Source: Prevotella sp.
Lineage (GTDB): Bacteria; Bacteroidota; Bacteroidia; Bacteroidales; Bacteroidaceae
DNA length: 41,790 bases
Direction: 5' to 3'
Assembly: GCA_017619275.1 (NCBI GenBank)
Contig: JAFZSR010000099.1
Coordinates: forward strand, 1 to 41,790
In this document: positions 1 through 41,790 of the stretch, one piece after another
Layout: each line of letters opens with the position of its first letter
How positions within the stretch are numbered: the first letter of the stretch is position 1
Notes under the pieces: generated by a model
What the model saw: the letters and a program-made list of their open reading frames with translations, nothing else
Databases searched by the model: none
What the model was told of the DNA's origin: nothing
Made by a program: the position numbers and the translations under genes

Positions 1-745
1 GGTGTCCGGCGGTGAGCTCGCTCTCGGCTTCTGCCATGTCGAAGGGGCCACGGTTGGCCTCGGCGTTACCGGCGATGAGGAAGGTGACGAAAGCGATGAT
101 GGCGGGAATGTGGCCTTTGATGATGAGCCAGTTCCAAGGACCAGTCTGATACTCCACGATGCCACTCACCTGCATTGTTCCCGTCAGGATGACGGCGGTG
201 ATGAGGCAGAGGCAGAGCGACATCTCGTAAGAAATCATCTGCACGGCGCCACGCATGGCCGAGACCACCGAGTACTTGTTGTTCGAGCCCCATCCGGCGA
301 GGAAGATACCCACCACGCCGATGCTGGAGATGGCGCTGATGAGGAACAGCCCCACGTTGAAGTCGAGGATGCCCATGCCGTTGTTCCAAGGCAGGAAGCA
401 GAACGTGCCAACGGAAGCCACAATCACCAGCACGGGAGCGATGGCATAGAGCAGCTTGTCGGCCTTGTCGACGAAGAAGATCTCCTTGATGAGCATCTTC
501 AGCACGTCGGCAAAGATTTGGAGCAAGCCCCAGTAGCCTACGCGCATCGGGCCGAGACGGCACTGGAAGTAGGCGCAGACCTTGCGTTCCATGAAGATCA
601 TCAAGCAGGCAATCAGCGCGTAGGCCGTCAGCACGATAATGCCGATGAGCACGCACTCAATGAATATCGACAGGAAATCTCCCAGCCCCAGTGTCTGGCG
701 CAGGAGATTGTCGAACCATGTTGTAACTATACTAAAATCAAACAT
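1..745 (-). CDS. nuoH: NADH-quinone oxidoreductase subunit H, partial (runs off left edge)
   Basis: This is the N-terminal 248 residues of the membrane subunit that links the peripheral arm of complex I to the proton-pumping arm and helps form the quinone pocket. Reading leftwards from the ATG at 745 gives MFDFSIVTTWFDNLL, a first membrane helix, then the family-typical stretch MERKVCAYFQCRLGPMRVG, several more hydrophobic helices, and near the edge NAEANRGPFDMAEAESEL, the conserved NuoH quinone-site loop. No stop occurs before the window edge. It follows nuoCD directly, with no nuoE, nuoF or nuoG between, which fits the 11-subunit complex I of Bacteroidota that lacks the NADH dehydrogenase module. 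A palindromic repeat sits between this gene and nuoCD. The identification is firm; only the C-terminus is missing. Confidence 0.93.
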   Translation of the reverse strand, partial: MFDFSIVTTWFDNLLRQTLGLGDFLSIFIECVLIGIIVLTAYALIACLMIFMERKVCAYFQCRLGPMRVGYWGLLQIFADVLKMLIKEIFFVDKADKLLYAIAPVLVIVASVGTFCFLPWNNGMGILDFNVGLFLISAISSIGVVGIFLAGWGSNNKYSVVSAMRGAVQMISYEMSLCLCLITAVILTGTMQVSGIVEYQTGPWNWLIIKGHIPAIIAFVTFLIAGNAEANRGPFDMAEAESELTAGH

Positions 746-748
746 ATC

Positions 749-797
749 AACCCACCCCCATCCCCTCCTGGGTAGGAAGGGCGTTTGGTTACTTTGG
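749..797 (-). repeat. GC-rich palindromic half-element in the nuoCD-nuoH gap
   Basis: Read on the minus strand, this segment aligns closely with the right arm of the inverted pair at 25874-25977. Both begin AAAGTAACCAA, continue with a C-rich then G-rich imperfect palindrome, and end ATGGGGGTGGGTT or CTGGGGGTGGGTT. Only one arm is present here. It ends a few bases before the nuoH start codon, so it forms most of the intercistronic leader. Confidence 0.7.
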
Positions 798-827
798 GGG
801 TCTCCTTTTATTAAGCGTTATACATTC

Positions 828-2441
828 TTATCTATCGATATCAGGTATTACGAAGTCGATGGCGGCGCCGGTGGCCACGAGGTCGGCAATCTTCTGTCCG
901 CGCAGCATGGGGTCGAGTGCGCCTGTCAGCGAGAGGCCCATGGGGCGCATCTTCAGACGATAGGGGCTCTTGTCGCCGCGTGAGTCGAGGTAAACGCCAA
1001 ACTCGCCGCTGGCTCCTTCCACGGAGAAGTACCACTGTCCCTCGGGCACCTTGATGATAGGCTTCTGCTTCACATAGAAGTCGCCTTCGGGGATGTTGTC
1101 GATGAGCTGCTCGATGATGTGCAGACTCTGGTACATCTCGTTGATGTGGATGGTGTAGCGGTCCATGGTGTCGCAGCCGTCCATCAGTACCTGCTCCCAC
1201 TCCACCTTGTCGTACATGTCGTAGGGGTGGTTCTTGCGCACGTCGTTGGCCCAATTCGAGGCACGTCCGGCGGGGCCGGTGACGGCATACGAGATGCAGT
1301 CCTCGCGGTTCATGGGACCAACCTTCTCGAAGCGCTTGTGGGTGATGATGTTGTCGCCGAACACATCTACATACTCCTGGATGATGGGCTTCATGTAGGC
1401 CACCAGATCCTTCACGTTCTTCACGAAATTCGGGTCGATGTCGTCCTGCAGTCCACCGATGCGGTAGTAGTTCTGGATGAGTCGTCCGCCCGTTGTCTCC
1501 TCCATGCAGTTGAGCACATGCTCGCGGTCGCGCATGGAGTAGAGGAAAGCGGTGAGGGCACCCATGTCCTGCGCACAGCAGCCCACGTAGAGCAGGTGGC
1601 TGTCGATACGCTGCAGCTCGTCCATGATGGTGCGGATGTACTTGATGCGGTCGGTGAGTTCCACACCCATACCCTCTTCGATGACTCCGACGAGTGCATG
1701 GCGGTGCATCATGGCCGAGAGATAGTTCAGTCGGTCGGTCAGCGCCAGCGTCTGTGGATAGGTCATCGATTCGCACATCTTCTCAATGCCGCGATGGATA
1801 TAGCCCAAGTGCGGATAGACGCGCTTCACCACTTCGCCCTGCAGCACTGTCTGCAGACGGAGCACACCGTGGGTGGAGGGGTGCTGCGGGCCGATGTTGA
1901 TGACGTAATCGTCGCTGCTGAACAGCTTGTTCTGCTTCGACTGTAGGCAACCGTCGTTGTCGAGGTAGTACTCCAAACCGTAGTCAGGCTCCTCGTCGTC
2001 CTCCAGCGTGTAGGCGTCGTTGAATTTCCAATCCTTGCGGAAGGGATAGCCCTTGAAGTCGGAGCGCAGGAAGAGACGACGCATGTCGGGATGTCCGAGG
2101 AAGACGATGCCGTAGAAGTCGTAGACCTCGCGCTCCAAGAGATCGGCCACCTTCCAGATATTGATGACGGAAGGGATATAAGGAATGAACTGTCCGTCGG
2201 TGTCGCCGGTGCCGTTGCTCGACATGCCGTCGCCGCATACCTGCGTCTTGGCCAGCATCTTTACGCTGCAGCGCTCGTGGGTCTTGGTGTTCTCCAAGAT
2301 GTAGATGCAGCCCAGTCCTTCTTCTTTTCCAAAGTCTTCGCCCACGATGGTGACCAAGTAGTCGAAGCCCTTCTTCTCTTTCAAGTTCTGCATTTCCTTA
2401 GCGAACTTGTCAAACTCGAATGATAAGAACTCTAATTTCAT
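828..2441 (-). CDS. nuoCD: NADH-quinone oxidoreductase, fused subunits C and D
   Basis: A 537-residue fusion of the two hydrophilic subunits that build the quinone-proximal part of the complex I peripheral arm. The first roughly 170 residues are the NuoC (30 kDa) domain, with EREVYDFYGIVFLGHPDMRR and GYPFRKDW. From about residue 180 the NuoD (49 kDa) domain begins with NIGPQHPSTHGVLR and continues through GYIHRGIEKMCES and LNYLSAMMHRHAL to a C-terminal end ending FVIPDIDR. The fusion is common in Bacteroidota and some proteobacteria. The start ATG overlaps the stop of nuoB as ATGA (2438-2441), indicating translational coupling. Length and motifs are intact. Confidence 0.95.
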   Translation of the reverse strand: MKLEFLSFEFDKFAKEMQNLKEKKGFDYLVTIVGEDFGKEEGLGCIYILENTKTHERCSVKMLAKTQVCGDGMSSNGTGDTDGQFIPYIPSVINIWKVADLLEREVYDFYGIVFLGHPDMRRLFLRSDFKGYPFRKDWKFNDAYTLEDDEEPDYGLEYYLDNDGCLQSKQNKLFSSDDYVINIGPQHPSTHGVLRLQTVLQGEVVKRVYPHLGYIHRGIEKMCESMTYPQTLALTDRLNYLSAMMHRHALVGVIEEGMGVELTDRIKYIRTIMDELQRIDSHLLYVGCCAQDMGALTAFLYSMRDREHVLNCMEETTGGRLIQNYYRIGGLQDDIDPNFVKNVKDLVAYMKPIIQEYVDVFGDNIITHKRFEKVGPMNREDCISYAVTGPAGRASNWANDVRKNHPYDMYDKVEWEQVLMDGCDTMDRYTIHINEMYQSLHIIEQLIDNIPEGDFYVKQKPIIKVPEGQWYFSVEGASGEFGVYLDSRGDKSPYRLKMRPMGLSLTGALDPMLRGQKIADLVATGAAIDFVIPDIDR

Positions 2442-3190
2442 GCTTGTTCTGATTTAGTAGGGTTTGTAGGTGTGGTAGGTGTAGCGGCTGCTGCAGATTT
2501 CATTTCTTCAACAAACTCCTGGGGAACGCTGGTCACCACGATGGGCTCGCGGCGATGGTCGCCCAGTTTGTTGCGGAATGTGAGCTCCTCGTTGCTCACG
2601 CCCAGCTCGCGCTCTTCGGCCGTCTGCTTATGGTTGGCGCCGCCGAAGAATTTCTCGATTTTCACCTTGCGCTGCAGCTGCATCATGCCATACATGATGG
2701 CCTCTGGGCGCGGGGGACAGCCGGGGATGAACACGTCGACGGGCACAATCTCTTCGATGCCCTTCACCACATGGTAGCTCGACTTGAAGGGACCGCCGCT
2801 GATGGCGCATCCGCCCACGGCGATGACATACTTTGGTTCGGCCATCTCGTCGTAGAGGCGCTTCAAGGCGGGAGCCATCTTATGGGTGATGGTGCCGGCG
2901 CACATGATGAGGTCGGCCTGACGGGGTGAGTTGCGGGTCACCTCAAAACCGAAGCGGGCGAAGTCGTAACGGGCACAGCCGCAAGCCATGAACTCGATGC
3001 CACAGCACGACGTGGCAAACGTGAGCGACCACAACGAATTGGCGCGCCCCCAGTTGATGAGGCGGTCGAGCGAGCCGGTGATGACGTTCACACCGCCCTC
3101 GTGCAGTTCGTCGATGATCTTCTCTAACGACTCGTTGTCGTTCCATTCCTCGTATGGAATCGACTTGATGTGGGGCTTCTTTACTTCCAT
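2438..3190 (-). CDS. nuoB: NADH-quinone oxidoreductase subunit B
   Basis: Encodes the 250-residue subunit that carries the last iron-sulfur cluster (N2) and passes electrons to quinone. The cluster ligands are visible: the CC pair in ATSCCGIEFMACG, the single Cys in ADLIMCAGT, and the Cys in VFIPGCPPRPEA. A longer in-frame reading extends upstream to 3409, but that part lies inside nuoA in another frame. The start at 3190 (MEVKKPHIK) overlaps nuoA by only 10 bp and is the natural choice. The C-terminal 30 residues are Thr/Pro/Ala-rich (AAAATPTTPTNPT) and look like a disordered tail. It is co-transcribed with nuoA and nuoCD. Confidence 0.95.
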   Translation of the reverse strand: MEVKKPHIKSIPYEEWNDNESLEKIIDELHEGGVNVITGSLDRLINWGRANSLWSLTFATSCCGIEFMACGCARYDFARFGFEVTRNSPRQADLIMCAGTITHKMAPALKRLYDEMAEPKYVIAVGGCAISGGPFKSSYHVVKGIEEIVPVDVFIPGCPPRPEAIMYGMMQLQRKVKIEKFFGGANHKQTAEERELGVSNEELTFRNKLGDHRREPIVVTSVPQEFVEEMKSAAAATPTTPTNPTKSEQA

Positions 3191-3531
3191 TCCAGTGCTC
3201 CTTTCCGCCAGGCGTAGGCCAGGCCAAATACCAATACTAACAGGAAGAATCCGATGCTGAGCAACGCTGCTGCACCGAACTGCTTCACCACTACCGCCCA
3301 TGGATACAGAAACACTGTTTCCACATCGAACATGAGGAACAGGATGGCGAACAGGTAGTAGCCCACATGAATCGGTATCCAGCTGGTGCCACGAGTGGGA
3401 ATACCGCACTCATACGGCTCGCCTTTCACCTTTGCATACGAGCGCGGACCAATGAGCTTAGCAATAATGTAAGCCGCCGCCACCAGTGTAATTCCCGTCA
3501 GAATGACGGTAACTAACAAAGTGAAATTCAT
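3181..3531 (-). CDS. nuoA: NADH-quinone oxidoreductase subunit A
   Basis: A 116-residue membrane subunit of complex I with three hydrophobic helices (about residues 5-25, 58-80 and 87-107). Between helices 1 and 2 lies the family-typical loop GEPYECGIPTRGTSWIP with the conserved Cys, followed by VGYYLFAILFLMFDVETVFLYPW, the NuoA hallmark with acidic residues in the second helix. It is the first gene of the nuo operon. A -7 box lies at 3583-3576 on the minus strand, leaving a leader of about 35-40 nt. Length is normal for the family. Confidence 0.95.
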   Translation of the reverse strand: MNFTLLVTVILTGITLVAAAYIIAKLIGPRSYAKVKGEPYECGIPTRGTSWIPIHVGYYLFAILFLMFDVETVFLYPWAVVVKQFGAAALLSIGFFLLVLVFGLAYAWRKGALEWK

Positions 3532-3575
3532 AAAAAATATAAATGTTATAACAATATTGTTCTCAATTTCGACTG

Positions 3576-3583
3576 CAAAGGTA
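3576..3583 (-). promoter_or_regulatory. Bacteroidota -7 box (TACCTTTG) for the nuo operon
   Basis: TACCTTTG on the minus strand matches the TAnnTTTG consensus and lies 45-52 nt before the nuoA ATG. No clear TTG is seen at the expected -33 spacing. It stands back to back with the receptor promoter on the other strand. Confidence 0.6.
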
Positions 3584-3657
3584 GCTAAAATATTTCATTA
3601 ATCGGCATAAATATTTAAAATATTTGCGTATGCCACAAAAATCCCCATAAATTAGGA

Positions 3658-3688
3658 TTGTGGCGACAAAAGATTTGCACTACCTTTG
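3658..3688 (+). promoter_or_regulatory. Bacteroidota promoter for the TonB-dependent receptor
   Basis: TTG at 3658-3660, a 20-nt spacer, then TACCTTTG at 3681-3688. This -33/-7 pair has the spacing seen at several other promoters in this window. It lies 28 nt before the ATG at 3716 and rules out the longer reading that starts at 3686. Confidence 0.7.
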
Positions 3689-3715
3689 CACCCACAAATC
3701 ATAACGACACAGAAA

Positions 3716-6109
3716 ATGAACAAAACAATTGTCTTTACGCTCTTGATGGCCACAGCAGGTGTGCGGTCGGCAAGCGCGATGATTACGCCCGATGAGGCTT
3801 TAGTTGATACTTCACGTGTGGTTGACCTCGACGAGGTGGTGGTGGTGGCGCAGCCGAAGGAGCACGCCGGCTTGCGTTTGCAGCCACAGAGCAGCACCAC
3901 CTTTGCCAACGAACAGCTGCAGCAGTTGAACGTACATTCGCTCGACCAGCTGTCGCAGTTCGTTCCCTCTTTCGTGATGCCTTCCTACGGCTCACGTCTC
4001 ACGTCGTCGATGTATGTGCGCGGCATTGGTTCGCGCATCAACAATCCCGCCGTGGGCGTCTACTACGACAACCTTCCGCTCATGTCAAAGTCTGCCTTTA
4101 ATAATCATTTTTATATGATTGACCGTGTGGACGTTATGCGTGGTCCCCAAGGTACGCTCTATGGCCAAAATACCGAGGGCGGTTTGGTGCGCGTCTACTC
4201 CAGGAATCCCATGAACTATCAGGGCACCGACGTGCAGCTGGGCATCGGGACGGGCTTCTATCGCAATGTGGAGGTGGCCCATCACCATCGTCCATCCGAG
4301 CAGCTCGCTTTCACGGTGGCAGGTTTCTATAGTGGCCTGAATGGCTTCATCGACAATCAGAACTTCAGCGAGAAGAACGACAAGGCAAACGAGGCCGGTG
4401 GCAAGCTGCGACTCATCTACCAGCCTTCGCAACAGCTGAAGCTCGATTGGACGACCGACTACCAGTATACCAACCAGAACGGCTTTGGTTATGGCGAGAT
4501 GACGGGCGATGACGTGGCCGACCCCGCCACCACCATCATGAACGGCTACAAGCGTAACATGCTGAACACGGGACTGAACCTTAGCTACGACATGGGCAAC
4601 CTGCTCTTCACCTCCACCACCAGCTATCAGTTCCTGCGCGACCAGATGCTGATGGACCAGGACTACATGGTCCCCGACTTCCTGCGTCTGGAGCAGCGGC
4701 AGAAGATGAACGCCCTGACGCAGGAGTTCGTCGTCCGTTCGCAGGATGCTCAGCGCTGGCATCACGCCAGCGGTGTCTTCGGCAGCTACCAGTGGTTGCG
4801 CACCGATGCCCCCGTCAGCTTTGGCGATGCCATTACCGGCCCCATCAGCAACGCCATCACCAATGCCATGAAGAACGCCATGCAAGGTTCTATGTATCAG
4901 CGTATCTACCAGCAAATGCTCCAGCAAATGTTAGCCGGCGGAATGCCTCAGGTTGTGGCCGAGCGTCAGGCCGCTGCCGCTGCCCAGAGTGCTGTTGATG
5001 CTGCCTTGGCTGGCGTGAACATGAGTGCCGAGATGGCCGTGCCCGAGCATTTCCATACGCCCCAGCTGAACCTCGCCGCCTTCCACGAGTCGAACATCAT
5101 GCTGGCCGACCGCCTGAAGCTCACCCTCGGCCTCCGCTTTAATATAGATAAGGTGAAAATCGACTACGACGCCCTGGCCTATATGAACATGACGGGCGGC
5201 ACGGCCGACCGCCAGGCCACCTACCACCTCACGTCGCACGTCGCTGACAGCCGCTCGAAGACTTTCACCCAGCTGCTGCCAAAGTTTGGACTCACCTACA
5301 GCTTCGACGAGAACCTGGGCAACGTCTATGCCATCGTGTCGAAGGGCTACCGTGCCGGTGGCTATAACATCCAAATGTTCAGCGACATTCTGCAAACCGA
5401 CCTCAACGCCCATCAGCAGGACGCCATGCGCGGCGACTACGACGTAGAACACACCACACAAGACTACGACAATATAGCAAGCACCATCAGCTACAAGCCC
5501 GAAGAGAGCTGGAACTATGAGCTGGGCACCCACCTGAATCTGTTTGATAGTCAGATGCACTTTGACCTCGCCCTCTACTACATGCAGGTGCGCAACCAGC
5601 AGCTCTCCATCATGGAGCCAAACAGCAATTATGGCCGCATGATGGTGAATGCCGGAAAGAGCCACTCCTGCGGACTGGAGACGACACTGCGGGGACGTGC
5701 CTTCGACAACGCCCTCGATTGGGGTGTAGCCTACAGCTTCACCAATGCCAAGTTCGACGAGTACGACAACTACAACGACAATTACGTGCCCTTCGTGCCC
5801 CAGCACACGCTCAGCGCCATGGTCGATTATCGTGTTCTCAGCAAGTTGACATTTGGCGTGAACCTCACAGGCCAGGGCAAGACTTGGTGGGACGAGGCCA
5901 ACACCTACGCCCAGAAGTTCTACGCCCTGCTGGGTGCCCATGCCGACTACGACTTCGGGCCCGTGGTGGTTTCGCTGTGGGGGCGCAACCTCACCGACAC
6001 GAAGTACAACACCTTCGCAGTGAGCAGTTCGGCAGCTGGAGGCACCCGGAGCTTCGCCCAGCGGGCCAATCCCCTGCAGGTGGGGCTCGACGTGCGCCTC
6101 CACTTCTGA
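3716..6109 (+). CDS. TonB-dependent outer-membrane receptor
   Basis: A 797-residue outer-membrane transporter with signal peptide MNKTIVFTLLMATAGVRSASA. The plug domain follows: ELVDTSRVVDLDEVVVVAQ-like N-terminus, SSMYVRGIGSRINNPAVGVY, and the classic DRVDVMRGPQGTLYGQNTEGG. The rest is an alternating beta-barrel ending in a terminal aromatic residue (VRLHF). No carboxypeptidase-like N-terminal domain and no SusD partner are present, so it resembles siderophore, cobalamin or small-molecule receptors of the classical type rather than SusC. An odd Ala/Gln/Met-rich insert (about residues 380-430, NAMKNAMQGSMYQRIYQQML) looks like a helical loop in the barrel. The start at 3716 was chosen from the promoter and signal peptide. 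The substrate cannot be told from sequence. Confidence 0.9.
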   Translation: MNKTIVFTLLMATAGVRSASAMITPDEALVDTSRVVDLDEVVVVAQPKEHAGLRLQPQSSTTFANEQLQQLNVHSLDQLSQFVPSFVMPSYGSRLTSSMYVRGIGSRINNPAVGVYYDNLPLMSKSAFNNHFYMIDRVDVMRGPQGTLYGQNTEGGLVRVYSRNPMNYQGTDVQLGIGTGFYRNVEVAHHHRPSEQLAFTVAGFYSGLNGFIDNQNFSEKNDKANEAGGKLRLIYQPSQQLKLDWTTDYQYTNQNGFGYGEMTGDDVADPATTIMNGYKRNMLNTGLNLSYDMGNLLFTSTTSYQFLRDQMLMDQDYMVPDFLRLEQRQKMNALTQEFVVRSQDAQRWHHASGVFGSYQWLRTDAPVSFGDAITGPISNAITNAMKNAMQGSMYQRIYQQMLQQMLAGGMPQVVAERQAAAAAQSAVDAALAGVNMSAEMAVPEHFHTPQLNLAAFHESNIMLADRLKLTLGLRFNIDKVKIDYDALAYMNMTGGTADRQATYHLTSHVADSRSKTFTQLLPKFGLTYSFDENLGNVYAIVSKGYRAGGYNIQMFSDILQTDLNAHQQDAMRGDYDVEHTTQDYDNIASTISYKPEESWNYELGTHLNLFDSQMHFDLALYYMQVRNQQLSIMEPNSNYGRMMVNAGKSHSCGLETTLRGRAFDNALDWGVAYSFTNAKFDEYDNYNDNYVPFVPQHTLSAMVDYRVLSKLTFGVNLTGQGKTWWDEANTYAQKFYALLGAHADYDFGPVVVSLWGRNLTDTKYNTFAVSSSAAGGTRSFAQRANPLQVGLDVRLHF

Positions 6110-6135
6110 CGCAGAGGAAAAAGTGAGCGATATTC

Positions 6136-6166
6136 TTGGCTGTTTCATTAATAATCCCTACCTTTG
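6136..6166 (+). promoter_or_regulatory. Bacteroidota promoter for mazG
   Basis: TTG at 6136-6138, a 20-nt spacer, then TACCTTTG at 6159-6166. The predicted transcription start falls at about 6172, almost on the first ATG (6175). This suggests either a nearly leaderless mRNA or use of the second ATG at 6187. Confidence 0.7.
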
Positions 6167-6174
6167 CATAAAAA

Positions 6175-7050
6175 ATGGAACATACCATGCATACGCGAGA
6201 AGAACAGATGCAGGCCTTCGGGCGCTTGCTCGACGTGCTCGACCAGTTGCGCGAGAAGTGCCCGTGGGACCGCAAACAAACCAACGAGAGCCTGAGGCCC
6301 AACACGATAGAGGAGACTTACGAGCTGTGCGATGCCTTGGCGCGCGGCGACCAGCACGACACCATGAAGGAGCTGGGCGACGTGATGATGCACCTTTGCT
6401 TCTATGCAAAGATTGGCAGCGAGCAAGGGGCTTTCGACGTCTACGATGTGCTGCGCCAACAGGCCGACAAGCTCATCTTCCGTCATCCTCACATCTATCA
6501 TCCCAGTCAGGTGGGGCAGGACCATCCTTTGCCCCTGCCCTTCGGCGAAACCAGCGAGGAGCGCGAGTTTGCCAATGCCAAGACTGCGGCGGAAGTGCTG
6601 CAGAACTGGGAACAGATTAAGCTGAAGGAAAAAGACGGCAACAAGACTGTGCTGAGTGGCGTGCCCGCAGCGCTGCCCTCGATGATCAAGGCCTACAGAA
6701 TACAAGACAAGGCCCGTAATGTGGGCTTCGACTGGCAACAGAAAGAGGACGTGTGGGACAAGGTGCGCGAGGAGTTGAACGAGCTGGAGGCAGAACTGCG
6801 CAAGGAGGACAAGGAGGCATCGACCAACGAGCTGGGCGACTTCCTCTTCGCCGTCATCAATGCCGCCCGACTCTACAAGCTCAACCCAGATAACGCCCTG
6901 GAACGCACCAACGCCAAGTTCATCCGCCGCTTCAACTACATCGAGCAGCACAGCATCCGAGTAGGTCGCCCGCTCACCGAGATGACCCTGCAGGAGATGG
7001 ACGAACTGTGGAACGAGGCCAAGCGACAGGAAGATTCGGATGCCCATTGA
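6175..7050 (+). CDS. mazG: Nucleoside triphosphate pyrophosphohydrolase MazG
   Basis: A 291-residue all-alpha NTP pyrophosphohydrolase that hydrolyses (d)NTPs to NMP and pyrophosphate, a house-cleaning activity. Both tandem MazG domains are visible. The N-terminal one has CPWDRKQTNESLRPNTIEE with the metal-binding EE and ELGDVMMHL. The C-terminal one has KVREELNELEAEL followed by NELGDFLFAVINAAR. Length is close to the usual 260-290. Two starts are possible: 6175 (MEHTMHTREEQ) or 6187 (MHTREEQ). The promoter position favours the second, giving 287 residues. The gene stands alone between two promoters and is followed by the first AT-rich palindrome, which could also end its transcript. Confidence 0.93.
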   Translation: MEHTMHTREEQMQAFGRLLDVLDQLREKCPWDRKQTNESLRPNTIEETYELCDALARGDQHDTMKELGDVMMHLCFYAKIGSEQGAFDVYDVLRQQADKLIFRHPHIYHPSQVGQDHPLPLPFGETSEEREFANAKTAAEVLQNWEQIKLKEKDGNKTVLSGVPAALPSMIKAYRIQDKARNVGFDWQQKEDVWDKVREELNELEAELRKEDKEASTNELGDFLFAVINAARLYKLNPDNALERTNAKFIRRFNYIEQHSIRVGRPLTEMTLQEMDELWNEAKRQEDSDAH

Positions 7051-7070
7051 GGGCTCGGTAGCGAGGCGGC

Positions 7071-7150
7071 AAAAAATCTCGTACGAGATTTTTTCAAAAG
7101 TCGTTACCATTTTTCAAAAAGTCGTTACCAAAATTTTCAATGGCAACGTC
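7071..7150. repeat. AT-rich CGTACG palindrome with 21-bp-spaced words, copy 1
   Basis: The palindrome A6-TCTCGTACGAGA-T6 occupies 7071-7094. Downstream, CGTTACC begins at 7102 and again at 7123, and CAACGTC at 7144, so the three words are exactly 21 bp apart. The words sit in runs of T and A (TTTTTCAAAAAG). The block lies between mazG and the lipoprotein gene, just before the promoter of the latter. The palindrome with its T run could act as a bidirectional terminator. Confidence 0.85.
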
Positions 7151-7175
7151 TACCCAAGAATAATTCCCAAACTGC

Positions 7176-7206
7176 TTGGCGGTTTGGGGATTTTTTCATA
7201 CCTTTG
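7176..7206 (+). promoter_or_regulatory. Bacteroidota promoter for the orphan lipoprotein
   Basis: TTG at 7176-7178, a 20-nt spacer, then TACCTTTG at 7199-7206. It leaves a leader of about 45 nt before the ATG at 7257. Confidence 0.7.
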
Positions 7207-7256
7207 CAAAGCCGTAAAGCTATGATACGATTGAACAACCAAAATTACGTAAGAAC

Positions 7257-7919
7257 ATGAAGCAATACACCTATACGCTCATTGCATTGGCCGCGTTATG
7301 GATGTCGGCCTGCGATATGCGGCAGCCTCTGAAGGTGGGCTATGAAGAACCGCGCGAATCACTGGAGAACGTCGATTCCACCATCTATGGATTCTGTGGC
7401 AGGGCCAGCACCGCGAAGCAGCTGCAGCTCATCACCGCCACCAACGACACATTATATATTAATGTGGAGGAGGCACGCACCCGTGGCCGCGTGCTTGGGG
7501 GCTATGCCACGGGCGACGAGCTGTATGTGCTGCCCGCTGCCGACCATGGCGTGGCGCAGCTGGTCATCAACAAAGCCGGGCTGCTGGGCGAGTGGGCCAT
7601 GCCCAGTCCCTACGATGGCAGCTCGCCTGCTGGCATCATCATCAAGGACGGCGGCGAGGCCGAGAGCTTGGAGCAGCAGGGCGACATCATCTACAAGTCG
7701 TGGCGCATCTTCAATGGTCAGATACAGATTGTGGAGACCCGCGACGACGGCACCGACATCGACTACATGCAGACCTACGACATCACGCGCATGACGCGCG
7801 ATTCGCTCTACTTGGTGAACTCCGAAGAGTCGTATGAGTATGGCAGATACAATCCCGCCATCGACGACCTTGGCGTGGAACTCGACTACGACTCGCAGGA
7901 AACCTTCGACTTGTTCTGA
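7257..7919 (+). CDS. Predicted lipoprotein of unknown function
   Basis: A 220-residue protein beginning MKQYTYTLIALAALWMSACD, a lipoprotein-type signal peptide with the likely lipidated Cys at residue 19. The mature part is acidic and mixed alpha/beta, with YGFCGRASTAKQLQLI, a DDGTDIDYMQTYDITR segment and a DYDSQETFDLF C-terminus. I do not recognise the family. It has its own promoter and is followed by a long hairpin, so it appears monocistronic. Likely role: an envelope-anchored protein. No catalytic motif is evident. Confidence 0.8.
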   Translation: MKQYTYTLIALAALWMSACDMRQPLKVGYEEPRESLENVDSTIYGFCGRASTAKQLQLITATNDTLYINVEEARTRGRVLGGYATGDELYVLPAADHGVAQLVINKAGLLGEWAMPSPYDGSSPAGIIIKDGGEAESLEQQGDIIYKSWRIFNGQIQIVETRDDGTDIDYMQTYDITRMTRDSLYLVNSEESYEYGRYNPAIDDLGVELDYDSQETFDLF

Positions 7920-7998
7920 TTTATATATGGAAAGAAATTTCGGGAAATTAGGATTAATTTCTGCTTCCGCTTGATGCTTAGTGAATTACAAAAACAAT

Positions 7999-8062
7999 GC
8001 GCAGCCCTTCCCCTCTTGACCCCTCCCCGTAAGGGCAGGGTTCAAGAGGGGAAGGGCTGCGC
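7999..8062. terminator. 64-nt hairpin between the lipoprotein gene and rnz
   Basis: A perfect 20-bp stem: 7999-8018 (GCGCAGCCCTTCCCCTCTTG) pairs with 8043-8062, with an inner C-rich/G-rich partial palindrome (CCCCTCCCCGTAAGGG). There is no T run after it, so a classical intrinsic terminator is uncertain. The inner core resembles the GC-rich palindromic elements at 25874 and 28494, so it may be a relative of that repeat family. Confidence 0.6.
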
Positions 8063-8105
8063 GATCAAAAGCGAAATAATTACAATCACTTAAACCCCAC
8101 TGGTA

Positions 8106-9023
8106 ATGGAACCCTTCCGACTGCATATTCTCGGCTGCGGAGCCGCGCTGCCCACCATCAAGCACTTCTCATCGATGCAGGTGGTGGAGTGCCGAGGCAA
8201 ACTATACATGATTGACTGTGGCGAAGGTGCGCAACTGCAGATGCGGCGCTCTTCCCTCTCGTTCGAGAAGCTGGGCCACATCTTCATCTCGCACCTGCAC
8301 GGCGACCACTGCTTCGGACTGATAGGACTCATCAGCACCTTCGGCCTCATGGGGCGCGTGGCCACGTTGCACATCCATGCGCCAGCCCAGCTGGAGCCGA
8401 TGCTAAAGGCCCAGCTCGACATGTTCTTCAACTACGACATCGGCTATGCCGTGGAGTTCCATCCCGTCGACACCCGTCAGCGTGCCGTGGTGTTCGAGGA
8501 CCGCTCCATCACCGTGGAGACCATCCCCCTCGACCACCGTATGCCGTGCGCTGGCTATCTCTTCCGCGAAAAGCCCTCGCTGCCCCATATCCGCCGCGAC
8601 ATGATCGACCTCTATGGCATCCCCATCTCGCAAATCAACAACATCAAGGCGGGGCAGGGCTTCACGCTGCCCGATGGCACTTGCATTGCGCATGAACGCT
8701 TGGTGACACCCGCCGATGCGCCACGCAGCTATGCCTACTGTTCCGACACGCGCTATATGCCCGACCTCTATAAGGAGGTGCAGGGCGTCAGCACCCTCTA
8801 CCATGAGAGCACCTACGCCGCCGACAAGTTGCAGAGTGCCCAGAAATACTATCACAGCACCGCCGAGCAGGCTGCCACCGTGGCGCACGATGCCGGCGTG
8901 GGCAAGCTGTTGCTGGGCCATTACAGCGCTCGCTATGCAGATGAGACGATTCTGCTTGATGAGGCCAAAAAAGTGTTTGAAAACAGCTTCCTGACCCACG
9001 AGATGGACATTTTCGACCTCTGA
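8106..9023 (+). CDS. rnz: Ribonuclease Z (tRNA 3' processing)
   Basis: A 305-residue metallo-beta-lactamase-fold endonuclease that trims tRNA precursor 3' ends. The Zn-binding motif HLHGDH lies at residues 63-68 (FISHLHGDHCFGL). The N-terminal GCGAALPTIKH and DCGEGAQLQMRR are also typical. Later ligands appear in IPLDHRMPCAGYLF, CSDTRYMPDL and LLLGHYSARYAD near the C-terminus. Length is normal for the short bacterial RNase Z. The start at 8106 gives the expected strand beginning FRLHILGCG. No clear promoter box precedes it, and the long hairpin at 7999-8062 separates it from the gene upstream. Confidence 0.95.
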   Translation: MEPFRLHILGCGAALPTIKHFSSMQVVECRGKLYMIDCGEGAQLQMRRSSLSFEKLGHIFISHLHGDHCFGLIGLISTFGLMGRVATLHIHAPAQLEPMLKAQLDMFFNYDIGYAVEFHPVDTRQRAVVFEDRSITVETIPLDHRMPCAGYLFREKPSLPHIRRDMIDLYGIPISQINNIKAGQGFTLPDGTCIAHERLVTPADAPRSYAYCSDTRYMPDLYKEVQGVSTLYHESTYAADKLQSAQKYYHSTAEQAATVAHDAGVGKLLLGHYSARYADETILLDEAKKVFENSFLTHEMDIFDL

Positions 9024-9045
9024 GTTGCATTTTTCGGCCAAAAAG

Positions 9046-9077
9046 TTTGGCAGAATTGAATTTTTTTGCTATTTTTG
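9046..9077 (+). promoter_or_regulatory. Bacteroidota promoter for the 9103-12554 gene group
   Basis: TTTG at 9046-9049, a 20-nt spacer, then TATTTTTG at 9070-9077, the best full match to the TTTG/TAnnTTTG consensus in the window. It begins only 22 nt after the rnz stop and lies 26 nt before the ATG at 9103. Confidence 0.72.
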
Positions 9078-9102
9078 CGCCGTAATTACAAAATATACAT
9101 GC

Positions 9103-9423
9103 ATGAATAGAAAACAAATTATTATAGCAGCATGCGCTGCGCTCATGACATTCTCCATGCCGGCTATGGCTGTGCCTATGGTGATGGAGATGGGTGTCGC
9201 CGAGCAGGTGGAGGAGCAGGCTCCCACCATCAGCATGGGCGACAACAACATGGTGAGCGTGCAGAATGCAGCTGGATTTACGCTCGAAGTGGTGTCGCTC
9301 ACCGGTCGTGCCGTGGCCAGCTACAAAATTGAGGGTCCTGCCCAGCGTATTGAACTTAATTTGCCGAAAGGGTGCTACATTCTGAAAGTTGGCAAGGTGG
9401 TGCGAAAGGTCACCGTGCGTTAA
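9103..9423 (+). CDS. Miniature secreted protein made almost only of a type IX sorting-like domain
   Basis: A 106-residue protein with signal peptide MNRKQIIIAACAALMTFSMPAMA. The mature part is only about 83 residues. Its last 50 residues, from FTLEVVSLTGRAVASYKI to LPKGCYILKVGKVVRKVTVR, have the beta-rich pattern of a type IX secretion C-terminal sorting domain: a Gly-Arg turn, then GCYIL, then a Lys-rich final strand. No cargo domain precedes it. The start at 9103 was chosen from the promoter and signal peptide; an in-frame upstream ATG at 9025 lies before the promoter. The L,D-transpeptidase gene begins inside its last 52 bp, so the two are probably coupled. Possible roles are a cell-surface adaptor or a remnant of a larger protein. 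Confidence 0.75.
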   Translation: MNRKQIIIAACAALMTFSMPAMAVPMVMEMGVAEQVEEQAPTISMGDNNMVSVQNAAGFTLEVVSLTGRAVASYKIEGPAQRIELNLPKGCYILKVGKVVRKVTVR

Positions 9424-10898
9424 TTGTCGTTGCAAGCGTCCTACTGGCACTTCACATTTCTGCCTGCACACATAACGGCTCCGACAACGTTGCTGACGAA
9501 GCTGCCCAGCGAAAGGAGCAGCTCTATCAGCAGCATTCGTTGGATGCCCAGCAGCATTTAGACATCCTTCTTTCCGATCAGAAAGATACACTTTATGCCG
9601 ACCGCATGGTACGTCGATACTACCATGAGGGCGGCGATTGGTGTTGGATGGGGCATCCCGAACAAATTGAAATGTGCGACGCCCTCGACAGTCTGCTGCG
9701 CAGCCAGGTGCCCGCCATGGGATTCAAGGACAGCGTGTTTGGGTTGGGCGACTACGACCAACAGCTCGCCGACATGCACCAGCCCGACTTGGTGGCCGAC
9801 ATGGCCATCGCCATGGCGCAGGTGGAGTGTAGTCTCACGCGAGCCTATTTGCGCTACGCCATCGGGCAGCGCTTTGGTTTCACCACGCCGTCGAAGCTCT
9901 TTGGCAAGCATCAATACGACATTGAGATTGAGCAAGCCGACAGCGCCTTTGTGGCCGATGCCATGAAGCAGCTGAAGGATAAAGCGACGATGCTGGCCTT
10001 CCTTAATTGCGCAGAACCGCAAGACTCGGCCTATCACGTGCTGAAGAAGCAGCTGACGAAGGACAGCACCGCCGAGGCACGCAACCGCACCCTGTGCAAC
10101 ATGGAGCGTCTGCGCTGGCGCGACAGCAAGCATGCCAAGCAGTCGCCCCGCCACATCTTTGTCAACATTGCATCGCAGCAGGTGTGGGCCATCGGTCCCG
10201 ACAGCGTGATTAACATGCGCATCTGCTGTGGAAAGGCTGCCACGAAGACGCCTCTGCTCTCCAGCGAGATACAGCGCATCGAGGTGAACCCCGAATGGGG
10301 GGTGCCACAAAGCATTATCCGAAACGAGATGAGCGGCCATGCCGGCGACTCCGCCTATTTCGCCCGTCGCAACTACTACGTGGTGGGCAGTGGCGGACAG
10401 CGGGTGAATCCGGCTCATCTGTCGAGTGCCGACCTGCGCAGCGGGCGGTATGCCGTCAGGCAGCGCAGTGGTGCCGGCAATTCGCTGGGGCGCATCATCT
10501 TCCGCTTCCCCAACAAGTTCTCGGTGTATCTGCACGACACCTCGTCGCCCAGTGCCTTCAATCGTGAGGTGCGCACGGTGTCGCATGGTTGCGTGCGTCT
10601 GCAGCGTCCCTTCGACATGGCCGAATTTGTGCTCCACGATGCCGACCCTTGGCTGCTCGACAAGATGCGCCTCTCGATGGACCTGCAGCCCAAGACGGAA
10701 CAGGGCAAGCAATACAAAAAGCAGCACAGCGGTGCCATACGCTTAGTGAACAATACGCCTGTGGAGCCAACGGTGCCCGTGCTCATTGACTATTATACCT
10801 GCTATCCCAATCCACAGACGGGAAAGCTCGACATCTGGGGCGACCCCTACGGCTACGATAAGATTTTGCTCAAGGCCATCCAGCCTTTCGTGAAGTAA
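9372..10898 (+). CDS. YkuD-type L,D-transpeptidase, predicted lipoprotein
   Basis: A 508-residue cell-wall cross-linking enzyme that would form 3-3 meso-DAP peptide bonds or attach proteins to peptidoglycan in the periplasm. The YkuD signature is clear: SVYLHDTSSPSAFNR and then VSHGCVRLQRP with the catalytic Cys at residue 407. The large N-terminal part resembles the long YcbB/LdtD class. The start is a GTG at 9372, inside the preceding gene; no ATG lies between it and the hydrophobic segment ALIVVASVLLALHISAC, whose Cys32 looks like a lipobox. It is followed after 26 bp by a sigma factor. The context suggests an envelope-maintenance operon. The start codon is the least certain part. Confidence 0.88.
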   Translation: MLHSESWQGGAKGHRALIVVASVLLALHISACTHNGSDNVADEAAQRKEQLYQQHSLDAQQHLDILLSDQKDTLYADRMVRRYYHEGGDWCWMGHPEQIEMCDALDSLLRSQVPAMGFKDSVFGLGDYDQQLADMHQPDLVADMAIAMAQVECSLTRAYLRYAIGQRFGFTTPSKLFGKHQYDIEIEQADSAFVADAMKQLKDKATMLAFLNCAEPQDSAYHVLKKQLTKDSTAEARNRTLCNMERLRWRDSKHAKQSPRHIFVNIASQQVWAIGPDSVINMRICCGKAATKTPLLSSEIQRIEVNPEWGVPQSIIRNEMSGHAGDSAYFARRNYYVVGSGGQRVNPAHLSSADLRSGRYAVRQRSGAGNSLGRIIFRFPNKFSVYLHDTSSPSAFNREVRTVSHGCVRLQRPFDMAEFVLHDADPWLLDKMRLSMDLQPKTEQGKQYKKQHSGAIRLVNNTPVEPTVPVLIDYYTCYPNPQTGKLDIWGDPYGYDKILLKAIQPFVK

Positions 10899-10924
10899 GG
10901 TTGGAGGCATCAGACGTTCAGGCT

Positions 10925-11476
10925 ATGACAACCTACGACGATCAGCAACTGAAAAACCTGCTTCAAGATCCTGCCACGCTGCGCAAGGGCTTCGAGGCCA
11001 TGGTGCGCCAATACAGTGAGCAGCTCTATTGGCAGGTGCGACGCATCGTCATCACACACGAGGATGCCAACGACGTGGTGCAGAATGCCCTGCTGAAGGC
11101 GTGGAGCTCGATAGGCACTTTCAAGGGCGAGTCGAAAATCTCTACCTGGCTCTCGCGAATTGCCATCAACGAGGCTGTCGATTTCACCCGCCGTCTGAAG
11201 AACCGCCCCACGCTGAGCACCGACGATGCCGACCTTGGACTGGCCAACCAGCTCATGGCCGATAAATACTTCGACGGCGACGAGACCGAGGCCATGCTGC
11301 AAGAGGCCATCGCCAGTCTGCCCGACGTGCAACGCACTGTGTTCCAGCTGCGCTACTACGATGAGATGAAATATAGTGAGATGAGCAAGGTGCTGGGAAC
11401 CTCGGAGGGAGGACTGAAAGCATCGTATCACATTGCCGTGAAAAAAATTACAGAATTTTTCCACAAACGAGATTAA
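10925..11476 (+). CDS. ECF-like sigma-70 family RNA polymerase sigma factor
   Basis: A 183-residue two-domain sigma factor. Region 2 spans about residues 25-95 and includes EDANDVVQNALLKAW and the promoter-melting/-10 stretch STWLSRIAINEAVDFTRR. Region 4 spans about 125-180 with LPDVQRTVFQLRYYDEMKYSEMSKVLGTSEGGLKAS, the helix-turn-helix that reads the -35 region. The ATG at 10925 was preferred over a TTG at 10901. It is followed by a single-pass membrane protein likely to be its anti-sigma factor, and then by a Spy-like periplasmic protein, the usual Bacteroidota arrangement. An upstream L,D-transpeptidase suggests an envelope signal. Target promoters cannot be inferred. Confidence 0.9.
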   Translation: MTTYDDQQLKNLLQDPATLRKGFEAMVRQYSEQLYWQVRRIVITHEDANDVVQNALLKAWSSIGTFKGESKISTWLSRIAINEAVDFTRRLKNRPTLSTDDADLGLANQLMADKYFDGDETEAMLQEAIASLPDVQRTVFQLRYYDEMKYSEMSKVLGTSEGGLKASYHIAVKKITEFFHKRD

Positions 11477-11523
11477 ACTTTACCAGCCGTTATACGTCAA
11501 TAAGACAAAACGAAAGCATAACT

Positions 11524-11910
11524 ATGATGAACGAGGAAGAATATCTTAGAAGTAAAATGGGAAAGCGGAATCCTTTCACCGTGCCCGAGGGCTACTTTGA
11601 GCAGCTCACACAGCAGGTGATGGCTCGCATCCCGGCCGAGGAGCAGGAGAAGAAGCCTGCAGCCAAGAAGGCCATTATCAGGCAGTTGCGCCCATGGCTC
11701 TATGCTGCCGCATGCGTCTGCGTGGGTGTCTTTACCGCCGGAGTGCTCTTCAGTAACAGCCAAAGCGACAACTCTAAGGAGCTGCAGCAAATGGCGTCGA
11801 TGGAGCAGGAAACCATCAACTACTACAGCGACAACTATATCGACGAGGAGGCCGACTACCTCATGCTCGACAACCAGGAGATATACGCTTGTCTGCTGGC
11901 CGACATGTAA
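11524..11910 (+). CDS. Single-pass membrane protein, putative anti-sigma factor
   Basis: A 128-residue protein with a cytoplasmic N-terminal part (MMNEEEYLRSKMGKRNPFTVPEGYFEQLTQQVMARIP), one hydrophobic segment at about 58-77 (LYAAACVCVGVFTAGVLF) and an acidic outer tail rich in Asp, Glu and Tyr. The opening NPFTVPEGYFEQL is common in Bacteroidota proteins encoded just after ECF-like sigma factors. This location and topology are the only grounds for calling it an anti-sigma factor; no zinc-binding HxxxCxxC motif is present. Either of the two adjacent ATGs could start it. Confidence 0.7.
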   Translation: MMNEEEYLRSKMGKRNPFTVPEGYFEQLTQQVMARIPAEEQEKKPAAKKAIIRQLRPWLYAAACVCVGVFTAGVLFSNSQSDNSKELQQMASMEQETINYYSDNYIDEEADYLMLDNQEIYACLLADM

Positions 11911-11933
11911 ACTGAAAAAAGCTAAGGAAGAGA

Positions 11934-12554
11934 ATGAAGAAGTTTTATCTCGCATTGGTGATGGCACTGTGTGCGCTGGGCATCCAGGCTCAATGGCAAG
12001 GATGGCCTCAGGGTGGACAGCAAGGAAGACCGCAAGGGCAGCAAGGAAGGCCCCAGGCAGGGCAGCAGGGAGCGCAGCAGCGCTTCTCGCCGGAGAAATT
12101 TGATGCCGATATGCAGGACTTTATCACCAAGGAAGCCAATCTGACACCGCAGGAAGCCTCTAAGTTCTTTCCTGTGTATAAGGAGATGCAGGAGAAGCAG
12201 CGTGTGCTCTTCATGCGCCAGAGCCAAGTGGCCAGGACGAAACCCGCCGATGAGCAGGGATGTCTGAAGGCAATCAAGGAGAGCGACGACATCGACCTGG
12301 AATTGAAAAATATCCAGAAAACGTATCACAAGCGTTTCCTCGACTTATTGCCCGCTTCAAAGGTGTATGACATTCTGCAGGCCGAACAGCGCTTCTATCG
12401 CCACACAATGCGAAGCTGGGGGCGCGGCAATGGCAACACCAATGGCAATGGCCGCCGGCAGCAGCAATTCCCTCGTTTCCCACAGTTCCCGCAATTCAAT
12501 CAAGGGCAGGGGAGTGGAATGCCACAAATGCCCCAAAGGCGAGGTCAGAACTGA
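11934..12554 (+). CDS. Spy/CpxP-like periplasmic protein with Gly/Gln-rich linkers
   Basis: A 206-residue exported protein (signal peptide MKKFYLALVMALCALGIQA). After it comes a low-complexity Gly/Gln/Pro stretch (GQQGRPQGQQGRPQAG), then a helical core of about 100 residues with DFITKEANLTPQEASKFFPVYKEMQ and YHKRFLDLLPASKVYDILQAEQRFYR. The LTPQEA and LPASKV words resemble the LTxxQ repeats of Spy/CpxP-type proteins. A second Asn/Gln/Phe/Pro-rich tail closes it (FPRFPQFPQFNQGQG). It ends overlapping the convergent DUF3256 gene by 10 bp. Likely a periplasmic chaperone or sensor working with the sigma/anti-sigma pair. Confidence 0.72.
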   Translation: MKKFYLALVMALCALGIQAQWQGWPQGGQQGRPQGQQGRPQAGQQGAQQRFSPEKFDADMQDFITKEANLTPQEASKFFPVYKEMQEKQRVLFMRQSQVARTKPADEQGCLKAIKESDDIDLELKNIQKTYHKRFLDLLPASKVYDILQAEQRFYRHTMRSWGRGNGNTNGNGRRQQQFPRFPQFPQFNQGQGSGMPQMPQRRGQN

Positions 12555-13009
12555 GGAAGCGTCTTCAAGTCTTCATCACGCTTCATCAGCGTGGAGCGCT
12601 CCAAGCGCGAATCCTTTAGCCGCCAGGCAGAGCTATAGACATCCACTATTTGCTCTGCCTGGTGCTCGTTTATTTGGTAGGTGCGCCGAACTTGGATGAC
12701 AAACAGGCTGCTATCTACGGGCGTCTCCACCTGCACTTTCTTCATGTCGATGCGCAGCACTTCGTTCATGCGCAACGACAGGCTGTCGGCCGTCAGGGCT
12801 GTCATCTCCGTGCGTCCTTCCAGCGAGTTGGTGATTTCGGCCTTCATGTTAGCCTCCATAAAGTCAATCATGTCCAGCCGGTTGTTCGTCGTGAGGTAGG
12901 GCATCAGCGAGTCGGGCATGGCCTTGAAGAGGTCGGCCATGGTTGGCTCTTGCTGGGCTACGACCGAAGAAGAAGCCAGCAGCATGCAAGCAAGCAAACT
13001 CTTTCTCAT
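12545..13009 (-). CDS. DUF3256 family exported protein
   Basis: A 154-residue protein with a signal peptide (MRKSLLACMLLASSSVVAQ). The mature N-terminus TMADLFKAMPDSLMPYLTTN and the following RLDMIDFMEANMKAEI are the family-typical part. The remainder is a beta-rich domain ending SRLERSTLMKRDEDLKTLPQF. Function unknown. Its start overlaps the stop of the ABC ATPase gene as ATGA (13006-13009), so it is co-translated with it. The mature part is shorter than many members of the family, which I recall as nearer 200 residues. Confidence 0.75.
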   Translation of the reverse strand: MRKSLLACMLLASSSVVAQQEPTMADLFKAMPDSLMPYLTTNNRLDMIDFMEANMKAEITNSLEGRTEMTALTADSLSLRMNEVLRIDMKKVQVETPVDSSLFVIQVRRTYQINEHQAEQIVDVYSSAWRLKDSRLERSTLMKRDEDLKTLPQF

Positions 13010-13653
13010 AACTTCAGAATAGTTTCATAGTTCATCGGCAACCGCTTGCCAATGCTGGTGATGATGATGGCGGCTCCCTGGGCTTCGGCTTCCTGCTGCA
13101 CCAGGCTTGCCATCACCGAGGCGTTGCCATCGTCGAGGTGGCTGATGGGTTCATCGGCCAGCAGGAAGTCGAAGGGCTGCGCCAAGGCGCGCATCAGTGC
13201 CACGCGCTGCTGCTGTCCGAACGACATGCGCCCCACGGGCGATTGCAGCTTGTCGGTGATACCCAGCAGCTCGAACCAGCCTTCTATCTGCTGGCGGGTG
13301 CGGTGCTGCGTCAGCTTGTTTTTTATTTCCACGTTCTCGTAGGCCGTCAGTTCAGGGAAGAGGCGCAGCTCTTGGAAGAGGCAGCTCACGTGTCGCTGGC
13401 GCAGCTGGCACCAGTCATTGATATGATTGCTGCGGGCATCTTTGCCATCGAAGAGGATGGTGCCCCCGTAATCGTGACGATAGCCCAGGATATAGCTGCA
13501 GAAGGTGCTCTTGCCTTTGCCGCTGTCGGCCTCCACCAGGTAGTGGTGCCCGCGCTCAAAGGTAATGTCCTGCTGCCAGATGTCAGAGTTGTCGACGGAT
13601 GTGCCGTTGGCAAACACCTGGGGCAGCACTTGGCGGAATGATATGCTGTTCAT
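13006..13653 (-). CDS. Stand-alone ABC transporter ATP-binding protein
   Basis: A 215-residue ABC ATPase. Walker A is EADSGKGKST at residues 41-50, where the first Gly of the consensus is Ala. The Q-loop is in SCLFQELRLFPELTAYENV, the signature is MSFGQQQRVALMRAL, and Walker B is FDFLLADEPISHLD. It is closest in style to LolD/FtsE-type small ATPases. No permease is encoded nearby; it lies between DUF3256 and rsmE with 4-bp ATGA overlaps on both sides. Its partner must be elsewhere, or it has a non-transport role. The glutamine-rich signature SFGQQQR instead of LSGGQQQR is slightly unusual. Confidence 0.85.
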   Translation of the reverse strand: MNSISFRQVLPQVFANGTSVDNSDIWQQDITFERGHHYLVEADSGKGKSTFCSYILGYRHDYGGTILFDGKDARSNHINDWCQLRQRHVSCLFQELRLFPELTAYENVEIKNKLTQHRTRQQIEGWFELLGITDKLQSPVGRMSFGQQQRVALMRALAQPFDFLLADEPISHLDDGNASVMASLVQQEAEAQGAAIIITSIGKRLPMNYETILKL

Positions 13654-14372
13654 TGTCGTGAAAGTTGCGTCATCATGATAGCGCTTAATCCCGCCGTCTC
13701 CGTGCGCAGACGGCTCTTGCCCAGGTCGACCGAAACGAAGCCAGCATCAACGGCCATCTTCACTTCCTCTATCGAGAAATCGCCTTCAGGCCCTACCATG
13801 ACAATAGTTTCTGCTGCGGTGTTGCCCTCGCTCTTCAGCCGTTCAAAAAGGTTTACCCTTGGCACTTCCTCATAGCAATGGGCAATGAAGCGCTGGCCCT
13901 GCCAATGATTGGCGATAAAAGCCTTGAAGTCTTGCATGTCGTTCACCTTGGGCTTCCATGCCTTTCGGCTCTGCTTCATGGCGGCAATGGCAATTTTCTC
14001 TAATCGGGAGGTCTTCACCACGCGCCGCTCGGAGAAACGACAGTCGAGGAGCGACATTTCGTCGAACCCCACCTCGGTGGCTTTCTCCACCAGCCATTCC
14101 ATGCGTTCCATCATCTTCGTGGGGGCAATGGCCAAGTGGATGCGTCCGCTCCAAGAGCGCTGTTGCGGCAGCGCTTGTTCAATCTCATACAGACACTGCT
14201 TGTTGCTGGCCAATGTCACCCGCGAACGATAGAACGTCCCTTCGCCATCCATTAGCACCATCTCGTCGCCTTCCTTCAGTCTCAGCACGCGCAGTGCATG
14301 CGTGGCTTCCTCGTCGGGCAAAGCGGTGGCAGTGGCAGCTTGCGGCACATAGAAATAGCGTTCTTCTTTCAT
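13650..14372 (-). CDS. rsmE: 16S rRNA (uracil(1498)-N(3))-methyltransferase
   Basis: A 240-residue SPOUT-family methyltransferase that N3-methylates U1498 of 16S rRNA using SAM. The N-terminal PUA-like domain has EEATHALRVLRLKEGDEMVLMDGEG. The trefoil knot has MVGPEGDFSIEEVKMA and the closing LGKSRLRTETAGLSAI, both typical of RsmE. Length matches the family. It overlaps both the ABC ATPase and the bifunctional nuclease by 4 bp, placing it in the middle of a tightly coupled four-gene operon. Confidence 0.94.
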   Translation of the reverse strand: MKEERYFYVPQAATATALPDEEATHALRVLRLKEGDEMVLMDGEGTFYRSRVTLASNKQCLYEIEQALPQQRSWSGRIHLAIAPTKMMERMEWLVEKATEVGFDEMSLLDCRFSERRVVKTSRLEKIAIAAMKQSRKAWKPKVNDMQDFKAFIANHWQGQRFIAHCYEEVPRVNLFERLKSEGNTAAETIVMVGPEGDFSIEEVKMAVDAGFVSVDLGKSRLRTETAGLSAIMMTQLSRQ

Positions 14373-14941
14373 GTGGTGGTGGTAGTGGCGGGGGAGTAGG
14401 GGCCTTGTGGCGAAGTGCGGCGCCTGATCTCGTCGCGCAGTTGTGAAGCCAGTTCGTAGTTCTCTTCTTCCACGGCTTCTTTCAGGGCAGCCCTCAGCCG
14501 TTGGGTCTCCATCGTATTGATGGGAATCGACACGCCCTTTGCGTTCTCGTCGAAGGGCGTGCTCTGGCGAGCCATCAGCCTCTCTTCAATATAAAGAGGA
14601 ATATGCGAGATAATGCTCAGCAGCACGGCGTCGCTGGTGCGCACTCTTACCGACTCGCCGCTTTGCGTGTCTGTGAGCATCACTTGATACTGACCGTTGT
14701 AGACTCCTACAATCGTCATCTCGTAATCCGACGGCAGCAGTTGCAGCAGAGCTTCGGGCAACATGGTGCGGCACACCGCTTTGTTGCCCTGAAGTCTCAT
14801 CTGCAGCTGGTAGCACATATTGGCATCGCATACCACCGAGAGTTCGCGCTGGCGGGAAACGTCGGTGAGCAAGATCACTGCCAGCGCCTCGTCACCGGCT
14901 ATCCGCTGGAGGTTTTCGAATTTCAGTTGTATGCGTTTCAT
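14369..14941 (-). CDS. Bifunctional nuclease family protein with UVR motif
   Basis: A 190-residue protein. Residues 1-135 match the bifunctional DNase/RNase (DUF151) fold, with LTDVSRQRELSVVCD, the conserved RTSDAVLLSI stretch and IPLYIEERLM. Residues 145-175 form a UvrB/UvrC-type helical pair (RLRAALKEAVEEENYELASQLRDEI). A short Thr-rich tail (ATTTTT) ends the protein just after. It is probably the first gene of the rsmE operon. The exact substrate is unknown; the UVR motif suggests interaction with other nucleic-acid or Clp-type partners. Confidence 0.85.
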   Translation of the reverse strand: MKRIQLKFENLQRIAGDEALAVILLTDVSRQRELSVVCDANMCYQLQMRLQGNKAVCRTMLPEALLQLLPSDYEMTIVGVYNGQYQVMLTDTQSGESVRVRTSDAVLLSIISHIPLYIEERLMARQSTPFDENAKGVSIPINTMETQRLRAALKEAVEEENYELASQLRDEIRRRTSPQGPYSPATTTTT

Positions 14942-14958
14942 TTTCTGACTGTAGGTTT

Positions 14959-15006
14959 TTGACTTTAGACTATAGTTTTTAGACTATAGACTTTAGACGA
15001 TAGACT
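14959..15006. repeat. Degenerate GACTTTAGACTATAG repeat tract
   Basis: The gap between the nuclease gene start and the permease stop is made of partly repeated words: TTTAGACTATAG, TTTTAGACTATAGACTTTAGACG, ATAGACTTTA. Similar GACTTTAGAC tracts are a common kind of intergenic filler in Bacteroidota. No promoter box is evident in it. Confidence 0.6.
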
Positions 15007-16278
15007 TTATTGTTGCTGATTGGCCTTTTCGGGCTTGAACACCAGTGCGAAGGCTACGCCGATGGTGAGGGCGTAGGCGGCAAAGATATACCAGCAGGTG
15101 GTCCAATCGCCTATGGTGTACGACTGATCGCCCACTATCGTCTGGGTTGTATAGCTGTTGATGATGGCCTGTGCGACCAGCATACCCAGCGAGGCACCCA
15201 CGCCGTTGGTCATCAGCATGAACAGACCTTGTGCGCTGGAGCGGATGGAGGAGTCGGTGCGGCTCTCCACGAACAACGAACCCGAAATGTTGAAGAAGTC
15301 GAAGGCCACGCCATAGACAATCATCGACAGCAGGAAGAGCCAAACGCCGGAGCCAGGATCGCCCAGTCCGAAGAAGGCGAAGCGGAACACCCAAGCGAAC
15401 ATAGCAATGAGCATCACGTTCTTGATGCCAAAGCGCTTCATGAAGAAGGGGATAAGCAGGATACACACCGTTTCGCTAATCTGCGACAGCGAGATGAGCA
15501 TCGTGGTGTGCTGCACACCGAAGGTGTCCTGGTAGGTGGGATCAGCGCCAAAGCTGAAGATGTAGGGGTTGGCATAGCCGTTGGAAATCTGCAGACAGAC
15601 GCCCAGTAGCAGTGAGAAGATAAAGAAGATAGCCATCTCCTTCTTCTTGAACAGTGCAAAGGCGCGCAGTCCAAGGGCTTCGGCGAGCGACTTTTTCCCT
15701 TGGTCTTTCTTCACCGGACAGCTGGGCAGCGTGAAGGTGTAGAGGAAGAGCACGATGCTCAACAAACCCGACGTGATAAACTGGTTCTGGTTATCCTGGA
15801 AGCCCATCAGGTCGACAAACCACATGGTGAGGATGAAGCCCACGGTGCCGAAGACGCGGATGGGCGGGAAATCCTTCACCGTGTCAAGGCCGGCCTGTGT
15901 AAGCGCATTGAAGGCCACCGAGTTGGCCAAGGCAATAGTGGGCATGAAGAATGCCACGCTCAGCGTGTAGAGGGTAAAGAGGGGTGCGAACTGCGACTCG
16001 GTGCCGTTGGCCAAGCCATACAGGGCGGCGCCAATCATGAACGTTCCTGCCAGCAGATGGCAGATGCCCAACATTCGCTGTGCCTGAATCCAGCGATCGG
16101 CAATGATACCGATGATGGCGGGCATGAAGATCGACACGATACCCTGAACCGAATAGAACCAACCTATCTCCGTGCCGAAACCAATGTTGCCAAGATACCT
16201 GCCCATGCAGGTGAGGTAAGCTCCCCAGACGGCGAACTCCAGGAAGTTCATTACAGACAAACGTACTTTCAAGTTCAT
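15007..16278 (-). CDS. Nucleoside:H+ symporter family permease (MFS)
   Basis: A 423-residue inner-membrane transporter with about 12 hydrophobic helices. The opening MNLKVRLSVMNFLEFAVWGAY and the following GWFYSVQGIVSIFMPAIIGIIADRW are characteristic of the NupG/XapB nucleoside:proton symporters. Other family stretches include FFMPTIALANSVAFNAL, FPPIRVFGTVGFI and FFNISGSLFVE. Length is normal. The likely substrate is a purine or pyrimidine nucleoside. It lies 13 bp downstream of a small ORF and at the 3' end of the DksA-lspA-DUF4296 gene run. Confidence 0.88.
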   Translation of the reverse strand: MNLKVRLSVMNFLEFAVWGAYLTCMGRYLGNIGFGTEIGWFYSVQGIVSIFMPAIIGIIADRWIQAQRMLGICHLLAGTFMIGAALYGLANGTESQFAPLFTLYTLSVAFFMPTIALANSVAFNALTQAGLDTVKDFPPIRVFGTVGFILTMWFVDLMGFQDNQNQFITSGLLSIVLFLYTFTLPSCPVKKDQGKKSLAEALGLRAFALFKKKEMAIFFIFSLLLGVCLQISNGYANPYIFSFGADPTYQDTFGVQHTTMLISLSQISETVCILLIPFFMKRFGIKNVMLIAMFAWVFRFAFFGLGDPGSGVWLFLLSMIVYGVAFDFFNISGSLFVESRTDSSIRSSAQGLFMLMTNGVGASLGMLVAQAIINSYTTQTIVGDQSYTIGDWTTCWYIFAAYALTIGVAFALVFKPEKANQQQ

Positions 16279-16291
16279 ATTACTGTAGTTT

Positions 16292-16453
16292 TTAGTTAAT
16301 GATTACATTATTATAATAAGCGCGCAGGATACCCTTGTCATCGCGTCTTAGCACTATCTGCCCGGGCATCCATTCGGTGAAGGGCAGCTCGTCCTTGAGG
16401 GGGTAGCAGCGTGTCACTTCGCCCGATTGAATCTCTATCACTGCCAATTTCAT
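16292..16453 (-). CDS. Small protein of 53 residues overlapping the DUF4296 gene
   Basis: The reading MKLAVIEIQSGEVTRCYPL to the end RAYYNNVIIN has codon use like neighbouring genes, with mostly G or C in third positions over the central part, and a plausible compact fold. An in-frame ATG at 16513 would add 20 residues (MKTIRRVACHEIASTEENLS) but that part has poorer codon use. The ORF overlaps the last 116 bp of the DUF4296 gene in another frame, which is unusual. The family is not recognised. It could have its own translation start, coupled to DUF4296 translation. Confidence 0.6.
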   Translation of the reverse strand: MKLAVIEIQSGEVTRCYPLKDELPFTEWMPGQIVLRRDDKGILRAYYNNVIIN

Positions 16454-17285
16454 CGATAGGTTTTCCTCCGTCGATGCTATCTCGTGGCAGGCTACTCGGC
16501 GTATAGTTTTCATCTTTGGTGTGGAAGCGTATCAGTTGAACATTATTCAGGAAGAGAAGCCGTGTGGAGGGCGACACCTCAAATCCACCGTTGAGGTAGA
16601 AGAATCCCTTCACCGTCTTGATGCGGCGCAGCGAGTCTTCAGGTACTCGCAGCTGGCTCACGCCCGATGTCGAGAAATGCAGGTTGCGGGCCACCACCGT
16701 GTCGCCATAGTCCACGGCTATGTAGAGCATTCCCCCTTTCTCTCCAGTCTGGTACATGTAGTCGCTCTGGAACATCATCATCATCTGGTCGCCAAAGCGA
16801 TAGGTGGAGTCGGCGTCGATGTTGAACTCCCATCGGTTGTAGGGTGGGGTGGGCGTCAGGATGGCGGTGGAGCGGTCGGCCCAAACGTTGGCCGTGTCGC
16901 CATTTGCGTTCAGCTGGGCATATTTGCCTATCTCTCCCTCTGATGCGCCCAAGGCCAACGCCTGTTCCTCGATGCGTTCCGACACGCGTTCAAAGATGTC
17001 GGCAAAGCGGTCGGCGCGTGTATAGTAGTACACCAGCGACGAATCCAGCTCGGCCTGTGTCAGTCCATGTTTCTTCAGAACAGCCTCGATGTAGAGTGCC
17101 GTGTTGTATTCGCGATTCTTGTTGGCATTTCCATCCTCCTGTGCCATCGCTCGCGCCATGTAGTAGTCCACCAGTATGTCCTCCATCTCGCCAGGCTGTA
17201 TGTATTGGCTTGGTGTGCCAGGCTTGCAGGCCGCCAGCAGCAGCATGCCCGCCACGATGCAAGAGGAGTATAGGTGTCTATTCAC
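16338..17285 (-). CDS. DUF4296 domain lipoprotein
   Basis: A 315-residue protein starting at GTG 17285, which overlaps the lspA stop by 8 bp (GTGAATAG). The signal VNRHLYSSCIVAGMLLLAAC ends in a lipobox with Cys20. Residues about 25-115 form the DUF4296 helical domain (MEDILVDYYMARAMAQED, VLKKHGLTQAELDSSLVYYY). A larger beta-rich part follows (YIAVDYGDTVVARNLHF). The last 38 or so residues (from IGSDRDSIGRSD) are read through the small overlapping ORF and look like out-of-frame sequence. The true ancestral stop may have been lost. Function unknown; processing by the neighbouring LspA would be expected. Confidence 0.75.
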   Translation of the reverse strand: MNRHLYSSCIVAGMLLLAACKPGTPSQYIQPGEMEDILVDYYMARAMAQEDGNANKNREYNTALYIEAVLKKHGLTQAELDSSLVYYYTRADRFADIFERVSERIEEQALALGASEGEIGKYAQLNANGDTANVWADRSTAILTPTPPYNRWEFNIDADSTYRFGDQMMMMFQSDYMYQTGEKGGMLYIAVDYGDTVVARNLHFSTSGVSQLRVPEDSLRRIKTVKGFFYLNGGFEVSPSTRLLFLNNVQLIRFHTKDENYTPSSLPRDSIDGGKPIDEIGSDRDSIGRSDTLLPPQGRAALHRMDARADSAKTR

Positions 17286-17913
17286 GCTTGAACGAAATGC
17301 TTGCCAGTTCTTTCCTGTAGAAGAGCAGTAGTGCCACCACGCCCACCGAAATGCTCGAGTCGGCGAAGTTGAACACAGGGCTGAAGAACACAAATTCCTC
17401 GCCGCCCCAGAAGGGCATCCAATCGGGCCAGGTGGTGTGGATGATGGGGAAGTAGAACATGTCGACCACCTTGCCCATCAGCAGGGGGGCGTAGCCGTTG
17501 CCCAGTCCCACCCATTGGCTGACGTGTTGTGCCGTGGAGGCCTCGAAGCCCAGCCCGTAGAACAGGCAGTCAATCAAGTTGCCTGCTGCGCCCGCCAGCA
17601 CCATTGCTAGGCATACGATGTAGCCCCAGCGTGCCTTGTGTGTCGATTGTTTCCAGATATACCAGCAGAGGAATGCGATGGCCACCACTCGAAATAGCGA
17701 CAGGACCAGCTTCGACCCTATCTGCATGCCCCAAGCCATGCCGCTGTTCTCGATGAACGAGATGTAGAACCAGTCGGTGACGCGTATGCTCTCGTGCAGC
17801 GTCATGCTGGTCTTCACCTCCACCTTGATCAGCTGGTCGATAAGCAGGATGGCAATCACTATTAGTGCTGCCACGCGCCCACGGGTGAAAATCTTGTTAC
17901 CCAACATTCTCAC
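17278..17913 (-). CDS. lspA: Lipoprotein signal peptidase (signal peptidase II)
   Basis: A 211-residue aspartic protease of the inner membrane that cuts prolipoproteins before the lipidated Cys. Four membrane helices are visible. The conserved FIENSGMAWGM stretch is at 53-63. The catalytic aspartates are in AGAAGNLIDCLFYG (D115) and VFNFADSSISVG (D185). It is longer than the E. coli enzyme because of an insert between the two aspartates (about residues 121-180), as in other Bacteroidota. In GNLIDC the usual Arg after Asp is replaced by Cys. The start overlaps the DksA-like stop (ATGA), and M3 is an alternative start. Confidence 0.93.
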   Translation of the reverse strand: MRMLGNKIFTRGRVAALIVIAILLIDQLIKVEVKTSMTLHESIRVTDWFYISFIENSGMAWGMQIGSKLVLSLFRVVAIAFLCWYIWKQSTHKARWGYIVCLAMVLAGAAGNLIDCLFYGLGFEASTAQHVSQWVGLGNGYAPLLMGKVVDMFYFPIIHTTWPDWMPFWGGEEFVFFSPVFNFADSSISVGVVALLLFYRKELASISFKRE

Positions 17914-18296
17914 CTGCGCTTTTTCTCCATCTCTTTCGATTCCACGCTCAGGGTGGCGTGGGGCACGGCGCGCAGCCGCTCGGCGGGAATCAGCTTGCCC
18001 GTGATGCGGTCGATGCCATATGTTTTGTTGTCTATGCGCACCAGTGCGGCTTGCAGGCCTTGGATAAACTTCTGCTGTCGCGAGGCAAACTTCATCAGAT
18101 CCTCTTTCGATTGGGCTTCGCTGCCTTCTTCCAGCGCCTTGTAGGTGGGCGACGTGTCGTCCACGTCGTTACTGTCGCGGTTGGTCAGCGAGTCCATCAT
18201 TTGGTCGTAGTCGCGCTTGGCCAGAGCCAGCTTTTCGAGTATGATACCGCGGAACTCCTCGAGTTCCTCGTCGGTGTAGCGTGTCTTTTCTGCCAT
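17910..18296 (-). CDS. TraR/DksA-family protein lacking zinc-finger cysteines
   Basis: A 128-residue DksA-like protein. The long N-terminal coiled coil (RYTDEELEEFRGIILEKLALAKRDYDQM) is followed by a globular end with TYGIDRITGKLIPAERLRAVPHATLSVE. The fold words ITGKLIPAERLRAVPHAT are strongly conserved in the family, but all zinc-ligand cysteines are absent; the usual YGxC position is Asp. No Cys occurs anywhere in the protein. Members of this family bind the RNA polymerase secondary channel. It is the first gene of the lspA operon, an arrangement seen in Bacteroidota. Confidence 0.9.
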   Translation of the reverse strand: MAEKTRYTDEELEEFRGIILEKLALAKRDYDQMMDSLTNRDSNDVDDTSPTYKALEEGSEAQSKEDLMKFASRQQKFIQGLQAALVRIDNKTYGIDRITGKLIPAERLRAVPHATLSVESKEMEKKRR

Positions 18297-18337
18297 AAAT
18301 TCTATTCCAGTTTATTGATGTTGTTGTTTTGAAGGTG

Positions 18338-18345
18338 CAAAATTA
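18338..18345 (-). promoter_or_regulatory. -7 box (TAATTTTG) for the dksA-like/lspA operon
   Basis: TAATTTTG on the minus strand lies 42-49 nt before the ATG at 18296. No -33 TTG is seen at 20 nt, so only the -7 element supports it. Confidence 0.5.
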
Positions 18346-18400
18346 TAAAAAAAAAGCGAATTACGTTTCTATTAGGGCGAAAAAATTTAGCACAATAGTA

Positions 18401-19249
18401 CTATTCTGCCAGTCGGATTACGCGAATGCCTATGCAGCTGCTGCGGCGTTCCAAATATCTGCGCACGCTGCCTGTCTCCTCCGTAACCTTCTTGCGGAGG
18501 CTCGATGCGTGGATCATGTGCAGTCCGCTATCGTGCCACACAGCCAGTGCCAGATGTGTCACGTCAAGCCCTGGCTTATTGGTGACGAAGGCAATGATGT
18601 CGCCGTCGTGCACTGCCTGTCGCATCTCCTCGCTGTCGACCACCTGCTTGGTGGGGATGTATCGGAACTGCATGCCGCTGAGCTGCTTTTCCTGCCTGAC
18701 AATGGCGGGCACCAGTTCAGGATGGAGTTTCAGGGGGAGATAGTCGTTGGTGTGTTTCGACATGTAGTTCACCTTCACCGTTTGTATGCCGGTGAAGGGC
18801 GGGTTGGGCTGGCGTACCTCAGTGACAATGCCAAGGCGACTGTTGTCGCGTATCCAGTCGCTGAAGTAGTGTTTGCGGCTGGTATAGCCGTCGCAGATGC
18901 CGTCCCAGTAGCGTATGCGTTGCAGCTGTGCCACCAGCTGGCCAAAGGTGGTCTCGCCATGTCGGGCGCACAGCGTCAGTGCAGCCACTAGTTCGACGAA
19001 GGTGGTACAATCATGCTGGCGGGTGTTGATGACCATTTGTTCCTCATCGGGGAAAATTTCGGGCATGTGTGCCACGCAGTAGCGACCGTAGAAGCGGCGC
19101 GCATAATACAGCATATCGGTTTTCCCCTCTTTTAGCAGCTCTTCTATGAATGTGCTGTCGATGGCCTCGTAGTGGCAGCGTACCTGTGCCTTCGCCCCAG
19201 TGGTGGGAAGAAAAATGCAAACGAGGACGATGAATAATAACTGTCTCAT
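18401..19249 (-). CDS. DUF1460 family exported amidase-like protein
   Basis: A 282-residue protein with signal peptide MRQLLFIVLVCIFLPTTGAKA. The family is NlpC/P60-like and has been linked to N-acetylmuramoyl-L-alanine amidase activity. The likely catalytic Cys is C81 in RQHDCTTFVELVAAL, and a conserved His is in DVTHLALAVWH. Other typical parts are GRYCVAHMPEIFPDEEQMVIN, RIRYWDGICDGYTSRKHYFSDWI and DGDIIAFVTNKPGLDVTH. The start at 19249 was chosen over an upstream in-frame ATG because of the signal peptide and promoter. It is probably monocistronic. Role: cleavage of the peptide stem in peptidoglycan. Confidence 0.86.
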   Translation of the reverse strand: MRQLLFIVLVCIFLPTTGAKAQVRCHYEAIDSTFIEELLKEGKTDMLYYARRFYGRYCVAHMPEIFPDEEQMVINTRQHDCTTFVELVAALTLCARHGETTFGQLVAQLQRIRYWDGICDGYTSRKHYFSDWIRDNSRLGIVTEVRQPNPPFTGIQTVKVNYMSKHTNDYLPLKLHPELVPAIVRQEKQLSGMQFRYIPTKQVVDSEEMRQAVHDGDIIAFVTNKPGLDVTHLALAVWHDSGLHMIHASSLRKKVTEETGSVRRYLERRSSCIGIRVIRLAE

Positions 19250-19272
19250 AAGAATCGTTTTGAAATTGAGCG

Positions 19273-19280
19273 CAAAGATA
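19273..19280 (-). promoter_or_regulatory. -7 box (TATCTTTG) for the DUF1460 gene
   Basis: TATCTTTG on the minus strand, 24-31 nt before the ATG at 19249. A TTG lies 23 nt upstream, slightly farther than the 20 nt seen at other promoters here. Confidence 0.58.
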
Positions 19281-19342
19281 CAAAAAACCATCATCATTTC
19301 TTGCAATATGCCCCCTTTTAACATAGTTTAATTGGAGTGCCA

Positions 19343-19440
19343 AAAAAATCTCGTACGAGATTTTTTCAAAAGTCGTTTACTTTTTTCAAAAAGTCGTTAC
19401 CAAAATTTCAAGAAGCGTTACCTGTTTTTTGGAGGGCGCC
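19343..19440. repeat. AT-rich CGTACG palindrome with 21-bp-spaced words, copy 2
   Basis: The palindrome A6-TCTCGTACGAGA-T6 occupies 19343-19366 and is identical to copies 1 and 4. The words CGTTTAC, CGTTACC and CGTTACC begin at 19374, 19395 and 19416, again 21 bp apart and at the same offset from the palindrome. A GGGCGCC word follows at 19434-19440. The block lies between the DUF4421 stop and the DUF1460 promoter. Confidence 0.85.
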
Positions 19441-19492
19441 AAAATAGTGCTGTTCGGGCTTCTCAATACTCATTAGAAATACCCCCCAGCAA

Positions 19493-20575
19493 TTAGCGGT
19501 ATCTGCGTTTCAGCCCGAAGTTATAGCCCACGTAGATGTTCATGGAGCCGAAAGTGTTGTTGGCGCGGAAACGCGACTTGCGGTAGTTGTTGGTGTGAAC
19601 GATGAAGCTGGCGCCTGTGTACCATCGCATGTTGTTGTAGACGACGCCGAAGCGGCCGATGCCGTCGAGGTTGACATTCTCGAAGCTGAAACCCTGCAGC
19701 TCGCTGCCCGCCGCATCGCCCGTGCTCTTCTTGTAGGCCAGGGCAAGTTGTCCGCTGGCGGCGAGCAGCCAGTGGTGGGGCAGCACCCAGTTGTAGGCAT
19801 AGCCCCCCGAGATGCTGAAGTTGTTGTAGTTCACGTTGCGTATCATCAGTCCTGAGTCGAGGGGGACGCTGCCGGTGCCCATGCGGCGGTTGATGAGTCG
19901 TTGCAGTTTTTCGTGATCCACGTCGAGCGAATTCTTCGTGTAGCCCAGTCCTGCCATCCACGAGCCGCAGCTCACTTTCTGCAGCGTGCTCTGGCTGAAG
20001 GCGGCGGGGTAGGAGAAGCGGCCGTGGTTGAAGATGTAGTAGGCGTTGAAGCCCGTGATGCCCGCCTTCACACCGCTGAAGGGCTGCCCCTCGAGCCTCG
20101 ACGTGTTGACGCCCTCGCCCAGTTGGGCGTCGCGCAGCTTGTAGTCGTTGCCCGTGCGGCGATAGAAGATGTCGATACCTATCTGCGAGCTGTAGATGCT
20201 CAGGTCGAGTTGCTGCTTGATGCGCTGCAGGTTGATGTCCCCCAGCTCGAAGGTATAGCCCAAGAAGAACCATTTCCAGGCGAAGTAGGGGCCGAGGCGC
20301 AGGTTCATGTCGGGCGAGAAGGTGATGGACTGCGCGTTTGGCGCTGCCGAGCTCAGGGTGTAGATGTCGTAGTTGTTGGTGGCCTGCAGCATCACGGTGA
20401 AGATGTAGTGCTGCGGCTCAATGAAGGTGGTGTCCAGACGGTCGAAGCCGCGCACCGTGCGGCGCAGCGGCGTCATCTTGTGGCGGTGGGGGATGGTGTC
20501 TGGCTCCGTCGTCCTTTGCGCCCATACTGGGATAATGGAGAAATGAAAAATGAATAATGACAGCGCCAACCACAT
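19493..20575 (-). CDS. DUF4421 family outer-membrane beta-barrel protein
   Basis: A 360-residue exported protein. The start at 20575 gives the signal peptide MWLALSLFIFHFSIIPVWAQ; a longer in-frame reading to 20668 passes through an inverted repeat and is rejected. The mature part has RGFDRLDTTFIEPQHYIFTVMLQ, NAQSITFSPDMNLRLGPYFAWKWFFLGYTFEL and many alternating aromatic strands, ending MNIYVGYNFGLKRRYR. This agrees with DUF4421, a presumed outer-membrane barrel of unknown role. It lies downstream of the Gfo/Idh gene on the same strand. Confidence 0.77.
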   Translation of the reverse strand: MWLALSLFIFHFSIIPVWAQRTTEPDTIPHRHKMTPLRRTVRGFDRLDTTFIEPQHYIFTVMLQATNNYDIYTLSSAAPNAQSITFSPDMNLRLGPYFAWKWFFLGYTFELGDINLQRIKQQLDLSIYSSQIGIDIFYRRTGNDYKLRDAQLGEGVNTSRLEGQPFSGVKAGITGFNAYYIFNHGRFSYPAAFSQSTLQKVSCGSWMAGLGYTKNSLDVDHEKLQRLINRRMGTGSVPLDSGLMIRNVNYNNFSISGGYAYNWVLPHHWLLAASGQLALAYKKSTGDAAGSELQGFSFENVNLDGIGRFGVVYNNMRWYTGASFIVHTNNYRKSRFRANNTFGSMNIYVGYNFGLKRRYR

Positions 20576-20681
20576 GATGTACGGAAGGACCTTGTGTCCG
20601 TCCGCGTGGGCATGTCGTTTGCGGACAGACACAAGGTCCGTCCCTATCGTAAACCGATTACTAGTCATTTTTCATTTCTCC
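20537..20681. repeat. Nested inverted repeats between the Gfo/Idh and DUF4421 genes
   Basis: Outer arms of 17 bp match perfectly: 20537-20553 (GGAGAAATGAAAAATGA) and 20665-20681. Inner arms of 19 bp match at 18 positions: 20587-20605 (GGACCTTGTGTCCGTCCGC) and 20621-20639, with a 15-nt loop. The left outer arm lies inside the DUF4421 signal-peptide coding region. The inner GGACCTTGTGTC hairpin would form in the leader of DUF4421 mRNA or end the Gfo/Idh transcript. Confidence 0.8.
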
Positions 20682-20686
20682 AGGGC

Positions 20687-21670
20687 TTACAGCTTTCCCA
20701 AGATGCGGTCGAGCACCCAGTTGGTGGGCGTGGCCGACACGCTGGTGCATTTGCATAGGCCAAAGCCCTGCAAGTGCTCGATGACACTCTTGATGATGGG
20801 GAACTGCACATAGGGCGGGTTGGGCACCTCGATGAGCTGCGTACCCTGGCTGGTGTGCAACTCGATGGGGGCGTAGTTGAACACCGAGAAGGCCATCGAC
20901 CCCTGCGTGCCTACAATGAGAATGCGGTCGGTGCGCGCGCTCTCGTGGGCGACAAAGCTCCACGAGCCGCTGCCGGGCACGCCGTTCTCGAACTGGAAGA
21001 CGGCGCTCACCGAGTCCTCGGCTGTGTAGAGGTGTCCGCGGTTGGTGCAGATGCCGTGGGCGTCGAGGATGACGCCGAAGATATGTTGCAGCAGGTCGAG
21101 CTGATGGGGGGCCAGGTCGTAGAAGTAGCCGCCGCCGCTGATGGCGGGCTGTAAGCGCCAGGGCAACGTCTCGGGGTGGGCGTAGTCGAGCTGGCGTGGC
21201 GGCACGGCGAATCTAACCTGAACATTCACCGTCTGGCCGATGACGCCCCGGTCGATGATTTCCTTCACGCGCTGGAAATAGGGCAGATAGCGACGGTAGT
21301 AGGCCACAAAGCAGGGCTGCCCCGTCTGCTCGCTCACATAGTTGATGCGGGCGCAGTCGTCGTAGGTCGATGCCAGGGGCTTCTCCACATAGACGGGCTT
21401 GCCCGCCCTCATGGCCATGATGGCAAAGGTGGCATGGCTCGAGGGTGGCGTGGCCACGTAGACGGCGTTCACCTCGGGGTCGAGGATGAGCTGCTGGGCG
21501 TCAGTGTACCAGCGGGGCACACCGTGGCGCTCGGCGTAGGAGCGGGCTTTCTCCTCGGTGCGGCTCATCACCGCCACCACGCTGCTGCCGTCCACCTCAC
21601 TAAAGGCGGGGCCGCTCTTCTTCTCGCACACCTCGCCACAGCCAATAAATCCCCATTTCAGAAGCTTCAT
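20687..21670 (-). CDS. Gfo/Idh/MocA family NAD(P)-dependent oxidoreductase
   Basis: A 327-residue two-domain oxidoreductase of unassigned substrate, probably a sugar or polyol derivative. The Rossmann part begins MKLLKWGFIGCGEVCEKKSGPAF, and the conserved EKP triplet is at 96-98 (YVEKPLAST). The C-terminal sheet domain contains SGGGYFYDLAPHQLDLLQHIFG, with the family Asp/His positions. The start at 21670 was chosen because the longer reading runs back through the divergent promoter. It is transcribed from the left half of the 27-bp inverted repeat at 21692-21761. Confidence 0.9.
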   Translation of the reverse strand: MKLLKWGFIGCGEVCEKKSGPAFSEVDGSSVVAVMSRTEEKARSYAERHGVPRWYTDAQQLILDPEVNAVYVATPPSSHATFAIMAMRAGKPVYVEKPLASTYDDCARINYVSEQTGQPCFVAYYRRYLPYFQRVKEIIDRGVIGQTVNVQVRFAVPPRQLDYAHPETLPWRLQPAISGGGYFYDLAPHQLDLLQHIFGVILDAHGICTNRGHLYTAEDSVSAVFQFENGVPGSGSWSFVAHESARTDRILIVGTQGSMAFSVFNYAPIELHTSQGTQLIEVPNPPYVQFPIIKSVIEHLQGFGLCKCTSVSATPTNWVLDRILGKL

Positions 21671-21691
21671 GTTTTCCGTTTTTCGTTTTTC

Positions 21692-21761
21692 GCGTGCAAA
21701 GGTACGAAAAAAAGTTAGTAGGAGGGAGTTTCTCCTAACTTTTTTTCGTACCTTTGCACGC
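21692..21761. promoter_or_regulatory. Mirror-image divergent promoter in a 27-bp perfect inverted repeat
   Basis: Arms 21692-21718 and 21735-21761 are perfect reverse complements over 27 bp, separated by 16 nt. Each arm holds TACCTTTGCACGC: on the minus strand the -7 box is 21704-21697 (for the oxidoreductase), and on the plus strand 21749-21756 (for the membrane protein at 21776). Both promoters therefore share the same sequence from upstream of the -7 box past the expected start site. Confidence 0.85.
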
Positions 21762-21775
21762 AAATTTCAGTTGTT

Positions 21776-22513
21776 ATGGAAAAGAAGAACGAACTCTCAG
21801 CACACCGCGCACGCAGTATTCAGGCTGTCTTAGGCGACGGCTTTCGGCTCTACATACAGAACTTTTGGCGACTGGTGCGCTCGTCGTGGATTCAGGCCAT
21901 CATCTACGCCCTTGTGTTCGGCGCCGCCTACACTTGCTTCTTCATGCTTCTGCTGCCCCGTCTGTTAGGGTCGGAGGTTAGCGGTCTGGCGTCGGTTGTC
22001 TGTTGGCCATTGATTATCGTCTGTTGTCTATTGGCGGCCATTCTCTTCGCCTTTGCTGGGGGCTTCGCACCCCTGAAGGAGCACTGGCTCTCGGGTGCCA
22101 TCAGTCGCCCCGCCCGTTGGTGGGGGCGCTGGCCGTGGCGGCTCACCGTCAGAGGCCTGGCACGACTGCCCCACATGCTTTGGACGGTCATACGCCGCAA
22201 GCAGTTGGGAAGCCTTATCACCGTGTCGCTCATCTTGTTTCTGGTTGTGCTGGTGCTCACTGTCATCCTGCAGTTGCCCGCTGTCATCTTAGGCTTGGCC
22301 AATGTTGAGGCGCAGGTGGGACTGGCTGCAGGCGATGCGGTCGACATGCCCGAGAACCTGTGCGTGCTCAATGTCGCCACCTTCTCCGTCTGCTCGTTCT
22401 TGCAGGTCTATATCCATCTGGGCACTCTCTTCCCCCTCTACTACATCTGGCGCAACGCCGTTAATGGCCTAAGGAGCGAAGGTACAAAAGGAACTGACTC
22501 CCAAAACTCCTAA
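21776..22513 (+). CDS. Polytopic membrane protein of unknown function
   Basis: A 245-residue protein with about five to six hydrophobic helices (SSWIQAIIYALVFGAAYTCF, WPLIIVCCLLAAILFAFAGG, LITVSLILFLVVLVLTVIL and others) and an Arg/Trp-rich cytoplasmic loop (SRPARWWGRWPWRLTVRGLAR). The N-terminus AHRARSIQAVLGDGFRLYIQNFWRL is amphipathic. The family is not recognised. The start follows the plus-strand half of the inverted promoter by 20 nt. hisB follows 51 bp after the stop and may be co-transcribed. Confidence 0.75.
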   Translation: MEKKNELSAHRARSIQAVLGDGFRLYIQNFWRLVRSSWIQAIIYALVFGAAYTCFFMLLLPRLLGSEVSGLASVVCWPLIIVCCLLAAILFAFAGGFAPLKEHWLSGAISRPARWWGRWPWRLTVRGLARLPHMLWTVIRRKQLGSLITVSLILFLVVLVLTVILQLPAVILGLANVEAQVGLAAGDAVDMPENLCVLNVATFSVCSFLQVYIHLGTLFPLYYIWRNAVNGLRSEGTKGTDSQNS

Positions 22514-22564
22514 ACTCCTTAGAATACAAAACCCATTTAGAAAAACTCCGTAGAAAAACAAGCG

Positions 22565-23638
22565 ATGAAACAGCGCATACTTTTTATCGACCGCGACGGT
22601 ACGCTGGTTGAAGAGCCTTTCGACGAGCAGGTGGATGCTATCGAGAAGATTCGTTTCAAGCCCGGCGTGTTCCGCTGGCTGGGACTGATAGCCGAGCGTA
22701 CCGACTATCGGCTGGTGATGGTGAGCAATCAGGACGGTCTGGGCACCGACTCTTTCCCCGAGGACACCTTCTGGCCCGCCCACAACTTCATCCTCGATGC
22801 TCTGCGCGGCGAGGGAATCGAGTTCGACGACATCCTCGTCGACCCACACTTCCCCGAAGACAATGCCCCCACACGCAAGCCTGGAACGGGGCTAGTGCAG
22901 AAGTATATCGACGACACGGAACACTACGACATTGCGGGCAGCTACGTCATCGGCGACCGCGACACCGACCGTCTCTTTGCCCAGAACATCGGATGCAAGG
23001 CCCTTATCTTAGACCAGCAAACGATGTGGCAGCAGGTGGCCGAAACCGTCATCGACGGTGAGCGCCGAGCCAGCGTGCGCCGTACCACCAAGGAGACCGA
23101 CATCCAGGTAGAGCTGGCCTTGGACGGGCAGGGCACCTGCCACATCGACACCGGGCTGGGGTTCTTCGACCACATGCTGGAGCAGATAGGTCGTCATGGT
23201 GGCATCGACCTCGACATCCATGTGAAGGGTGATTTGAACGTGGACGAGCACCACACTATCGAGGACACCGCCCTCGCCTTGGGCGACTGTCTGCGCCAGG
23301 CCTTGGGCAGCAAGCGCGGTATCGAGCGCTACGGATTCTCATTGCCTATGGATGACTGTCAGGCCACCGTCAGCCTCGACTTCGGAGGCCGTCCGTGGTT
23401 GGTTTGGCAAGCAGAGTTCCACCGTGAGAAGATTGGCGACGTGCCCACCGAGATGTTCCTGCACTTCTTCAAGAGCCTGAGCGATGCCGCCCTGATGAAC
23501 CTCTACATCCACGCCGAGGGCCAGAACGAGCATCACAAGATTGAGGCCATCTTCAAGGCGCTGGCGCGCAGTCTGCGTCAGGCTGTCCGTCGCGATGTTT
23601 TCCGCTATCAGCTGCCCAGCACCAAAGGGGTGTTATAG
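22565..23638 (+). CDS. hisB: Bifunctional histidinol-phosphatase / imidazoleglycerol-phosphate dehydratase
   Basis: A 357-residue fusion for steps 6 and 8 of histidine biosynthesis. Residues 1-165 are a HAD phosphatase: [13 protein letters not shown] with the nucleophile D9 and D11, [15 protein letters not shown], and [10 protein letters not shown]. The zinc-loop Cys residues found in E. coli HisB-N are not obvious; the corresponding part reads [18 protein letters not shown]. Residues 170-357 are the dehydratase: [34 protein letters not shown] and the final [20 protein letters not shown] carry the metal-binding histidines. No other his gene is present in the window. It converges on rlmH with a 6-bp gap. 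Confidence 0.95.
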
Positions 23639-23644
23639 TTAAAT

Positions 23645-24115
23645 TTATTCGTGGTGATAAGGCTCGCCTTTGATGATGGTGCAGGCGCGATAGAGTTGTT
23701 CGACGAAAACCAGCCGAACCATTTGGTGCGAGAATGTAAGGCGCGACAACGATAATTGCTCGTTGGCTCGCGCATATACCTGAGGGGAAAAGCCGTAGGG
23801 GCCACCGATGACAAATACAAGGCGGCGCGCTACGGCTTGTTTCTTTTGCAACCATGCTGCCAGCTCCATGCTGCGCAGCTCGATGCCATGCTCGTCGAGC
23901 AGCACCACTACGTCGCTGGGCTGCAGCTGGCGCAAAATCAGTTCGCCTTCGGCTTGCTTCTGCTGGTCTTCCGAAAGCTTTTTAGTGTTTTTCAATTCGG
24001 GAATTACCGTCAGCTCAAAGGGCATGTAGTGACCGATGCGCTCGGCATAGTCGTTGATGCCCGCCAAGAAATGCTTGTTGGCCGTGCGGCCCACCATCAA
24101 TAATTCGGTCTTCAT
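23645..24115 (-). CDS. rlmH: 23S rRNA (pseudouridine(1915)-N(3))-methyltransferase
   Basis: A 156-residue SPOUT methyltransferase that acts on the assembled ribosome at position 1915 of 23S rRNA. Family words are visible in order: DYAERIGHYMPFELTVIPE, LLDEHGIELRSMELAAWL, LVFVIGGPYGFSPQVYARA with the SAM-binding knot, and SLSRLTFSHQMVRLVFVEQLYRA with the C-terminal signature. Length is exactly typical (about 155-160). It ends 6 bp from hisB in convergent orientation, with no visible terminator between them. Confidence 0.96.
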   Translation of the reverse strand: MKTELLMVGRTANKHFLAGINDYAERIGHYMPFELTVIPELKNTKKLSEDQQKQAEGELILRQLQPSDVVVLLDEHGIELRSMELAAWLQKKQAVARRLVFVIGGPYGFSPQVYARANEQLSLSRLTFSHQMVRLVFVEQLYRACTIIKGEPYHHE

Positions 24116-24137
24116 GCTAATTCCCAGTTCCGAATAA

Positions 24138-24434
24138 CTATTTGTAATCGTCCTTGCGGTGTGGGTTCATCGGAAACCAGCCTTTCTCCACGCGCTTCTT
24201 CTGCGCAAACAGCTCGCCTATGCCCCATAGCGCCGAAGCCCCAAAGACACCAATGAGTGCCGACACCACCTCGTTCTCAATAAACAGCGCTGCGCCAACG
24301 CTCAACAAGCCCACCACCAGGAAGACCCACCACAGGCGCGTGCCCGAATAATACTCCATCTTGATGACGATGGGGTGGAATAGCCCGATGATGAGGAAGG
24401 TGCCAACCGCGATGATGATTCCGGTAAAATACAT
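24138..24434 (-). CDS. DUF4491 family small membrane protein
   Basis: A 98-residue protein with three hydrophobic helices (TGIIIAVGTFLIIGLFHPIV, WWVFLVVGLLSVGAALFI and VSALIGVFGASALWGIGEL). The C-terminal EKGWFPMNPHRKDDYK is the part most typical of DUF4491. An in-frame reading to 24671 is rejected because it runs backwards into coaW. The start at 24434 sits 11 bp after the coaW stop, so they share a transcript. Function unknown. Confidence 0.85.
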   Translation of the reverse strand: MYFTGIIIAVGTFLIIGLFHPIVIKMEYYSGTRLWWVFLVVGLLSVGAALFIENEVVSALIGVFGASALWGIGELFAQKKRVEKGWFPMNPHRKDDYK

Positions 24435-24445
24435 TTCCTTATAGA

Positions 24446-25267
24446 TTATTTCTGAAAAGCAAGTGCTGCACCGATGGCTGTGCAATACTCCGAGAACTTG
24501 GGGATGTGGAAACGCACGCCATAGAGTTTCTCCAAGGCGGGGAATACCTCTTTGCACTGGGGCAGGAGCGAGAGGTTGCCAATGAGCACCATGTCGCGGC
24601 AGCCAGTGCCCTGTGCAGCCAGCACGGCCGCCGAGCCGATGCTCTGCAGTACCATATAGATAAGACCGCAAGCGATGTCCTCCTTCGAGGCGTCGTTCTT
24701 TGCGCGGGCGAAGATGCTGGCCGTGGCCTCCATGGGCAGTCCGGGCAGCGGCTGTGCCGAGATGTCGCCGATGAGCAAGTTCACATGACTGATGTCGCCC
24801 TGCATGGCCAGTGCCGACACCTGCTTGATGTCGCTCGTGTTCAACATGATGCGCGACAGGCCCTGCAGCGTTCCACCGCCGATGCCGATGCCGCCGATGT
24901 GGCGGATGTCGTTACCGCCCTGGCACATCACGAACGAGGTGCCGGTGCCCATCGACACCACCATGGCATGGTCAAGATGGCTCTCGTAGATGGCTCCCAG
25001 CGCGTCGGCCACAAACTCGTCGCAGCGGCTCGTGGCCACGCCATACACATCGTTCTTCACGTAGGCCGCCCCAACGCCCGTCAGCATCACGTGCTCCACG
25101 TTGTCCAGCTCAATGTTGTTGTCGTGCAGATACTTGCCAAAAGCCCCATAGAGCGAAGTGATGGGGTCGGCGGCACTGATGCGGAGGGGCGACGACGGTT
25201 TGCCGTCGACCAAGCCCACAATCTTCGTGGTGGAGATACCCACGTCTATTCCAATGATGATTCCCAT
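24446..25267 (-). CDS. coaW: Type II pantothenate kinase
   Basis: A 273-residue ASKHA-fold kinase for the first step of coenzyme A synthesis (pantothenate to 4'-phosphopantothenate). The phosphate-1 loop is GIIIGIDVGISTTKIVG at the N-terminus. Other family parts are VMLTGVGAAYV, VVSMGTGTSFVMCQGG, HIGGIGIGGGTLQGLSRIM and the C-terminal FSEYCTAIGAALAF. Type II enzymes are found in eukaryotes, staphylococci and some Bacteroidota. The start at 25267 was chosen at MGIIIGID; upstream reading runs into an unrelated frame. It lies between DUF5715 and DUF4491 on the same strand. Confidence 0.9.
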   Translation of the reverse strand: MGIIIGIDVGISTTKIVGLVDGKPSSPLRISAADPITSLYGAFGKYLHDNNIELDNVEHVMLTGVGAAYVKNDVYGVATSRCDEFVADALGAIYESHLDHAMVVSMGTGTSFVMCQGGNDIRHIGGIGIGGGTLQGLSRIMLNTSDIKQVSALAMQGDISHVNLLIGDISAQPLPGLPMEATASIFARAKNDASKEDIACGLIYMVLQSIGSAAVLAAQGTGCRDMVLIGNLSLLPQCKEVFPALEKLYGVRFHIPKFSEYCTAIGAALAFQK

Positions 25268-25317
25268 GGTTATTTTCGTTTTTGCGATTTGCGAAATGAA
25301 TACTGTCTTTTTCGGTC

Positions 25318-26097
25318 TTATCTCACGGTGATGTGGAAGCAGGGCTGCCGCACCTCGTATTTGATATAGCAGCGTCCTTGCTGCCGCATGTCGCGCAGCA
25401 CCTCGCTGAGCACGTATTTCAGCTTGTCGTCGGTCGTTTTCTTGGAGGCCACGACGGGCGTGTACTGGTTGTAGTTGATGTCGAAGGTGGTGCCATAGAG
25501 GTGGCACGAGCGCTCGGTGGCGTTCTTGTTCGAGACCTGAAGCTTTTTCACGTCGGCTTCGGTACGCAGCACGCTGCTCACCACCATGCGGTGCAGTGGC
25601 AGCCCTTTCACTTGCAACGAGTCGAAGAACGCGCGGCCGATGTCCTCAAGCAGGATGGCGGCGCGGGGCACCAGATAGGGGATGCTGGCGTCGAGGTGGG
25701 CCATGGAGTAGTAGGGCGACATGGCCATGAACACCAGTTCGTCCTTACGCTGTTCGGCATCGTCGCGGTCGCGTACAGGCTTCACGCCCCACTGCTCGGC
25801 AGCAAGCAGTTGCACATGGTTGCTGTCGGGGAAGGTCTCGGCATAGCCGGGCACGCTCTTGATGGGGTGGGGCAACCCACCCCCCACCCCTCCCGTACGG
25901 GAGGGGGGGCTATATAGTTTTGCTGTAGCAAAAGTAACCAAGCTCCCCTCCCGCACGGGAGGGGCTGGGGGTGGGTTTTTGGGGGTGAGGCCGTTGCTTG
26001 GGGCAATGCCTGGGAAGATGCAGCGCACCAGCGCCAGCACCATCACCACCACGCCCAGCGTCTGCACATACCGATGCTTCAGTAGTTTCGTTGCCAT
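25318..26097 (-). CDS. DUF5715 family protein carrying an in-frame palindromic insert
   Basis: A 259-residue protein starting at MATKLLKHRYVQTLGVVVMVL, a membrane anchor or uncleaved signal. Residues from about 80 onward are the DUF5715 domain (HVQLLAAEQWGVKPV, YLVPRAAILLEDIGRAFFDSL, VVSSVLRTEADVKKLQ, SCHLYGTTFDINYNQY). The last word resembles the SxHxxGxAxD metal site of M15-type D-Ala-D-Ala peptidases, so a peptidoglycan role is possible but unproven. Residues about 40-75 (NPPPAPPVREGSLV and PPSRTGGVGGG) are not native; they are translated from an inverted pair of GC-rich repeats. The reading frame stays open through it. The start at 26097 is set by the promoter. Confidence 0.8.
   Translation of the reverse strand: MATKLLKHRYVQTLGVVVMVLALVRCIFPGIAPSNGLTPKNPPPAPPVREGSLVTFATAKLYSPPSRTGGVGGGLPHPIKSVPGYAETFPDSNHVQLLAAEQWGVKPVRDRDDAEQRKDELVFMAMSPYYSMAHLDASIPYLVPRAAILLEDIGRAFFDSLQVKGLPLHRMVVSSVLRTEADVKKLQVSNKNATERSCHLYGTTFDINYNQYTPVVASKKTTDDKLKYVLSEVLRDMRQQGRCYIKYEVRQPCFHITVR
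25874..25977. repeat. GC-rich palindromic element pair inside the DUF5715 gene
   Basis: Left arm 25874-25906 and right arm 25945-25977 are inverted copies with three mismatches in 33 positions and a 38-nt spacer. Each arm has a lead (AACCCACCCCC) and an inner palindrome (CCCCTCCCGTACGGGAGGGG in the left arm). The pair is translated in frame by the surrounding gene. Its arms match the half-element in the nuo operon. Confidence 0.9.
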
Positions 26098-26106
26098 TTC
26101 GACTCG

Positions 26107-26114
26107 CAAAGGTA
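26107..26114 (-). promoter_or_regulatory. -7 box (TACCTTTG) for the DUF5715 gene
   Basis: TACCTTTG on the minus strand, followed by CGAGTC and the ATG at 26097, only 10-17 nt from the start codon. No -33 TTG at 20 nt. The next gene (coaW) may be in the same transcript. Confidence 0.6.
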
Positions 26115-26260
26115 CGAAGAAATTTTGAAATACACCACATTTCTTCTGAAAAAAGCCTTTTCGGCTTTCCCGTTTCACCTTTTTGGGGGGCTTATAGGTT
26201 TTGTATGAAGACAAAATCTTCGGGAAATGGCCTGTTTCAAGTATGCCATTTCGCGTCCGA

Positions 26261-26359
26261 AAAAAAGTCGTACGACTTTTTCAAAAAAAGCGTTGACTTT
26301 TTGAAAAATCTCAACGACTTTTTTCAAAAAGTCAACGCCAAATTTTTCCGCCCTGGCGC
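26261..26359. repeat. AT-rich CGTACG palindrome with 21-bp-spaced words, copy 3 (variant)
   Basis: The palindrome here is AAAAAGTCGTACGACTTTTT (26262-26281): both sides changed together compared with copies 1, 2 and 4. The words CGTTGAC, CAACGAC and CAACGCC begin at 26291, 26312 and 26333, again 21 bp apart at the same offset. In addition, 26290-26308 and 26320-26338 form a perfect 19-bp inverted repeat. The block fills most of the gap between DUF5715 and the short guaA; no gene is seen in 26115-26396. Confidence 0.85.
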
Positions 26360-26396
26360 TTCAGCATTTTTATGATGTGGAATGGGAGTTTTTTTC

Positions 26397-27380
26397 TTAC
26401 TCCCACTCAATAGTGCCGGTTGGTTTCGGGGTGAGGTCGTAGAGTACACGATTCACGCCGGGCACCTCGGTGATGATGCGCTGGGTGATGTGGTGCAGGA
26501 GCGAGTATGGAATCTCCTCGATGGTAGCTGTCATGGCATCGCGTGTGTTCACGGCACGGATGATAACGGGCCAGTCCCAGCTGCGCTTGTTGTCCTTGAC
26601 GCCGGTGGACTTGTAGTCGGGCACGATGGTAAAGTACTGCCATACCTTGCCCTCCAAGCCGTTCTTGGCAAACTCCTCGCGAAGAATGGCATCCGACTCG
26701 CGCAAGGCCTCCAGACGATCGCGGGTGATAGCCCCCGTGCAACGAACACCCAGACCAGGACCTGGGAAGGGCTGACGGAACACCATGTTATCAGGCAGTC
26801 CGAGTTCCTTACCTACCACACGCACCTCATCCTTGAAGAGTAGTTTGATGGGCTCTACCAACTCGAATTGCAAGTCTTCGGGCAGACCGCCTACGTTGTG
26901 GTGTGACTTCACGGGACCAGACTCCACGATGTCGGGATAGATGGTACCCTGAGCCAAGAAGCTGATGCCTTCCTGCTTGCGGGCCTCTTCCTCGAATACA
27001 CGGATGAACTCAGCGCCGATAATCTTGCGTTTCTGCTCAGGGTCGGAGATGCCAGCGAGTTTGTCGAGGAAACGGTCGGTGGCATCAACATACACCAAAT
27101 TGGCATCCAGTTCATCGCGGAACACGCGTACCACCTGCTCGGGCTCGCCTTTGCGCAGCAGACCGTGATTCACATGAACAGACACCAGCTGCTTCCCCAC
27201 TGCCTTGATGAGGAGGGCTGCCACCACCGATGAGTCAACACCGCCGGATAGGGCCAGAAGTACCTTCTTGTCACCAATCTGAGCACGCAGCTCGCTGATC
27301 TGTTCTTCAATAAATTTCTGCGCCAGCGCGGGAGTTGTAATGCGCTCCATCGAGGCCGGACGTACGTTACCAGTTGTCAT
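26397..27380 (-). CDS. GMP synthase-like ATP-pyrophosphatase without glutaminase domain
   Basis: A 327-residue protein matching the C-terminal two-thirds of GuaA. The P-loop is SGGVDSSV at 45-52, followed by [53 protein letters not shown], and FRQPFPGPGLGVRCTGAIT; the dimerization domain closes with KPTGTIEWE. All adenylation motifs appear intact; only the class I glutamine amidotransferase domain is absent. It lies 43 bp downstream of a full-length guaA. It could be an ammonia-dependent GMP synthase, or borrow ammonia from a partner. It differs at many positions from its neighbour, so it is a diverged paralogue and not a recent copy. Confidence 0.9.
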   Translation of the reverse strand: MTTGNVRPASMERITTPALAQKFIEEQISELRAQIGDKKVLLALSGGVDSSVVAALLIKAVGKQLVSVHVNHGLLRKGEPEQVVRVFRDELDANLVYVDATDRFLDKLAGISDPEQKRKIIGAEFIRVFEEEARKQEGISFLAQGTIYPDIVESGPVKSHHNVGGLPEDLQFELVEPIKLLFKDEVRVVGKELGLPDNMVFRQPFPGPGLGVRCTGAITRDRLEALRESDAILREEFAKNGLEGKVWQYFTIVPDYKSTGVKDNKRSWDWPVIIRAVNTRDAMTATIEEIPYSLLHHITQRIITEVPGVNRVLYDLTPKPTGTIEWE

Positions 27381-27423
27381 AAAACTATGTATTAATTATT
27401 CGTGAATGATTTGTTCAGTTGAT

Positions 27424-29082
27424 TTACTCCCACTCGATGGTTGCTGGTGGCTTTGAGGAGATGTCGTAGCAGACGCGGTTGACGCCGCGCACCTTGTTGA
27501 TGATTTCGTTCGACACACGGGCCATGAAGTCGTAGGGCAGATGAGCCCAGTCGGCGGTCATGGCATCGGTGCTGGTGACGGCGCGCAGGGCCACGGGATG
27601 CTCATAGGTGCGCTCGTCGCCCATCACGCCCACGCTGCGAACGGCAGAGAGCAGGATGGCACCAGCCTGCCAAATCTTGTCGTAGAGCAGTTCGCCGTCG
27701 GGGCAGACATACTTGAGCATGCTGCTGATGTAAATATCGTCGGCATCCTGCAGGATGCGCACTTTCTCAGGGGTGATGTCGCCGAGGATGCGCACGGCCA
27801 GACCGGGGCCGGGGAAGGGATGGCGCTTGATAAGGCGCTCGGGCATCTGCAACTGATAGCCCACGCGGCGAACCTCATCCTTGAAAAGCCATTTCAGCGG
27901 TTCGCAGAGCTGCAGGTGCATCTCCTTGGGCAGACCGCCCACGTTGTGGTGGCTCTTGATAACCTTGCCCGTGATATTGAGACTCTCTATGCGGTCAGGG
28001 TAGATGGTGCCCTGGGCCAGCCATTTGGCATCGACAATCTTCTTTGCCTCGGCGTTGAACACCTCCACAAAGTCGCGGCCAATGATCTTGCGCTTCTGCT
28101 CGGGGTCGGTGACGCCAGCCAAATCGGCAAAGAACTTTTGCGAAGCATCCACGCCGATGACATTCAGTCCCAAGCCCTGATAGGCTTCCATCACCTGCTG
28201 GAACTCGTTCTTGCGCAGCATGCCGTGGTCGACGAAGATACAGGTGAGACGATTGCCGATGGCACGGTTGAGGAGCACGGCGCAGACGCTGGAGTCGACG
28301 CCGCCCGAGAGGCCGAGGATGACGCGGTCGTCGCCCAACTGTTCTTTCAGTTCGGCCACGGTGGTGTCGACAAACGAGGCGGCGCTCCACTCCTGACGAC
28401 TTCCGCAAATATCAACCACGAAATTCTTCAGCAGTTGCTTGCCTTGCAGGGTGTGGAACACTTCGGGATGGAACTGTACGGCGAAGATAGGAGCCTCACC
28501 CCCAACCCCTCTCCGATTGGAGAGGGGAGTGGATAGACTCTTTCCTTGTTGCTGCCGCATGGTGTATATACTCCCCTCTCCAATCGGAGAGGGGCCGGGG
28601 GTGAGGCTGAAGGCGGCGTATTTCACATCCTTCGTAGATGCAATGCAATGGAAGCCTTCGGGGATGGCGGTGATGGTGTCGCCGTGGCTCATCCACACCT
28701 GCGAGTTCTGTTCAAAGTCCTTGAAAAGCGGGCAGGTGGTGTCGACGGTTTCCAGATTGGCGCGGCCATACTCCCGGCTGTCGGCTTTCTCAACCTTGCC
28801 CCCCAAGGCGTGCGAGATGAATTGCGCTCCGTAGCAGATGCCCAAGACGGGTACCTTGCCTACGAATTGGGCGAGGTCGACCTTAAAAGCTTCCGGGTCG
28901 TGGACGGAGTAGGGCGAACCGCTCAGGATGACGCCGATGATGGAACCCGACTGCAAATCTGCCTCAACGGTGTGAAACTTGTTGTAGGGCAGGATTTCGC
29001 AGAAGGTGTCGAGTTCGCGCAAGCGGCGGCCAATGAGCTGGGTGGTCTGCGAACCGAAGTCGAGGATGATGATTTTCTGCAT
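27424..29082 (-). CDS. guaA: GMP synthase (glutamine-hydrolysing) with in-frame repeat insert
   Basis: A 552-residue enzyme that aminates XMP to GMP. The glutaminase half has nucleophile C83 ([12 protein letters not shown]) and the H205/E207 pair (AVQFHPEVF). The ATP-pyrophosphatase half starts near residue 240 with [10 protein letters not shown], then [25 protein letters not shown] and a C-terminal KPPATIEWE. Residues about 159-196 ([12 protein letters not shown] through [13 protein letters not shown]) are foreign to the family and correspond exactly to an inverted pair of GC-rich repeats at 28494-28606. The insert lies between KDVKYAAF and [11 protein letters not shown], a few residues before the catalytic His, apparently in a surface loop. 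The start at [12 protein letters not shown] is typical. It is about 38 residues longer than usual only because of this insert. Confidence 0.95.
28494..28606. repeat. GC-rich palindromic element pair inside guaA
   Basis: Arms 28494-28530 and 28570-28606 are inverted copies identical at 35 of 37 positions, with a 39-nt spacer. Each has a lead CCTCACCCCC and an inner palindrome (CCCCTCTCC-GATT-GGAGAGGGG). The insert length keeps the frame open, adding about 38 codons to guaA. Confidence 0.93.
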
Positions 29083-29089
29083 ATCTATG

Positions 29090-29200
29090 CCCCCTAAGTT
29101 AGGGGGATGGGGGTCTGAACAGACGTTACCAGACTTTTTATTATTGATTACTACAGGGATTCTGCGCCTGTTCAGACCCCCTGCCCCCTAACTTAGGGGG
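29090..29200. repeat. GC-rich palindromic element pair between the nucleotidyltransferase gene and guaA
   Basis: Arms 29090-29122 and 29168-29200 are inverted copies identical at 31 of 33 positions, with a 45-nt spacer. Here the palindromes (CCCCCTAA-C-TTAGGGGG type) are outermost and the leads (GGGGTCTGAACAG) innermost, the reverse of the pairs inside genes. The left palindrome ends 8 nt before the guaA ATG. The right one contains the stop codon of the nucleotidyltransferase gene. Confidence 0.9.
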
Positions 29201-29939
29201 TAAAGGTCTCGGCCTCTGCCAGCGTGTCGAGCTTGCCCACGTCGAGCAGGCGAAGGTCGTCTTTCATCAGTCCCACAATGTGCGAGCGGTGGCAGACGGA
29301 GAGGTAGAAGTCGATGATGGGGAAGCGCTCGGGGAAGCGCTCCATGAGGGGGAAGAGACGGGGCGAGAACGAGTGGATGCCAGAGAAAGCAAATTGATTC
29401 AGCGGCTCGCCATGCTGCGACAGGCCCGTGCGGCGCACATACTCGAAGGGGCTTTTGATTTCGCCCGTCTCCACATTTGTCCATCCCATGAGGCGCATGG
29501 CATTGTCGAAGAGCAGATAGCGCTTGGTCTTGCGGCGGCTTACCAGCAGAACGGCATCTTCGTCGGGCAGATGCTGCCGCGCAAACCAGCCGTAATCGAC
29601 GTTGTCGAGGATGTCGACGTTGTGGATGAGGATAGGGTCGTCGAGGTCGAATAGATGCTGGGCCTTCTTCAGCGCGCCTCCCGTTTCGAGCAGCTGAGGC
29701 GTTTCGTCGCTGAAGCTGACCATGGGCGCATAGTCGCTGGCGGCCACATGGTCGATGATTTGCTGGGCGAAGTGGTGAACGTTGACCACAAAGCGTTGGT
29801 AGCCGTGCAGTCGCAGACGGTCGACAACGATGTCGAGGAGCGGACGGCCACCCACGGGCACCAGGGCCTTCGGCATGGTGTCGGTAAGCGGCTTCAGGCG
29901 AGTGCCCATGCCCGCAGCGAGAATCATGGCTTGCTTCAT
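29193..29939 (-). CDS. Sugar-phosphate nucleotidyltransferase family protein
   Basis: A 248-residue NTP transferase. The signature MKQAMILAAGMGTRLKPLTDTMPKALVPVGG is at the N-terminus, with metal-binding Asp in ILIHNVDILDN. It resembles MurNAc-1-phosphate uridylyltransferase (MurU)-like enzymes and other small NDP-sugar pyrophosphorylases; the exact sugar is unknown. The last residues and the stop (TFTP then TAA) are encoded partly by a GC-rich repeat arm, so the original C-terminus may have been changed. The start overlaps thiL by 4 bp. No kinase partner (AmgK-like) is adjacent. Confidence 0.85.
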   Translation of the reverse strand: MKQAMILAAGMGTRLKPLTDTMPKALVPVGGRPLLDIVVDRLRLHGYQRFVVNVHHFAQQIIDHVAASDYAPMVSFSDETPQLLETGGALKKAQHLFDLDDPILIHNVDILDNVDYGWFARQHLPDEDAVLLVSRRKTKRYLLFDNAMRLMGWTNVETGEIKSPFEYVRRTGLSQHGEPLNQFAFSGIHSFSPRLFPLMERFPERFPIIDFYLSVCHRSHIVGLMKDDLRLLDVGKLDTLAEAETFTP

Positions 29940-31039
29940 AATGGGTTCCAGCCTTGTGCTTTCAGTTCAAACTCCTGCCCGTCGCGAGCCACGAGCACAT
30001 GGCCGAAGCGCAGCTCGGTGATGTGTCCGATGAGATGTACGTCTTCCACTTCCTTGATGCGCTCCAGGTCGCCGATGGGCACGGTGAAGAGCAGTTCGTA
30101 GTCTTCGCCGCCGTTGAGGGCGCAGGTGGTGACGTTCATGTTCAGCTCCTCAGCCATCACGGCGGTCTGGTAGTCGATGGGCAGCTCTTTCTCGAAGATG
30201 CGGCATCCCACGCCCGATTGTTTGCAAATGTGCATCAGTTCGGATGAAAGTCCGTCGCTGATGTCCATCATGGCCGTTGGCCGTATGCCGGCTTGGCGCA
30301 GCTTAGCTACGATGTCGCCACGGGCTTCGGCCTGTAGTTGGCGCTGCAGCAGGTATTCCTTTCCGCTGAAGTCGGGTTGGAAATCGTCGAGCGTCGACAG
30401 TTTTGCGTTGAGCGCCTTTAGCCTCTTTTCGTCGCCAGCCGCTTTGGCCTGTGCCATTTGCTTCCTCAGTTCGTCTGTCTGGCTGTAGTACACGCTTTTT
30501 TCGCGTTCCAGCAGTTGCAGGCCCATGTAGGCGGCGCCCAGGTCGCCAGATACGCAGACGAGGTCGGTGTTGTGTGCGCCGTTGCGATAGACGATGTCTT
30601 CCTGCCGAGCTTCGCCGATGCAGGTGATGCTGATGGCCAGCCCGGTATAGCTGCTGGTGGTGTCGCCGCCCACGATGTCGACGCCCCACTTCTGGCATGC
30701 CAGTCGCAGCCCTTCGTAGAAGAGTTCAATGTCTTCGACGGTGAAGCGCTTGCTGATGGCCAGCGAGACGGTCATCTGCCGGGGTGTGCCGTTCATGGCG
30801 AAGATGTCGCTGATGTTCACCATGGCCGACTTATAGCCCAGGTGCTTCAGGTCGGTATAGGTCAGGTCGAAGTGCACGCCCTCCATCAGCATGTCGGTGG
30901 TGACGAGCACTTGGCTCTGCGGATAGTTCAGCACGGCGCAGTCGTCGCCCACGCCTCGTAGGGTGCTGGCGTTCTGTGGGGTGATGTCTTTGGTGAGTCG
31001 GTCGATGAGTCCAAATTCGCCGAGGGATGCTATTTCCAT
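29936..31039 (-). CDS. thiL: Thiamine-monophosphate kinase
   Basis: A 367-residue PurM-fold kinase for the last step of thiamine diphosphate synthesis. The start at MEIASLGEFGLIDRLTKD was chosen; an in-frame extension to 31159 runs into lpxK. Family words: GVGDDCAVLN, TTDMLMEGVHFDL, VNISDIFAMNGTPRQMTVSLA, IVGGDTTSS, SGDLGAAYMGLQLLE and MMDISDGLSSELMHICKQSGVG. A helical insert of about 50 residues (ELRKQMAQAKAAGDEKRLKAL) between the two halves makes it somewhat longer than the E. coli enzyme (325). It sits between lpxK and the nucleotidyltransferase gene with short gaps. Confidence 0.94.
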   Translation of the reverse strand: MEIASLGEFGLIDRLTKDITPQNASTLRGVGDDCAVLNYPQSQVLVTTDMLMEGVHFDLTYTDLKHLGYKSAMVNISDIFAMNGTPRQMTVSLAISKRFTVEDIELFYEGLRLACQKWGVDIVGGDTTSSYTGLAISITCIGEARQEDIVYRNGAHNTDLVCVSGDLGAAYMGLQLLEREKSVYYSQTDELRKQMAQAKAAGDEKRLKALNAKLSTLDDFQPDFSGKEYLLQRQLQAEARGDIVAKLRQAGIRPTAMMDISDGLSSELMHICKQSGVGCRIFEKELPIDYQTAVMAEELNMNVTTCALNGGEDYELLFTVPIGDLERIKEVEDVHLIGHITELRFGHVLVARDGQEFELKAQGWNPL

Positions 31040-31049
31040 TCGATGCAGT

Positions 31050-32216
31050 CTATTTGAAGGTGATGGTATGGGGCTTGTTGGAGCTTGGCTTATCGTTGCG
31101 TGGCCGGTGCTCTTCTTTGCCGGTGACGAGGGTGCTGTTGCGCGAGTTCTTGCGAACATAGCCGGTGATGATGTCGTTGAAGCGCTCGGCCTGCTCGTCC
31201 TGCATGAACTGAATGTCCACGGGCAGCACGTAGAGATGTTGGCGCACCTCGTCGGAGAGGCCTTCGGCCAGCAGCAGTCTTGTCACGTCTTTCTCGGTGG
31301 TGACGATGAGCTTGTCCTTGGCTGACATTTGCGCAAAGGTGTCGTTGATTTGTTGCACATCGCGGCGGCTAAAGTCGTGGTGGTCGGCAAAAGCCATGGG
31401 GGTGATGTTGCTGGTATAAGGAGCCAGGTCTTCCTGCAGCTGTCGGGGCGAGGCAATGCCGGTGAGCAACAGCACGGGGCGGTCTTTCAGGTCGTTGAGT
31501 GCGATGTCGTCGGCTTGGGCGAAGACAGGGTGCAGGTCGGCATAGTGCAGCGTGGTGAAGAACAGGTGCTGGTAGGGATAGAGGTTCATGGCCTTGGTAA
31601 TGACGCGAAACTCCATGGGCTTCAAGCTCTTGGGACACTTCGTCACAATCACGATGTCGGCCCTGTTCTTGCTCTTCACCGTCTCGCGCAGCCGGCCGGC
31701 GGGCAACAGCTTGTCGTAGATGATGAGTCGGTGATAGTCGACCAGCAAAATGTTGATGCCAGGCTTTACATAGCGGTGCTGGAAGGCATCGTCGAGCAGC
31801 ACCACGTCGAGCTGCTCATCGTTGTCGGTGAGCTGTTGGATGCCGCGCACGCGTTTCTTGTCGACGGCCACGCTGATGTCGGGAAACTTGCGCTTCATCT
31901 GCAAGGGTTCGTCGCCGATGTCATTCACAGTGCTGTTGTTGGTGGCCAGCAGGTAGCCACTGGTCTTGCGCTTGTAGCCCCTGCTGAGCACGGCCACGTG
32001 GAACTTTTGGCGCAGCAGTCGCACCAAGTATTCCACATGTGGCGTCTTGCCCGTTCCGCCCACAGTGATGTTTCCCACTGCGATGACGGGCACGCTGAAG
32101 GCTTGGCTTTTCAGCAGCCCTACATCGAAGCAGAAATTCCTCATGCCCACGGCGGCTCCATAGAGCCAGCTCAGGGGCAGGAGTGATTCCTTTATTTTGA
32201 TATAGTCGCCTTCCAT
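31050..32216 (-). CDS. lpxK: Tetraacyldisaccharide 4'-kinase
   Basis: A 388-residue inner-membrane-associated kinase that phosphorylates the lipid A precursor at the 4' position. The N-terminal amphipathic part LLPLSWLYGAAVGMRNFCFD is followed by the P-loop GNITVGGTGKTP (48-59), then LSRGYKRKTSGYLLA, DIGDEPLQMKRKFP and VVLLDDAFQHRYVKPGINIL, all diagnostic of LpxK. It lies 14 bp downstream of sppA and 10 bp before thiL. The C-terminal 40 residues (RNSRNSTLVTGKEEHRPRNDKPS) are a basic tail, longer than usual. Confidence 0.95.
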   Translation of the reverse strand: MEGDYIKIKESLLPLSWLYGAAVGMRNFCFDVGLLKSQAFSVPVIAVGNITVGGTGKTPHVEYLVRLLRQKFHVAVLSRGYKRKTSGYLLATNNSTVNDIGDEPLQMKRKFPDISVAVDKKRVRGIQQLTDNDEQLDVVLLDDAFQHRYVKPGINILLVDYHRLIIYDKLLPAGRLRETVKSKNRADIVIVTKCPKSLKPMEFRVITKAMNLYPYQHLFFTTLHYADLHPVFAQADDIALNDLKDRPVLLLTGIASPRQLQEDLAPYTSNITPMAFADHHDFSRRDVQQINDTFAQMSAKDKLIVTTEKDVTRLLLAEGLSDEVRQHLYVLPVDIQFMQDEQAERFNDIITGYVRKNSRNSTLVTGKEEHRPRNDKPSSNKPHTITFK

Positions 32217-32231
32217 GCTTTTATCGTTTCC

Positions 32232-34028
32232 TTATTGAATCTCCACCGAGAAGGGCAAGCGGGCCTGCAGACGGTTGCGCACTTGGTCTTGGCGCAGCTG
32301 CATGATGGGCTCGTAGAGGTCGCCCAAAGCCTGGCGCAGCTGGGTGTCGAGATAGCTGTCGGTGCGCTTCTCTTTGTTGAAGAGCTGCTCTATCCAACTG
32401 GTTTTGGCAGGATAGGCGGTGGAGTGATATTCTGTGAGATTGGCCAGCTCGGCGGCTTTCTTCACTGCGTCGTCGAGCGAGCCCAGCTGGTCCACCAGCT
32501 TGATGCCCAGGGCGTCGGTGGCCAACCACACGCGGCCCTGTGCAATCTCGTTCACCTGGTCGCGGGTCATGCCGCGCCCATCGGCCACGATGTCGAGGAA
32601 GTTAACGTATCCACGGTCGGTGTAGCCTTGCAGATAGCGCATCTCGTCGCTATTGTCCGAGCCAAAGATCAGGTTGGTCTCATAATCGGAGTATTTGTTG
32701 GTGGTGACGCCGTCCCAGGTGACGCCCAGCTTGTCGGTCACCAGCCCGCTGAAGTTGGGGATAAGTCCGAAGATGCCAATGCTGCCGGTGATGGTGGTAG
32801 GCTCGGCCACGATGTAGTTGGCGCCACAACTGATCATATAGCCTCCCGATGCGGCCAAGCCGCCCATCGACACCACCACGGGCTTCTTCAGCTTCAGCTG
32901 CTGTATGGCGTGCCATATCTGCTCAGAGGCTATGGCGCTGCCGCCGCCGCTGTTCACGCGCAGCACCACGGCCTTCACGTCGTCGTCCTCAGCCAGCTTC
33001 GTCAGGTCGTTAGCAGTGGTGCTGCCCACGATGTTGTGGCCGGTGGAGAGTCCGCTCACCAGTTCGTCGACAATCTCGCCATAGGCATAGTACACGGCCA
33101 CCTCGTCGCCCTTTTCCCTGACGCGCTTGGCGGGCTTCAGGTTGAGCATGTCGTCGAGCGACAGCTGGTTGATGTTGTCGTCATCGCCGATGCCCAGCTG
33201 GCGGCGCACCACCTGCTTCATCTGCTCGGGATAGAAGACGCGGTCGATAAGACCGGCCTTTAGGTAGTCGTCGACGGTGGCGAAGAGCATGATGCTGTCG
33301 TTGGCCAGCGCGTCCAGACGCTCGGCGCTCAGCTTGCGGCTGTCGGCCATCTGCTGTGTCCACTGCCCCCAGATGCCCTTCATGTAGGCCTCGCGCTGTT
33401 CGCGGTCCTCGGCGCTCATGTCCTTGCGGGTGACGCTCTCCACGTAACTCTTGTATTTGCCCACGCGGGCGGCCTGGTATTTCACGCCCAGCTTCTCGTA
33501 GAGGCCGGTGAGGTAGTAGCCCTTGGCGCCCATGCCCTTGAAGTCGATCATTCCCGTCTTGTTCAGGAAGAGCGAGTCGGCCACCGAGCTAATGTAGTAC
33601 GAGGCCTGCATCATCTCGTCGGCGTAGGCAAAGACCCACTTTCCGCTTTTCTTGAAGTCTTGCAGGGCGTTGCGTATCTGCTGGGCCGTGGCGGGCGAGT
33701 CGAAGGTGGCGGCGCCGCCCTCGATGTAGATGCCTTTGATGTTCTCCTCGTCGCGTGCCAAGCGTATGGCTTTCAGGATGTCGTCGAGGCCCAAGGCGTC
33801 CACGCCTGCCGTGCTGATGAGTGCAGCCAGCGGACCGGCATCGTCGGCGCGCTCGCTCACCGTTCCGTTCAGCTTCAGCACGAACACCGAGTTCTCGGCG
33901 GCCTTCACCTTAGAGTCGCCGCCCGACAGCATTCCCATGAAGGTGAGGGCTCCTAGCAGGAAGGCGATGATGGTCAATACGATGATGCCACATATCGTGG
34001 CCAGCATGTACTTGAAAAAGTCTTTCAT
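32232..34028 (-). CDS. sppA: Signal peptide peptidase SppA, 67-kDa type
   Basis: A 598-residue membrane serine protease that digests cleaved signal peptides. An N-terminal anchor (YMLATICGIIVLTIIAFLLGALTF) is followed by two tandem ClpP-like domains. The general-base Lys is K191 in ARVGKYKSYVESVTRKDMS, and the nucleophile Ser is S394 in GGLAASGGYMISCGANYIVA; both match the E. coli enzyme pattern of a split active site. The word LRVNSGGGSAIASEQIW precedes it (canonical VNSPGGS has Pro here). The start at 34028 was chosen because a -33/-7 promoter lies just upstream, ruling out the longer reading to 34103. It heads the lpxK-thiL-guaA gene run. Confidence 0.93.
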   Translation of the reverse strand: MKDFFKYMLATICGIIVLTIIAFLLGALTFMGMLSGGDSKVKAAENSVFVLKLNGTVSERADDAGPLAALISTAGVDALGLDDILKAIRLARDEENIKGIYIEGGAATFDSPATAQQIRNALQDFKKSGKWVFAYADEMMQASYYISSVADSLFLNKTGMIDFKGMGAKGYYLTGLYEKLGVKYQAARVGKYKSYVESVTRKDMSAEDREQREAYMKGIWGQWTQQMADSRKLSAERLDALANDSIMLFATVDDYLKAGLIDRVFYPEQMKQVVRRQLGIGDDDNINQLSLDDMLNLKPAKRVREKGDEVAVYYAYGEIVDELVSGLSTGHNIVGSTTANDLTKLAEDDDVKAVVLRVNSGGGSAIASEQIWHAIQQLKLKKPVVVSMGGLAASGGYMISCGANYIVAEPTTITGSIGIFGLIPNFSGLVTDKLGVTWDGVTTNKYSDYETNLIFGSDNSDEMRYLQGYTDRGYVNFLDIVADGRGMTRDQVNEIAQGRVWLATDALGIKLVDQLGSLDDAVKKAAELANLTEYHSTAYPAKTSWIEQLFNKEKRTDSYLDTQLRQALGDLYEPIMQLRQDQVRNRLQARLPFSVEIQ

Positions 34029-34064
34029 ATCCAGTTGAAATTTGTTGATGGTTGTTTTGGTTGG

Positions 34065-34095
34065 CAAAGTTACACATTTTATGCGAACTGACCAA
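34065..34095 (-). promoter_or_regulatory. Bacteroidota promoter for sppA
   Basis: On the minus strand, TTG at 34095-34093, a 20-nt spacer and TAACTTTG at 34072-34065. It lies 37 nt before the ATG at 34028 and may drive the whole sppA to guaA run, since no other -7 box was seen in the gaps of that run. Confidence 0.65.
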
Positions 34096-34117
34096 AAATG
34101 CAAGCCTAATTTTTGTT

Positions 34118-35278
34118 TCAGTTCACTCTCACCACGACCTGCGTAGGAAACATATACGCTGGGTCGCCACGCTCAGCGAGGGTGTTTCGCAGCGTCGAGG
34201 CATGGCGTTTCGCTTTTCCTTTGAAGAGCGTTCTTCCTTGATGTACAATCTTTACCGGCTTGTCGAGGTCGGCCATCTCATCGTTGAGGCCGATGGTGAG
34301 TTCCGTATAGTCGCAGCGCAGGATGTTGATGGTGTTGCCCTGCAACTCGGCCCGCACCTCCTTGCCTCTGGCCAGTTCTTCCTTGGGGGCGGTAAGCCAG
34401 TAGAAGTGTTGGTGCAGTTCCTCTTCCTGTCGCCAAACAATCTTGGTGGGGTAGGGGTTGCGTTCATGACGGGCCATCCACTCCACGGCTGCGGCATCTT
34501 CCAAGTCCATCCAATGGCCTTTCCCTTTCACGATGTGGCCTTCGAAGATGTAGCCGTCGGCATCGGCGCGATGCAGGGAGTCCATCTCGTTGATGCGCTC
34601 CTGGCATCGCTTGTTGCGGTCGTAGGCGGCATCCTGCTCGCCGCACCAAATCATGAATGGCGTGTTGCGCAGGTTCAGCAGTGACACGTCGCCCGGGTGG
34701 CCAGCCATCATCGATGCTGCAGCCCACGTGTCGGCCATTCGCGGGGCCATTCGCCACACGGCGTCGCCTCCAGCCGAATAGCCCATGAGGTACACTTTGT
34801 TGGGGTTGACGTTGAAGCAAGCCACTGCCATCTGGATGATGCGCCTGTAGAAGTCGTCAATCCCGCCAATGAAATGCATGTTCCATGCGTCGACGGGTGC
34901 TCTTGGGCACAGATACACGCTGTTGGCGGGATGGTAGAGCCGCCACTGGTTCTGCCATTGGCTGTCGTTCAGCGCTTTCGGCGCGCCGCCACCGCCGTGC
35001 AGCGAGATGAAGAGTGCACGGCCGTCGGCGGGTTCGTCGCCTATCAACTCCGAGTGCAGGGGCATGGTCAGCGTGTCGATTTGCAGCCTTTGGGAGGCCA
35101 GCGTCTCGGCAAAGGCCGTGCGCAGGGAGTCCTTCCAGGCTTCCTTCAGCATGGCGGCCATCTGCTGGGACGCTTGCGCCGACAGCGCACGCTCACTTTT
35201 GTCTTTGGCATAGATGCCCGTCGGCATCACCAGCAGTATTACTGCCAGCCACCATCGAAATATCATATTGAACTTCAT
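34118..35278 (-). CDS. Exported alpha/beta-hydrolase (esterase-like)
   Basis: A 386-residue protein with signal peptide MKFNMIFRWWLAVILLVMPTGIYA. An oxyanion-type HGGGG is at 94-98 and the nucleophile elbow GYSAGGD is at 167-172 (S168). The likely acid is in WCGEQDAAYDRN and the His in VKGKGHWMD, completing a triad order typical of feruloyl- or polyhydroxybutyrate-depolymerase-like esterases. The C-terminal 100 residues (TKIVWRQEEELHQHFYWL) form an extra beta-rich domain. The substrate is unknown. The start at 35278 fits the signal peptide. It appears monocistronic and is followed by the sppA promoter. Confidence 0.82.
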   Translation of the reverse strand: MKFNMIFRWWLAVILLVMPTGIYAKDKSERALSAQASQQMAAMLKEAWKDSLRTAFAETLASQRLQIDTLTMPLHSELIGDEPADGRALFISLHGGGGAPKALNDSQWQNQWRLYHPANSVYLCPRAPVDAWNMHFIGGIDDFYRRIIQMAVACFNVNPNKVYLMGYSAGGDAVWRMAPRMADTWAAASMMAGHPGDVSLLNLRNTPFMIWCGEQDAAYDRNKRCQERINEMDSLHRADADGYIFEGHIVKGKGHWMDLEDAAAVEWMARHERNPYPTKIVWRQEEELHQHFYWLTAPKEELARGKEVRAELQGNTINILRCDYTELTIGLNDEMADLDKPVKIVHQGRTLFKGKAKRHASTLRNTLAERGDPAYMFPTQVVVRVN

Positions 35279-35363
35279 GTTGGAAGATATAATCATATAG
35301 GTTGTACAAGTTAGTGTGCCCATTTATTGAACAACAAATGCCGCGCTTCCTACTTGGCGCCTG

Positions 35364-35371
35364 CAAAATTA
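35364..35371 (-). promoter_or_regulatory. -7 box (TAATTTTG) for the alpha/beta-hydrolase gene
   Basis: TAATTTTG on the minus strand, 86-93 nt before the ATG at 35278. No matching -33 was found. The 465-nt gap 35279-35743 otherwise holds repeat copy 4, a LacI-like palindrome and the amylase -7 box. Confidence 0.5.
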
Positions 35372-35460
35372 TGAAGAAAATAATTATTTCGCGTACACTC
35401 CCGACTAAACTATGTTAAATGCGCTCGTTTTAGGAAACAGCAATGGCTGTTTTTCAGCCG

Positions 35461-35546
35461 GGTAACGCCCTTCAAAATTTCGGTAACGACTTTTTTAAAA
35501 AAGGTAACGCTTTTTTAAAAAATCTCGTACGAGATTTTTTGGGCGC
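35461..35546. repeat. AT-rich CGTACG palindrome with 21-bp-spaced words, copy 4 (inverted orientation)
   Basis: GGTAACG begins at 35461, 35482 and 35503, exactly 21 bp apart, and the palindrome A6-TCTCGTACGAGA-T6 follows at 35517-35540, then GGGCGCC. Read on the minus strand this is the same order and the same spacing as copies 1 to 3. The block lies between the hydrolase and amylase promoters. Confidence 0.87.
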
Positions 35547-35630
35547 CTATCATCTGCCTTTTTAGGGGAATTCTTATACTACTTTTTCTGTTCGTGAATA
35601 AATGATAGATGCAGTAGAAACCGCCTATAC

Positions 35631-35642
35631 GCAAACGTTTGC
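35631..35642. promoter_or_regulatory. LacI/MalR-like operator palindrome upstream of the amylase
   Basis: GCAAACGTTTGC is a perfect 12-bp palindrome with central CG, extended by TA and AT at the edges. This is the type of half-site arrangement read by LacI-family regulators, and it is close to maltose-regulator (MalR) operators described in Gram-positive bacteria. It lies about 60 bp upstream of the amylase -7 box, a position more often linked to activation. No regulator gene is in the window. Confidence 0.5.
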
Positions 35643-35697
35643 ATAGCCAAAGTTTTAGATTGTTGAAAAAATGTCTTCGTATTTTTCAAAGAATAAG

Positions 35698-35705
35698 TAT
35701 TTTTG
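35698..35705 (+). promoter_or_regulatory. -7 box (TATTTTTG) for the alpha-amylase
   Basis: TATTTTTG lies 39-46 nt before the amylase ATG at 35744. The -33 position holds CTT, a weak match, which would fit a promoter needing an activator. Confidence 0.55.
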
Positions 35706-35743
35706 CAAGATAATTCAAAACCTATTTATTATATGTAAATATT

Positions 35744-38700
35744 ATGAAGAGACTATTTACTTCTATCATGATGTGTTTGGCCAGTATCTGCATGATGGCA
35801 CAAGGCTGGCCGGCAAACTATGGCGGCGTGATGCTGCAAGGGTTCTATTGGGACTATTATGATGATGCTGACTGGGGCACATGGAATGCACTGAAAGGTC
35901 AGGCAAACGACCTTGAGGGCTACATCGACCTGATTTGGGTGCCCAACTCTGCACGTACAAAGAACGATTATTGTGTGGAACATGCTGCGACCGAAGGCAA
36001 TGGGTGGCTGAAGGACATGGGCTACATGCCTTGTTGGTGGCTGAACCACGACAACACTATCTTTGGCGATACTGAAGATCTGAAATCGATGATCAACACC
36101 TATAAAGAAAAAGGTATCGGCATCATCGAGGACGTGGTGATTAACCACAAGAATGGACAAAACGACTGGTGCGACTTCCCCAACGAGGAAGTGATAGTTG
36201 GCGATAAAACCTACAAACTGAACTGGTCGCTGGCAGACATCTGCAGGAATGATAACGGCGGATATGTTAGTACGATGTTTGACGTTACGGGTGCTTACGA
36301 TACAGGCGATGATTTCGACGGCTGTCGCGACCTAGATCATACTGGTGCCAACGTGCAGCAGAACGTCAAGACCTACCTCGACTATCTGCAGAAGGAGCTG
36401 GGTTATGCTGGCTTCCGCTACGACATGGTGAAGGGCTACGGTCCTCAGTATGTTGGTATTTACAATGCATACGCCAAGCCCACTTTCTCTGTTGGTGAGT
36501 TTTGGGACAACTGGGACGGAGTTACATGGTGGATCAACGGCACCAAGCAGAACGGAGTCGTTCAGTCGGCAGCTTTCGACTTCCCCTTGAAATTCTTAAT
36601 CAACAATGCCTTTACGGGGGACTTCAATCAAAGTGCCCTGAACACGCAGGGTATGGCTGGCAGTTCTGAATACCAGCGCTACTCAGTCACATTCGTCGAT
36701 AACCACGACACCTATCGCGACGGCTCTTGCATGAGCAACACAAGCCATGTGTTGGCTGCCAATGCCTTTATCCTGGCCATGCCTGGCACACCCTGCATCT
36801 TCCTGCCCCACTGGAAGATGTACAAAAAAGCGCTCAAGAAGATGATTGTTGCTCGCAAGGCTGCTGGCATAACTAACCAGAGCAGTTTCAAGAAGTTGGA
36901 CATGGAGGGTGGCATCGGCTTTGAGGTGGATGGCACCAACGGCAACAAGGTGCTGGTCACGCTGGGATATGTTACGGGCGGCATTCCGTCAGGGTATAAA
37001 GTGGTGGTGTCAGGAGATGCCGTGAACCACGATTTCTGTTTCTACGTCAACGAAGGCCTTGAGGTGCCTGAAATCAATGAACCCGAAGAGCAGAACTCCA
37101 TCCGCGTATATCTTGCACAAACAGATAATATTATGAACTCCAGTCTTCACGTATGGAATAATAATGGTAATCTAACAGGACAATGGGGTGCTGCGACACA
37201 GAATATTGGTTATCTGCTTACAGATGCTGGATCGAAAGACATGTATCCTGCAGGAACGGCGTATATTAATGGCCAAGCATGGTACTACGTCACCTTCCCA
37301 AATCAGGAAAAAATAAATTTGGTTTTGCACAATCAAGATGGGCAAACAGCTGATATTGTAGACATCACTACTGACATATTCCTCTCTTATGCAGGAGGAT
37401 CAAATTGTACTGATCTTACTTCAAGCTTTGCAGGTTATCCGCAGGCTTGGTATGAAGAGGGGGAGATATGCGCCTTCTTTGTTGATGATGCCAATTGGGG
37501 AAATATACATGCCTGGGCATGGCGGGGAAATGACAATTATACAGGAGGCAACTGGCCAGGCCAAGCTTGTACTTTTCTTGGTTACAATGAATTTGGTGGA
37601 AAGATTTACAAGTGGACCTATACGGGAGATCAGACAACTGTTCCCGAGAAGATTATCTTTAACAAAGGCAGCAATGAGAAACAGACCGCAGACTGTGACT
37701 TCAAAAACGGTGCATGGTACAACACTTCTAATATAGGAGAAAACAAGTCGCCTGTTAGCACTGCTGTTGCGCCCAGCACGGAAATCTCCATTGCCGCATT
37801 GGGTAATCCCACTACAGCCACCAACTGGAACGGTAAGAGTGAGAAAGTGGCTGAGAATACTGGAGACGAAATGTCGAAGGCGTTCTCATTGGCTGCTGGC
37901 AACTACATCGTCCAAGCTATCGTGCGCGGCACGAATGGCGGTAGCGTAATGCTCACAGCTAACAATAATACTGCTTCGGTAGGCTTGACGGGACTCGACG
38001 GTGCTTCTTCCACGGTTCAAACCAACGGCATCATAGAGAAATACGCTACGGGAGCCAATAACGGTTGGCAGAAAGTTGAAGTGGCCTTCACGCTGGACAA
38101 TGCCGAGAAAGTGACGGTAACGCTGTCCTCCGCTGCCTCCACTTGGCAGCTGGGTGCCCTGAAGGTGCTGCCCGGCACCACCATGACCAAGGCTACTACG
38201 GGCGTTGATTTGGCCAACAACACCTTTGTTGACGTGAGGGGCACTAACGACTTCAGCTTCTTTGAGCGCGGAGAAAATCCGAATGCCCTCATCAAGGCTG
38301 CGGCTGGCACGCTGCCTGCCCTGTTGCCCTATAACGTGATAGTGGATGGCACCTGCGCCAACTTGAATCTGACCGATGACAACTTTAGCTTTAAGAGCAA
38401 CGAGGTCTTTACTGCAATGGCTGTAAGTTACGACCGCCAATTCACCGAGGGGCAAAGCTCCACCATCTGTCTGCCCTTCGCACTTACTGCCGACGAAGCA
38501 GAGGATGCAGGCACGTTCTGGGCTCTGGGCAGTTATGACTCAACAACAGGAAACATCAACTTCGTAAAGGTGGAAGAACCTGCTGCTAACACACCCTATA
38601 TCTTCGTGGCAAAAGCAAATGGCAGGCCATTCGCTTCGATGTCAGGCAAGGTGGTACCCGCCTCTTCACTGGAGCCGGTGACGAAAGGTAACATCAGCTT

Positions 38701-39034
38701 TGTTGGTGTTAACGAGCGTAAGGCCCTAAAGTCGGAGGCCCAAGGCACAACCTACTACGGCTTTAGCGGTAATGCATTCGTTAAGGTAGGCACTAATAAG
38801 GGAGCAAACATCAATCCCTTCCGCGCCTATCTGCAGACTGCCTCTCCGCTGCAAGCCCGTATGGCTGTAACGTTCGATGGTGAGGACGACGGCATGATGG
38901 GTGTTCAGGATGTGACTCCCGCTCAGGAGCATGTGAAGCAGCAGCCCGTCTACAACCTGGGAGGACAGCGAATGAAGACGCCCCAGAAGAAGGGACTCTA
39001 CATCATTGGCGGCAAGAAATATTTTGTGAAATGA
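35744..39034 (+). CDS. Secreted multi-module GH13 alpha-amylase with type IX sorting-like C-terminus
   Basis: A 1096-residue starch-degrading enzyme with signal peptide MKRLFTSIMMCLASICMMAQ. The GH13 barrel covers about 25-440: region I DVVINH (130-135), nucleophile D227 in GFRYDMVKGYG, acid/base E252 in VGEFWDN, and D322 in FVDNHDT. Two consecutive starch-binding modules similar to CBM26 follow (about 452-545, IRVYLAQTDNIMNSSLHVW; about 573-660, ICAFFVDDANWGNIHAWAW). After them come a beta-sandwich-like region (about 675-815), a further domain, and a C-terminal tail PVYNLGGQRMKTPQKKGLYI ending GGKKYFVK, typical of Prevotella type IX cargo. It should act at the cell surface or outside. The module part is visibly more AT-rich than the rest. 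Confidence 0.94.
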   Translation: MKRLFTSIMMCLASICMMAQGWPANYGGVMLQGFYWDYYDDADWGTWNALKGQANDLEGYIDLIWVPNSARTKNDYCVEHAATEGNGWLKDMGYMPCWWLNHDNTIFGDTEDLKSMINTYKEKGIGIIEDVVINHKNGQNDWCDFPNEEVIVGDKTYKLNWSLADICRNDNGGYVSTMFDVTGAYDTGDDFDGCRDLDHTGANVQQNVKTYLDYLQKELGYAGFRYDMVKGYGPQYVGIYNAYAKPTFSVGEFWDNWDGVTWWINGTKQNGVVQSAAFDFPLKFLINNAFTGDFNQSALNTQGMAGSSEYQRYSVTFVDNHDTYRDGSCMSNTSHVLAANAFILAMPGTPCIFLPHWKMYKKALKKMIVARKAAGITNQSSFKKLDMEGGIGFEVDGTNGNKVLVTLGYVTGGIPSGYKVVVSGDAVNHDFCFYVNEGLEVPEINEPEEQNSIRVYLAQTDNIMNSSLHVWNNNGNLTGQWGAATQNIGYLLTDAGSKDMYPAGTAYINGQAWYYVTFPNQEKINLVLHNQDGQTADIVDITTDIFLSYAGGSNCTDLTSSFAGYPQAWYEEGEICAFFVDDANWGNIHAWAWRGNDNYTGGNWPGQACTFLGYNEFGGKIYKWTYTGDQTTVPEKIIFNKGSNEKQTADCDFKNGAWYNTSNIGENKSPVSTAVAPSTEISIAALGNPTTATNWNGKSEKVAENTGDEMSKAFSLAAGNYIVQAIVRGTNGGSVMLTANNNTASVGLTGLDGASSTVQTNGIIEKYATGANNGWQKVEVAFTLDNAEKVTVTLSSAASTWQLGALKVLPGTTMTKATTGVDLANNTFVDVRGTNDFSFFERGENPNALIKAAAGTLPALLPYNVIVDGTCANLNLTDDNFSFKSNEVFTAMAVSYDRQFTEGQSSTICLPFALTADEAEDAGTFWALGSYDSTTGNINFVKVEEPAANTPYIFVAKANGRPFASMSGKVVPASSLEPVTKGNISFVGVNERKALKSEAQGTTYYGFSGNAFVKVGTNKGANINPFRAYLQTASPLQARMAVTFDGEDDGMMGVQDVTPAQEHVKQQPVYNLGGQRMKTPQKKGLYIIGGKKYFVK

Positions 39035-39049
39035 TAAACCATACGAATT

Positions 39050-39196
39050 ATGAATAAGAAAAATTATATGTCTCCAAACACCGAGATTGTTTATTTGAGG
39101 GCTAAGCATTGTCTGTTGGGTATCTCTGCAGAAAACTCGATGAATGTAAATGCCAAAAATGCGTCTTCAATAGATGACGGCAGTGACTTGGATTAG
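39050..39196 (+). CDS. Small 48-residue ORF downstream of the amylase
   Basis: ATG at 39050, 15 bp after the amylase stop, opens a 48-residue frame beginning MNKKNYMSPNTEIVYLRAKH and ending NASSIDDGSDLD, closed by TAG at 39194-39196. Small proteins starting KKNYMxPxxEVVxL with a hydrophobic LLGIS-like middle and acidic end are common in Prevotella and Bacteroides and have no known function. The position suggests co-transcription with the amylase. Confidence 0.6.
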   Translation: MNKKNYMSPNTEIVYLRAKHCLLGISAENSMNVNAKNASSIDDGSDLD

Positions 39197-39286
39197 CCTC
39201 GGCTCAGATAAAAACAGAAAGTTTAGGCGTAACTCCCTCATGATAGGCAGTGCTCCATAGCTTTTAGTACTATAAATACAAAGACG

Positions 39287-40906
39287 ATGAAACACTATTT
39301 GAAGACACTGGAGGACACCATCCGTCGACAATGGGTTCAGAAAGCGCTCTGTGACTACGAGGGAGACTCCTTTACGTATGCAGATGTGGCGAAAAGCATC
39401 GAGCAGTTTCGGATTTTCCTTGCTGAGGCTGGTATCACCAAGCGCAGCAAGATAGCCATCTGTGCGCGGAACTGTGCACGCTGGGCTATGACGTTCTGGG
39501 ACATCAACGTCAACGAATGTGTGGCGGTTCCGCTCCTGGCTGATTTCCATCCCAACAGCATCTGCACTTTCACGCACCACTCCGACAGCGTGTTGCTTTT
39601 CACCGACAAGGATATATGGGAAAAGCTTCATCCTGGGCAGATGCCCAATCTCAAGGCCGCCATCAACGTGAAGGACGGATCGATGCTCTGGCATCGCGAT
39701 GAGAAGGTGGCCAAGGCATGGGAGCGGCGCGAGAAAGTCTACGCGGCGAAGCATCCCAAGGGACTCAAGCGAGAGCAGATTTCGTTTCCCACGGACAATA
39801 TGGACAAGCTGGCCATCATCAACTACACGTCGGGAACCACCGGCAACCCCAAAGGCGTGATGCTCACCTACGGCGCCATTTCAGACACCGATGAGTTCAG
39901 CAACAGCCATTTCCCCAACCAGCCCGGCGAGACCATCGTCTCCATGCTCCCCATGGCTCACATGTACGGACTGGCCATCGAGTTCATCCATCCCAATGTG
40001 GACGGCGTGACGGTCTATTTCCTTGGCAAGACGCCCTCGCCCTCGACGCTTCTCAAAGCCATGAAGAAGGTGAAGCCCTATATGGTGGTCACGGTGCCGC
40101 TTGTGATGGAAAAGGTGTATGCCAATGCCATCAAGCCTGCGCTCGACAAGATGAAGTGGCTGATGGTCGTGCCACAAGCCCGGAAAGGGATTTACAGGTT
40201 GGCCCGGAAAAAGGTGTTGGCAGCCTTTGGCGGGCAGGTGCGTGGCTTCATCATGGGCGGCGCAGCCCTGAAGCCCGAGGTGGAAGACTGTTTCACCAAG
40301 ATACGTCTGCCCTATACCGTGGGCTATGGGATGACCGAAGCCTGCCCCCTGCTGGGGTGGGAGTGGTGTACGGAGTTCGTGCCCGGTTCGTGCGGCAAAC
40401 CCGTGCACGACCTTCGCATCAATTCCGAAGATCCAATGAACGTCCCTGGGGAGATACAAGTTCGCGGCAACAACATCACCATTGGTTATTACAAGAATCC
40501 CGAAGCCAATGCTGCCGCGTTTACCGACGATGGATGGTTCCGCACAGGCGACCTGGGCTTGATTGATGGAGAGAACAACATTTTCATTCGCGGCCGCATC
40601 AAGTCAATGATTCTGAACTCTTCTGGGCAAAACATCTATCCCGAAGAGTTGGAGGCCGTGCTGTCGGGCTGCCCCTACGTGAGCGAATCGCTGGTGGTGG
40701 AGCGCAAAGGAAAGCTGGTTGCCCTGGTCTATCCCGAGATACCCGACGACCTGGACGAGCAGACACGGTCGAAGATTCCGGAGCTTATCCGTGCCACCGC
40801 CAACAAGTCGCTTCCTGTCTACAGCAAGATCAATGAAGTGCAACTCGTTGACACGCCTTTTGAGAAGACGCCGAAGATGAGCATCAAGCGCTATTTGTAT
40901 CGGTAG
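39287..40906 (+). CDS. AMP-forming acyl-CoA synthetase (long-chain fatty acid ligase-like)
   Basis: A 539-residue ANL-superfamily adenylate-forming enzyme. The P-loop YTSGTTGNPKG is at 180-190. Later motifs are MLPMAHMYGLAIEF, GYGMTEACPLLGW (A5), GWFRTGDLGLID (A8) and the C-terminal FEKTPKMSIKRYLYR with the catalytic Lys. It resembles FadD-type fatty-acyl-CoA ligases, but the exact acid is unknown. Residues about 130-165 form a basic, helical linker. It lies 90 bp after the small ORF. No TAnnTTTG box is seen directly upstream, so it may be read from the amylase promoter or an unrecognised one. Confidence 0.9.
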   Translation: MKHYLKTLEDTIRRQWVQKALCDYEGDSFTYADVAKSIEQFRIFLAEAGITKRSKIAICARNCARWAMTFWDINVNECVAVPLLADFHPNSICTFTHHSDSVLLFTDKDIWEKLHPGQMPNLKAAINVKDGSMLWHRDEKVAKAWERREKVYAAKHPKGLKREQISFPTDNMDKLAIINYTSGTTGNPKGVMLTYGAISDTDEFSNSHFPNQPGETIVSMLPMAHMYGLAIEFIHPNVDGVTVYFLGKTPSPSTLLKAMKKVKPYMVVTVPLVMEKVYANAIKPALDKMKWLMVVPQARKGIYRLARKKVLAAFGGQVRGFIMGGAALKPEVEDCFTKIRLPYTVGYGMTEACPLLGWEWCTEFVPGSCGKPVHDLRINSEDPMNVPGEIQVRGNNITIGYYKNPEANAAAFTDDGWFRTGDLGLIDGENNIFIRGRIKSMILNSSGQNIYPEELEAVLSGCPYVSESLVVERKGKLVALVYPEIPDDLDEQTRSKIPELIRATANKSLPVYSKINEVQLVDTPFEKTPKMSIKRYLYR

Positions 40907-40961
40907 GCCCGCTTGTATCAAAAAAACTTTCGGTTTTCGTGCAAGATTTAAGCGTTTCGGC

Positions 40962-40979
40962 GTTTCTATTTGTAGAAAC
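40962..40979. other. Small hairpin before the lipocalin-like gene
   Basis: GTTTCTA (40962-40968) and TAGAAAC (40973-40979) form a perfect 7-bp stem with a 4-nt loop. It lies 16 nt before the ATG at 40995 and could be part of the leader or of the preceding 3' end. Confidence 0.45.
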
Positions 40980-40994
40980 ATTTAGAAAAAAGCT

Positions 40995-41426
40995 ATGAAA
41001 CGAATGAAGGAAACAATCTTGATGATGCTGGCCGTATGCCTTTTTGCGGCCTGCTCGAGTAGTGACGACGATGAAGTCTTTGGAACCGGACTATCTGGAA
41101 AATGGGACTTGGTGGAAGTTCAGGATGGCCCTGATGGGATGTGCGTGGACGGGTATACCTGCCAATATCCGTCGGGTACTGTCGTCATCGAACTAAATGG
41201 AAACGGAAAGATTGTCTTCAACTACGAGGATGGAAAAGTAGAGACGCTGGATTATTCTCTTCCTGAAAATCAAAAGCAATATGGCGGCTCCACGCTGCCA
41301 GTGTTGATGATTGGCGAAGTGCCTTTCGGATATGCCATTGAGCGAAACAGACTGAAGCTCCACTACTGTGGCCTCTATTTATGCAACCATATACCAGCTA
41401 CATTTGTATTCAAACGGACGAAATGA
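40995..41426 (+). CDS. Lipocalin-like lipoprotein
   Basis: A 143-residue predicted lipoprotein: MKRMKETILMMLAVCLFAAC with Cys20, followed by an SSSDDDE acidic linker typical of surface-exported Bacteroidota lipoproteins. The remaining 110 residues begin LSGKWDLVEVQDGPDGMC and contain short strands (GTVVIELNGNGKIVFNY, KVETLDYSL, RNRLKLHYCGLYLC), consistent with a lipocalin-like beta-barrel. Two pairs of Cys could form disulfides. Ligand unknown. Confidence 0.8.
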   Translation: MKRMKETILMMLAVCLFAACSSSDDDEVFGTGLSGKWDLVEVQDGPDGMCVDGYTCQYPSGTVVIELNGNGKIVFNYEDGKVETLDYSLPENQKQYGGSTLPVLMIGEVPFGYAIERNRLKLHYCGLYLCNHIPATFVFKRTK

Positions 41427-41482
41427 CAATCTAAAGAAAAAGTCATTTGTTTCGGGAATAATATCTTTTTCGTGTTTTTTTT

Positions 41483-41498
41483 GAAGGCGGACGCCTTC
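41483..41498. terminator. GC-rich hairpin after the lipocalin-like gene
   Basis: GAAGGCG (41483-41489) and CGCCTTC (41492-41498) form a 7-bp stem with a 2-nt loop as written, so the closed pairs would open slightly. A run of eight T precedes it and CCAAAATTTT follows. It may end the lipocalin-like transcript or, more likely by T-run position, a transcript from the other strand. Confidence 0.4.
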
Positions 41499-41591
41499 CA
41501 AAATTTTGCGATCTGTACGGTTGGAATGGCATCGTGAATGAAAACAGAAAATACAGCTTGATTTTTCGAAACGATTTTTCCTAATTGCCTA

Positions 41592-41599
41592 TAATTTTG
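41592..41599 (+). promoter_or_regulatory. Possible -7 box (TAATTTTG) at the right edge
   Basis: TAATTTTG on the plus strand without a matching -33. If active, the transcript would start near 41607 and pass through the hairpin at 41653-41681 before the possible ORF at 41745. Confidence 0.35.
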
Positions 41600-41652
41600 C
41601 TCACGAAGTCAAGTTTCGCAAGTACTTTGCGCAGCCCCGGCTCGGGTCTCAT

Positions 41653-41681
41653 AACCACCGTCGCGTTTCACGACGGTGGTT
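41653..41681 (+). terminator. Strong 11-bp hairpin, terminator or attenuator
   Basis: AACCACCGTCG (41653-41663) and CGACGGTGGTT (41671-41681) pair perfectly around a 7-nt loop, followed by TTG. It resembles an intrinsic terminator. Its place between a -7 box and a ribosome-binding-site-like sequence also allows a leader attenuator. Confidence 0.65.
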
Positions 41682-41702
41682 TTGCTCCATACACAGATAT
41701 GC

Positions 41703-41730
41703 GACTTTGTGACATGTGACTTTGTGACAT
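41703..41730 (+). repeat. Tandem 15-bp repeat (GACTTTGTGACAT)
   Basis: GACTTTGTGACAT occurs at 41703-41715 and again at 41718-41730, a 15-bp period. It directly precedes AAGGAGG. Confidence 0.7.
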
Positions 41731-41744
41731 TAAGGAGGTTGAAT

Positions 41745-41790
41745 ATGGTGGGGAGAAAAAGAGTGTATTGTATTTTATATATTATTAATA
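41745..41790 (+). CDS. Possible gene start running off the right edge
   Basis: AAGGAGG at 41733-41739 is a strong Shine-Dalgarno sequence, rare in this window. The ATG at 41745 opens a frame MVGRKRVYCILYIIN to the edge. Only 15 codons are visible, so it cannot be identified. Confidence 0.3.
   Translation, partial: MVGRKRVYCILYIIN

What the first reader, a model, noticed from the sequence alone, without database searches (positions are those of the whole stretch)
7071..35546. Four intergenic copies of an AT-rich palindrome followed by three words at an exact 21-bp period
Copies at 7071-7150, 19343-19440, 26261-26359 and 35461-35546 (the last inverted) share the same geometry. A palindrome centred on CGTACG is flanked by A and T runs. 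At +19.5 bp from its centre a 7-nt word starts, and two more follow at exactly 21-bp steps: 7102/7123/7144, 19374/19395/19416, 26291/26312/26333, and on the minus strand from 35509/35488/35467. The words are mostly CGTTACC or a CAACG variant, separated by T/A tracts. Exact two-helical-turn phasing kept in all four copies, while the words vary, suggests DNA-protein recognition on one face of the helix or intrinsic bending, beyond a simple terminator. I know of no named element with this layout. Four copies in 42 kb imply many in the genome.
Basis: seen in the sequence. Interest (0 to 1): 0.72.

Follow-up and report, generated by a model that had tools for sequence, protein, structure and literature searches.

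The report
Two-turn phased word arrays in Prevotella
This bacterial genome, and several related species, carry many short non-coding DNA arrays whose spacing of about two DNA-helix turns stays fixed while their words differ from species to species, which looks like a docking site for an unidentified protein.

Summary
The four copies belong to a family with 148 aligned copies (about 146 arrays) in the 3.59-Mb genome; 102 are closely alike over about 66 bp. They are intergenic, indifferent to gene direction, and show no target duplications or arm complementarity. Each unit is a GC-richer word between an A-run and a T-run, repeated every 21-22 bp. Outside the array, A/T content is phased to it with a period of 11.25 bp on both sides for about 90 bp (88 copies with dissimilar flanks); a relative, RUG13587, shows maxima at similar distances. 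Other Prevotella genomes carry the same geometry with different words. At three sites with both flanks kept, words were replaced in place or one 22-bp unit differs. Array intervals also coincide with gene-order breaks (17 of 24 broken, against 1 of 11 array-free gaps). In a sample of the order outside the genus no genome was comparably enriched. Best reading: docking sites for a sequence-specific protein, with phased arms wrapped around the complex, comparable to BIME or strong gyrase sites. The protein is unknown. A dispersing repeat is the main rival.

The parts
7071..7136 (+). Copy 1 core: palindromic unit TCTCGTACGAGA (7077-7088) plus word units GTCGTTACC (7100-7108, 7121-7129) separated by A/T tracts
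7142..7150 (+). Copy 1 third, degenerate word (GGCAACGTC) at the 21-bp step
19343..19408 (+). Copy 2 core: palindromic unit plus words GTCGTTTAC (19372-19380) and GTCGTTACC (19393-19401)
19414..19422 (+). Copy 2 third word (AGCGTTACC)
26260..26346 (+). Copy 3, non-canonical array of four units: GTCGTACGAC (26267-26276), GCGTTGAC (26290-26297), TCTCAACGAC (26309-26318), GTCAACGCC (26331-26339). The matching place in G083 holds an array with other words; left flank syntenic, right flank not
35475..35540 (-). Copy 4 core, inverted: palindromic unit plus words AGCGTTACC (35503-35511) and GTCGTTACC (35482-35490), between divergent genes
35461..35469 (-). Copy 4 third word (GGCGTTACC)

Best explanation
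The arrays are chromosomal docking sites for a sequence-specific, probably dimeric DNA-binding protein. Each unit (A-run, 8-12 nt word, T-run) is one site; units two helical turns apart put several bound dimers on one face of the DNA. The A/T-phased arms (period 11.25 bp, about 90 bp on each side) are wrapped or bent around the complex, giving a particle of roughly 250 bp, in the manner of gyrase-bound or BIME-type sites. SHOWN: copy number, geometry, intergenic and orientation-blind placement, phased symmetric arms, species-specific words, replacement of words and of a whole unit in place, coincidence with gene-order breaks. INFERRED: that a protein binds, that it is dimeric, that the arms wrap, that word change follows change of the protein, and any role in nucleoid or supercoil organisation.
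For: 148 unique aligned copies among 150 listed places. Conserved -12..+54, weaker outer words at -24..-13 and 55-67. Arms phased: left -120..-26 and right 72..166, best period 11.25, 0 of 500 null maxima reach it, on the 88 of 102 copies left after removing similar flanks (first seen). The maxima are made of both A and T, which speaks against shared ancestry. In G083 (20 arrays) the profile from the outermost word has maxima near 33, 46, 57, 68, 80 and 90, as in G000. Same geometry with other words in other species. At C82:30219 (flanks 86-89% identical, both sides) unit number and spacing stay and words change. At C87:5908 the palindrome reads GGCGTACGCC in one species and GGAGCGCTCC in the other: both halves changed together. 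Words are more dyad-symmetric than shuffles in G000 and in the mixed other species (0 of 200 each). No gene-direction preference, GC-skew polarity (53 of 102) or common neighbour family. Analogy: E. coli gyrase sites show a centre with two 47-bp arms periodic at 10.75 bp, and BIME-2 arrays are enriched for them (PMC6379681, passages).
Against: No protein found. Many words, including the commonest GTCGTTACC, are not dyad-symmetric; G116 words are no more symmetric than shuffles (136 of 200) and G083 only marginally (11 of 200). The core is not intrinsically curved in the wedge sum. 102 closely alike copies in one species, and 2 exact palindromes found in its relative, suggest spread by copying, which a binding-site model alone does not explain. 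The formal period test for G083 peaks at 18.5 bp (z 5.2) with 12.5 bp behind it (z 4.5), and in 62 arrays of other species at about 20.5 bp, so the 11-bp arm period is firmly shown only in G000. Some G083 arrays lie at the same sites as G000 arrays and are not independent.
Confidence: 0.4

Rival explanations
1. A non-autonomous dispersing repeat (REP- or MITE-like). Copies are spread by an unidentified enzyme that likes bent intergenic DNA, and arrays grow by unit duplication. The phased arms are target preference, not function.
For: 102 closely alike copies in G000; the exact palindrome was found in two places of RUG13587 and in none of 59 relatives by pattern. 4 of 7 gene pairs kept in both species have no array in G083 (for three; for C40:48369). 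27 of 148 copies lie within 700 bp of a contig end, 7.3 expected.
Against: No target-site duplication (best excess 6 observed, 2.1 expected). No arm complementarity. No clean empty site found. Arrays at shared places in two species keep geometry and exchange words. No match of copy 1 in plasmids or phages; the 15 viral-contig hits of the palindrome pattern showed no array in the 155 bases printed.
Confidence: 0.34
2. Functionless minisatellites: slippage and gene conversion homogenise A/T-rich 21-22 bp units; geometry persists only because units duplicate whole.
For: One 22-bp unit differs between species at C83:3357; in the listed matches of G323 and G402 arrays of one genome carry different, internally uniform words; long uniform arrays such as L269 and L275.
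Against: Does not explain arms phased at 11.25 bp outside the units on both sides in G000, nor the same words at about 100 dispersed sites.
Confidence: 0.16
3. Intrinsic (bidirectional) transcription terminators.
For: The first unit is a hairpin between an A-run and a T-run; the fold alignment of 19 copies keeps 9 pairs, 2 of them with a both-sided change in one copy.
Against: 31 of 120 copies between divergent genes; tandem/divergent/convergent 63/31/26 match gaps of 150 bp or more in the same loci, 84/45/33. Units 1-2 are not in the consensus fold.
Confidence: 0.05
4. Species labels for DNA uptake or recombination, like the DUS dialects of Neisseriaceae.
For: Different vocabularies in different species; gene-order breaks at arrays.
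Against: Arrays, not single short words; about 150 per genome instead of thousands; several vocabularies inside G323 and G402; no competence data.
Confidence: 0.05

Closest known systems
BrickBuilt MITE/minisatellite of Porphyromonas gingivalis (PMC4596501; outline with abstract and passages read)
   Same: Same order as far as recalled (Bacteroidales); intergenic multi-copy element built of a short tandem unit; species-restricted
   Different: 23-nt unit, 19 copies in strain ATCC 33277, leader and tail with small inverted-repeat ends and target duplications reported in three of four intact copies; here 21-22 bp, about 146 arrays, no duplications seen, A/T-phased arms, words that change between species
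REP/BIME-2 arrays of E. coli and the gyrase motif (PMC6379681; passages read)
   Same: Intergenic palindromic units repeated at many sites; gyrase motif is symmetric, with arms of helical GC/AT period
   Different: Gyrase motif spans 130 bp with 10.75-bp period; here arms of about 90 bp on each side of a 66-105 bp array, period 11.25; binding untested; REP sequence features (recalled) were not looked for
DUS dialects of Neisseriaceae (PMC3630211; outline with abstract read)
   Same: Species-specific versions of an abundant repeated word
   Different: Short words in thousands of copies used for transformation; here phased arrays in intergenic DNA
Iteron and parS arrays of plasmids and chromosomes (recalled)
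   Same: Direct sites about 21-22 bp apart on one face of the helix
   Different: Those sit at one or a few loci beside their protein gene; here about 146 dispersed arrays with varied neighbours

Membership tests
MITE / BrickBuilt | Target-site duplication | tested here: not met
   Scan of flank pairs in 102 copies, best excess 6 observed against 2.1 expected
MITE / BrickBuilt | Terminal inverted repeats | tested here: inconclusive
   Arm complementarity not above shuffled partners; only weak inverted outer words in the consensus
MITE / BrickBuilt | 23-nt tandem unit | tested here: not met
   Spacing mostly 20-23 bp, mode 21 or 22 by data set; 23 nt from PMC4596501
MITE / BrickBuilt | Intergenic, non-coding, many copies | tested here: met
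   5 of 148 overlap called ORFs, all low-scoring
REP/BIME | Multi-copy intergenic palindromic units | tested here: met
   only the first unit is strictly palindromic in the canonical copies
REP/BIME | Associated RAYT transposase | not tested
   Not searched
Strong gyrase site | Symmetric arms with helical A/T phasing | tested here: met
   G000: period 11.25 both sides, 0 of 500; maxima symmetric about word 1
Strong gyrase site | Motif of about 130 bp | tested here: not met
   Signal spans roughly 250 bp
Strong gyrase site | Bound or cut by gyrase | not testable with these tools
   Needs Topo-Seq or a binding assay
CRISPR array | Identical repeats separated by unique spacers (recalled definition) | tested here: not met
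   Units adjoin through A/T tracts and joins of a few nt in the printed arrays
Intrinsic terminator | Placed at gene 3' ends, avoided between divergent genes | tested here: not met
   31 of 120 divergent
Iteron / parS | Beside a replication or partition gene | tested here: not met
   120 of 259 listed neighbour proteins were scanned: 202 Pfam families, the commonest in 4 members
Rfam RNA family | Match to a known structured RNA | tested here: not met
   0 matches at gathering score in the window
DUS/USS | Promotes DNA uptake | not testable with these tools
   Needs a transformation assay

The most novel reading that the evidence does not exclude
A genus-wide class of chromosomal nucleoprotein sites in Prevotella in which only the physical grammar (A-run, word, T-run every two helical turns, phased arms) is inherited, while the vocabulary is rewritten in place by co-evolution with a fast-changing DNA-binding protein: a bacterial counterpart of satellite and centromere-protein turnover that also marks chromosome rearrangement points.
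Probability: 0.2. Interest if true: 0.92.

Novelty: new variant of a known kind. Interest (0 to 1): 0.72.

Why it matters
If the arrays dock a protein, they open the question of how nucleoids are organised in Bacteroidales and offer a natural experiment: several species with one geometry and different words, so the protein could be found by matching its variation to the words. Even as inert repeats they are a frequent feature, not found described in the papers searched, of an abundant genus, and they coincide with gene-order breaks.

Tried and rejected
Flank hairpin: by eye, left and right flanks of several copies looked complementary (note); against shuffled partners there was no excess, so dropped. 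RNA element: no Rfam match in the window; only the first unit is in the consensus fold, though single window copies fold better than shuffles as DNA, copy 3 most (z -6.0). Intrinsic bending of the core: wedge sum below shuffles. Terminator: gene context. Mobile element with duplications: none; no plasmid or phage match; viral hits without arrays. Replication-strand marker: no GC-skew polarity. Protein partner through neighbours: none. Coding repeat (7 codons): 22-bp spacing is common and the sites are intergenic. My automatic unit counter (a column) missed arrays that are plainly there in G083, for example at C82:30219, so array presence was judged from printed sequences and, for C40:48369, a consensus and unit scan. 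Papers: the searches listed no description of these arrays; the library lacks most subscription journals. PMC5771137 was seen in passages only.
Full report
Observation. The four window copies are present at the stated places with the stated 21-bp steps. Aligned with 15 further copies they share an almost invariant core. Position 0 below is the palindrome centre, reading in the direction of the words.

Abundance. In the window's genome (G000, 3,590,703 bases, 127 contigs, 85% complete) the palindrome with A/T arms has 99 exact matches and 124 with up to one mismatch, against 0 for the reversed pattern. A sequence-only model (R1) gives 156 matches at E<=0.1, with 150 of 1118 candidates scored; 150 places were listed. 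All 150 were fetched or lie in the window; 148 remain after removing duplicates. Two arrays appear once on each strand (C24 and C42), so there are about 146 arrays. 102 copies match at least 56 of the 67 consensus bases; the profile, target-duplication and arm work uses these 102, and 46 were left out.

Anatomy. Information is high from -12 to +54: the palindromic unit and words 1 and 2. It is weaker for word 3 (55-67) and for an outer word on the other side (-24 to -13). Words sit at centres 0, 21, 42 and 63. Canonical word 1 varies (GTCGTTACC, GTCGTTAAC, GTCGTTGAC, GTCAACGAC and others), while A- and T-runs hold. Other varieties in the same genome are symmetric three-unit arrays with inverted outer units, for example at C24:64735 (that output was cut in the middle).

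Phased arms. A/T content outside the array oscillates in register with it: maxima near -33, -46, -58, -70, -80, -91 and near +75, +86, +98, +111, +121, +133, symmetric about word 1 (102 copies). After removing copies with similar flanks (88 of 102 kept), both sides peak at 11.25 bp, z 12.5 and 11.6, and in 0 of 500 shifted controls does the maximum over periods 9-13.75 reach the observed amplitude. Further out the signal is weak: in the next 100-bp windows the best z is 3.2 (left, 11.5 bp, 3 of 300) and 1.9 (right). Decayed units would give a 21-bp period, which is not what is seen in G000. In G083, measured from the outermost word, maxima lie near 33, 46, 57, 68, 80 and 90, close to those of G000, but the formal test peaks at 18.5 bp (z 5.2) with 12.5 bp at z 4.5 (20 arrays, 0 of 300 each). 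In 62 arrays of other species the strongest period is about 20.5, as it would be if the detector misses outer units. So the 11-bp arms are firm in G000, suggested in G083, and not shown elsewhere.

What it is not. Gene context: of 148 copies, 120 have a called gene on both sides (63 tandem, 31 divergent, 26 convergent), 5 overlap low-scoring ORFs, and 23 lack a called neighbour on a side; gaps of 150 bp or more in the same loci, array gaps included, give 84, 45 and 33 (own dicodon gene caller). No target duplication, no arm complementarity, no GC-skew polarity (53 of 102 positive). No Rfam match in the window. Neighbouring proteins are diverse: 120 of 259 listed were scanned. Beside the window copies lie MazG, a lipocalin-like protein, an AmiA-like amidase, a DUF4421 protein, a Fumble-domain protein, a GMP synthase C-terminal domain protein, a protein without a Pfam match and an amylase-domain protein.

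Other genomes. The exact palindrome pattern is in none of 59 relatives; among named genomes only uncultured Prevotellaceae RUG13587 has it, in two places (records very near the window's genome may be left out of that scan). R1 over 398 genomes of the genus finds 19 with a match at E<=0.001, own included, with 10 candidates scored per genome. Rescored with up to 150 candidates at E<=0.01, five of these have 125 (G083), 166 (G116), 100 (G274), 26 (G268) and 16 (G403) matches; symmetric units can match on both strands, so these are not array counts. Their words differ: GTCAACGCC is commonest in the stretches of G083 and G274, GTCAACGAGA and GTCAACGAG in G116, GCGGCCCGC and CCAGCCCAC in G268.

A word-free pattern of two tandem units, AAAA-gap-TTTT-4-AAAA-gap-TTTT, was compared with its reversal. 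In 398 genus genomes 24 have at least 30 matches and at least five times the control, for example G268 175 against 2, G000 174 against 8, G116 124 against 0, G003 115 against 2; G274 does not pass (38 against 45) (tallied by eye from the table). By the same rule only G000 passes among 247 genomes of the order; G046 has 21 against 1, below the count limit. The 24 are an upper limit: of 14 loci that brought from 14 such genomes (L263-L276, taken to be one each; the answer names the genome of two), about 8 show word arrays by eye and the others mainly A/T runs. A stricter three-unit pattern at 21 bp has matches in 58 of 398 genomes, some of them simple repeats; G174 and G360 match only its control. 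In the listed matches of G323 and G402 different arrays of one genome carry different, internally uniform and often palindromic words.

Same place, other words. Gene adjacency between G000 and 776,967 bp of G083 was kept at 7 of 24 array intervals, 10 of 11 array-free gaps of 100 bp or more (Fisher p 0.0009) and 15 of 19 shorter gaps. Pairs with a gene under 240 bp, and unmatched pairs near stretch ends, were dropped; the first 20 stretches had been chosen around R1 matches; array intervals are longer on average, so part of the effect may be gap length. Of the 7 kept, 3 have arrays in both species. C82:30219: same unit number and spacing, words replaced, flanks 86-89% identical. C83:3357: the alignment has one 22-bp gap in G083, the CGTACG unit, and other words differ. 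C87:5908: palindrome GGCGTACGCC against GGAGCGCTCC. The other 4 have no array in G083 and no clean empty site (for three; for C40:48369). With one syntenic flank, window copy 3 keeps an array with other words, and C100:135 and C82:58361 keep the same words; C29:44773 and C95:26510 have arrays near the matching flank, but their alignments are poor. 27 of 148 copies lie within 700 bp of a contig end, 7.3 expected, which fits local strain variation but also longer repeats nearby.

Interpretation. Fixed spacing with free words, symmetric phased arms, blind placement and in-place word exchange are what sites of a multi-dimer nucleoprotein complex would leave behind, and the arms resemble the gyrase motif, which has 10.75-bp periodic arms (PMC6379681, passages). 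The large, uniform family in G000, with two exact palindromes found in G083, argues for copying, so a dispersing repeat is a strong rival; both can be true. No protein was found and nothing here shows binding.

Noticed in passing
window 748-795, 7999-8062, 25873-25977, 28492-28608: A second interspersed family: GC-rich inverted repeats of the CCCCTCCC/GGGAGGGG type. In several genome copies (C15:134, C77:45936, C85:68600, C106:24688) a CGCAGCC(A/C)CTCCCCTCC stretch directly adjoins the right end of an array.
   Followed up: no
L197-L208 (G116): In 10 of the 12 G116 loci printed, the array is followed by an inverted repeat of the type ATGAGACATATAGAAAAGTC ... GACTTTTCTATATGTCTCAT, and most are preceded by GTGCTACC-like repeats, as if arrays were part of a larger composite element.
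   Followed up: no
window 26397-27380 and 27424-29082: Two adjacent genes share diverged segments (72-75%); the shorter has the GMP synthase C-terminal domain. The longer was not scanned.
   Followed up: no
   Followed up: no
G000 contig ends: 27 of 148 copies lie within 700 bp of a contig end against 7.3 expected; five of them have the end 145-185 bp upstream of the palindrome, which may mark strain-variable junctions.
   Followed up: partly
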